The position numbers were made by a program, and so were the translations under genes. A stretch of DNA of 64,000 nt from positions 1 to 64,000 of the forward strand of contig CAMPDV010000017.1 in assembly GCA_946699065.1 (NCBI GenBank), read 5' to 3'. Below are positions 1 through 64,000 of the stretch, in pieces. The stretch is from Loxodes magnus. Taxonomy: Eukaryota > Ciliophora > Karyorelictea > Loxodida > Loxodidae. The stretch's first letter is position 1, and each line of letters starts with the position of its first letter. The notes under the pieces were generated by a model. That model was not told the DNA's origin and ran no database searches. It saw only the letters and a program-made list of their open reading frames with translations.

Positions 1-3000
1 ATTACTTCTCAAAGCATACTCATTAAAACTGAAACTCTATCTTCTTTTCTTACTTCACTTCTTCACTTTCATAAATACTTATTACTTCTCAAAGCATACT
101 CCTTAAAACTGAAATTCTTTCTTCTTTTCTTAATTCACTTCTTCACTTATCCAAATACTTATTACTTCTCAAAGCATACTCCTTAAAACTGAAACTCTAT
201 CTTCTTCTCTAACTTCACTTCTTCACTTTTCCAAATACTTATTACTTCTCAAAGCATACTCCTTAAAACTGAAATTATATCTTCTTTTCTTACCTTACTT
301 CTTCACTTTTCCAAATACTTATTACTTCTCAAAGCATACTCCTTAAAACTGAACTTCTTTCTTCTTTTCTTACTTTACTTATTCACTTTTCTAAATACTT
401 ATTAATTCTCAAAGCATACTCCTGAAAACTGAAATTCTATATTTTTTTCTTACTTTTCTTATTCACTTTTCTAAATAATTATTACGTCTCAAAGCATACT
501 CCTTAAAACTGAAACTCTATCTTCTTTTCTTACTTTAATTATTCACTTTTATAAATACTTATTACTTCTCAAAGCATACTCCTTAAAACTGAAACTCTTT
601 CTTCTTATCTTACTTTACTTCTTTACTTTTCTAAATACTTATTACTTCTCAAAGCATTCTCCTTAAAACTGAAGGTCTATCTTCTTTTCTTACTTCACTT
701 CTTCACTTTTCTAAATACTTATTACTTCTCAAAGCATACTCCTTAAAACTGAAGGTCTATCTTCTTTTCTTACCTTACTTATTCACTTTTCTAAATACTT
801 ATTACTTCTCAAAGCATACTCCTTAAAACTGAAGGTCTATCTTCTTTTCTTACTTTACTTATTCACTTTTCTAAATACTTATTACTTCTCAAAGCATACT
901 CCTTAAAACTGAAATTCTATTTTCTTCTTTTCTTACTTTACTTATTCACTTTTCTAAATACTTATTACTTCTCAAAGCATACTCCTTAAAACTGATGGTC
1001 TATCTTCTTTTCTTACTTTACTTATTCACTTTTCTAAATACTTATTACTTCTCAAAGCATACTCCTTAAAACTGAAATTATATCTTCTTTTCTTACTTTA
1101 CTTATTCACTTTTCTAAATACTTATTACTTCTCAAAGCATACTCCTTAAAACTGATGGTCTATCTTCTTTTCTTACTTTACTTATTCACTTTTCTAAATA
1201 CTTATTACTTCTCAAAGCATACTCCTTAAAACTGAAATTCTTTCTTCTTTTCTTACTTTACTTATTCACTTTTCTAAATACTTATTACTTCTCAAAGCAT
1301 ACTCCTTAAAACTGAAATTCTTTCTTCTTTTCTTACTTTACTTATTCACTTTTCTAAATACTTATTACTTCTCAAAGCATACTCCTTAAAACTGAAATTC
1401 TTTCTTCTTTTCTTACTTTACTTATTCACTTTTCCAAATACTTATTAATTCTCAAAGCATACTCCTTAAAACTGATGGTCTATCTTCTTTTCTTACTTTA
1501 CTTCTTCACTTTTCTAAATACTTATTACTTCTCAAAGCATACTCCTTAAAACTGAAATTATATCTTCTTTTCTTTCCTTACTTATTCACTTTTCTAAATA
1601 CTTATTACTTCTCAAAGCATACTCATTAAAACTGAAATTATATCTTCTTTTCTTACTTCACTTATTCACTTTCATAAATACTTATTACTTCTCAAAGCAT
1701 ACTCCTTAAAACTGAAATTATATTTTCTTTTCTTACTTTACTTATTCACTTTTCTAAATACTTATTACTTTTCAAAGCATACTCCTTAAAACTGAACTTC
1801 TTTCTTCTTTTCTTACTTTACTTCTTCACTTTTCTAAATACTTATTAATTCTCAAAGCATACTCCTGAAAACTGAAATTCTATATTTTTTTCTTACTTTT
1901 CTTATTCACTTTTCTAAATAATTATTACGTCTCAAAGCATACTCCTTAAAACTGAAACTCTATCTTCTTTTCTTACTTTAATTATTCACTTTTATAAATA
2001 CTTATTACTTCTCAAAGCATACTCCTTAAAACTGATGGTCTATCTTCTTTTCTTACTTTACTTATTCACTTTTCTAAATACTTATTAATTCTCAAAGCAT
2101 ACTCCTTAAAACTGAAATTCTTTCTTCTTTTCTTACTTTACTTATTCACTTTTCTAAATACTTATTACTTCTCAAAGCATACTCCTTAAAACTGAAATTC
2201 TATTTTCTTCTTTTCTTACTTTACTTATTCACTTTTCTAAATACTTATTACTTCTCAAAGCATACTCCTTAAAACTGAAGGTCTATCTTCTTTTCTTACC
2301 TTACTTATTCACTTTTCTAAATACTTATTACTTCTCAAAGCATACTCCTTAAAACTGAAATTCTTTCTTTTTTTCTTACTTTACTTCTTCACCTTTCCAA
2401 ATACTTATTACTTCTCAAAGCATACTCCTTAAAACTGAAATTCTTTCTTCTTTTCTTACTTTACTTATTCACTTTTCTAAATACTTATTAATTCTCAAAG
2501 CATACTCCTTAAAACTGAAGGTCTATCTTCTTTTCTTACTTCACTTCTTCACTTTCATAAATACTTATTACTTCTCAAAGCATACTCCTTAAAACTGAAA
2601 TTCTATCTTCTTTTCTTACTTTACTTCTTCACTTTTCTAAATACTTATTACTTCTAAATGCATACTCCTTAAAACTGAAACTCTATCTTCTTTTCTTAAT
2701 TCACTTCTTCACTTTTCTAAATACTTATTAATTCTCAAAGCATACTCCTGAAAACTGAAATTCTTTCTTCTTATCTTACTTTACTTCTTCATTTTTCTAA
2801 ATACTTATTACTTCTCAAAGCATACTCCTTAAAACTGAAATTATATCTTCTTTTCTTAATTCACTTCTTCACTTATCCAAATACTTATTACTTCTCAAAG
2901 CATACTCCTTAAAACTGAAACTCTTTCTTCTTATCTTACTTTACTTCTTCATTTTTCTAAATACTTATTACTTCTCAAAGCATTCTCCTTAAAACTGAAG

Positions 3001-4440
3001 GTCTATCTTCTTTTCTTACTTCACTTCTTCACTTTTCTAAATACTTATTACTTCTCAAAGCATACTCCTTAAAACTGAAATTCTTTCTTCTTTTCTTAAC
3101 TTACTTATTCACTTTTCTAAATACTTATTACTTCTCAAAGCATACTCCTTAAAACTGAAGGTCTATTTTCTTTTCTAACTTCACTTCTTCACTTTTGCAA
3201 ATACTTATTACTTCTAAATGCATACTCCTTAAAACTGAAACTCTATCTTCTTTTCTTAATTCACTTCTTCACTTTTCTAAATACTTATTACTTCTCAAAG
3301 CATACTCCTTAAAACTGAAATTCTTTCTTCTTTTCTTACCTTACTTATTCACTTTTCTAAATACTTATTACTTCTCAAAGCATACTCCTTAAAACTGATG
3401 GTCTATCTTCTTTTCTTACTTTACTTATTCACTTTTCTAAATACTTATTACTTCTCAAAGCATACTCCTTAAAACTGAAATTATATCTTCTTTTCTTACC
3501 TTACTTCTTCACTTTTCCAAATACTTATTACTTTTCAAAGCATACTCCTTAAAACTGAACTTCTTTCTTCTTTTCTTACTTTACTTATTCACTTTTCTAA
3601 ATACTTATTACTTCTCAAAGCATACTCCTTAAAACTGAAATTCTTTCTTCTTTTCTTACTTTACTTATTCACTTTTCTAAATACTTATTACTTCTCAAAG
3701 CATACTCCTTAAAACTGAAATTCTTTCTTCTTTTCTTACTTTACTTATTCACTTTTCTAAATACTTATTAATTCTCAAAGCATACTCCTTAAAACTGATG
3801 GTCTATCTTCTTTTCTTACTTTACTTCTTCACTTTTCCAAATACTTATTACTTCTCAAAGCATACTCCTTAAAACTGAAATTCTTTCTTCTTTTCTTACC
3901 TTACTTATTCACTTTTCTAAATACTTATTACTTCTCAAAGCATACTCCTTAAAACTGATGGTCTATCTTCTTTTCTTACTTTACTTCTTCACCTTTCTAA
4001 ATACTTATTACTTCTCAAAGCATACTCCTTAAAACTGAAATTCTTTCTTCTTTTCTTACTTTACTTCTTCACTTTTCTAAATACTTATTACTTCTCAAAG
4101 CATACTCCTTAAAACTGAAATTCTTTCTTTTTTTCTTACTTTACTTCTTCACCTTTCCAAATACTTATTACTTCTCAAAGCATACTCCTGAAAACTGAAA
4201 TTCTTTCTTCTTTTCTTACTTTACTTCTTCACTTTTCTAAATACTTATTACTTCTCAAAGCATACTCCTTAAAACTGAAATTATATCTTCTTTTCTTAAT
4301 TCACTTCTTCACTTTTCTAAATACTTATTACTTCTCAAAGCATACTCCTTAAAACTGAAATTCTTTCTTCTTTTCTTACTTTACTTATTCACTTTTCTAA
4401 ATACTTATTACTTCTCAAAGCATACTCCTTAAAACTGAAA

Positions 4441-7400
4441 TTCTATTTTCTTCTTTTCTTACTTTACTTATTCACTTTTCTAAATACTTATTACTTCTCA
4501 AAGCATACTCCTTAAAACTGATGGTCTATCTTCTTTTCTTACTTTACTTATTCACTTTTCTAAATACTTATTACTTCTCAAAGCATACTCCTTAAAACTG
4601 AAATTATATCTTCTTTTCTTACCTTACTTCTTCACTTTTCCAAATACTTATTACTTCTCAAAGCATACTCCTTAAAACTGATGGTCTATCTTCTTTTCTT
4701 ACTTTACTTATTCACTTTTCTAAATACTTATTACTTCTCAAAGCATACTCCTTAAAACTGAAATTCTTTCTTCTTTTCTTACTTTACTTATTCACTTTTC
4801 TAAATACTTATTACTTCTCAAAGCATACACCTTAAAACTGAAATTCTGTCTTCTTTTCTTACCTTACTTATTCACTTTTCTAAATACTTATTACTTCTCA
4901 AAGCATACTCCTTAAAACTGAAATTCTTTCTTCTTTTCTTACTTTACTTATTCACTTTTCTAAATACTTATTAATTCTCAAAGCATACTCCTTAAAACTG
5001 ATGGTCTATCTTCTTTTCTTACTTTACTTCTTCACTTTTCTAAATACTTATTACTTCTCAAAGCATACTCCTTAAAACTGAAATTCTTTCTTCTTTTCTT
5101 TCCTTACTTATTCACTTTTCTAAATACTTATTACTTCTCAAAGCATACTCATTAAAACTGAAACTCTATCTTCTTTTCTTACCTTACTTATTCACTTTTC
5201 TAAATACTTATTACTTCTCAAAGCATACTCCTTAAAACTGAAATTATATTTTCTTTTCTTACTTTACTTATTCACTTTTCTAAATACTTATTACTTTTCA
5301 AAGCATACTCCTTAAAACTGAACTTCTTTCTTCTTTTCTTACTTTACTTCTTCACTTTTATAAATACTTATTACTTCTCAAAGCATACTCCTTAAAACTG
5401 AAACTCTTTCTTCTTATCTTACTTTACTTCTTCATTTTTCATAAATACTTATTACTTCTCAAAGCATACTCCTTAAAACTGAAACTCTTTCTTCTTATCT
5501 TACTTTACTTCTTCATTTTTCATAAATACTTATTACTTCTCAAAGCATACTCCTTAAAACTGAAACTCTATCTTCTTCTCTTACTTTACTTCTTCACTTT
5601 TCTAAATACTTATTAATTCTCAAAGCATACTCCTGAAAACTGAAATTCTATATTTTTTTCTTACTTTTCTTATTCACTTTTCTAAATAATTATTACGTCT
5701 CAAAGCATACTCCTTAAAACTGAAACTCTATCTTCTTTTCTTAATTCACTTATTCACTTTTCTAAATACTTATTACTTCTCAAAGCATACTCCTTAAAAC
5801 TGAAATTCTTTCTTCTTTTCTTACTTTACTTCTTCACTTTTGCAAATACTTATTACTTCTAAATGCATACTCCTTAAAACTGAAACTCTATCTTCTTTTC
5901 TTAATTCACTTCTTCACTTATCCAAATACTTATTACTTCTCAAAGCATACTCCTTAAAACTGAAACTCTATCTTCTTCTCTAACTTCACTTCTTCACTTT
6001 TCCAAATACTTATTACTTCTCAAAGCATACTCCTTAAAACTGAAATTCTTTCTTCTTTTCTTACCTTACTTATTCACTTTTCTAAATACTTATTAATTCT
6101 CAAAGCATACTCCTTAAAACTGAAATTCTTTCTTCTTTTCTTACTTTACTTATTCACTTTTCTAAATACTTATTACTTCTCAAAGCATACTCCTTAAAAC
6201 TGAAATTCTTTCTTCTTTTCTTACTTTACTTATTCACTTTTCCAAATACTTATTAATTCTCAAAGCATACTCCTTAAAACTGATGGTCTATCTTCTTTTC
6301 TTACTTTACTTATTCACTTTTCTAAATACTTATTAATTCTCAAAGCATACTCCTTAAAACTGAAATTCTTTCTTCTTTTCTTACTTTACTTATTCACTTT
6401 TCTAAATACTTATTACTTCTCAAAGCATACTCCTTAAAACTGAAATTCTTTCTTCTTTTCTTAATTCACTTCTTCACTTATCCAAATACTTATTACTTCT
6501 CAAAGCATACTCCTTAAAACTGAAACTCTATCTTCTTCTCTAACTTCACTTCTTCACTTTTCTAAATACTTATTACTTCTCAAAGCATACTCCTTAAAAC
6601 TGAAATTCTATTTTCTTCTTTTCTTACTTTACTTATTCACTTTTCTAAATACTTATTACTTCTCAAAGCATACTCCTTAAAACTGATGGTCTATCTTCTT
6701 TTCTTACTTTACTTATTCACTTTTCTAAATACTTATTACTTCTCAAAGCATACTCCTTAAAACTGAAATTATATCTTCTTTTCTTACCTTACTTCTTCAC
6801 TTTTCCAAATACTTATTACTTCTCAAAGCATACTCCTTAAAACTGATGGTCTATCTTCTTTTCTTACTTTTCTTATTCACTTTTCTAAATAATTATTACG
6901 TCTCAAAGCATACTCCTTAAAACTGAAACTCTATCTTCTTTTCTTAATTCACTTCTTCACTTTTCTAAATACTTATTACTTCTCAAAGCATACTCCTTAA
7001 AACTGAAATTCTTTCTTCTTTTCTTACTTTACTTCTTCACTTTTGCAAATACTTATTACTTCTAAATGCATACTCCTTAAAACTGAAACTCTATCTTCTT
7101 TTCTTAATTCACTTCTTCACTTATCCAAATACTTATTACTTCTCAAAGCATACTCCTTAAAACTGAAATTATATCTTCTTTTCTTACCTTACTTATTCAC
7201 TTTTCTAAATACTTATTAATTCTCAAAGCATACTCCTTAAAACTGAAATTCTTTCTTCTTTTCTTACTTTACTTATTCACTTTTCTAAATACTTATTACT
7301 TCTCAAAGCATACTCCTTAAAACTGAAATTCTTTCTTCTTTTCTTACTTTACTTATTCACTTTTCTAAATACTTATTACTTCTCAAAGCATACTCCTTAA

Positions 7401-9363
7401 AACTGATGGTCTATCTTCTTTTCTTACTTTACTTATTCACTTTTCTAAATACTTATTACTTCTCAAAGCATACTCCTTAAAACTGAAATTCTTTCTTCTT
7501 TTCTTACTTCACTTCTTCACTTATCCAAATACTTATTACTTCTCAAAGCATACTCCTGAAAACTGAAATTCTTTCTTCTTTTCTTACTTTACTTATTCAC
7601 TTTTCTAAATACTTATTAATTCTCAAAGCATACTCCTTAAAACTGATGGTCTATCTTCTTTTCTTACTTTACTTATTCACTTTTCTAAATACTTATTAAT
7701 TCTCAAAGCATACTCCTTAAAACTGAAATTCTTTCTTCTTTTCTTACTTTACTTATTCACTTTTCTAAATACTTATTACTTCTCAAAGCATACTCCTTAA
7801 AACTGAAATTCTATTTTCTTCTTTTCTTACTTTACTTATTCACTTTTCTAAATACTTATTACTTCTCAAAGCATACTCCTTAAAACTGATGGTCTATCTT
7901 CTTTTCTTACTTTACTTATTCACTTTTCTAAATACTTATTACTTCTCAAAGCATACTCCTTAAAACTGAAATTATATCTTCTTTTCTTACCTTACTTCTT
8001 CACTTTTCCAAATACTTATTACTTCTCAAAGCATACTCCTTAAAACTGATGGTCTATCTTCTTTTCTTACTTTACTTATTCACTTTTCTAAATACTTATT
8101 ACTTCTCAAAGCATACTCCTTAAAACTGAAATTCTTTCTTCTTTTCTTACTTTACTTATTCACTTTTCTAAATACTTATTACTTCTCAAAGCATACACCT
8201 TAAAACTGAAATTCTGTCTTCTTTTCTTACCTTACTTATTCACTTTTCTAAATACTTATTACTTCTCAAAGCATACTCCTTAAAACTGAAATTCTTTCTT
8301 CTTTTCTTACTTTACTTATTCACTTTTCTAAATACTTATTAATTCTCAAAGCATACTCCTTAAAACTGATGGTCTATCTTCTTTTCTTACTTTACTTCTT
8401 CACTTTTCTAAATACTTATTACTTCTCAAAGCATACTCCTTAAAACTGAAATTATATCTTCTTTTCTTTCCTTACTTATTCACTTTTCTAAATACTTATT
8501 ACTTCTCAAAGCATACTCATTAAAACTGAAACTCTATCTTCTTTTCTTACCTTACTTATTCACTTTTCTAAATACTTATTACTTCTCAAAGCATACTCCT
8601 TAAAACTGAAATTATATTTTCTTTTCTTACTTTACTTATTCACTTTTCTAAATACTTATTACTTTTCAAAGCATACTCCTTAAAACTGAACTTCTTTCTT
8701 CTTTTCTTACTTTACTTCTTCACTTTTATAAATACTTATTACTTCTCAAAGCATACTCCTTAAAACTGAAACTCTTTCTTCTTATCTTACTTTACTTCTT
8801 CATTTTTCATAAATACTTATTACTTCTCAAAGCATACTCCTTAAAACTGAAACTCTTTCTTCTTATCTTACTTTACTTCTTCATTTTTCATAAATACTTA
8901 TTACTTCTCAAAGCATACTCCTTAAAACTGAAACTCTATCTTCTTCTCTTACTTTACTTCTTCACTTTTCTAAATACTTATTAATTCTCAAAGCATACTC
9001 CTGAAAACTGAAATTCTATATTTTTTTCTTACTTTTCTTATTCACTTTTCTAAATAATTATTACGTCTCAAAGCATACTCCTTAAAACTGAAACTCTATC
9101 TTCTTTTCTTAATTCACTTCTTCACTTTTCTAAATACTTATTACTTCTCAAAGCATACTCCTTAAAACTGAAATTCTTTCTTCTTTTCTTACTTTACTTC
9201 TTCACTTTTGCAAATACTTATTACTTCTAAATGCATACTCCTTAAAACTGAAACTCTATCTTCTTTTCTTAATTCACTTCTTCACTTATCCAAATACTTA
9301 TTACTTCTCAAAGCATACTCCTTAAAACTGAAACTCTATCTTCTTCTCTAACTTCACTTCTTC
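4441..9363. repeat. Two copies of a 1.55-kb higher-order block in the satellite, offset 3368 bp
   Basis: The block at about 4441-5995 recurs nearly identically at about 7809-9363. Rare variants are shared at the same offset: the CATACACC/TTCTGTC unit at 4825 and 8193, the longer TTCTATTTTCTTC unit at 4441 and 7809, and the doubled ATTTTTCATAAA units at 5430-5530 and 8800-8900. This shows recent block duplication rather than single-unit drift. Confidence 0.85.
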
Positions 9364-12300
9364 ACTTTTATAAATACTTATTACTTCTCAAAGCATACTC
9401 CTTAAAACTGAAACTCTTTCTTCTTATCTTACTTTACTTCTTCATTTTTCATAAATACTTATTACTTCTCAAAGCATACTCCTTAAAACTGAAACTCTAT
9501 CTTCTTCTCTTACTTTACTTCTTCACTTTTCTAAATACTTATTAATTCTCAAAGCATACTCCTTAAAACTGAAATTCTATATTTTTTTTTTACTTTTCTT
9601 ATTCACTTTTCTAAATAATTATTACGTCTCAAAGCATACTCCTTAAAACTGAAACTCTATCTTCTTTTCTTACTTTAATTATTCACTTTTATAAATACTT
9701 ATTACTTCTCAAAGCATACTCCTTAAAACTGAAACTCTTTCTTCTTATCTTACTTTACTTCTTCATTTTTCTAAATACTTATTACTTCTCAAAGCATTCT
9801 CCTTAAAACTGAAGGTCTATCTTCTTTTCTTACTTTACTTCTTCACTTTTCTAAATACTTATTACTTCTCAAAGCATACTCCTTAAAACTGAAGGTCTAT
9901 CTTCTTTTCTTACTTTACTTATTCACTTTTCTAAATACTTATTACGTCTCAAAGCATACTCCTTAAAACTGAAACTCTATCTTCTTTTCTTACTTTACTT
10001 ATTCACTTTTATAAATACTTATTACTTCTCAAAGCATACTCCTTAAAACTGAAACTCTTCTTCTTTTCTTACTTTACTTCTTCATTTTTATAAATACTTA
10101 TTACTTCTCAAAGCATACTCCTTAAAACTGAAGGTCTATTTTCTTTTCTAACTTCACTTCTTCACTTTTGCAAATACTTATTACTTCTCAAAGCATACTC
10201 CTTAAAACTGAAATTCTATCTTCTTTTCTTACTTTACTTCTTCATTTTTCTAAATACTTATTACTTCTCAAAGCATACTCCTTAAAACTGAAATTCTTTC
10301 TTCTTTTCTTAATTCACTTCTTCACTTATCCAAATACTTATTAATTCTCAAAGCATACTCCTTAAAACTGAAACTCTATCTTCTTTTCTTACTTTACTTC
10401 TTCACTTTTGCAAATACTTATTACTTCTAAATGCATACTCCTTAAAACTGAAACTCTATCTTCTTTTCTTACTTTACTTATTCACTTTTATAAATACTTA
10501 TTACTTCTCAAAGCATACTCCTTAAAACTGAAACTCTTCTTCTTTTCTTACTTTACTTCTTCATTTTTATAAATACTTATTACTTCTCAAAGCATACTCC
10601 TTAAAACTGAAGGTCTATTTTCTTTTCTAACTTCACTTCTTCACTTTTCTAAATACTTATTACTTCTCAAAGCATACTCCTTAAAACTGAAGGTCTATCT
10701 TCTTTTCTTACTTTACTTATTCACTTTTCTAAATACTTATTACGTCTCAAAGCATACTCCTTAAAACTGAAACTCTATCTTCTTTTCTTACTTTACTTAT
10801 TCACTTTTATAAATACTTATTACTTCTCAAAGCATACTCCTTAAAACTGAAACTCTTCTTCTTTTCTTACTTTACTTCTTCATTTTTATAAATACTTATT
10901 ACTTCTCAAAGCATACTCCTTAAAACTGAAGGTCTATTTTCTTTTCTAACTTCACTTCTTCACTTTTGCAAATACTTATTACTTCTCAAAGCATACTCCT
11001 TAAAACTGAAATTCTATCTTCTTTTCTTACTTTACTTCTTCATTTTTCTAAATACTTATTACTTCTCAAAGCATACTCCTTAAAACTGAAATTCTATCTT
11101 CTTTTCTTACTTTACTTCTTCATTTTTCTAAATACTTATTACTTCTCAAAGCATTCTCCTTAAAACTGAAGGTCTATCTTCTTTTCTTACTTCACTTATC
11201 ACTTTTATAAATACTTATTACTTCTCAAAGCATACTCCTTAAAACTGAAACTCTTTCTTCTTATCTTACTTTACTTCTTCACTTTTCCAAATACTTATTA
11301 CTTCTCAAAGCATACTCCTTAAAACTGAAATTCTTTCTTCTTTTCTTACTTTACTTATTCACTTTTCTAAATACTTATTAATTCTCAAAGCATACTCCTT
11401 AAAACTGAAATTCTATCTTCTTTTCTTACTTTACTTATTCACTTTTATAAATACTTATTACTTTTCAAAGCATACTCCTTAAAACTGAACTTCTTTCTTC
11501 TTTTCTTACCTTACTTATTCACTTTTCTAAATACTTATTACTTCTCAAAGCATACTCCTTAAAACTGAAATTCTTTCTTCTTTTCTTACTTTACTTATTC
11601 ACTTTTCTAAATACTTATTACTTCTCAAAGCATTCTCCTTAAAACTGAAATTCTTTCTTCTTTTCTTACTTTACTTATTCACTTTTCTAAATACTTATTA
11701 ATTCTCAAAGCATACTCCTTAAAACTGAAACTCTATCTTCTTCTCTAACTTTACTTCTTCACTTTTCTAAATACTTATTACTTCTCAAAGCATACTCCTT
11801 AAAACTGAAATTATTTCTTCTTTTCTTACCTTACTTATTCACTTTTCTAAATACTTATTACTTCTCAATGCATACTCCTTAAAACTGAAGGTCTATCTTC
11901 TTATCTTACTTTACTTCTTCATTTTTCATAAATACTTATTACTTCTCAAAGCATACTCCTTAAAACTGAAATTCTTTCTTCTTTTCTTACTTTACTTATT
12001 CACTTTTCCAAATACTTATTACTTCTCAAAGCATACTCCTTAAAACTGAAATTCTTTCTTCTTTTCTTACTTTACTTATTCACTTTTCTAAATACTTATT
12101 ACTTCTAAATGCATACTCCTTAAAACTGAAACTCTATCTTCTTTTCTTAATTCACTTCTTCACTTATCCAAATACTTATTACTTCTCAAAGCATACTCCT
12201 TAAAACTGAAATTCTATATTTTTTTCTTACTTTTCTTATTCACTTTTCTAAATACTTGTTACTTCTCAAAGCATACTCCTTAAAACTGAAATTCTTTCTT

Positions 12301-12480
12301 CTTTTCTTACCTTACTTATTCACTTTTCTAAATACTTATTACTTCTCAAAGCATACTCCTTAAAACTGAAGGTCTATCTTCTTTTCTTACTTCACTTCTT
12401 CACTTATCCAAATACTTATTAATTCTCAAAGCATACTCCTTAAAACTGAAACTCTATCTTCTTCTCTAACTTTACTTCTT

Positions 12481-15400
12481 CACTTATCCAAATACTTATT
12501 ACTTCTCAAAGCATACTCCTTAAAACTGAAACTCTATCTTCTTTTCTTAATTCACTTCTTCACTTATCCAAATACTTATTACTTCTCAAAGCATACTCCT
12601 TAAAACTGATGGTCTATCTTCTTTTCTTACTTTACTTCTTCACTTTTCTAAATACTTATTACTTCTCAAAGCATACTCCTTAAAACTGAAATTCTTTCTT
12701 CTTTTCTTACTTTACTTCTTCACTTTTCCAAATACTTATTACTTCTCAAAGCATACTCCTTAAAACTGAAATTCTTTCTTCTTTTCTTACTTTACTTCTT
12801 CTCTTTTGCAAATACTTATTACGTCTCAAAGCATACTCCTTAAAACTGAAACTCTATCTTCTTTTCTTAATTCACTTCTTCACTTATCCAAATACTTATT
12901 ACTTCTCAAAGCATACTCCTTAAAACTGAAACTCTTTCTTCTTATCTTACTTTACTTCTTCATTTTTCTAAATACTTATTACTTCTCAAAGCATTCTCCT
13001 TAAAACTGAAGGTCTATCTTCTTTTCTTACTTTACTTCTTCATTTTTCTAAATACTTATTACTTCTCAAAGCATACTCCTTAAAACTGAAGGTCTATTTT
13101 CTTTTCTAACTTCACTGCTTCACTTTTCCAAATACTTATTACTTCTCAAAGCATACTCCTTAAAACTGAAATTCTATCTTCTTTTCTTACTTTACTTCTT
13201 CACTTTTGCAAATACTTATTACTTCTAAATGCATACTCCTTAAAACTGAAACTCTATCTTCTTTTCTTAATTCACTTCTTCACTTATCCAAATACTTATT
13301 ACTTCTCAAAGCATACTCCTTAAAACTGATGGTCTATCTTCTTTTCTTACTTTACTTCTTCACTTTTCCAAATACTTATTACTTCTCAAAGCATACTCCT
13401 TAAAACTGAAATTCTTTCTTCTTTTCTTACCTTACTTATTCACTTTTCTAAATACTTATTACTTCTCAAAGCATACTCCTTAAAACTGATGGTCTATCTT
13501 CTTTTCTTACTTTACTTCTTCACCTTTCTAAATACTTATTACTTCTCAAAGCATACTCCTTAAAACTGAAATTCTTTCTTCTTTTCTTACTTTACTTCTT
13601 CACTTTTCTAAATACTTATTACTTCTCAAAGCATACTCCTTAAAATTGAAATTCTATTTTCTTCTTTTCTTACTTCACTTCTTCACTTTTCTAAATACTT
13701 ATTACTTCTCAAAGCATACTCCTGAAAACTGAAATTCTATATTTTTTTCTTACTTTTCTTATTCACTTTTCTAAATAATTATTACGTCTCAAAGCATACT
13801 CCTTAAAACTGAAATTCTTTCTTCTTTTCTTACCTTACTTATTCACTTTTCTAAATACTTATTACTTCTCAAAGCATACTCCTTAAAACTGAAGGTCTAT
13901 TTTCTTTTCTAACTTCACTTCTTCACTTATCCAAATACTTATTACTTCTCAAAGCATACTCCTTAAAACTGAAACTCTATCTTCTTTTCTTAATTCACTT
14001 CTTCACTTATCCAAATACTTATTACTTCTCAAAGCATACTCCTTAAAACTGATGGTCTATCTTCTTTTCTTACTTTACTTCTTCACTTTTCTAAATACTT
14101 ATTACTTCTCAAAGCATACTCCTTAAAACTGAAATTCTTTCTTCTTTTCTTACTTTACTTCTTCACTTTTCCAAATACTTATTACTTCTCAAAGCATACT
14201 CCTTAAAACTGAAATTCTTTCTTCTTTTCTTACTTTACTTCTTCTCTTTTGCAAATACTTATTACGTCTCAAAGCATACTCCTTAAAACTGAAACTCTAT
14301 CTTCTTTTCTTAATTCACTTCTTCACTTATCCAAATACTTATTACTTCTCAAAGCATACTCCTTAAAACTGAAACTCTTTCTTCTTATCTTACTTTACTT
14401 CTTCATTTTTCTAAATACTTATTACTTCTCAAAGCATTCTCCTTAAAACTGAAGGTCTATCTTCTTTTCTTACTTTACTTCTTCATTTTTCTAAATACTT
14501 ATTACTTCTCAAAGCATACTCCTTAAAACTGAAGGTCTATTTTCTTTTCTAACTTCACTGCTTCACTTTTCCAAATACTTATTACTTCTCAAAGCATACT
14601 CCTTAAAACTGAAATTCTATCTTCTTTTCTTACTTTACTTCTTCACTTTTGCAAATACTTATTACTTCTAAATGCATACTCCTTAAAACTGAAACTCTAT
14701 CTTCTTTTCTTAATTCACTTCTTCACTTATCCAAATACTTATTACTTCTCAAAGCATACTCCTTAAAACTGATGGTCTATCTTCTTTTCTTACTTTACTT
14801 CTTCACTTTTCCAAATACTTATTACTTCTCAAAGCATACTCCTTAAAACTGAAATTCTTTCTTCTTTTCTTACCTTACTTATTCACTTTTCTAAATACTT
14901 ATTACTTCTCAAAGCATACTCCTTAAAACTGATGGTCTATCTTCTTTTCTTACTTTACTTCTTCACCTTTCTAAATACTTATTACTTCTCAAAGCATACT
15001 CCTTAAAACTGAAATTCTTTCTTCTTTTCTTACTTTACTTCTTCACTTTTCTAAATACTTATTACTTCTCAAAGCATACTCCTTAAAATTGAAATTCTAT
15101 TTTCTTCTTTTCTTACTTCACTTCTTCACTTTTCTAAATACTTATTACTTCTCAAAGCATACTCCTGAAAACTGAAATTCTATATTTTTTTCTTACTTTT
15201 CTTATTCACTTTTCTAAATAATTATTACGTCTCAAAGCATACTCCTTAAAACTGAAATTCTTTCTTCTTTTCTTACCTTACTTATTCACTTTTCTAAATA
15301 CTTATTACTTCTCAAAGCATACTCCTTAAAACTGAAGGTCTATTTTCTTTTCTAACTTCACTTCTTCACTTTTCCAAATACTTATTACTTCTCAAAGCAT

Positions 15401-15720
15401 ACTCCTTAAAACTGAAACTCTATCTTCTTTTCTTAATTCACTTCTTCACTTATCCAAATACTTATTACTTCTCAAAGCATACTCCTTAAAACTGATGGTC
15501 TATCTTCTTTTCTTACTTTACTTCTTCACTTTTCTAAATACTTATTACTTCTCAAAGCATACTCCTTAAAACTGAAATTCTTTCTTCTTTTCTTACTTTA
15601 CTTCTTCACTTTTCCAAATACTTATTACTTCTCAAAGCATACTCCTTAAAACTGAAATTCTTTCTTCTTTTCTTACTTTACTTCTTCTCTTTTGCAAATA
15701 CTTATTACTTCTAAATGCAT
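12481..15720. repeat. 1443-bp higher-order repeat (18 satellite units), two full tandem copies plus a partial third
   Basis: The interval 12481-13923 is repeated at 13924-15366. Marker variants sit exactly 1443 bp apart: the rare CCTTAAAATTGAAA unit at 13638 and 15081, and the CTTCTCTTTTGC unit at 12798 and 14241. A third, partial copy starts near 15367 and diverges by about 15.72 kb. The size is 18 units plus 3 bp, the 3 bp coming from one long unit. Confidence 0.88.
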
Positions 15721-17115
15721 ACTCCTTAAAACTGAAATTCTATCTTCTTTTCTTACCTTACTTATTCACTTTTCTAAATACTTATTACTTCTCAAAGCAT
15801 AATCATTAAAACTGAAACTCTATCTTCTTTTCTTACTTTACTTCTTCACTTTTATAAATACTTATTGCTTCTAAATGCACACTCCTTAAAACTGAAGGTC
15901 TATCTTCTTTTCTTACTTCACTTCTTCACTTTTCTAAATACTTATTACTTCTCAAAGCATAATCATTAAAACTGAAACTCTATCTTCTTCTCTTACTTTA
16001 CTTATTCACTTTTCTAAATACTTATTAATTCACAAAGCATACTCCTTAAAACTGAAACTCTATTTTCTTCTCTTACTTTACTTTTTAGTTTTCTAAATAC
16101 TTATTACTTCTCAAAGCATACTCCTTAAACTGAAATTCTATCTTCTTTTCTTACTTCACTTCTTCACTTTTCTAAATACTTGTTACATCTCAAAGCATAC
16201 TCCTTAAAACTGAATCTTATCTTCTTTTCTTACTTTACTTATTACTTTTCTAAATACTTATTACTTCTAAATGCATACTCCTTAAAACTTCAACTCTATC
16301 TTCTTCTCTTACTTTACTTCTTCACTTTTTAAATACTTATTAATTCTCAAAGCATACTCCTGAAAACTGAAATTCTATATTTTTACTTACTTTTCTTATT
16401 CACTTTTCTAAATACTTATTAATTCTAAAAGCATACTCCTTAAAACTGAAGGTCTAACTTCTTTTCTTACTTCACTTATTCACTTTTCTAAATACTTATT
16501 ACTTCTCAAAGCATACTCCTTAAAACTGAAATTATATCTTCTTTTCTAACTTTACATATTCACTTTTCTAAATACTTATTACTTCTCAAAGCATACTCCT
16601 TAAAACTGAAATTATATCTTCTTTTCTTACCTTACTTATTCACTTTTCTAAATACTTATTACTTCTAAATGCATACTCCTTAAAACTGAAATTATATCTT
16701 CTTTTCTTACCTTACTTATTCACTTTTCTAAATACTTATTACTTCTCAAAGAATACTCCTTAAAACTGAAATTATATCTTCTTTTCTTACTTTACTTATT
16801 CACTTTTCCAAATACTTATTACTTCTAAATGAATACTCCTTAAAAATGAAATCTATCTTCTTTTCTTACTTTATTTTTACACTTTTCATATACTTATAAC
16901 TTCTCGAAGCATTCTCCTTAAACTGAAACTCTTTCTTCTTTTCTTACTTCACTTCTTCACTTTTCCAAATACTTATTACTTCTCAAAGCATACTCCTTAA
17001 AACTGAAGGTCTATCTTCTTTTCTTACTTTATTTTTACACTTTTCAATATACTTATAACTTCTCGAAGCATTCTCCTTCAACTGAAATTCTATCTTCTTT
17101 TCTTACTTTATTTCT

Positions 17116-17741
17116 GCTTTTCAATCAAATATTTTCTTGATTTATTTGGAATTGGACAATCTCGTTCAAACTTTTCTTCGTTTTTTCTTACATTTATGAT
17201 TTGTTGCATTAAAAATTTTTTTTTCTTTTTTAGTTTGCTTTTTTTCTTAATATTAACTTCTTCTATAAACTTTTTTTCATCTACTTATGTTGCTTTTCTT
17301 CATCATGTTATAACATAAATTTTTCTAACTAGTTTTTGGATTCTTTTTTTTTGTTTTAAATTCTTTCAGGAGTATCTTTATTGGCTTTTTGACTTGATTT
17401 TTTTTGTATATAATATTATTTTTTATTATTTTTAATAATTGTTTTGCAATGAGATTTAATTTCTTTTATAAAATTTACTCTTCTTATATTTTTTCAATTC
17501 ACTTTTTTTTAATTTTTCTGAAATTTTAATATAGAAATTTGTAACTGTCGTTCTCTTTTTATACACTTTTACTTTAAAGACTTGGAAATTCTTTTTTTTT
17601 ATTTTTAAAAGTTTTTTTTTTCTTTTAGAAAGCTTTAGATAACATAAATTAGTTTTTGAAATCTTTTTTAGTTGTTTGTTTTAATTTTTTTCGAGTCTTA
17701 TCTCAAAATCTTTTTATATTTTAAAACTGTTTCTTACAGAT
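17116..17741. other. AT-rich spacer, no gene seen
   Basis: T-rich, low-complexity DNA to the right of the satellite. I see no recognisable coding motif, RNA gene or repeat unit, apart from scattered TTTTCTT tracts that resemble decayed satellite text. Confidence 0.6.
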
Positions 17742-17858
17742 TTTATTCCTTTCTGATCTTTTTTCATCCTGATTTCTCCAAGTTTGTTCCTTCCCAGATT
17801 CTCCCTATAGTGTAAAACTCAGAGCAAAAAAAGGCTTTTACACTTTTTGCGATTTTGA
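17742..17858 (+). repeat. Dispersed repeat, copy 1, with a perfect 9-bp inverted repeat
   Basis: A segment of about 117 bp starting TTTATTCCTTTCTGATC, present again at 18358-18475. Near its end AGTGTAAAA (17809-17817) pairs perfectly with TTTTACACT (17836-17844) across an 18-nt loop, so a transcript of either strand could form a hairpin. Function is unknown. It could be a small structured RNA, a transcript end signal or a decayed mobile repeat. Confidence 0.7.
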
Positions 17859-17931
17859 AAACATTTTTATTAGTTTCAGATTACCAAACTACATTTTAAA
17901 AAAAAATAAGCGTTCTATTTCAAAAATTTTT

Positions 17932-18000
17932 AAGTTTGTTCCATCCGAAAAAAGTCTTGCAGTGTAAAAAGCTGAGCAAAAAAACAAAATTACATTTTTC
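17932..18000 (+). repeat. Dispersed repeat, partial diverged copy 2
   Basis: It shares AAGTTTGTTCC and the AGTGTAAAA..GCTGAGCAAAAAAA core with the copies at 17742 and 18358. The downstream half, and with it the 3' arm of the hairpin, is diverged. Confidence 0.55.
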
Positions 18001-18050
18001 ACAGATTAATGCTTTACATATTCTTTTTCCCCTTTTCATTTAGCTCTAAA

Positions 18051-18290
18051 AATCAAAAAAAAATAACAAAAGCAAATTCTAAAATTTTGCAAAACCAAAA
18101 TCAAAAATTTTCAAACCCAATATCAAAAATTTTCAAAACAATTTCAAAATTTTCAAACCCAAATTCAAAAGTTTTCAAAACCAAAATCAAAAATTTTCAA
18201 ACCCAATATCAAAAATTTTCAAAACCATTTCAAAATTTCCAAATCAAAAATCAAAAATCAAAAATTTTTAAAACCAAACCCAAAAAAAAT
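18051..18290. repeat. Low-complexity CAAAATTTTCAAA repeat
   Basis: An irregular short-period repeat built from AAAATTTTCAAAACC and CCCAATATC pieces. A plus-strand open frame (18009-18338) reads a matching NQKFSNPISKIF periodicity. It follows directly from the DNA repeat and has no family resemblance, so I do not call it a gene. Confidence 0.7.
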
Positions 18291-18357
18291 TGTTCGCTTT
18301 TTTTATTCCCATTTTTTCAAAAACCTTTTATACTTTAAAAATTTTTCTTAAAAAAAT

Positions 18358-18475
18358 TTATTCCTTTCTGATCCTCTACTTATCCCGAAATCCCCCAGCT
18401 TGTTCCGTCCCAACTCAGCCCTATAGTGTAAAACGCTGAGCAAAAAAAGGCTTTCACACTTTTTGCCATTTTCAA
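18358..18475 (+). repeat. Dispersed repeat, copy 3, with an 8/9-bp inverted repeat
   Basis: Homologous to 17742-17858 over its length (TTCCTTTCTGATC, then CTTGTTCC, then CCCTATAGTGTAAAA). The hairpin arms AGTGTAAAA and TTTCACACT keep 8 of 9 pairs. Conservation of the arms while the flanks change suggests the hairpin may matter, but with three copies that is only a hint. Confidence 0.7.
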
Positions 18476-18789
18476 GCTTCTACTGCCACAAAAAAACAGA
18501 AAGAAACTTTCTCAAAACTTTTTACTATCGGAAATAACCTTCTTACTATCTTAAATTTTATTTACACTCAAAAATTATAAAATTACTTTGAAAATCATTT
18601 GCTACATCGCTCAGAAAATTATTTATTATTTTTAACTTAAGGGAAAATAAAAAAAATAAAAAAAGAAATTAAAGATTGAAATTAACTTAAGCTGTCCATT
18701 TCGAAAAAAAATCCTAACTCGTAACGTGAATTTAAAAAATTTTTCTTAGAACTTATGTCTGAAAAAAATCCTTATATTTTTTAATAAAA
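18476..18789. other. AT-rich spacer, no gene seen
   Basis: No recognisable coding motif or structured repeat. Composition is similar to the flanking spacer. Confidence 0.55.
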
Positions 18790-19130
18790 TGACTTCAAAA
18801 TTTTTCTAAGTCAAAATTATTAGCGTTTTAGTTAGCCGTTTTTACTTATAACTTCAAAAATTTTTCCTAAACTGAAAAAATTATCGTTTTAATTAACCGT
18901 TTTTACTTATAACTTCAAAAATTTTTCCTAAACTGAAAAAATTAACGTTTTAATTAACCGTTTTTACTTATAACTTCAAAAATTTTCCTAAACTGAAAAA
19001 ATTATCGTTTTAATTAACCGTTTTTACTTATGACTTCAAAAATTTTCCTAAACTGAAAAAATTATTAGCGTTTTAGTTAGCCGTTTTTACTTATAACTTC
19101 AAAAATTTTTCCTAAACTGAAAAAATAATA
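18790..19130 (+). repeat. About 60-bp minisatellite, roughly 5.5 copies
   Basis: The unit contains ACTTCAAAAATTTTTCCTAA, then ACTGAAAAAATTA, then CGTTTTAATTAACCG and TTTTTACTTATA. Copies follow each other at 60-65 bp with small indels. The first copy is degenerate (18790-18837) and the last ends at GAAAAAATAATA near 19130. Outer copies carry TTAGTTAGCCG and inner copies TTAATTAACCG, which suggests the inner copies were amplified from one another. Confidence 0.88.
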
Positions 19131-19475
19131 GAACTTTAACTTGCTTTTGCAGAAGGACATGGACTACTTACTTTTTTATAAACATGTAGACGAAACTTAA
19201 ATTAAACTTAACCTTAATAAATAACTAAAAAAAATTTTTAGAAAATCATAAACCAAAATAAAAAAGACTTAAAATTTTTTTTAAATTACTAAATACTTTA
19301 TTATTTTAATAATTTTATACTTATTAATACTTTAGTACTTTAATAACTTAATACATTTATAACTTAATACTTATTAATACCTTACTACTTTTATAACTTA
19401 ATAATACCTTAGTATTTTTATACTTTTATAACTTAAAACTTATTAATACCTTACTACTTTTATAACTTAATACTT
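19131..19475. other. AT-rich spacer grading into degenerate TTAATACTTTAATA repeats
   Basis: The right half (about 19300-19475) consists of irregular TTATTAATACCTTACTACTTTTATAA-like pieces that lead into the clean octamer array. No gene is seen. Confidence 0.6.
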
Positions 19476-19715
19476 TAATAACTTAATAACTTAATAACTT
19501 AATAACTTAATAACTTAATAACTTAATAACTTAATAACTTAATAACTTAATAACTTAATAACTTAATAACTTAATAACTTAATAACTTAATAACTTAATA
19601 ACTTAATAACTTAATAACTTAATAACTTAATAACTTAATAACTTAATAACTTAATAACTTAATAACTTAATAACTTAATAACTTAATAACTTAATAACTT
19701 AATAACTTAATAATT
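19476..19715. repeat. Octanucleotide microsatellite (AACTTAAT)n, about 30 copies
   Basis: A near-perfect run of the 8-bp unit AACTTAAT (ATTAAGTT on the minus strand), ending about 40 bp beyond the stop codon of the kinase-WD40 gene. It would therefore lie in or just past that gene's 3' untranslated region. It is not a ciliate telomere repeat (those are C4A2- or C4A4-like). Confidence 0.95.
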
Positions 19716-19753
19716 TAATAATTTAAATAACTTAAATGTTTATTTCACAATTC

Positions 19754-21474
19754 TCAATTCGCCACCTTCCACTTTCTTATGGTTGTGTCCGCAGAACCAG
19801 ATAACAACCATTTGTTGTCCTTACTCAATGCTATTGCGCAAATTTCTCCTGTGTGCCCCTATAATGTCTATATACAATCACCCGTATTAAAATTTCAAAT
19901 TTTGATCGTTTTGTCGTAAGACCCCGAAAATATAAAGTTCATGTCGTTACTTAAACAAATACTTCGCACAACATCCGAATGCCCATTGATAATTCGAATT
20001 AACTAACCAGTTGAGAAATCTCATACACGAATCGTTCCATCGTCACTTCCAGATACGATCCATTTCGTGTCATTGCTTAGTGCGATCGCTCCAACTCCTG
20101 ACTCGTTTCCTTTCAAGGTCCTCGTACAACTACCCGTATTGAAATCCCATACACGAATCGTTCCATCGTAACTACCAGATACGATCCATTTCGTGTCATT
20201 GCTTAGTGCGATCGCTCAAACTACAAACTCGTGTCCTTTCAAGGTCCTCGTACAACTACCCGTCCAGAAATCTCATACACGAATCGTTCAATCGTCACTT
20301 CCAGATACGATCCATTTCGTGTCATTGCTTAGTGCGATCGCTCCAACTCCTGACTCGTGTCCTTTCAAGGTCCTCGTACAACTACCAGTATTGAAATCCC
20401 ATACACGAATCGTTCCATCGTAACTACCAGATACGATCCATTTCGTGTCATTGCTTAGTGCGATCGCTACAACTCAATCCTCGTGTCCTTTCAAGGTTTA
20501 ATCTAAATTGTTAAATGATTACCTTATGCTTGATCGTAAGCTATTTAATACGGCATTATTTTTCCAGCGAATTGCGTCTTAGTTTCTTCAGTTATTTTCA
20601 TTTATCCAGAGATGGATGTTATTTATTGGATGCTTTGAATTTGTTTTGGTGGCTAAGGCTTGATTTGCTTTATTAGGCTTAGTAACTGTGCCTAAACTAC
20701 TTCTAAACTTAAGCGCTCTTAAGCTGCTTATTTCCAGCATCCTTAAATTAACAAACTATACTCTTAAGGACAATCCTCTGGAATTTCTTCTCTTCTTTCT
20801 TTTTTAATTCCTTTTTCTATGTAACGATCTTCAGCATCTTGAAAAGGTACTTCTCGAGTAGCTATTTCCCAAAAAATTACTCCTAATGCGAAAATGTCAG
20901 ATTGCTTGCCGTATTTTGGCTTCATGTCCATTAATTCAGGAGCCATCCATCTAATATTTCCGACTTTTTGCTGAGTTTTTAGAGATTTGGATTCAGTCCT
21001 GACTCGAGACAAACCGAAGTCCGTTATTTTTGCTTTACCTAGAATATCAATCATTATGTTATTGCTCTTTAGATCCCTGTGAATGATATTCTTTTTGTGG
21101 ATATGCTATAAACCTAAAACTATATCCAAACTTATTTTGTAACGCAATTCCCATGCTAATTCTTTTTTGTTATGCAATAGATTGAATAAGTTCTAGGGCA
21201 AGTATTCCATTATCAATTATAATGGAGATGAACAGTAACCATATACTGTTATAACATTCGGATGTCTTATTTTCTGAGTGATCGCTATCTCCTACTCCAA
21301 ATCATCCTTTGCCTACTATGATATATTTTAATTGAATAACTTTTTAATAGCTATCTCAATGTAACCTTACATCAAACCCTTGTAGACCACACCGAAACTT
21401 CCCTCATCGATTTTGCTTAGTTCCTAAATTTCAGAATTTTAAATGATGTAATCACTTTCACTTGCCGAAACCAT
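19754..21474 (-). CDS. TKL-type protein kinase fused to six WD40 repeats
   Basis: I read 566 residues from ATG at 21474-21472 to TGA at 19756-19754, using TAA/TAG = Gln, TGA = Trp and removing a 20-nt intron (20503-20522). Exons 21474-20523 and 20502-19754 total 1701 nt, exactly 567 codons. The kinase domain (about residues 20-268) shows a glycine loop DEGSFG (23-28, first Gly replaced by Asp), AIKK lysine 44, C-helix Glu 62, HRDLKSNN (132-139), DFG (152-154), GNIRWMAPE ending at 180 and SDIFALG (192-198). All catalytic residues are present, so it should phosphorylate proteins, probably Ser/Thr as in tyrosine-kinase-like (TKL) kinases. Six WD40 blades follow, probably a ligand- or partner-binding propeller. 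No signal peptide or membrane segment is seen. In-frame TAA/TAG in the kinase part read as Gln at plausible sites. TGA appears only in the WD40 part, on WD-type Trp positions and at one Gly/Trp variable site. Confidence 0.88.
20016..20500 (-). repeat. Four near-identical 126-bp WD40 units inside the kinase gene
   Basis: Units whose CATTTCGTGTCATTGC boxes lie near 20061, 20187, 20313 and 20439 are spaced 126 bp. They are nearly identical to the units of the large array at 35447-64000. They read TLKGHES, V-x-AIALSNDTK, WIVSGS-x-D-x-TIRVWD. Two of them carry Asn-Thr-Gly after VWDF with Trp encoded by TGG, while the others carry Trp-Thr-Gly or Ser-Thr-Gly with TGA. Two further blades (about 19754-20015) are clearly diverged, with IKIWNFNTG and TIRKWKV, so only the inner blades are being homogenised. 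Confidence 0.92.
20503..20522 (-). other. Probable 20-nt spliceosomal intron
   Basis: On the minus strand the segment starts GTAATC and ends TTTAG. Removing it joins the kinase frame (ending ..Asp-Gln-Ala-Gln) to the WD40 frame (Asp-Gln-Thr-Leu-Lys-Gly-His). It also makes the whole ATG-to-TGA span a multiple of three. Very short introns are usual in several ciliates. The alternative is a frameshift in a pseudogene, but the canonical GT..AG ends at the exact point needed favour an intron. Confidence 0.75.
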
Positions 21475-24400
21475 TTTTTTATAATTTTCATTTACTTGAA
21501 TTCATAAATACTTAAAAATACCAGAATTTAAAAGAATTTATTAACATATTTAAACAAATAAATAAATTTTTAAATTGAAAAATAGAACTGTTTTAAAACT
21601 TTTATAAAATGCTGAATCTTTAATAAAACAAACATAAATTTAAAAAAACTTTGAAATTAAATGAAAAAAATCAGAACTTGCATCTTAAAAATAACTAAAT
21701 ATTAAAAAGAAAAAAATCTCGTATGAAAAATATAATTAAGTAGTTATAAAAAGTAAAGCAATAATTATCTTAAATTTAAAAAATTATTAGAAAGAATATT
21801 ACATAAAGAAATAGAAATCAATGTAATAGAATAACAAAAACCAAGAGAATAATTTACTAAAATATTAATAATTTTAAATATAATCTTAAGCTTAACTAAA
21901 TAAATTATTTTAATTGTTAATAACTCAATTATTATAAACTTTTATAACTAGACAATTGAAATCTTTAAACAAGAAAATAAACTTGATTTTTATTATCTTT
22001 TACTAAATTAGAATATCATTTTTTTCAAAAACATTTTAAACTTAAAAAAAAGGTTTTAATAATAAAATCTATTAAGAGTACTAATAAAACAAAAATCATA
22101 TAAATAATAAAGATCTTTTAAATTATATCATCATAATTGATTATGTTTTAGGTTTAATAATTAGATAAATATTAAATAAAATTGATACAAATTTATATTA
22201 CAATTAAAAAACTTGATGAAATTCATAGTAAAACTTAAATAGATACATTGATGAATAAAAATAAAAAAAATTAAATAATAATAAACAAAAAACTTATATC
22301 ATTGACATAATTATCTAAATTATGACTTAATGAAATAATAAAATGCTAAATATTAATATAGCAATGAATATGTTTTCGATAAAATATATAATTGCTTCGT
22401 AAAATAAAAAATTAATAAAATCAAAGAACGTTATTACTCATATAAAATGTTTTTATATTAATAAGATATAAAGAGTTAAAGATGACTATATGGAATATAT
22501 AATGAATAAAACCATAAAATTTAAAAGTTCAATTACGACTAAGATTTAATACCTCTTTGTATTTAATAAATAAGCTAATAAACATTAAATAATAAAACAA
22601 AAGGTTTTTATTGCTTGAAATATGTTTATGCTCTTATTAAATAAAATAAGCTAAATTATTTAATTAAAAATACTTAATCTATAATAACTAATTGCTTAGA
22701 ACTCTTCAAACACATTTAAATAAATTATACCTCCAATTTATAAACTCAAACTTAAGAATTAAAACTCTAAAATATTTTTATTAAAAGTTTAAAGAATTTT
22801 ATTAAAAGGATAAAATATAAAAGATATTAAAATCAAAAAAAATATTATAGATTTTAAAATCATAAAAATGTTCATTATATGTATACAAAATAAAAAAAAT
22901 GAAATTTTTTTTTTAACCAACCAAGTACTAATATCATAAAAATGAAAATAAAAGAATAACTAAAAACAAAAATATCTGGAAATACAAAATTACATTATTA
23001 TAACGTTTTTATCATGCTTTCTTAAAACTCTTTTTTAATAAATTTTTATAATTATACATTGAAAATACAAAAATACAATAATTAAGAAAACAAATTATTT
23101 AAAACTAGGAAACATAAAGTTGATTATTTTTAAGAATTAAAATGTATTTAGTCAATTTCATAATTATTTTAAAAATAATTCCTAAGCAATAAATTTTTAT
23201 TTGATTTATTTTTAGCAAAAAAATTGAAGAATAAATAAAGTTAACTTCAATTTTTAATGGTGTTAACTAAACATATATAATTTTAAAGATACCAGCAAAA
23301 TAAAATTAGAACTAGCTTATTAAATAATAAAATTAAAAAAATAAAATGATTTGAAAACGAATTTCTATATCAAGTTGGAATATTTTAAAAAAGCATAAGT
23401 TAATTAAAATAAAATGTTTCTTATGATTTCAACGTTGTAGATTCAACTAAAAAGATTTTTTTCCTTTAGATTGTAAGTTTTTAAATTATATCAAAACTAT
23501 TAGCAATAAATTCCAAATAGTTATTTTAAGCTACATTTGCAAAGTAGGAAGATCTTTTTTAGTTCATTTATTTTGATCGTGCAAATTTTGAGTAATAATT
23601 AAAATTTTTAAGAATTGCAAAAGTATATAAAATAATTAATAATTTCTCTTCATTTAAATCAAAAAAATATAAATCTTTTATAAAAAGTCTGTATTAACGT
23701 TGTATAAGCCAAACTCTTTAGACTTATTTAAATATTAAGTGAATGAATTTACTAATAAAGATAATCTAAAAGACATAATTATGAGATCATTTTCAATTTT
23801 AAGAAAAATGTAAAGATTTGAACAGAAAGAAAAGCTAAATAATTAATATAAGATACTTACTTTAAAGTTTTAAGATACTACAAGAAGCATATAAAATTAA
23901 TTTAACGAGGCTGAACTATTTAGAGGAATAAGATAAATATAATTACAAAAGAAGCAACTTAAGATGAAACCTTGTTTTCTTTTTGCTTTACTATAATTAC
24001 TATTTGTCATTTCAACCATTGACCGATTAAGTTTCAAAGCTGAACTCAAAGATTAAGTCTACATGCTCAAAGAAGCTAAATAGTAAGTTAATATAAGATG
24101 TTTGCATTATTTTGAACTTTTTAAGGAAAAATTATAAACTAGATTAATAATTATATGGCAAACACGCAAGAATGTAAATAATAAATCTAAATTGACTTTG
24201 GTAGTTTATAAAAAAATCGAAGTACATGAATAACAAGAAAAAGTATTTATTTTGTCTGAATGATATTTAAGTAGAAGTTGAATAAAGAAAAAGACAACTA
24301 AAATAAGCAAGTATTTCATAATTATTTTAAACTAAAGATTAATTTAATCTTATTACTATTTATGCAAATTATTAAAATTCATTATTCATGCTTTAATATA

Positions 24401-27187
24401 ACTTTCACTTTATAAATAAAAAATATCTTAAATTTGAAGAAAATTATAAAAAAGACATAGAAATAAAGAAATAAAATTTTGCTTACTATTTGCAAAACTC
24501 TTTATTTAAAACTTCTTAAGCCTAAGATGTAATCATAAGAACCTTAATCCAAAGTATTAAGAATTACCAAAGGATTTGTCTAGAAACTCTTACATTAATG
24601 CTTTGAGATTGCTTTATTCGGGTATTATCTTAAAATAAAGGATTTCCTTATAATATAAGTGTCACAGGAGAAGCAGATTTTCTCTAGTTACCTATTACTA
24701 AAAATATAGCAAAAGTAGTAGTTGTAAGGTAAAATGGCTTTTAACCAACGTAGAAAGAAGATAACTTATTAATTTTGAGTTAATTTTAACTTTAGAAGAG
24801 ATTCTCCTAAGTTAATTCAACATAATATGCTTTTTGAATAACCAAAACTTTCTTTAAAGCGTCAAATTTTGAAATGGTAAGTAGCTCTCTTAGTAAACCA
24901 AACTTAGATATTTTAAGAAAATAATAGAGTTAGCTAATAAATTACAGATAAAAGAATAAGTTACTTAAATTATTAATCAGCTAAGCTAGTGCGTAATAAT
25001 ATTTTACTAGACTTTTAAAAGTTTCAATTCCATAAAATCAGAATAAGATTAAGATAAAGAGATGAAGATGTTTAGTAAGACAGAGTATAGTAACTTCAGT
25101 AAGAGTGCTAAGAACCAATTTAGAGCTTAAAGATTGACTTAACATTTTTTTGCGTAAGTAACCCTCTCATTATTCTAAAGCTTTCTGTTCTTCCGAGTAT
25201 TTTTAAAATTTTTTGAGATAAACAATTTAGATTAAGTCATATTAAGGAAATAAAGGTTTTACTTAGTATTTAGAAGAAATTAATTACTCCAATCTTTTAT
25301 TGAAAGAAAAAAAGAAAAATAGTTAAAGCAAGAACAAAAAAAATACTTGGTAGATTCCAAGACTAAATAATGAATAAGCTGATAAAATAGACACTTTGAA
25401 ATATCTAAGATAAATAAGCTAAAGAGAGCTAAAATTAAACAAAAAGATTAAGCACCATAAAGTTGACTAAAGAAAGAAACTTCTTATTAATTAGTACTAA
25501 TAGGTAAGTATTTAAAGGGAAATTTGAGAATATTCCAAACAAGAATTTCAAAGCATTGACTTATAGAAATTTATTAAACCCAATTAGTTGTTTATTTTTC
25601 AAAATCTAAGTGAGGAAAAATTTTAGATGCTTAAAGCTTAAAAGAAGATAAAAATTCTATTAAAAGACATCAACGTTTTGGTAGGTGTAAAGAAGTAAAT
25701 TTCTAATTAAGAGAAAATCTTACTTTTGGTATTGTGTCTTTACTAATTATTCTTGACTTATAATTAATAATCTACCTTTTTAAGCAAATAAAAAGACAGC
25801 TATCCTAGAAAAAGATTAAAAAATAAGAAGAAAGTCATTAGAAATATATAATTTCCTGGCTATAGGAGGATTACTTATGAAGTTTAAAGAGAATAGTCCT
25901 TTTTAAAGATTCTTTTAGCTAATTGAGTAGATTCTACCAAAAGTATTTCAAGCATTCTTTGATTAATCTTATTAGAAGAATATTTAAAGTAGAAAGCAAG
26001 TTAGCAGAATATAAAAATACTTAGTAAAGTGTTCCTTTCCAAAAAGATGTAAGAATAAATACTAAACTCAATAAGAATGTAAGTGGGTTTACTTAAGATG
26101 AATAGTTCAGCATTAATAATAGAAGCAAAATAAGATTGTTAAGGTATTCGAAGCTAGCAAGATAAGAATATACTAAACTTAATCGAAATTCCAAGAATTT
26201 CAGTCGTAACCTAGAAAGAATAAATAGTTGAGTCGAAGAATCTATAGATCAGTAAATTCAATAATAGAAAAAAGTTTTATTAGCTAAATAGCAGAACTAA
26301 AAAGCGAATTTAAACTTAAATTTATTGACTTGAGCTTTGAGATTAAGAAGTTGGCAATAGTGTATGATGTAATATTTATATTTGGACTTCTACTTGCTGA
26401 ATGATGCTTCGAATAAAATACTTCATATTATTTAGATCTGTTTATAAATAGAGAAATCCCTTAGAACAGCATAAAGCTTATTAAAAGTATTTGCTTTTGT
26501 CAATAATTTTGCAAATATTTAGCAAACTATTTACCAAATACAAAAAATGAATTCCTTAGCAATCATATTATAGAAGTTTACACTTTTAAAATTGAATGAG
26601 TCATAAAGAAGAGGTTTTGAGAGATAAATATTGTTTCAAAATACCATAGCCATGTAGTATAAGGCTAGCTTAAGATTCCACATCAATAAACAAAATAGCA
26701 AATTTAAGAAAATCTTGTTAATTAATTAGTCCAAATTTAAATATATTAATCATGATAAAGTTCTTAATCTTTAGATATCCCAATCAAGTAATCTTTAGTC
26801 CATTTTTACTCCTCTTTCTTTAGCTTTAATTTCCTCTTCAGTTTTTAATCTTAATTATTTGTTATAGCTATTTATTGGCGATTAAACCTCCTTTTTTTCT
26901 TTAAATTTCACTCTTTAATTTTAAATTCAAATTTTTATTATTAAATTATAAAAGCTTGAAGAACCAAAAAACATGTTTAAATTAAGCTTTTAAGTAAATT
27001 CTTAAAATCTATAAGAATATAGTAATAAAGGAAATTCTCTGAGGTATCAAAAAAATATTAAGAGCTTTAATTTGCAAATATAAGGTAATTTATTTAAGTT
27101 CTGTTAACACTGAAGGTTCAATCCAAAAGGAATAAATATAAGACAAAATACGCAATCAGTCAATCAAGTCTTTGGAAAAAATCTTAA
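21475..27187. other. AT-rich region without a gene I can name
   Basis: The left part (to about 23.3 kb) is extremely AT-rich with long A/T runs. From about 23.9 to 26.8 kb the DNA is visibly less AT-rich, with more AGAAG-type purine text on the plus strand. With all three stops possibly sense, every frame is open and all three plus frames give similar Gln/Lys/Asn/Leu-rich text. A hand count of G by codon position over 24661-25920 gave about 64, 53 and 62, which shows no coding periodicity. I recognise no family. Decayed gene remnants are possible. Confidence 0.5.
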
Positions 27188-27420
27188 GGCTAAACTTGTA
27201 AAGGAGAAATCTTAAAACTTTCTAAGATACAGAGAAGCAATAGAATGCTTTAGTAAACCGATTGAGCTTAAACTCTATTCTCATAACTTTTATTTTAAAA
27301 AAGTACAATCAACATAGTCTTAGAACATTCTTAAAATCTACTTAGATCTACGAAAAGCAATTAATTGAATTTTAGCTTAGATTTAACTTGCATAGGGAAA
27401 TTTATAAACACAACTATAAA
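27188..27420 (+). pseudogene. TPR-repeat-like fragment, probably decayed
   Basis: With TAA/TAG = Gln the plus frame reads FLRYREAIECFSKPIEL and then YSHNFYFKKV. This follows the tetratricopeptide pattern (x-YxEAIxCFxKAIEL then xNxxYFxKG), with Pro in place of the usual Ala after Lys and degenerate flanks. A second weak helix pair, YLDLRKAIN, follows. TPR proteins are scaffold or adaptor proteins. The match spans only about one and a half repeats with no convincing start or end, so I treat it as a relic or an isolated exon. Chance similarity is possible. Confidence 0.35.
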
Positions 27421-30400
27421 ACATCTACTATTAAAATTAAAAAGCTTAATTGTTTAGTTAATGAGACATAATATAGTGCTTAAAGCCTAAGCAATAAATA
27501 TTGCAAGAGGGTTAAATATAAATTTTTTTTAATTTAATTATAACTAATTCTCTCTTCTCTAAAACAATGACCAATTCAAATTCGAAACATTAAGTTTAAC
27601 TTACTGACATCAAAGACAGAATAGAAAAAATAACTTTCTTAAATGATCTACAAAAATACAGAAGAATCTATATTTCTTACTGACTGTAGAGCTTAAAATC
27701 AAAAGATGAAAAGCCTAAACAAATAAAAAGGATTATTATTATTTTTAGACAGAAACAAGAAACAATTATTATTTACCAAAGTAGAAAAAACTAAACCTAA
27801 TTAAAAGACTACTTGTTGATTCAATTATATATAAGAACCTTCATTATTAATACAAATATAATTATTTGTTTAGACTTATAGATAAAATCATATAAAAATA
27901 TCTTAATTAAACTGAAGAACTTTAAGTTTAATATTAATCTATCTCTAATGATTATTATCTATACTGCTAAAGTTTTATTTATTTGTATTTTTATCTTTAT
28001 TTATTAAGTTTTTTCAAAATTTATCTAAAACACTTTAACTAAAATGATTGCTAATATAAAACAAATAAGAGAGTAAATGTTTAAAGTATTTGTTTAAATA
28101 ATTTAGTATAAAGTGAAATGAAGAATTAATACTAAATAATTATAGTGTCTTATATTAGTTAAATTTTACTCTATTATTACATAGATACCTAATATTAGTT
28201 TTTTTTGCTAAATATGCTTCTAATATAATAGTTTTTTTAAGTTTCCATAAATCCTTATAATTTTCTTTATACCAACATCATAAATTATATAATACTGTCT
28301 TCCCTTCTACTAAAGACTTTAGAAGGATATATTTTAGTTGTTATAATGTCTATTAAAATAGCATACTTTTATAAATAAAGAAGTTTAGGGTTATATGTTA
28401 CAAATCTAAATAGTCATAATAATAGGAGATTTTATGCATTATTGGTTTTCTCTTTTTAGATATATTAACTTCTTAGTAAAGGTTTCATATCTCTGTCTTC
28501 TACCTTCTTTCATTTGCATTTAAAGTTTTGAAGATAATTTCCTTTTATTTTAAGATTAAAGCTCTCCTTTATAAATATTCTTTCTTGAATTAAACAACAT
28601 TATTAATTCAACAAAAGGAATTATTATTAAGTATTAATGAAAATAATAACAATATGATATACTATAATCTAAACTATATAAAAACGAATATTTATTTGAA
28701 ATTACTAGTTAAAGATAATTAGACTAATTAAGATTATTAAAGCTACTAAATAAAATTTGTGATTATAATAATAGGATTAACTAAAAGAACATTTTAATTG
28801 TATAATCATTCTTTAAATTTAGTTTAAATCTCTTATTTTAACTTTTAATTACTAAATAAAACTGGATACTCTTTACTTATGAACAATCTATTTACATTTT
28901 ATTTACTTGAAGAATTGCAAATTTACACACTATTATCAATTTTCATTATGCCCTTTAATTCTATTGGTAAATATTATAAAAGAATTTCTCACTGAAGCCA
29001 GTTTCTTTAAGATCTTCTTTTTTTCAGGATAAAAATAAGTTTTTGGTGTTTTTTAGATTTATTAAAAAGTCTACTTGGATTTTATAATGTTTTTGCTCAT
29101 AAGTTCTACATTTTTTACCTATAGATGGAAATTACAAAATTAGTTTAGATAACATTAGATTAATTATCTAATTTAGCTTTATTTATATCTGCGCTTTATT
29201 ATAATTTTGCCCATATTTTTCTTGCTTCATTCATAAATCACTTTTTCTATATTTTTATCCAGTTAAAAGAAAACTTACTTTAAGGTTTTGCAATTAATTT
29301 TTTGTTTTTCTTTAATTGTCTATAGCATTTTAAAATTTTATTGAGCGAATCCAAAAGGACTTCATAAATTTTTGCTTTCCTCGAATAAAAATTCGAACTG
29401 GTAGAAGAACTATCTTTATTTTATCCCTAACTACTTAGTCTCACTTTTTTCTGAGTATTTTATGCATGATATTCTGTCAAAGTTTATAGCTTTCCTCTCA
29501 ATCGATTTTTTTAACTCTTCTAGTTTCAATCATTTCTCGAATTTTTTTATAAAGCCTGGAAGTAAAATTTTTTTTAGGGTTAAGTTAAGCTTTTTTGTTT
29601 AGTTTTTAACATTCTCGCTCTGATTTATTATCTCTTTAATAATTTAAGCTTAATCATTAGTTCTTGGTTGAGAGAACTTTAGCCCATTTCTAAGTCGACT
29701 TTTGAAGAGCTAAGAGTAAATAAGAGATTAAAGCTGTTCTCTCAGTTTTCTATTTTTTCAATTGTATCTTTTATTTTTAAATTTAAAGTGAAATAAGCAA
29801 GCTTCACTAATTACAATTGGAGCATATATTTGACTAGTAATTACTATAGCCTTATTTAAACATTACTAATAAATTAAAACTTTTTAAATTAAATAGCCTT
29901 CTACAGTTTATTATTATGCTTTAGTTATAATTTTTTATTAGATCTCTTTTATTAATCTTTAGCCTCATTATTTATGTTTCTTAATTACATTTAACTATTA
30001 CATTATTAAAGTGAGAAACTTATTCTTTGCTTCTTAATTTAAATATTATATTGTTATTAGTTACTAAAAGAGAGATATATAAACATATGATAATCTTCTG
30101 GGTTAATTAAAATTTTATAAAATAGAGCTTCCTATAATAGTTAAAAGGAAATATTTACTATCTTAACTAAATAGATAGCCAACACTGTTTCTTCTTTTAT
30201 CTCTTTCCAAATTTCTAATTTTACTACCTCTATCCATAATTTGATTTAGGCTCGATAGATCTGAGTTTTGACTTTGAAAGTTTCTGTTCTTTAAATTTTT
30301 ATTTCCAGTTACACCACAAACTATTTGATGCCTTCAGATATTTCCTATCAAATTAACTTGCAACTTTATTATATTTTTCCTCTAATTATTTGTGGATGCT

Positions 30401-31099
30401 AAACAATTTCAACATCAAAGGAGTTAACTTGAGGCTTGCTATTAATAAACTCCTGAATCTTATAAGTGCAAAGGCTAAAAATTTCAAGCGATTCTTTAGT
30501 TTCTTTCCAAATAATCATTTATACTTTCTCTCTTAACATTTAGCCACTAGATTCTTTTTCTAGCAGCGAGATACTTTAGCTTGTAGTTATAAAGAATAAT
30601 GGATTTAACTAAATAGCAATAATTCTCTTAAGATAATGATAGCTTAAATATCTCTTTTAATAGTTCTAATTAATCTAAAAAATAAATTAGTTTAGTTACT
30701 TTATATTTATAAACTTTAAGATCTCATATTGCTATTCATATTTTACTAAATCAAAGTCAGATATTAAATAATGAAGATAATAAGACAGCAAAAAACTTAA
30801 AAGAAGGATGGGTATTTTTAATTAAGAGAAAAGGTTTACTTAAGAAGAGTATTTTAGGAGATAAAATACTCTAGAAAGAAATAAAGAAATAATAAAGAAT
30901 AAATAAGATAATTAGTTTTATGCTAAGCAATAAATAGCTAAGCTTTTGGAAATCATATTTTGAATGAAGATATTTTATGGAATTTTAACTTTATGCTCAG
31001 ATACTAAATTTAAGTGTCTTGTAATTGATAAAAGTTATATTAAAATTCGAGATTCGAATTGATTAGAGAAATTTTAGTTTTAATTAATTAATAAAAGAA
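27421..31099. other. AT-rich region, no nameable gene; possible minus-strand coding remnant near 30.1-30.6 kb
   Basis: About 28.9-30.6 kb is T-rich on the plus strand, as expected if a purine-rich coding strand were the minus strand. In the minus frame read from 30600 toward 30150, I see text such as MLREKVQMIIWKETKESLEI. C on the plus strand over 30181-30600 is enriched at the class that would be codon position 1 of this frame (32 against 19 and 24). That is weak support for coding. I cannot assign a family, start or end. A plus-strand ATG at 27567 also opens an unrecognised frame. Confidence 0.4.
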
Positions 31100-31990
31100 A
31101 GAAACTAGATTATAAGAATAAGAAAACGAGAAATGCAATCCTTAAGAACTAATCGAAGTCTTTAATCAAAATGTAAAGCACTTTTATGTGTTGATAGTTT
31201 AAGACCAATAAGATTGCTGGGTGAAATTATTGATTCCTCTTTAGAACATAATAAAAGTATTTTTTATACTGAATACATATCTAAAGTTAACTAATATGAA
31301 TAAACAAATTATAGGAAACTATTTTAAGATAGAGGAAACCCTTAATTAAGATTTAACAATAAGCTGTAATTGATTTATTAAATAGCTGACGGAATTTAAG
31401 CATTTCATTAAATCGATTTTATTTTTAGAGATAAAATCGTTAAATGTTTTATTAGATGAAAATGAATAATCTGAAATAGCATATCTTAATCAGTTAGAGG
31501 TATAATTACTATTACATTAGAATTGAAAGGTTCATTTTAAAAAGGGTTCATAAACTATTTTATAATAAAAAAGTGATATTAGATATTAAGCAAGCGTAAC
31601 ATAGTAGTATTAAATGAAAGATTATTCTATGTAGATTTTTAAACACATGCATAAATAATGAAATTTACTTATATAGAAAAAAATAGGTTTTTCAAGTGAA
31701 AAAACAAAAAAATCATAGATAGTTGTCTACCAAAAAATATTTCTACAATGAAAAAGTTTAAATACTAGATATTGCTGTTTTTAAGTATTAAATAGAGTTG
31801 ATGAAACAAAATAAGGTTCTACAGGACAATAAATTGAATATTAAGGTTCAAAAACAAAATATAAGAGCAAGAAAGAAAAATAAGTTAAAATTTTATGAAT
31901 TAATAGCTCATATATAGAGCTCTTAAAATTCTTAATGTTAGGAATTAAGAGGAAACTATTAATAGTAAAATACTTTTTCTAAAGATACTT
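31100..31990 (+). pseudogene. Broken TKL-type protein kinase
   Basis: Kinase subdomain motifs appear in order on the plus strand but in different frames. First comes IRLLGEIIDSSLEHNKS and an EYIS-type hinge. Next is KLQLIYQIADGIQAFHQID, then FIFRD where HRD is expected (31421-31432), so the catalytic His is lost. Right after it the frame changes and IKSLNVLLDENEQSEIA follows, matching the catalytic-loop Asn and beta-7/8 region. The DFG is replaced by Tyr-Leu-Asn. Further on (31750-31810) EKVQILDIAVFKYQIELM resembles the EKVDIYSFGVxLYEL segment. At least two frame changes and several lost invariant residues point to a pseudogene. Introns could explain some frame changes but not the lost HRD and DFG. 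It may be a relative of the kinase at 19754-21474. Confidence 0.6.
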
Positions 31991-32090
31991 TGAACTATAA
32001 AGAAAGTAAATAACCAAGCAAGACTCTGATTATACTTTTAATTGAGTTAAAAATTATAAAAAATATTATATAAATAAATAAATAAATTTG

Positions 32091-32131
32091 ATTATAGAGC
32101 GCGTAGCACTCTCGTTGGTGCGCAGCTCTTT
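32091..32131 (+). repeat. Left terminal inverted repeat
   Basis: It pairs with 33478-33518 reversed. It is itself imperfectly palindromic (GAGCGCG..CACTC against GTGCGCAGCTC), so each end could fold into a hairpin. Confidence 0.75.
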
Positions 32132-32142
32132 AAAAAAATGTT

Positions 32143-32275
32143 TCATACTGACAAGTATGTTTGTTACTGATAAAATTATCAGATACTGATAAACCTTGTT
32201 CAATACTGGTATAATTATTCAGTACTGATAAAAATGTTCAATACTGATATAATTTTAGAATACTCGTAATCTTTA
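32143..32275 (+). repeat. Subterminal TACTGATAAA-type short repeats
   Basis: Six imperfect copies of a TACTGATA core (variants TACTGACA and TACTGGTA), spaced about 18-25 bp, lie just inside the left end. Short subterminal repeats are common binding sites for transposases in DNA transposons. Assignment to that role is inference. Confidence 0.65.
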
Positions 32276-32310
32276 ATACTTACTGAAGGTCCAAGGACAT
32301 GGCAGGATTG

Positions 32311-32539
32311 TGTCTCATTGCATCACCAAAGCAGAGGGCGACATGTGTCAATTATGGGTACTTAAATTCCCCACCTCTGATGAAGTTCGCAATATTATTT
32401 CTTTATGTTCCAGAATTAAAAATAAACGAAGCCAAGCCAGTGTCGAAGGTCTAAGAATCTTATGTCTCGAGGTCAAACAAAAGCAGAGGAAGACATAAAG
32501 TCGATTATGGGTACTTAACTTCCCCAACCTCTGATGAAG
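32311..32539 (+). repeat. 75-bp direct duplication inside the element
   Basis: 32311-32385 and 32463-32539 share TGTCTC, AAAGCAGAGG, GACAT, ATTATGGGTACTTAA, TTCCCC and CCTCTGATGAAG in the same order. Short open frames on both strands here are caused by the moderately GC-rich duplicated text and have no family match that I recognise. Confidence 0.8.
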
Positions 32540-32874
32540 ATGACCTTGTTGTTCACCTTCGAACAACTATGGCGGTTTTAAAAAATATATATAATAAAAA
32601 AATGAATATCAAAAACCTTCATATGAATAAGTATTCTATAATATAATTTAAAGCATTTAACATCAAACTTTACATTCAAATAATAATTCTTTATCAATAA
32701 ATTAGTTTCTTAGTAATATTGATAATTAGGGGATAAATCATTTTGCTTATAAAAAACTAAAATTGAACCTTCTAAAATAAACTTTAGGAATGAGAATTTC
32801 TCACTCATTACTTAATAAAATAAATAAAACTTTTAATTAATTTACAAAATATTAATTAATTAATTAATTTTAAC

Positions 32875-33160
32875 TTAAAGAGTTTTGGACTGCAATTTCT
32901 TGCAGTTTAACGACCCCAACACTCCCTTCATGGGATAACGGGGATATCCTGTTGCTTTCGAAAAGCAGCTGCCAGGGAGCTCCATCGCTATGGGCAGCCA
33001 GGCTTCAAGCCCCTTCCAGGAGTGGATAATCAAAAGGAAGGCGTTCCCTTGCAAAGGTTGACTTTGACCAGGGACTTTCACAGCGACAGGAAAGGAACTT
33101 GTTCCTAGCCATAAAACCAGAAAGTATGATTCAGAAGGTCAATCTCAGCTCCCACCATCT
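32875..33160. other. GC-rich core of the inverted-repeat element with several small hairpins
   Basis: This stretch is about half G+C in an otherwise very AT-rich neighbourhood. It contains perfect small stems such as CTGCAA/TTGCAG (near 32890) and GGAAC/GTTCC (near 33095). A 68-residue minus frame (33081-32875) has no stop codon of any kind and reads PVAVKVPGQSQPLQG-like text if extended upstream, but I do not recognise it. It could be a structured RNA, a captured fragment or a decayed gene. Confidence 0.45.
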
Positions 33161-33477
33161 TTTTAATTATTATAAAATATTAATTAATAACTAGAAAGCT
33201 AGTAATTAAACTGCTATTATATATATTTTTAATTTAAATAGGGTTGTCTTTACCTTTTAAGGCCGCGAGAAGAATTCCCTAGAGAAAAATTGACTGAAAA
33301 GCAACCTTTTCTAAATGTTGAACCAGATTAATTTCTTCATCATGGTTGAAAATCTACCTGTAATCGCCTGTTGGCGGCCTGTGTTATGGAGATTTTGAAC
33401 CGCAACCTTGCCCACAAATAGAAGAGAGAATGCTATGAGAATATTGGAGATTAATGAGACTTATAAACTGACTTTTT

Positions 33478-33518
33478 TAAAGAGATGCGCCCTAATGTAA
33501 GGCTACGCACTCTATAAT
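33478..33518 (-). repeat. Right terminal inverted repeat
   Basis: The reverse complement begins ATTATAGAGTGCGTAGCC and ends GCGCATCTCTTT, matching the left end at 32091-32131. It also has internal dyad symmetry (GGCTACGCACTC against GAGATGCGCC). Confidence 0.75.
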
Positions 33519-35423
33519 GGCATTGTTTTTTATGAGTTCCAATCCTTAAGTATAGAAATATAAATTAAAGTTTATTTAATGAGAAGCCCTAGTCAAGTAA
33601 ATAAATCATACTTTAAGCTCCTAAAATACAGGAAAGGATTTAAAATTTTATATCATAATTTTAAGATGCCTAGGAAATTGATACTCATATATTGAATATT
33701 CAAATTTAAATTAGATAGAGAAATGTAATCAAATGCAAAAATCAGAAGTCAAATATTTTAAAAATAATAGCCTGAGGAAAAACTTTCTTTGCAAGGAAAT
33801 AAAAAGATATCTAATCTTAGTTCAGATTAATAGATTATCCTTATAAAAATAATTTAAATATTATATAATTAAAAAAATTATAAAATAAAATATCTTATAT
33901 GATATATATATTAAAAAAAAACTAAAAAAAGATCAAAGCCTGAAGAACAAAAAAAATCGTCTTCTGAGTATTTTAGTAAAAAAAGATTTGTTGCTATATA
34001 TTCAATAAAATAAAGTAAAATTTTGTTGAGTAAAAATAAATAAGAAAAAACCGAAATTTTTTCTAAAATCATAAAAGTCTCAAATTTTAAGCATAAATTT
34101 TAAATTTGTATTTCCAATAGTTGAGAAAATTTACATCGAATTAGAAATAGATTTTTATCGTTGTAGTAAAAGTGAAATCTAAGATTAATTTAAAATATAA
34201 AAAGAAAAAAAGTAACGAAAAACAATAAAGATATCTTAAAACAATTTAAGGAATAAAAGCAATGAAAGGATGAACAACGAAAAACAAAGCTGATCCATAA
34301 AAAATAAAAAAGTAAAAAACTTTCAAAAATTAAGTTGAAAAAATATAAAATTTGGTCATATAACATTGAAAAAAAACAAAGTCAATAAAATGAAATCGAT
34401 AGCTCTAAAAATAATACAATTATAAAATAGAAAAATATCTTAAAATTAAAAAAAAATCGTTTTTGATAAAGACTCTGAAAATTTTGAATCCAAGTAAAAC
34501 ATGTTCGACTTCCAGCTTTACAAGTTTATAAAGTTTATCATAAAGCTTTAAAAATTTATATATTTTTGGTTTATATCTTAAGTAAAATTTAAATCTTATT
34601 GATTAGGTATCACATGATGCTTTTTTCTTTTTGCTTTTGCACTTTCAGTCACTTGAGGGTATGAAAGTCCTTTTTCTCAAAAATCGCTTCAAAAATTTTT
34701 CTTGATACTAAATTTGCGAAACTTTTCATAAGAGCTTCGTGCATCAGACGCTGTAAATTTTCTCATCAACTTTCTTGGGTCTTGCAACTTTAATTTAAAG
34801 TTTTAATGGATCTTATTGCTAAAACAAAAGATTTTTTTCTTATATTCTTTGTTAAATTCAATATAGTCTGTCGTCTAGCTTAATCATGGTCTTAAATTAA
34901 GTTGTTGCATAAATAAGTAGTAGTTTAAAGCTCTTAAATTTAAATGAGAAGACTGCCTTAGCTAACTGACAAATATGTAAGGTCAATCGTCTTCAACATT
35001 AGAAGATATCTTATTTTATCATTTACGCTTAATTTTAAAACACTTCTAAAGAATTCAATAGATTAAAGAATTGCAGAAGCGCAATAAAAAAGTAAGATGT
35101 AGAACTGTTCTTCGGATAGCTCAATAAAAAAAAAGTTTTTTTAGAATAAACATTTTCACAAATCTTAACTTGTTTAGAATCTACTAAAAAAAAAATTTAA
35201 AAAATTTAAAATTTAAAAAATTAAAAAAAGAAAAACTTAAAAAAAAATTGATACTTAAAAAAATTAAAAATGAAAGCATAATTAATTGAAAAAAATTTAA
35301 TTAAAAAATATTGCGAAAAAAAAAGTAGAAACAAAAAAAAATCGTAAAAAAAAAAAACTATAAAAATAAAAAATAAAAAATAAAAAAATAAAAAAAAAAA
35401 AAATTATTAAACAAAGCGAACAC
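33519..35423. other. AT-rich spacer between the inverted-repeat element and the WD40 array
   Basis: A-rich text on the plus strand with poly-A tracts, densest at about 35165-35405. The stretch 34.6-35.1 kb is less AT-rich and its minus frame reads plausible protein text. Positional base counts there do not favour that frame, so I call nothing. Confidence 0.5.
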
Positions 35424-38400
35424 TCAATAATCTACATCGAGTAATGTCAAGGTCCTCGTACAACTACCCGTCCAGAAATCTCATACACGAATCGTTCCAT
35501 CGACACTTCCAGATACGATCCATTTCGTGTCATTGCTTAGTGCGATCGCTCAAACTACTGACTCGTTTCCTTTCAAGGTCCTCGTACAACTACCCGTCCA
35601 GAAATCTCATACACGAATAGTTCCATCGTCACTTCCAGATACGATCCATTTCGTGTCATTGCTTAGTGCGATCGCTCAAACTCCTGACTCGTTTCCTTTC
35701 AAGGTCCTCGTACAACTACCCGTCCAGAAATCTCATACACGAATCGTTCCATCGACACTTCCAGATACGATCCATTTCGTGTCATTGCTTAGTGCGATCG
35801 CTCAAACTACTGACTCGTTTCCTTTCAAGGTCCTCGTACAACTACCCGTCCAGAAATCTCATACACGAATAGTTCCATCGTCACTTCCAGATACGATCCA
35901 TTTCGTGTCATTGCTTAGTGCGATCGCTCAAACTCCTGACTCGTTTCCTTTCAAGGTCCTCGTACAACTACCCGTCCAGAAATCTCATACACGAATCGTT
36001 CAATCGACACTTCCAGATACGATCCATTTCGTGTCATTGCTTAGTGCGATCGCTCAAACTACTGACTCGTTTCCTTTCAAGGTCCTCGTACAACTACCCG
36101 TCCAGAAATCTCATACACGAATCGTTCCATCGAAACTTACAGATACAATCCATTTCGTGTCATTGCTTAGTGCGATCGCTAAAACTCCTGACTCGTGTCC
36201 TTTCAAGGTCCTCGTACAACTACCCGTCCAGAAATCTCATACACGAATCGTTCCATCGAAACTTACAGATACAATCCATTTCGTGTCATTGCTTAGTGCG
36301 ATCGCTCAAACTCCTGACTCGTGTCCTTTCAAGGTCCTCGTACAACTACCCGTCCAGAAATCTCATACACGAATCGTTCCATCGTCACTTCCAGATACGA
36401 TCCATTTCGTGTCATTGCTTAGTGCGATCGCTCAAACTACTGACTCGTTTCCTTTCAAGGTCCTCGTACAACTACCCGTCCAGAAATCTCATACACGAAT
36501 CGTTCAATCGTCACTTCCAGATACGATCCATTTCGTGTCATTGCTTAGTGCGATCGCTCAAACTACTGACTCGTTTCCTTTCAAGGTCCTCGTACAACTA
36601 CCCGTCCAGAAATCTCATACACGAATAGTTCAATCGTCACTTCCAGATACGATCCATTTCGTGTCATTGCTTAGTGCGATCGCTCAAACTACTGACTCGT
36701 TTCCTTTCAAGGTCCTCGTACAACTACCCGTCCAGAAATCTCATACACGAATCGTTCCATCGTCACTTCCAGATACGATCCATTTCGTGTCATTGCTTAG
36801 TGCGATCGCTCAAACTCCTGACTCGTGTCCTTTCAAGGTCCTCGTACAACTACCCGTCCAGAAATCTCATACACGAATCGTTCAATCGTCACTTCCAGAT
36901 ACGATCCATTTCGTGTCATTGCTTAGTGCGATCGCTCAAACTCCTGACTCGTTTCCTTTCAAGGTCCTCGTACAACTACCCGTCCAGAAATCTCATACAC
37001 GAATAGTTCAATCGTCACTTCCAGATACGATCCATTTCGTGTCATTGCTTAGTGCGATCGCTCAAACTACTGACTCGTTTCCTTTCAAGGTCCTCGTACA
37101 ACTACCCGTCCAGAAATCTCATACACGAATAGTTCAATCGTCACTTCCAGATACGATCCATTTCGTGTCATTGCTTAGTGCGATCGCTCAAACTACTGAC
37201 TCGTTTCCTTTCAAGGTCCTCGTACAACTACCCGTCCAGAAATCTCATACACGAATCGTTCCATCGTCACTTCCAGATACGATCCATTTCGTGTCATTGC
37301 TTAGTGCGATCGCTCAAACTCCTGACTCGTGTCCTTTCAAGGTCCTCGTACAACTACCCGTCCAGAAATCTCATACACGAATCGTTCAATCGTCACTTCC
37401 AGATACGATCCATTTCGTGTCATTGCTTAGTGCGATCGCTCAAACTACTGACTCGTTTCCTTTCAAGGTCCTCGTACAACTACCCGTCCAGAAATCTCAT
37501 ACATGAATCGTTCCATCGACACTTCCAGATACGATCCATTTCGTGTCATTGCTTAGTGCGATCGCTCAAACTCCTGACTCGTTTCCTTTCAAGGTCCTCG
37601 TACAACTACCCGTCCAGAAATCTCATACACGAATCGTTCAATCGTCACTTCCAGATACGATCCATTTCGTGTCATTGCTTAGTGCGATCGCTCAAACTAC
37701 TGACTCGTTTCCTTTCAAGGTCCTCGTACAACTACCCGTCCAGAAATCTCATACATGAATCGTTCCATCGACACTTCCAGATACGATCCATTTCGTGTCA
37801 TTGCTTAGTGCGATCGCTCAAACTCCTGACTCGTTTCCTTTCAAGGTCCTCGTACAACTACCCGTCCAGAAATCTCATACACGAATCGTTCAATCGACAC
37901 TTCCAGATACGATCCATTTCGTGTCATTGCTTAGTGCGATCGCTCAAACTACTGACTCGTTTCCTTTCAAGGTCCTCGTACAACTACCCGTCCAGAAATC
38001 TCATACACGAATCGTTCAATCGACACTTCCAGATACGATCCATTTCGTGTCATTGCTTAGTGCGATCGCTCAAACTACTGACTCGTTTCCTTTCAAGGTC
38101 CTCGTACAACTACCCGTCCAGAAATCTCATACACGAATAGTTCAATCGTCACTTACAGATACGATCCATTTCGTGTCATTGCTTAGTGCGATCGCTAAAA
38201 CTCCTGACTCGTTTCCTTTCAAGGTCCTCGTACAACTACCCGTCCAGAAATCTCATACACGAATAGTTCAATCGTCACTTCCAGATACGATCCATTTCGT
38301 GTCATTGCTTAGTGCGATCGCTCAAACTACTGACTCGTTTCCTTTCAAGGTCCTCGTACAACTACCCGTCCAGAAATCTCATACACGAATCGTTCAATCG

Positions 38401-41400
38401 TCACTTCCAGATACGATCCATTTCGTGTCATTGCTTAGTGCGATCGCTCAAACTACTGACTCGTTTCCTTTCAAGGTCCTCGTACAACTACCCGTCCAGA
38501 AATCTCATACACGAATAGTTCAATCGTCACTTCCAGATACGATCCATTTCGTGTCATTGCTTAGTGCGATCGCTCAAACTACTGACTCGTTTCCTTTCAA
38601 GGTCCTCGTACAACTACCCGTCCAGAAATCTCATACACGAATCGTTCCATCGTCACTTCCAGATACGATCCATTTCGTGTCATTGCTTAGTGCGATCGCT
38701 CAAACTCCTGACTCGTGTCCTTTCAAGGTCCTCGTACAACTACCCGTCCAGAAATCTCATACACGAATAGTTCAATCGTCACTTCCAGATACGATCCATT
38801 TCGTGTCATTGCTTAGTGCGATCGCTCAAACTACTGACTCGTTTCCTTTCAAGGTCCTCGTACAACTACCCGTCCAGAAATCTCATACACGAATAGTTCA
38901 ATCGTCACTTCCAGATACGATCCATTTCGTGTCATTGCTTAGTGCGATCGCTCAAACTACTGACTCGTTTCCTTTCAAGGTCCTCGTACAACTACCCGTC
39001 CAGAAATCTCATACACGAATCGTTCAATCGTCACTTCCAGATACGATCCATTTCGTGTCATTGCTTAGTGCGATCGCTCAAACTCCTGACTCGTTTCCTT
39101 TCAAGGTCCTCGTACAACTACCCGTCCAGAAATCTCATACACGAATCGTTCAATCGTCACTTCCAGATACGATCCATTTCGTGTCATTGCTTAGTGCGAT
39201 CGCTCAAACTACTGACTCGTTTCCTTTCAAGGTCCTCGTACAACTACCCGTCCAGAAATCTCATACACGAATCGTTCAATCGTCACTTCCAGATACGATC
39301 CATTTCGTGTCATTGCTTAGTGCGATCGCTCAAACTACTGACTCGTTTCCTTTCAAGGTCCTCGTACAACTACCCGTCCAGAAATCTCATACACGAATAG
39401 TTCAATCGTCACTTCCAGATACGATCCATTTCGTGTCATTGCTTAGTGCGATCGCTCAAACTACTGACTCGTTTCCTTTCAAGGTCCTCGTACAACTACC
39501 CGTCCAGAAATCTCATACACGAATCGTTCAATCGTCACTTCCAGATACGATCCATTTCGTGTCATTGCTTAGTGCGATCGCTCAAACTCCTGACTCGTGT
39601 CCTTTCAAGGTCCTCGTACAACTACCCGTCCAGAAATCTCATACACGAATAGTTCAATCGTCACTTCCAGATACGATCCATTTCGTGTCATTGCTTAGTG
39701 CGATCGCTCAAACTACTGACTCGTTTCCTTTCAAGGTCCTCGTACAACTACCCGTCCAGAAATCTCATACACGAATCGTTCAATCGTCACTTCCAGATAC
39801 GATCCATTTCGTGTCATTGCTTAGTGCGATCGCTCAAACTACTGACTCGTTTCCTTTCAAGGTCCTCGTACAACTACCCGTCCAGAAATCTCATACACGA
39901 ATAGTTCAATCGTCACTTCCAGATACGATCCATTTCGTGTCATTGCTTAGTGCGATCGCTCAAACTACTGACTCGTGTCCTTTCAAGGTCCTCGTACAAC
40001 TACCCGTCCAGAAATCTCATACATGAATCGTTCCATCGACTCTTCCAGATACGATCCATTTCGTGTCATTGCTTAGTGCGATCGCTCAAACTACTGACTC
40101 GTTTCCTTCCAAGGTCCTCGTACAACTACTCGTCCAGAAATCTCATACACGAATAGTTCAATCGTCACTTCCAGATACGATCCATTTCGTGTCATTGCTT
40201 AGTGCGATCGCTCAAACTACTGACTCGTGTCCTTTCAAGGTCCTCGTACAACTACCCGTCCAGAAATCTCATACATGAATCGTTCCATCGACTCTTCCAG
40301 ATACGATCCATTTCGTGTCATTGCTTAGTGCGATCGCTCAAACTACTGACTCGTTTCCTTTCAAGGTCCTCGTACAACTACCCGTCCAGAAATCTCATAC
40401 ACGAATCGTTCCATCGACTCTTCCAGATACGATCCATTTCGTGTCATTGCTTAGTGCGATCGCTCAAACTCCTGACTCGTGTCCTTTCAAGGTCCTCGTA
40501 CAACTACCCGTCCAGAAATCTCATACACGAATCGTTCAATCGTCACTTCCAGATACGATCCATTTCGTGTCATTGCTTAGTGCGATCGCTCAAACTACTG
40601 ACTCGTTTCCTTTCAAGGTCCTCGTACAACTACCCGTCCAGAAATCTCATACACGAATCGTTCCATCGTCACTTCCAGATACGATCCATTTCGTGTCATT
40701 GCTTAGTGCGATCGCTCAAACTCCTGACTCGTGTCCTTTCAAGGTCCTCGTACAACTACCCGTCCAGAAATCTCATACACGAATCGTTCAATCGTCACTT
40801 CCAGATACGATCCATTTCGTGTCATTGCTTAGTGCGATCGCTCAAACTACTGACTCGTTTCCTTTCAAGGTCCTCGTACAACTACCCGTCCAGAAATCTC
40901 ATACACGAATAGTTCAATCGTCACTTCCAGATACGATCCATTTCGTGTCATTGCTTAGTGCGATCGCTCAAACTCCTGACTCGTTTCCTTTCAAGGTCCT
41001 CGTACAACTACCCGTCCAGAAATCTCATACACGAATCGTTCAATCGTCACTTCCAGATACGATCCATTTCGTGTCATTGCTTAGTGCGATCGCTCAAACT
41101 ACTGACTCGTTTCCTTTCAAGGTCCTCGTACAACTACCCGTCCAGAAATCTCATACACGAATCGTTCAATCGTCACTTCCAGATACGATCCATTTCGTGT
41201 CATTGCTTAGTGCGATCGCTCAAACTACTGACTCGTTTCCTTTCAAGGTCCTCGTACAACTACCCGTCCAGAAATCTCATACACGAATAGTTCAATCGTC
41301 ACTTACAGATACGATCCATTTCGTGTCATTGCTTAGTGCGATCGCTCAAACTACTGACTCGTTTCCTTTCAAGGTCCTCGTACAACTACCCGTCCAGAAA

Positions 41401-44400
41401 TCTCATACACGAATCGTTCCATCGTCACTTCCAGATACGATCCATTTCGTGTCATTGCTTAGTGCGATCGCTCAAACTACTGACTCGTGTCCTTTCAAGG
41501 TCCTCGTACAACTACCCGTCCAGAAATCTCATACACGAATCGTTCCATCGTCACTTCCAGATACGATCCATTTCGTGTCATTGCTTAGTGCGATCGCTCA
41601 AACTACTGACTCGTTTCCTTTCAAGGTCTTCGTACAACTACCCGTCCAGAAATCTCATACACGAATAGTTCAATCGTCACTTCCAGATACGATCCATTTC
41701 GTGTCATTGCTTAGTGCGACCGCTCAAACTACTGACTCGTTTCCTTTCAAGGTCCTCGTACAACTACCCGTCCAGAAATCTCATACACGAATCGTTCCAT
41801 CGACTCTTCCAGATACGATCCATTTCGTGTCATTGCTTAGTGCGATCGCTCAAACTCCTGACTCGTTTCCTTTCAAGGTCCTCGTACAACTACCCGTCCA
41901 GAAATCTCATACACGAATAGTTCAATCGTCACTTCCAGATACGATCCATTTCGTGTCATTGCTTAGTGCGATCGCTCAAACTACTGACTCGTTTCCTTTC
42001 AAGGTCCTCGTACAACTACCCGTCCAGAAATCTCATACACGAATCGTTCAATCGTCACTTCCAGATACGATCCATTTCGTGTCATTGCTTAGTGCGATCG
42101 CTCAAACTACTGACTCGTTTCCTTTCAAGGTCCTCGTACAACTACCCGTCCAGAAATCTCATACACGAATCGTTCAATCGTCACTTCCAGATACGATCCA
42201 TTTCGTGTCATTGCTTAGTGCGATCGCTCAAACTACTGACTCGTTTCCTTTCAAGGTCCTCGTACAACTACCCGTCCAGAAATCTCATACACGAATCGTT
42301 CCATCGTCACTTCCAGATACGATCCATTTCGTGTCATTGCTTAGTGCGATCGCTCAAACTCCTGACTCGTGTCCTTTCAAGGTCCTCGTACAACTACCCG
42401 TCCAGAAATCTCATACACGAATCGTTCAATCGTCACTTCCAGATACGATCCATTTCGTGTCATTGCTTAGTGCGATCGCTCAAACTACTGACTCGTTTCC
42501 TTTCAAGGTCCTCGTACAACTACCCGTCCAGAAATCTCATACACGAATCGTTCCATCGTCACTTCCAGATACGATCCATTTCGTGTCATTGCTTAGTGCG
42601 ATCGCTCAAACTCCTGACTCGTTTCCTTTCAAGGTCCTCGTACAACTACCCGTCCAGAAATCTCATACACGAATCGTTCAATCGTCACTTCCAGATACGA
42701 TCCATTTCGTGTCATTGCTTAGTGCGATCGCTCAAACTACTGACTCGTTTCCTTCCAAGGTCCTCGTACAACTACCCGTCCAGAAATCTCATACACGAAT
42801 AGTTCAATCGTCACTTCCAGATACGATCCATTTCGTGTCATTGCTTAGTGCGATCGCTAAAACTCCTGACTCGTTTCCTTTCAAGGTCCTCGTACAACTA
42901 CCCGTCCAGAAATCTCATACACGAATCGTTCAATCGTCACTTCCAGATACGATCCATTTCGTGTCATTGCTTAGTGCGATCGCTCAAACTACTGACTCGT
43001 TTCCTTTCAAGGTCCTCGTACAACTACCCGTCCAGAAATCTCATACACGAATCGTTCAATCTTCACTTCCAGATACGATCCATTTCGTGTCATTGCTTAG
43101 TGCGATCGCTCAAACTACTGACTCGTGTCCTTTCAAGGTCCTCGTACAACTACCCGTCCAGAAATCTCATACACGAATCGTTCCATCGTCACTTACAGAT
43201 ACGATCCATTTCGTGTCATTGCTTAGTGCGATCGCTCAAACTACTGACTCGTTTCCTTTCAAGGTCCTCGTACAACTACCCGTCCAGAAATCTCATACAC
43301 GAATCGTTCAATCGTCACTTCCAGATACGATCCATTTCGTGTCATTGCTTAGTGCGATCGCTCAAACTACTGACTCGTTTCCTTTCAAGGTCCTCGTACA
43401 ACTACCCGTCCAGAAATCTCATACACGAATCGTTCAATCGTCACTTCCAGATACGATCCATTTCGTGTCATTGCTTAGTGCGATCGCTCAAACTACTGAC
43501 TCGTTTCCTTTCAAGGTCCTCGTACAACTACCCGTCCAGAAATCTCATACACGAATCGTTCAATCGTCACTTCCAGATACGATCCATTTCGTGTCATTGC
43601 TTAGTGCGATCGCTCAAACTACTGACTCGTTTCCTTTCAAGGTCCTCGTACAACTACCCGTCCAGAAATCTCATACACGAATCGTTCAATCTTCACTTCC
43701 AGATACGATCCATTTCGTGTCATTGCTTAGTGCGATCGCTCAAACTACTGACTCGTGTCCTTTCAAGGTCCTCGTACAACTACCCGTCCAGAAATCTCAT
43801 ACACGAATCGTTCAATCGTCACTTCCAGATACGATCCATTTCGTGTCATTGCTTAGTGCGATCGCTCAAACTACTGACTCGTTTCCTTTCAAGGTCCTCG
43901 TACAACTACCCGTCCAGAAATCTCATACACGAATCGTTCAATCGTCACTTCCAGATACGATCCATTTCGTGTCATTGCTTAGTGCGATCGCTCAAACTAC
44001 TGACTCGTTTCCTTTCAAGGTCCTCGTACAACTACCCGTCCAGAAATCTCATACACGAATCGTTCAATCTTCACTTCCAGATACGATCCATTTCGTGTCA
44101 TTGCTTAGTGCGATCGCTCAAACTACTGACTCGTGTCCTTTCAAGGTCCTCGTACAACTACCCGTCCAGAAATCTCATACACGAATCGTTCCATCGTCAC
44201 TTACAGATACGATCCATTTCGTGTCATTGCTTAGTGCGATCGCTCAAACTACTGACTCGTTTCCTTTCAAGGTCCTCGTACAACTACCCGTCCAGAAATC
44301 TCATACACGAATCGTTCAATCGTCACTTCCAGATACGATCCATTTCGTGTCATTGCTTAGTGCGATCGCTCAAACTACTGACTCGTTTCCTTTCAAGGTC

Positions 44401-47400
44401 CTCGTACAACTACCCGTCCAGAAATCTCATACACGAATCGTTCAATCGTCACTTCCAGATACGATCCATTTCGTGTCATTGCTTAGTGCGATCGCTCAAA
44501 CTACTGACTCGTTTCCTTTCAAGGTCCTCGTACAACTACCCGTCCAGAAATCTCATACACGAATCGTTCCATCGTCACTTCCAGATACGATCCATTTCGT
44601 GTCATTGCTTAGTGCGATCGCTCAAACTCCTGACTCGTGTCCTTTCAAGGTCCTCGTACAACTACCCGTCCAGAAATCTCATACACGAATCGTTCAATCG
44701 TCACTTCCAGATACGATCCATTTCGTGTCATTGCTTAGTGCGATCGCTCAAACTACTGACTCGTTTCCTTTCAAGGTCCTCGTACAACTACCCGTCCAGA
44801 AATCTCATACACGAATCGTTCCATCGACACTTCCAGATACGATCCATTTCGTGTCATTGCTTAGTGCGATCGCTCAAACTACTGACTCGTTTCCTTTCAA
44901 GGTCCTCGTACAACTACCCGTCCAGAAATCTCATACACGAATCGTTCCATCGTCACTTCCAGATACGATCCATTTCGTGTCATTGCTTAGTGCGATCGCT
45001 CAAACTACTGACTCGTTTCCTTCCAAGGTCCTCGTACAACTACCCGTCCAGAAATCTCATACACGAATAGTTCAATCGTCACTTCCAGATACGATCCATT
45101 TCGTGTCATTGCTTAGTGCGATCGCTAAAACTCCTGACTCGTTTCCTTTCAAGGTCCTCGTACAACTACCCGTCCAGAAATCTCATACACGAATCGTTCA
45201 ATCGTCACTTCCAGATACGATCCATTTCGTGTCATTGCTTAGTGCGATCGCTCAAACTACTGACTCGTGTCCTTTCAAGGTCCTCGTACAACTACCCGTC
45301 CAGAAATCTCATACACGAATAGTTCAATCGTCACTTCCAGATACGATCCATTTCGTGTCATTGCTTAGTGCGATCGCTCAAACTACTGACTCGTTTCCTT
45401 TCAAGGTCCTCGTACAACTACCCGTCCAGAAATCTCATACACGAATAGTTCAATCGTCACTTACAGATACGATCCATTTCGTGTCATTGCTTAGTGCGAT
45501 CGCTCAAACTACTGACTCGTTTCCTTTCAAGGTCCTCGTACAACTACCCGTCCAGAAATCTCATACACGAATAGTTCAATCGTCACTTCCAGATACGATC
45601 CATTTCGTGTCATTGCTTAGTGCGATCGCTCAAACTACTGACTCGTTTCCTTTCAAGGTCCTCGTACAACTACCCGTCCAGAAATCTCATACACGAATAG
45701 TTCAATCGTCACTTCCAGATACGATCCATTTCGTGTCATTGCTTAGTGCGATCGCTCAAACTACTGACTCGTTTCCTTTCAAGGTCCTCGTACAACTACC
45801 CGTCCAGAAATCTCATACACGAATCGTTCAATCGTCACTTCCAGATACGATCCATTTCGTGTCATTGCTTAGTGCGATCGCTCAAACTCCTGACTCGTGT
45901 CCTTTCAAGGTCCTCGTACAACTACCCGTCCAGAAATCTCATACACGAATAGTTCAATCGACTCTTCCAGATACGATCCATTTCGTGTCATTGCTTAGTG
46001 CGATCGCTCAAACTCCTGACTCGTTTCCTTTCAAGGTCCTCGTACAACTACCCGTCCAGAAATCTCATACACGAATAGTTCAATCGACTCTTCCAGATAC
46101 GATCCATTTCGTGTCATTGCTTAGTGCGATCGCTCAAACTACTGACTCGTTTCCTTTCAAGGTCCTCGTACAACTACCCGTCCAGAAATCTCATACACGA
46201 ATCGTTCCATCGTCACTTCCAGATACAATCCATTTCGTGTCATTGCTTAGTGCGATCGCTAAAACTCCTGACTCGTTTCCTTTCAAGGTCCTCGTACAAC
46301 TACCCGTCCAGAAATCTCATACACGAATCGTTCCATCGAAACTTACAGATACAATCCATTTCGTGTCATTGCTTAGTGCGATCGCTAAAACTCCTGACTC
46401 GTTTCCTTTCAAGGTCCTCGTACAACTACCCGTCCAGGAATCTCATACACGAATCGTTCCATCGAAACTTACAGATACAATCCATTTCGTGTCATTGCTT
46501 AGTGCGATCGCTAAAACTACTGACTCGTGTCCTTTCAAGGTCCTCGTACAACTACCCGTCCAGAAATCTCATACACGAATAGTTCAATCGACTCTTCCAG
46601 ATACGATCCATTTCGTGTCATTGCTTAGTGCGATCGCTCAAACTCCTGACTCGTTTCCTTTCAAGGTCCTCGTACAACTACCCGTCCAGAAATCTCATAC
46701 ACGAATCGTTCCATCGTCACTTCCAGATACGATCCATTTCGTGTCATTGCTTAGTGCGATCGCTCAAACTACTGACTCGTTTCCTTTCAAGGTCCTCGTA
46801 CAACTACCCGTCCAGAAATCTCATACACGAATAGTTCAATCGTCACTTCCAGATACGATCCATTTCGTGTCATTGCTTAGTGCGACCGCTCAAACTACTG
46901 ACTCGTTTCCTTTCAAGGTCCTCGTACAACTACCCGTCCAGAAATCTCATACACGAATCGTTCCATCGTCACTTCCAGATACGATCCATTTCGTGTCATT
47001 GCTTAGTGCGATCGCTCAAACTACTGACTCGTTTCCTTTCAAGGTCCTCGTACAACTACCCGTCCAGAAATCTCATACACGAATAGTTCAATCGACTCTT
47101 CCAGATACGATCCATTTCGTGTCATTGCTTAGTGCGATCGCTAAAACTACTGACTCGTGTCCTTTCAAGGTCCTCGTACAACTACCCGTCCAGAAATCTC
47201 ATACACGAATCGTTCCATCGACACTTCCAGATACGATCCATTTCGTGTCATTGCTTAGTGCGATCGCTCAAACTACTGACTCGTGTCCTTTCAAGGTCCT
47301 CGTACAACTACCCGTCCAGAAATCTCATACACGAATCGTTCCATCGAAACTTACAGATACAATCCATTTCGTGTCATTGCTTAGTGCGATCGCTAAAACT

Positions 47401-50400
47401 CCTGACTCGTGTCCTTTCAAGGTCCTCGTACAACTACCCGTCCAGAAATCTCATACACGAATCGTTCCATCGAAACTTACAGATACAATCCATTTCGTGT
47501 CATTGCTTAGTGCGATCGCTCAAACTCCTGACTCGTGTCCTTTCAAGGTCCTCGTACAACTACCCGTCCAGAAATCTCATACACGAATAGTTCAATCGAC
47601 TCTTCCAGATACGATCCATTTCGTGTCATTGCTTAGTGCGATCGCTCAAACTCCTGACTCGTTTCCTTTCAAGGTCCTCGTACAACTACCCGTCCAGAAA
47701 TCTCATACACGAATCGTTCCATCGTCACTTCCAGATACGATCCATTTCGTGTCATTGCTTAGTGCGATCGCTCAAACTACTGACTCGTTTCCTTTCAAGG
47801 TCCTCGTACAACTACCCGTCCAGAAATCTCATACACGAATAGTTCAATCGTCACTTCCAGATACGATCCATTTCGTGTCATTGCTTAGTGCGACCGCTCA
47901 AACTACTGACTCGTTTCCTTTCAAGGTCCTCGTACAACTACCCGTCCAGAAATCTCATACACGAATCGTTCCATCGTCACTTCCAGATACGATCCATTTC
48001 GTGTCATTGCTTAGTGCGATCGCTCAAACTACTGACTCGTTTCCTTTCAAGGTCCTCGTACAACTACCCGTCCAGAAATCTCATACACGAATAGTTCAAT
48101 CGACTCTTCCAGATACGATCCATTTCGTGTCATTGCTTAGTGCGATCGCTCAAACTACTGACTCGTTTCCTTTCAAGGTCCTCGTACAACTACCCGTCCA
48201 GAAATCTCATACACGAATCGTTCCATCGTCACTTCCAGATACAATCCATTTCGTGTCATTGCTTAGTGCGATCGCTAAAACTCCTGACTCGTTTCCTTTC
48301 AAGGTCCTCGTACAACTACCCGTCCAGAAATCTCATACACGAATCGTTCCATCGAAACTTACAGATACAATCCATTTCGTGTCATTGCTTAGTGCGATCG
48401 CTAAAACTCCTGACTCGTTTCCTTTCAAGGTCCTCGTACAACTACCCGTCCAGGAATCTCATACACGAATCGTTCCATCGAAACTTACAGATACAATCCA
48501 TTTCGTGTCATTGCTTAGTGCGATCGCTAAAACTACTGACTCGTGTCCTTTCAAGGTCCTCGTACAACTACCCGTCCAGAAATCTCATACACGAATCGTT
48601 CCATCGACTCTTCCAGATACGATCCATTTCGTGTCATTGCTTAGTGCGACCGCTCAAACTCCTGACTCGTTTCCTTTCAAGGTCCTCGTACAACTACCCG
48701 TCCAGAAATCTCATACACGAATAGTTCAATCGTCACTTCCAGATACGATCCATTTCGTGTCATTGCTTAGTGCGATCGCTCAAACTACTGACTCGTTTCC
48801 TTTCAAGGTCCTCGTACAACTACCCGTCCAGAAATCTCATACACGAATCGTTCCATCGTCACTTCCAGATACGATCCATTTCGTGTCATTGCTTAGTGCG
48901 ATCGCTCAAACTACTGACTCGTTTCCTTTCAAGGTCCTCGTACAACTACCCGTCCAGAAATCTCATACACGAATCGTTCCATCGTCACTTCCAGATACAA
49001 TCCATTTCGTGTCATTGCTTAGTGCGATCGCTCCAACTCCTGACTCGTTTCCTTTCAAGGTCCTCGTACAACTACCCGTCCAGAAATCTCATACACGAAT
49101 CGTTCCATCGTCACGTCCAGATACGATCCATTTCGTGTCATTGCTTAGTGCGATCGCTCCAACTACTGACTCGTTTCCTTTCAAGGTCCTCGTACAACTA
49201 CCCGTCCAGAAATCTCATACACGAATCGTTCCATCGTCACTTCCAGATACAATCCATTTCGTGTCATTGCTTAGTGCGATCGCTCAAACTACTGACTCGT
49301 TTCCTTTCAAGGTCCTCGTACAACTACCCGTCCAGAAATCTCATACACGAATCGTTCAATCGTCACTTCCAGATACGATCCATTTCGTGTCATTGCTTAG
49401 TGCGATCGCTAAAACTCCTGAATCGTTTCCTTTCAAGGTCCTCGTACAACTACCCGTCCAGAAATCTCATACACGAATCGTTCCATCGAAACTTACAGAT
49501 ACAATCCATTTCGTGTCATTGCTTAGTGCGATCGCTCAAACTCCTGACTCGTTTCCTTTCAAGGTCCTCGTACAACTACCCGTCCAGAAATCTCATACAC
49601 GAATAGTTCAATCGACTCTTCCAGATACGATCCATTTCGTGTCATTGCTTAGTGCGATCGCTAAAACTACTGACTCGTGTCCTTTCAAGGTCCTCGTACA
49701 ACTACCCGTCCAGAAATCTCATACACGAATCGTTCCATCGTCACTTCCAGATACAATCCATTTCGTGTCATTGCTTAGTGCGATCGCTCCAACTACTGAC
49801 TCGTTTCCTTTCAAGGTCCTCGTACAACTACCCGTCCAGAAATCTCATACACGAATCGTTCCATCGTCACTTCCAGATACGATCCATTTCGTGTCATTGC
49901 TTAGTGCGATCGCTCAAACTACTGACTCGTTTCCTTTCAAGGTCCTCGTACAACTACCCGTCCAGAAATCTCATACACGAATCGTTCCATCGTCACTTCC
50001 AGATACAATCCATTTCGTGTCATTGCTTAGTGCGATCGCTCCAACTACTGACTCGTTTCCTTTCAAGGTCCTCGTACAACTACCCGTCCAGAAATCTCAT
50101 AAACGAATCGTTCCATCGTCACTTCCAGATACGATCCATTTCGTGTCATTGCTTAGTGCGATCGCTCAAACTACTGACTCGTTTCCTTTCAAGGTCCTCG
50201 TACAACTACCCGTCCAGAAATCTCATACACGAATCGTTCCATCGAAACTTACAGATACAATCCATTTCGTGTCATTGCTTAGTGCGATCGCTAAAACTCC
50301 TGACTCGTTTCCTTTCAAGGTCCTCGTACAACTACCCGTCCAGAAATCTCATACACGAATCGTTCAATCGTCACTTCCAGATACGATCCATTTCGTGTCA

Positions 50401-53400
50401 TTGCTTAGTGCGATCGCTCAAACTACTGACTCGTTTCCTTTCAAGGTCCTCGTACAACTACCCGTCCAGAAATCTCATACACGAATCGTTCCATCGTCAC
50501 TTCCAGATACGATCCATTTCGTGTCATTGCTTAGTGCGATCGCTCAAACTCCTGACTCGTTTCCTTTCAAGGTCCTCGTACAACTACCCGTCCAGAAATC
50601 TCATACACGAATAGTTCAATCGTCACTTCCAGATACGATCCATTTCGTGTCATTGCTTAGTGCGATCGCTAAAACTACTGACTCGTTTCCTTTCAAGGTC
50701 CTCGTACAACTACCCGTCCAGAAATCTCATACACGAATAGTTCAATCGTCACTTCCAGATACGATCCATTTCGTGTCATTGCTTAGTGCGATCGCTAAAA
50801 CTACTGACTCGTTTCCTTTCAAGGTCCTCGTACAACTACCCGTCCAGAAATCTCATACACGAATCGTTCCATCGTCACTTCCAGATACAATCCATTTCGT
50901 GTCATTGCTTAGTGCGATCGCTCCAACTCCTGACTCGTTTCCTTTCAAGGTCCTCGTACAACTACCCGTCCAGAAATCTCATACACGAATCGTTCCATCG
51001 ACTCTTCCAGATACGATCCATTTCGTGTCATTGCTTAGTGCGATCGCTCCAACTCCTGACTCGTTTCCTTTCAAGGTCCTCGTACAACTACCCGTCCAGA
51101 AATCTCATACACGAATCGTTCCATCGTCACTTCCAGATACGATCCATTTCGTGTCATTGCTTAGTGCGATCGCTCAAACTACTGACTCGTTTCCTTTCAA
51201 GGTCCTCGTACAACTACCCGTCCAGAAATCTCATACACGAATCGTTCCATCGTCACTTCCAGATACAATCCATTTCGTGTCATTGCTTAGTGCGATCGCT
51301 AAAACTCCTGACTCGTTTCCTTTCAAGGTCCTCGTACAACTACCCGTCCAGAAATCTCATACACGAATCGTTCCATCGAAACTTACAGATACAATCCATT
51401 TCGTGTCATTGCTTAGTGCGATCGCTAAAACTCCTGACTCGTTTCCTTTCAAGGTCCTCGTACAACTACCCGTCCAGAAATCTCATACACGAATCGTTCC
51501 ATCGACTCTTCCAGATACGATCCATTTCGTGTCATTGCTTAGTGCGACCGCTAAAACTCCTGACTCGTTTCCTTTCAAGGTCCTCGTACAACTACCCGTC
51601 CAGAAATCTCATACACGAATCGTTCAATCGTCACTTCCAGATACGATCCATTTCGTGTCATTGCTTAGTGCGATCGCTCAAACTACTGACTCGTTTCCTT
51701 TCAAGGTCCTCGTACAACTACCCGTCCAGAAATCTCATACACGAATAGTTCAATCGACACTTCCAGATACGATCCATTTCGTGTCATTGCTTAGTGCGAT
51801 CGCTCAAACTACTGACTCGTTTCCTTTCAAGGTCCTCGTACAACTACCCGTCCAGAAATCTCATACACGAATCGTTCCATCGTCACTTCCAGATACGATC
51901 CATTTCGTGTCATTGCTTAGTGCGATCGCTCAAACTCCTGACTCGTGTCCTTTCAAGGTCCTCGTACAACTACCCGTCCAGAAATCTCATACACGAATAG
52001 TTCAATCGACTCTTCCAGATACGATCCATTTCGTGTCATTGCTTAGTGCGATCGCTCAAACTCCTGACTCGTTTCCTTTCAAGGTCCTCGTACAACTACC
52101 CGTCCAGAAATCTCATACACGAATCGTTCCATCGTCACTTCCAGATACGATCCATTTCGTGTCATTGCTTAGTGCGATCGCTCAAACTACTGACTCGTTT
52201 CCTTTCAAGGTCCTCGTACAACTACCCGTCCAGAAATCTCATACACGAATAGTTCAATCGTCACTTCCAGATACGATCCATTTCGTGTCATTGCTTAGTG
52301 CGACCGCTCAAACTACTGACTCGTTTCCTTTCAAGGTCCTCGTACAACTACCCGTCCAGAAATCTCATACACGAATCGTTCCATCGTCACTTCCAGATAC
52401 GATCCATTTCGTGTCATTGCTTAGTGCGATCGCTCAAACTACTGACTCGTTTCCTTTCAAGGTCCTCGTACAACTACCCGTCCAGAAATCTCATACACGA
52501 ATAGTTCAATCGACTCTTCCAGATACGATCCATTTCGTGTCATTGCTTAGTGCGATCGCTAAAACTACTGACTCGTGTCCTTTCAAGGTCCTCGTACAAC
52601 TACCCGTCCAGAAATCTCATACACGAATCGTTCCATCGTCACTTCCAGATACGATCCATTTCGTGTCATTGCTTAGTGCGATCGCTAAAACTCCTGACTC
52701 GTTTCCTTTCAAGGTCCTCGTACAACTACCCGTCCAGAAATCTCATACACGAATAGTTCAATCGACTCTTCCAGATACGATCCATTTCGTGTCATTGCTT
52801 AGTGCGATCGCTAAAACTCCTGACTCGTTTCCTTTCAAGGTCCTCGTACAACTACCCGTCCAGAAATCTCATACACGAATCGTTCCATCGAAACTTACAG
52901 ATACAATCCATTTCGTGTCATTGCTTAGTGCGATCGCTAAAACTCCTGACTCGTTTCCTTTCAAGGTCCTCGTACAACTACCCGTCCAGAAATCTCATAC
53001 ACGAATCGTTCAATCGTCACTTCCAGATACGATCCATTTCGTGTCATTGCTTAGTGCGATCGCTCAAACTACTGACTCGTTTCCTTTCAAGGTCCTCGTA
53101 CAACTACCCGTCCAGAAATCTCATACACGAATCGTTCCATCGTCACTTCCAGATACGATCCATTTCGTGTCATTGCTTAGTGCGATCGCTCAAACTACTG
53201 ACTCGTTTCCTTTCAAGGTCCTCGTACAACTACCCGTCCAGAAATCTCATACACGAATAGTTCATCCGTCACTTCCAGATACGATCCATTTCGTGTCATT
53301 GCTTAGTGCGACCGCTCAAACTACTGACTCGTTTCCTTTCAAGGTCCTCGTACAACTACCCGTCCAGAAATCTCATACACGAATCGTTCCATCGTCACTT

Positions 53401-56400
53401 CCAGATACGATCCATTTCGTGTCATTGCTTAGTGCGATCGCTCAAACTACTGACTCGTTTCCTTTCAAGGTCCTCGTACAACTACCCGTCCAGAAATCTC
53501 ATACACGAATAGTTCAATCGACTCTTCCAGATACGATCCATTTCGTGTCATTGCTTAGTGCGATCGCTCAAACTACTGACTCGTGTCCTTTCAAGGTCCT
53601 CGTACAACTACCCGTCCAGAAATCTCATACACGAATCGTTCCATCGTCACTTCCAGATACAATCCATTTCGTGTCATTGCTTAGTGCGATCGCTAAAACT
53701 CCTGACTCGTTTCCTTTCAAGGTCCTCGTACAACTACCCGTCCAGAAATCTCATACACGAATCGTTCCATCGTCACTTCCAGATACAATCCATTTCGTGT
53801 CATTGCTTAGTGCGATCGCTAAAACTCCTGACTCGTTTCCTTTCAAGGTCCTCGTACAACTACCCGTCCAGAAATCTCATACACGAATCGTTCCATCGAA
53901 ACTTACAGATACAATCCATTTCGTGTCATTGCTTAGTGCGATCGCTAAAACTCCTGACTCGTTTCCTTTCAAGGTCCTCGTACAACTACCCGTCCAGAAA
54001 TCTCATACACGAATCGTTCCATCGACTCTTCCAGATACGATCCATTTCGTGTCATTGCTTAGTGCGACCGCTCAAACTCCTGACTCGTTTCCTTTCAAGG
54101 TCCTCGTACAACTACCCGTCCAGAAATCTCATACATGAATCGTTCCATCGTCACTTCCAGATACGATCCATTTCGTGTCATTGCTTAGTGCGATCGCTCA
54201 AACTACTGACTCGTTTCCTTTCAAGGTCCTCGTACAACTACCCGTCCAGAAATCTCATACACGAATCGTTCCATCGACTCTTCCAGATACGATCCATTTC
54301 GTGTCATTGCTTAGTGCGATCGCTCCAACTACTGACTCGTTTCCTTCCAAGGTCCTCGTACAACTACCCGTCCAGAAATCTCATACACGAATCGTTCCAT
54401 CGAAACTTACAGATACAATCCATTTCGTGTCATTGCTTAGTGCGATCGCTAAAACTCCTGACTCGTTTCCTTTCAAGGTCCTCGTACAACTACCCGTCCA
54501 GAAATCTCATACACGAATCGTTCAATCGTCACTTCCAGATACGATCCATTTCGTGTCATTGCTTAGTGCGATCGCTCAAACTACTGACTCGTTTCCTTTC
54601 AAGGTCCTCGTACAACTACCCGTCCAGAAATCTCATACACGAATAGTTCAATCGACACTTCCAGATACGATCCATTTCGTGTCATTGCTTAGTGCGATCG
54701 CTCAAACTACTGACTCGTTTCCTTTCAAGGTCCTCGTACAACTACCCGTCCAGAAATCTCATACACGAATCGTTCCATCGTCACTTCCAGATACGATCCA
54801 TTTCGTGTCATTGCTTAGTGCGATCGCTCAAACTCCTGACTCGTGTCCTTTCAAGGTCCTCGTACAACTACCCGTCCAGAAATCTCATACACGAATAGTT
54901 CAATCGACTCTTCCAGATACGATCCATTTCGTGTCATTGCTTAGTGCGATCGCTCAAACTCCTGACTCGTTTCCTTTCAAGGTCCTCGTACAACTACCCG
55001 TCCAGAAATCTCATACACGAATCGTTCCATCGTCACTTCCAGATACGATCCATTTCGTGTCATTGCTTAGTGCGATCGCTAAAACTCCTGACTCGTTTCC
55101 TTTCAAGGTCCTCGTACAACTACCCGTCCAGAAATCTCATACACGAATAGTTCAATCGACTCTTCCAGATACGATCCATTTCGTGTCATTGCTTAGTGCG
55201 ATCGCTAAAACTCCTGACTCGTTTCCTTTCAAGGTCCTCGTACAACTACCCGTCCAGAAATCTCATACACGAATAGTTCAATCGTCACTTCCAGATACGA
55301 TCCATTTCGTGTCATTGCTTAGTGCGATCGCTAAAACTCCTGACTCGTTTCCTTTCAAGGTCCTCGTACAACTACCCGTCCAGAAATCTCATACACGAAT
55401 CGTTCAATCGTCACTTCCAGATACGATCCATTTCGTGTCATTGCTTAGTGCGATCGCTCAAACTACTGACTCGTTTCCTTTCAAGGTCCTCGTACAACTA
55501 CCCGTCCAGAAATCTCATACACGAATCGTTCCATCGTCACTTCCAGATACGATCCATTTCGTGTCATTGCTTAGTGCGATCGCTCAAACTACTGACTCGT
55601 TTCCTTTCAAGGTCCTCGTACAACTACCCGTCCAGAAATCTCATACACGAATCGTTCCATCGAAACTTACAGATACAATCCATTTCGTGTCATTGCTTAG
55701 TGCGATCGCTAAAACTCCTGACTCGTTTCCTTTCAAGGTCCTCGTACAACTACCCGTCCAGAAATCTCATACACGAATCGTTCAATCGTCACTTCCAGAT
55801 ACGATCCATTTCGTGTCATTGCTTAGTGCGATCGCTCAAACTACTGACTCGTTTCCTTTCAAGGTCCTCGTACAACTACCCGTCCAGAAATCTCATACAC
55901 GAATCGTTCCATCGTCACTTCCAGATACGATCCATTTCGTGTCATTGCTTAGTGCGATCGCTCAAACTACTGACTCGTTTCCTTTCAAGGTCCTCGTACA
56001 ACTACCCGTCCAGAAATCTCATACACGAATAGTTCATCCGTCACTTCCAGATACGATCCATTTCGTGTCATTGCTTAGTGCGACCGCTCAAACTACTGAC
56101 TCGTTTCCTTTCAAGGTCCTCGTACAACTACCCGTCCAGAAATCTCATACACGAATCGTTCCATCGTCACTTCCAGATACGATCCATTTCGTGTCATTGC
56201 TTAGTGCGATCGCTCAAACTACTGACTCGTTTCCTTTCAAGGTCCTCGTACAACTACCCGTCCAGAAATCTCATACACGAATAGTTCAATCGACTCTTCC
56301 AGATACGATCCATTTCGTGTCATTGCTTAGTGCGATCGCTCAAACTACTGACTCGTGTCCTTTCAAGGTCCTCGTACAACTACCCGTCCAGAAATCTCAT

Positions 56401-59400
56401 ACACGAATCGTTCCATCGTCACTTCCAGATACAATCCATTTCGTGTCATTGCTTAGTGCGATCGCTAAAACTCCTGACTCGTTTCCTTTCAAGGTCCTCG
56501 TACAACTACCCGTCCAGAAATCTCATACACGAATCGTTCCATCGAAACTTACAGATACAATCCATTTCGTGTCATTGCTTAGTGCGATCGCTCAAACTCC
56601 TGACTCGTTTCCTTTCAAGGTCCTCGTACAACTACCCGTCCAGAAATCTCATACACGAATCGTTCCATCGAAACTTACAGATACAATCCATTTCGTGTCA
56701 TTGCTTAGTGCGATCGCTAAAACTACTGACTCGTGTCCTTTCAAGGTCCTCGTACAACTACCCGTCCAGAAATCTCATACACGAATCGTTCCATCGACTC
56801 TTCCAGATACGATCCATTTCGTGTCATTGCTTAGTGCGACCGCTCAAACTCCTGACTCGTTTCCTTTCAAGGTCCTCGTACAACTACCCGTCCAGAAATC
56901 TCATACACGAATAGTTCAATCGTCACTTCCAGATACGATCCATTTCGTGTCATTGCTTAGTGCGATCGCTAAAACTACTGACTCGTTTCCTTTCAAGGTC
57001 CTCGTACAACTACCCGTCCAGAAATCTCATACACGAATAGTTCAATCGTCACTTCCAGATACGATCCATTTCGTGTCATTGCTTAGTGCGATCGCTCAAA
57101 CTACTGACTCGTTTCCTTTCAAGGTCCTCGTACAACTACCCGTCCAGAAATCTCATACACGAATCGTTCCATCGTCACTTCCAGATACAATCCATTTCGT
57201 GTCATTGCTTAGTGCGATCGCTCCAACTCCTGACTCGTTTCCTTTCAAGGTCCTCGTACAACTACCCGTCCAGAAATCTCATACACGAATCGTTCCATCG
57301 ACTCTTCCAGATACGATCCATTTCGTGTCATTGCTTAGTGCGATCGCTCCAACTACTGACTCGTTTCCTTTCAAGGTCCTCGTACAACTACCCGTCCAGA
57401 AATCTCATACACGAATCGTTCCATCGTCACTTCCAGATACAATCCATTTCGTGTCATTGCTTAGTGCGATCGCTAAAACTACTGAGTCGTTTCCTTTCAA
57501 GGTCCTCGTACAACTACCCGTCCAGAAATCTCATACACGAATCGTTCCATCGTCACTTCCAGATACGATCCATTTCGTGTCATTGCTTAGTGCGATCGCT
57601 AAAACTCCTGACTCGTTTCCTTTCAAGGTCCTCGTACAACTACCCGTCCAGAAATCTCATACACGAATCGTTCCATCGAAACTTACAGATACAATCCATT
57701 TCGTGTCATTGCTTAGTGCGATCGCTAAAACTCCTGACTCGTTTCCTTTCAAGGTCCTCGTACAACTACCCGTCCAGAAATCTCATACACGAATCGTTCC
57801 ATCGTCACTTCCAGATACGATCCATTTCGTGTCATTGCTTAGTGCGATCGCTAAAACTCCTGACTCGTTTCCTTTCAAGGTCCTCGTACAACTACCCGTC
57901 CAGAAATCTCATACACGAATCGTTCCATCGTCACTTCCAGATACGATCCATTTCGTGTCATTGCTTAGTGCGATCGCTAAAACTCCTGACTCGTTTCCTT
58001 TCAAGGTCCTCGTACAACTACCCGTCCAGAAATCTCATACACGAATCGTTCCATCGAAACTTACAGATACAATCCATTTCGTGTCATTGCTTAGTGCGAT
58101 CGCTAAAACTACTGAGTCGTTTCCTTTCAAGGTCCTCGTACAACTACCCGTCCAGAAATCTCATACACGAATCGTTCCATCGTCACTTCCAGATACGATC
58201 CATTTCGTGTCATTGCTTAGTGCGATCGCTAAAACTACTGACTCGTTTCCTTTCAAGGTCCTCGTACAACTACCCGTCCAGAAATCACATACACGAATCG
58301 TTCCATCGAAACTTACAGATACAATCCATTTCGTGTCATTGCTTAGTGCGATCGCTAAAACTCCTGACTCGTTTCCTTTCAAGGTCCTCGTACAACTACC
58401 CGTCCAGAAATCTCATACACGAATAGTTCAATCTTCACTTCCAGATACGATCCATTTCGTGTCATTGCTTAGTGCGATCGCTAAAACTACTGACTCGTGT
58501 CCTTTCAAGGTCCTCGTACAACTACCCGTCCAGAAATCTCATACACGAATCGTTCCATCGTCACTTCCAGATACAATCCATTTCGTGTCATTGCTTAGTG
58601 CGATCGCTCCAACTACTGACTCGTTTCCTTTCAAGGTCCTCGTACAACTACCCGTCCAGAAATCTCATACACGAATAGTTCAATCGACACTTCCAGATAC
58701 GATCCATTTCGTGTCATTGCTTAGTGCGATCGCTCAAACTACTGACTCGTTTCCTTTCAAGGTCCTCGTACAACTACCCGTCCAGAAATCTCATACACGA
58801 ATCGTTCCATCGTCACTTCCAGATACGATCCATTTCGTGTCATTGCTTAGTGCGATCGCTAAAACTACTGAGTCGTTTCCTTTCAAGGTCCTCGTACAAC
58901 TACCCGTCCAGAAATCTCATACACGAATCGTTCCATCGTCACTTCCAGATACAATCCATTTCGTGTCATTGCTTAGTGCGATCGCTAAAACTCCTGACTC
59001 GTTTCCTTTCAAGGTCCTCGTACAACTACCCGTCCAGAAATCTCATACACGAATCGTTCCATCGAAACTTACAGATACAATCCATTTCGTGTCATTGCTT
59101 AGTGCGATCGCTAAAACTCCTGACTCGTTTCCTTTCAAGGTCCTCGTACAACTACCCGTCCAGAAATCTCATACACGAATCGTTCAATCGTCACTTCCAG
59201 ATACGATCCATTTCGTGTCATTGCTTAGTGCGATCGCTCAAACTACTGACTCGTTTCCTTTCAAGGTCCTCGTACAACTACCCGTCCAGAAATCTCATAC
59301 ACGAATCGTTCCATCGTCACTTCCAGATACGATCCATTTCGTGTCATTGCTTAGTGCGATCGCTCAAACTCCTGACTCGTTTCCTTTCAAGGTCCTCGTA

Positions 59401-62400
59401 CAACTACCCGTCCAGAAATCTCATACACGAATCGTTCCATCGTCACTTCCAGATACGATCCATTTCGTGTCATTGCTTAGTGCGATCGCTCAAACTCCTG
59501 ACTCGTGTCCTTTCAAGGTCCTCGTACAACTACCCGTCCAGAAATCTCATACACGAATAGTTCAATCGTCACTTCCAGATACGATCCATTTCGTGTCATT
59601 GCTTAGTGCGATCGCTAAAACTCCTGACTCGTTTCCTTTCAAGGTCCTCGTACAACTACCCGTCCAGAAATCTCATACACGAATCGTTCAATCGTCACTT
59701 CCAGATACGATCCATTTCGTGTCATTGCTTAGTGCGATCGCTCAAACTACTGACTCGTTTCCTTTCAAGGTCCTCGTACAACTACCCGTCCAGAAATCTC
59801 ATACACGAATCGTTCCATCGACTCTTCCAGATACGATCCATTTCGTGTCATTGCTTAGTGCGATCGCTCCAACTCCTGACTCGTTTCCTTTCAAGGTCCT
59901 CGTACAACTACCCGTCCAGAAATCTCATACACGAATCGTTCCATCGTCACTTCCAGATACGATCCATTTCGTGTCATTGCTTAGTGCGATCGCTAAAACT
60001 CCTGACTCGTTTCCTTTCAAGGTCCTCGTACAACTACCCGTCCAGAAATCTCATACACGAATCGTTCCATCGTCACTTCCAGATACAATCCATTTCGTGT
60101 CATTGCTTAGTGCGATCGCTAAAACTCCTGACTCGTTTCCTTTCAAGGTCCTCGTACAACTACCCGTCCAGAAATCTCATACACGAATAGTTCAATCTTC
60201 ACTTCCAGATACAATCCATTTCGTGTCATTGCTTAGTGCGATCGCTCCAACTCCTGACTCGTTTCCTTTCAAGGTCCTCGTACAACTACCCGTCCAGAAA
60301 TCTCATACACGAATAGTTCAATCGTCACTTCCAGATACGATCCATTTCGTGTCATTGCTTAGTGCGATCGCTAAAACTACTGACTCGTTTCCTTTCAAGG
60401 TCCTCGTACAACTACCCGTCCAGAAATCTCATACACGAATCGTTCCATCGTCACTTCCAGATACAATCCATTTCGTGTCATTGCTTAGTGCGATCGCTCC
60501 AACTCCTGACTCGTTTCCTTTCAAGGTCCTCGTACAACTACCCGTCCAGAAATCTCATACACGAATCGTTCCATCGACTCTTCCAGATACGATCCATTTC
60601 GTGTCATTGCTTAGTGCGATCGCTCCAACTCCTGACTCGTTTCCTTTCAAGGTCCTCGTACAACTACCCGTCCAGAAATCTCATACACGAATCGTTCCAT
60701 CGTCACTTCCAGATACGATCCATTTCGTGTCATTGCTTAGTGCGATCGCTAAAACTCCTGACTCGTTTCCTTTCAAGGTCCTCGTACAACTACCCGTCCA
60801 GAAATCTCATACACGAATCGTTCCATCGTCACTTCCAGATACAATCCATTTCGTGTCATTGCTTAGTGCGATCGCTAAAACTCCTGACTCGTTTCCTTTC
60901 AAGGTCCTCGTACAACTACCCGTCCAGAAATCTCATACACGAATAGTTCAATCTTCACTTCCAGATACAATCCATTTCGTGTCATTGCTTAGTGCGATCG
61001 CTCCAACTCCTGACTCGTTTCCTTTCAAGGTCCTCGTACAACTACCCGTCCAGAAATCTCATACACGAATAGTTCAATCGACACTTCCAGATACGATCCA
61101 TTTCGTGTCATTGCTTAGTGCGATCGCTCCAACTTCTGACTCGTTTCCTTTCAAGGTCCTCGTACAACTACCCGTCCAGAAATCTCATACACGAATAGTT
61201 CAATCGACTCTTCCAGATACAATCCATTTCGTGTCATTGCTTAGTGCGATCGCTAAAACTACTGACTCGTGTCCTTTCAAGGTCCTCGTACAACTACCCG
61301 TCCAGAAATCTCATACACGAATCGTTCCATCGAAACTTCCAGATACAATCCATTTCGTGTCATTGCTTAGTGCGATCGCTAAAACTCCTGACTCGTTTCC
61401 TTTCAAGGTCCTCGTACAACTACCCGTCCAGAAATCTCATACACGAATCGTTCCATCGTCACTTCCAGATACAATCCATTTCGTGTCATTGCTTAGTGCG
61501 ATCGCTAAAACTCCTGACTCGTTTCCTTTCAAGGTCCTCGTACAACTACCCGTCCAGAAATCTCATACACGAATCGTTCCATCGTCACTTCCAGATACAA
61601 TCCATTTCGTGTCATTGCTTAGTGCGATCGCTAAAACTACTGACTCGTTTCCTTTCAAGGTCCTCGTACAACTACCCGTCCAGAAATCTCATACACGAAT
61701 CGTTCCATCGTCACTTCCAGATACAATCCATTTCGTGTCATTGCTTAGTGCGATCGCTCCAACTCCTGACTCGTTTCCTTTCAAGGTCCTCGTACAACTA
61801 CCCGTCCAGAAATCTCATACACGAATAGTTCAATCGACTCTTCCAGATACAATCCATTTCGTGTCATTGCTTAGTGCGATCGCTAAAACTACTGACTCGT
61901 GTCCTTTCAAGGTCCTCGTACAACTACCCGTCCAGAAATCTCATACACGAATCGTTCCATCGAAACTTACAGATACAATCCATTTCGTGTCATTGCTTAG
62001 TGCGATCGCTAAAACTCCTGACTCGTTTCCTTTCAAGGTCCTCGTACAACTACCCGTCCAGAAATCTCATACACGAATCGTTCCATCGACTCTTCCAGAT
62101 ACGATCCATTTCGTGTCATTGCTTAGTGCGACCGCTCAAACTCCTGACTCGTTTCCTTTCAAGGTCCTCGTACAACTACCCGTCCAGAAATCTCATACAC
62201 GAATAGTTCAATCGTCACTTCCAGATACGATCCATTTCGTGTCATTGCTTAGTGCGATCGCTAAAACTACTGACTCGTTTCCTTTCAAGGTCCTCGTACA
62301 ACTACCCGTCCAGAAATCTCATACACGAATCGTTCCATCGTCACTTCCAGATACGATCCATTTCGTGTCATTGCTTAGTGCGATCGCTCCAACTACTGAC

Positions 62401-64000
62401 TCGTTTCCTTTCAAGGTCCTCGTACAACTACCCGTCCAGAAATCTCATACACGAATCGTTCCATCGTCACTTCCAGATACAATCCATTTCGTGTCATTGC
62501 TTAGTGCGATCGCTATTTCGACTCGTTTCCTTTCAAAACTACAATCCATTTCGTGTCATTGCTTAGTGCTCGTTTCCTTTCAAAAACTACTCGTTTCCTT
62601 TCAAGGTCCTCGTACAACTACCCGTCCAGAAATCTCATACACGAATCGTTCCATCGTCACTTCCAGATACGATCCATTTCGTGTCATTGCTTAGTGCGAT
62701 CGCTAAAACTCCTGACTCGTTTCCTTTCAAGGTCCTCGTACAACTACCCGTCCAGAAATCTCATACACGAATCGTTCCATCGTCACTTCCAGATACAATC
62801 CATTTCGTGTCATTGCTTAGTGCGATCGCTAAAACTACTGACTCGTTTCCTTTCAAGGTCCTCGTACAACTACCCGTCCAGAAATCTCATACACGAATCG
62901 TTCCATCGTCACTTCCAGATACAATCCATTTCGTGTCATTGCTTAGTGCGATCGCTCCAACTACTGACTCGTTTCCTTTCAAGGTCCTCGTACAACTACC
63001 CGTCCAGAAATCTCATACACGAATCGTTCCATCGTCACTTCCAGATACGATCCATTTCGTGTCATTGCTTAGTGCGATCGCTAAAACTACTGACTCGTGT
63101 CCTTTCAAGGTCCTCGTACAACTACCCGTCCAGAAATCTCATACACGAATCGTTCCATCGTCACTTCCAGATACAATCCATTTCGTGTCATTGCTTAGTG
63201 CGATCGCTCCAACTCCTGACTCGTTTCCTTTCAAGGTCCTCGTACAACTACCCGTCCAGAAATCTCATACACGAATAGTTCAATCGACTCTTCCAGATAC
63301 AATCCATTTCGTGTCATTGCTTAGTGCGATCGCTAAAACTACTGACTCGTGTCCTTTCAAGGTCCTCGTACAACTACCCGTCCAGAAATCTCATACACGA
63401 ATCGTTCCATCGAAACTTACAGATACGATCCATTTCGTGTCATTGCTTAGTGCGACCGCTCAAACTACTGACTCGTTTCCTTTCAAGGTCCTCGTACAAC
63501 TACCCGTCCAGAAATCTCATACACGAATCGTTCCATCGTCACTTCCAGATACAATCCATTTCGTGTCATTGCTTAGTGCGATCGCTAAAACTACTGACTC
63601 GTTTCCTTTCAAGGTCCTCGTACAACTACCCGTCCAGAAATCTCATACACGAATCGTTCCATCGTCACTTCCAGATACGATCCATTTCGTGTCATTGCTT
63701 AGTGCGATCGCTCAAACTCCTGACTCGTTTCCTTTCAAGGTCCTCGTACAACTACCCGTCCAGAAATCTCATACACGAATCGTTCCATCGTCACTTCCAG
63801 ATACGATCCATTTCGTGTCATTGCTTAGTGCGATCGCTCCAACTCCTGACTCGTTTCCTTTCAAGGTCCTCGTACAACTACCCGTCCAGAAATCTCATAC
63901 ACGAATAGTTCAATCGTCACTTCCAGATACGATCCATTTCGTGTCATTGCTTAGTCGATCGCTAAAACTACTGACTCGTTTCCTTTCAAGGTCCTCGTAC
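35424..64000 (-). CDS. Giant WD40-repeat protein, C-terminal part (or a non-coding WD40 satellite)
   Basis: If translated with TGA = Trp, the minus strand encodes about 9,500 residues of WD40 repeats in this window, ending TRTLTLLDVDY at TGA 35426-35424. Its 5' end lies beyond 64000. WD40 repeats fold into propellers of about seven blades, so this would be some thirty propellers. The frame contains no TAA or TAG, but nearly every unit has TGA at the VWD tryptophan, and many have further TGA codons. The frame shifts at 62485-62675 (+1) and at about 63955 (-1), and the two cancel. Most units have Asn instead of His in the GH motif. These facts leave open a real giant gene, a decayed one, or a repeat reservoir. 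No start codon, promoter or N-terminal domain is visible. Confidence 0.45.
46562..48578 (-). repeat. Higher-order repeat of eight WD40 units (1008 bp)
   Basis: The rare GCGACCGCT variant (Ile to Val on the minus strand) marks units near 46882 and 47890, 1008 bp apart. The flanking run of at least five units has the same variant order in both copies. The same marked block recurs near 52302 and 53310 (again 1008 bp apart) and near 56080. Others (47890 to 48646, 53310 to 54066, 56080 to 56836) are spaced 756 bp, six units. This pattern shows unequal exchange or conversion over multi-unit blocks. Confidence 0.82.
62485..62675 (-). repeat. Irregular, rearranged unit in the WD40 array
   Basis: Here two CATTTCGTG boxes lie 62 bp apart and the next 128 bp further, so 190 bp replace the expected 126. 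The text repeats fragments (CGTTTCCTTTCAAAA twice) without the CGTACAACTACCCG part. The change is +1 modulo 3. It is the only major break in the visible array, and looks like a slippage or repair scar, or an assembly error. Confidence 0.85.

Follow-up and report, generated by a model that had tools for sequence, protein, structure and literature searches.

Near-identical WD40 blades with a diversified top face are already known, both from fungal NLRs and from bacterial proteins, and four described groups are close to the locus studied here. In the HET-D/HET-E/HNWD family of Podospora anserina, which are NLRs with WD40 repeats of high internal conservation, the near-identical units are 126 bp long and encode 42 residues (PMC12222747), and Paoletti et al. 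found codons 7, 9, 25 and 27 of HET-D/HET-E, located in the d-a loop and the b-c turn, to be strongly positively selected (PMC1805685). A kinase and a repetitive WD40 region are combined in one protein in PkwA of Thermomonospora curvata and in other bacterial kinase-WD40 proteins (PMC5587647, PMC6805158), and hotspot diversity has been reported for highly repetitive WD40s (Hu et al. 2017; PMC5587647). WRAP and other recently amplified propellers derive from the recent amplification of a single blade, with disrupted copies known (PMC9218822, PMC6805158). In ciliates, the 90-bp-exon LRR genes of Tetrahymena are repeat-bearing and fast-evolving, with unequal crossing-over proposed, and WD40 and protein kinase are among the domains of its species-specific genes (PMC6564038). 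In the window analysed here, i.e., the whole stretch of 64,000 nucleotides, we show a gene structure (its splicing aside) that combines kinase and WD40 blades, a long array of the same unit, variation located at a few codons, and alleles shared between gene and array.

A kinase-WD40 gene with a ciliate-type code

Pfam matches, PDB matches and the joining of reading frames all confirmed the proposal of an earlier note on this DNA that a TKL-type kinase is joined to near-identical WD40 blades. The gene, on the minus strand, starts at an ATG at 21474 and ends at a TGA at 19756-19754, which is where the earlier note began its interval. Exon 1 (20523..21474, minus strand; 317 full codons) encodes the N-terminus and the kinase domain, and in profile searches the frame 21474-20523 matches PF07714 (2.7e-55) and PF00069 (2.2e-54) with similar scores. 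Among the best 60 of 2724 PDB matches, a row named EGFR (9p9u) heads the list, and the other rows, i.e., CTR1, B-Raf/Raf-1 and their fusions, MAP3K12 and Roco4, are TKL kinases; by these matches the domain appears nearer to TKL members than to other kinase groups. Six stretches matching PF00400 (1.6e-72) follow in a frame other than that of the kinase, and a candidate intron of 20 nt (20503..20522, minus strand; GT...AG, 20% GC) restores the frame, giving a joined product of 566 aa. Alternative GT-AG pairs also restore this frame, and the candidate intron would be spliced out of the transcript.

Exon 2 (19754..20502, minus strand) contains six WD40 blades and the stop TGA, with six in-frame TGAs read as Trp, none of them within the final 46 codons. 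Its predicted structure (mean pLDDT 91.1, pTM 0.89) has the Thermomonospora WD40 domain 5yzv as best-ranked PDB match, and the repeated PF00400 units, the predicted propeller fold and top PDB matches that are themselves WD40 propellers all point to a WD40 propeller. With six blades instead of the usual seven, the gene may represent an allele that is short or failing. Scanning of the two gene frames returned kinase and propeller families only, with no match to HET or NACHT, and a search with the WD40 protein gave three loci in named bacterial and archaeal MAGs, at 22-38% identity.

The gene is open when TAA and TAG are read as Gln and TGA as Trp or stop; in exon 1, 20 of the 32 Gln codons are TAA or TAG, four codons are TGG and TGA is absent. 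GC content is 0.334 in exon 1 and 0.143 in the 300 bases upstream of the gene. In Loxodes magnus UGA is both Trp and stop, coding UGAs are depleted near the stop, introns average 19.3 nt, the CDS has 33.5% GC and the genome contains many tandem repeats (PMC11441545). The code, the tiny intron and the GC contrasts are consistent with a karyorelict ciliate, for example Loxodes, and the table 27 traits, as seen in this one gene, suggest a karyorelict nuclear gene. The octamer GCGATCGC raised the idea that the GC-rich unit came from bacteria (cyanobacteria), but a small number of sequence searches gave this no support, and the exact 23-base core of the unit had no match in viral_contigs or in genome_contigs. 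Between the gene and the array (21.6-35.4 kb), 12 frame translations gave no Pfam match above cut-off and one below it (E 0.034); the window contained no tRNA and nothing that reached the Rfam gathering thresholds.

Blades 1 (20372..20497) and 3 (20120..20245), like all blades on the minus strand, are of a B-type, defined in blade 1 by Tyr at D-1, TGG and FNTG. Blade 2 (20246..20371) is of an A-type and one base away from two array units, and the first 106 bases of blade 4 (19994..20119) are exactly those of an array unit, the remainder being diverged. Blades 5 and 6 (19754..19993, including the stop codon) are C-terminal and diverged, with 53-63 differences from the other blades, compared with 7 per 126 bases between blades 1 and 3, 13 between 1 and 2, and 11 between 2 and 3. 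At the sequence level blades 1-3 are nearly identical within one protein, as in highly repetitive or recently amplified WD40s. The earlier note saw homogenised inner and diverged outer blades. Homogenisation extends over blades 1-3 and, in blade 4, over the initial 106 bases, and blades 5 and 6 are diverged, so that the description of the outer blades holds at the C-terminal end only. Within codons 0-37 of blades 1-4, residue differences occur at seven codons (4, 6, 7, 9, 25, 27 and 35), four of which are the HET codons 7, 9, 25 and 27 (P 0.0005).

The 126-bp array and an internal control

An array of the same unit, said to comprise about 226 copies on the same strand some 14 kb from the gene, is indeed present at 35447..64000 (minus strand), 13,973 bases from the gene start, with its upstream (5') end beyond the window. 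TRF reported 215 copies with 97% matches over 35447-62536, plus 11.6 copies to 64000, and our anchor-based count gave 227 copies, 224 regular and 3 irregular. The intervals between array anchors are exactly 126 nt in 224 of 226 cases. Two events break the frame: a rearranged stretch with micro-duplications at 62418..62685 (minus strand; net +64 bases), and a unit with a 1-base deletion at 63868..63993 (minus strand). The 224 regular units represent 73 distinct sequences, blocks spanning as many as 7 units recur (in 200 shuffles the maximum was 3 in 127 and never above 5), and all four allele combinations occur in 62 of 91 site pairs.

The earlier note described variation as concentrated at a few codons, and this was borne out: the regular units carry 26 minor alleles, 14 of them common (at least 5 copies) and 12 rare, and unit positions 34-61 are free of them. 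Amino-acid heterozygosity peaks at four of the 42 codons, namely 7, 9, 25 and 27, in a codon register set by spacing and structural landmarks and not by alignment to HET-E. These are the codons selected in HET-D/HET-E, and all four also vary in gene blades 1-4, which strengthens the analogy to these fungal proteins originally drawn. The presence of variation at the same four codons in blades 1-4, in the array and in HET-D/HET-E supports top-face diversification of the kinase protein. Of the minor alleles, 24 of 26 are nonsynonymous (P 0.045, from one haplotype; 86 of the 378 possible changes in the unit, or 22.8%, are silent), and piN/piS over the unit, likewise from one haplotype, is 1.27, with no clear signal of selection.

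An 80-bp satellite at 1..17115, taken as noncoding, served as internal control. It also showed four-gamete mixing (165 of 378 pairs), so variant reshuffling was rejected as a special property of the array. Transversion excess was rejected as a sign of selection or targeted mutagenesis, with transversions making up 22 of 33 common alleles in the satellite and 11 of 14 in the array; A/C (plus strand) is the leading class in both, narrowly in the satellite (12 versus 11 and 11), with 7 in the array. Odd-length intervals were found in 2 of 229 cases in the array and three gene intervals, versus 23 of 209 in the satellite (P 3e-6), and the case for frame selection from scarce indels is weakened by similar numbers of indel classes per distinct point allele (2 to 26 in the array, 4 to 47 in the satellite). 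Variants in the satellite show no clustering.

Relation between gene and array

Our preferred reading, to which we give a probability of about 60%, is that a diversified kinase-WD40 receptor gene lies beside a derived, probably untranslated satellite seeded from A-type blades. The karyorelict (Loxodes-like, table 27) gene would encode a TKL kinase with a C-terminal propeller of near-identical blades that are duplicated, lost and exchanged, with diversity maintained, as in HET-D/HET-E, at the exposed top-face residues that flank two conserved positions, Val in strand a and Asp in the b-c turn; by binding a ligand, the propeller would determine the activity or target of the kinase. One or a few A-type blades, from the gene or a paralogue, would have seeded the array, which would have expanded through turnover of the kind that also shuffles the 80-bp satellite and would now be mostly free of protein-level constraint. 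We infer translation, ligand recognition and selection for the gene, and satellite status for the array.

Unit positions 105-107 are TGG in all 224 regular units and in blade 2, and AAT in blades 1 and 3 and the diverged blade 5, which argues that the array is derived. The direction looks to be from gene to array rather than the reverse. The shared segments show common origin or past exchange between gene and array. Alleles at six array sites also occur in the gene, five of the six in codons 7, 9, 25 and 27, so the four-codon signal sits in these 6 of the 14 common sites, and selection on the array as coding sequence was rejected as its sole explanation. The array looks neutral at its eight private common sites, of which two lie in the four HET codons (P 0.17; by residue, two of six codons, P 0.09) and two are silent, as neutrality predicts; its rare alleles, none of 12 silent (slightly below chance), include changes at the structural residues Trp32, Asp26, Val31 and Gly37, and the two frame-breaking events agree. 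Against a derived satellite stand the regular unit length, the predicted fold of a seven-unit stretch, the by-residue count of private states, the lack of silent changes among the rare alleles and the clustering of 7 of the 8 private sites in one 30-nt stretch at the b-c turn (P 0.004; 0.012 across several window sizes), which is not predicted for a neutral satellite.

This clustering keeps alive the broader idea, which we regard as unlikely, that the array has a function in a recognition system of the ciliate. It would serve as a standing library of more than 220 blade variants, supplying top-face diversity to a kinase receptor by gene conversion, or as a translated mega-receptor. The second form, in which a giant gene with more than 9,400 blade residues has the array for its C-terminal exon and a kinase or other head beyond 64000, is doubtful. 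The 126-nt spacing preserves the blade frame (openness under table 27 being no evidence in itself), variation centres on the hotspot codons, and at its 3' end the array reads into a TGA, beyond which the DNA is AT-rich. A seven-bladed propeller is predicted for the single stretch of seven units that was modelled (pLDDT 88.4), with 5yzv again the best-ranked PDB match and a close fit to the PkwA WD40 domain (TM 0.93, rmsd 1.2). Conversely, both frame-breaking events fall within 1.6 kb of the window's end, private and rare alleles appear unconstrained, 187 of the 224 units have Asn in place of the His of the GH dipeptide, a member of the WD40 structural tetrad, the putative stop has a TGA(Trp) 19 codons ahead of it, in a region where coding UGAs are depleted in Loxodes, and the 3' end shows no diverged capping blade.

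The earlier suggestion of a working reservoir, in which gene conversion from active donors copies blades into the kinase gene and creates new specificities, found no support and now seems improbable. A tiling of array units accounts for every base of blade 2, and this, the blade 4 segment, the six sites with identical alleles and the four-gamete mixing of the array would all suit a reservoir. However, the B-type bases of blades 1 and 3 (positions 71, 98 and 105-107) are missing from all 224 regular units, and blades 1-4 lack eight alleles that are common in the array, so that exchange cannot be frequent; private sites show no excess in HET codons, and the satellite is mixed as well.

There is a similarly slim chance that gene and array are both decaying, the TGAs being real stops and the WD40 part a pseudogene beside a satellite. 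TGA serves exclusively as a stop in table 6 ciliates, the kinase exon uses TGG without TGA, and the frame change requires a putative intron; yet of the six in-frame TGAs three encode the WD-motif Trp, including one in diverged blade 5, and two fall on the top face, at positions 7 and 9, the 20-nt stretch restores the frame, and six of six blades still match WD40. Least probable is that copy number and order are partly an assembly artefact. In favour of this, the authors of the Loxodes assembly suspected misassembled low-complexity repeats behind their differing assembly sizes and used a 96% identity threshold (PMC11441545), but 73 distinct sequences and recurring blocks look resolved.

Comparison with known systems

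Satellites might be seeded by coding repeats, or might themselves feed genes, and the linked array offers a natural way to distinguish the two. Long reads and RNA-seq similar to those published for Loxodes could be applied here. Tetrahymena LRR genes share with this locus a ciliate host and a repeat-bearing structure, but their LRR exons are split by introns, whereas the WD40 blade run here is intronless. As in WRAP and other amplified propellers, a single blade appears recently amplified and disrupted copies are present, but the highest blade number in that survey is 47 (PMC9218822, PMC6805158), compared with 227 visible, probably untranslated copies here; if translated, the array would be a mega-receptor with nearly five times as many blades as that largest surveyed protein. 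PkwA and other bacterial kinase-WD40 proteins share the domain combination, but here the kinase is a eukaryotic TKL kinase, with a ciliate-type code and intron and a linked blade array. The HET-D/HET-E/HNWD family resembles this locus in its units, shared between loci as they are between gene and array here, and in its variable residues, of which one pair flanks the conserved position of strand a and the other the Asp of the b-c turn, with amino-acid variation concentrated at codons 7, 9, 25 and 27 in both. It differs in placing HET and NACHT ahead of WD40, where this locus has a kinase, six blades and a 227-copy array outside a demonstrated gene. If our reading is correct, a TKL-kinase version in a karyorelict ciliate would represent an independent use of the same codons, and would suggest that the WD40 scaffold has been repeatedly chosen for fast-evolving recognition.

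Structure and coding of the kinase-WD40 gene

Reading TAA and TAG as Gln, we observe that the kinase frame of the kinase-WD40 gene (19754-21474, ATG at 21474) is open on the minus strand and matches PF07714 and PF00069 in a profile search, with TKL relatives making up 59 of the 60 PDB matches listed (the first listed was named EGFR). The WD40 blades sit in a different reading frame, and a GT...AG stretch of 20 nt (20522-20503) bridges the two to give a reading of 566 amino acids that terminates at the TGA at 19756-19754. Alternative GT-AG pairs can bring the frame back as well, so we regard this stretch as the best candidate for the intron, not a proven one. In the available text of PMC11441545, introns of Loxodes magnus average 19.3 nt, coding GC is 33.5%, and UGA encodes Trp at a distance from the end of the mRNA and doubles as the stop codon. 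Exon 1 has a GC content of 0.334. Exon 2 holds six in-frame TGAs: three stand at the WD-motif Trp (blades 2, 4 and 5) and three at blade 1 codon 7, blade 3 codon 9 and blade 2 codon 27 (codon 0 being the Thr of TLKG); the last 46 codons of the gene contain none. These traits make a karyorelict ciliate the probable source of the window.

The B-type blades (1 and 3) have Tyr at codon 25, a TGG Trp and FNTG in common, whereas the A-type blades (2 and 4) carry Asp for this Tyr, TGA for TGG and a different residue at codon 35. Over codons 0-37, blades 1-4 differ in residue at codons 4, 6, 7, 9, 25, 27 and 35, and only silently at codons 23, 32 and 36. GC content is 0.450 in blades 1-4, 0.376 in the diverged blades 5-6, 0.334 in the kinase exon and 0.12-0.14 in the flanks; GC-biased conversion is one possible cause of the GC richness of homogenised blades, here and in the array. 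The six blades were modeled with a pLDDT of 91.1, and their predicted structure fits the seven-bladed Thermomonospora WD40 domain 5yzv less closely than the modeled array stretch described below does (rmsd 3.0 for the best-ranked match).

Tandem Repeats Finder also identified a microsatellite with some 48 copies of TTAATAAC (19340-19735), which starts 19 bases downstream of the kinase gene stop codon, and a 61/121-bp tandem repeat (18792-19126) distinct from the other arrays. A 1.4-kb element at 32080-33529, a little GC-richer than its surroundings, carries terminal inverted repeats that are imperfect (28 nt at 79%, 23 nt at 87%), which gives it the appearance of a MITE or of what is left of a short DNA transposon.

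Hotspot codons in the 126-bp array

Tandem Repeats Finder placed the 126-bp array at 35447-62536 (215 copies, 97% matches), continuing to 64000, and a short 126-bp tandem repeat at 20015-20497. Our unit search (a 15-base anchor, 4 substitutions tolerated) gave 232 minus-strand matches, 227 of them inside the array, where 224 of 226 intervals are exactly 126 nt; the three irregular units were excluded from variant counts (n = 224). Array GC is 0.454 (35454-64000), and the unit consensus contains the octamer GCGATCGC.

Of 26 minor alleles in these units, 24 change an amino acid. When the 42 codons are ranked by amino-acid heterozygosity, codons 9, 25, 27 and 7 come first, bearing out the earlier note in its claim that variation is concentrated at a few codons; exactly these four would arise by chance once in 111,930, assuming codons to be equally likely and independent. 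The earlier note's analogy with HET-E/HET-D is likewise strengthened, as the accessible part of Paoletti et al. (PMC1805685) reports strong positive selection at codons 7, 9, 25 and 27 of 69 Podospora repeats, our register with these being set by spacing and landmarks without an aligned HET-E sequence. The same source places the selected codons on either side of conserved codons 8 and 26, with 7/9 in the d-a loop and 25/27 in the b-c turn. All 224 array units have GTT at codon 8, and 222 have GAT at codon 26. In the predicted structure of gene blade 1, strands b and c flank codons 25-27, and codon 7 comes immediately ahead of strand a. The residues that Wu et al. (PMC3419727) name R1-2, R1 and D-1, which are predicted to make contacts on the top face, are those of codons 7, 9 and 25. 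A later Podospora study gives, in its accessible text, seven positions in its own numbering (10, 11, 12, 14, 30, 32 and 39; PMC12222747); if the offset is five, as spacing suggests, these positions take in 5 of the 7 codons at which blades 1-4 differ in residue (P 0.0008).

Origin of the array and comparison with the 80-bp satellite

Each array unit has 14 common variable sites. At six of these (12, 22, 27, 28, 75 and 81) both alleles are found among gene blades 1-4, and 5 of the 6 lie in codons 7/9/25/27. The other eight carry an allele missing from those blades; 2 of the 8 lie in the four codons (P 0.17) and 2 are silent, near the expected 22.8%. By residue, array-private states occur at six codons, of which 9 and 25 belong to the four (P 0.09). 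Most of the hotspot signal is thus common to the gene and the array, and its probable source is the gene or a paralogue.

The A-type blades are the likelier source. Positions 105-107 are AAT in the B-type blades and in diverged blade 5, and TGG in blade 2 and 224 of 224 array units, which points to an array that arose from A-type blades. Every base of blade 2 is present in the array, where two units differ from it by one base, and the first 106 bases of blade 4 match an array unit; 10 bases of blade 1 and 7 of blade 3 are not tileable from the array. Private sites cluster, with 7 of 8 within positions 62-91 (P 0.004; 0.012 across several window sizes). Linked multi-site haplotypes near the b-c turn, in this same interval, are missing from blades 1-4; for example, 22 units with the linked set 62T-70T-75T-76T are identical over codons 20-28. 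Conversion from a blade not seen here may have produced such sets.

The presumably noncoding 80-bp satellite (about 214 copies at 1-17115 by Tandem Repeats Finder, already present at the window's first base) served as an internal control, with 174 of 185 regularly spaced units kept and 11 with at least 23 differences dropped. Common variants occur at 28 of its 80 sites and showed no clustering (P 0.64-0.70; second test 0.98), whereas those of the WD40 unit are clustered (P 0.013-0.025). An excess of transversions and low linkage characterise both repeats, as does four-gamete mixing, seen in 165 of 378 satellite pairs and 62 of 91 array pairs. Irregular intervals number 23 of 209 in the satellite versus 2 of 229 among blade units, three gene intervals being added to the latter and two long satellite intervals omitted. 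The satellite is strongly asymmetric between strands (GC skew near -0.75). On the plus strand A/C is the commonest variant class in the array, and in the satellite it leads by a narrow margin; such a transversion bias is unusual.

A derived satellite is the most likely reading of the array; that it is a blade donor or encodes a giant protein has a joint probability slightly above one in five. None of the twelve rare alleles (at most 4 copies) is silent, and Asp 26, Val 31, Trp 32 and Gly 37 are among the residues they change. In 187 of 224 units the GH pair has Asn in place of its His, and two events break the frame (62.4-62.7 and 63.9 kb). Together these findings argue against present purifying selection. 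One seven-unit stretch (50700-51581), run in AlphaFold without an alignment, was predicted as a propeller (pLDDT 88.4, pTM 0.86) closest to Thermomonospora WD40 domain 5yzv (TM 0.93, rmsd 1.2), suggesting that the unit is folding-competent and nothing beyond.

Comparison with known systems

We found no paper with both "Loxodes" and "WD40" in the open-licence literature, and among the listed matches of ciliate, protist and kinome papers with WD40 terms the arrangement is absent from titles and abstract starts. WD40 proteins that are highly repetitive and diverse at hotspot sites have already been described (PMC5587647), along with kinase-WD40 associations, which are common in Cyanobacteria and Planctomycetes and less so in eukaryotes. 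A survey of repetitive propellers gives, in its accessible portion, a maximum of 47 blades (PMC9218822), and instability of such repeat arrays has been directly shown in Podospora, according to the part available of PMC2873952. On our analysis, the design of the kinase-WD40 gene resembles that of a diversifying recognition protein of HET-like type, although the gene is not a member of the HET family.
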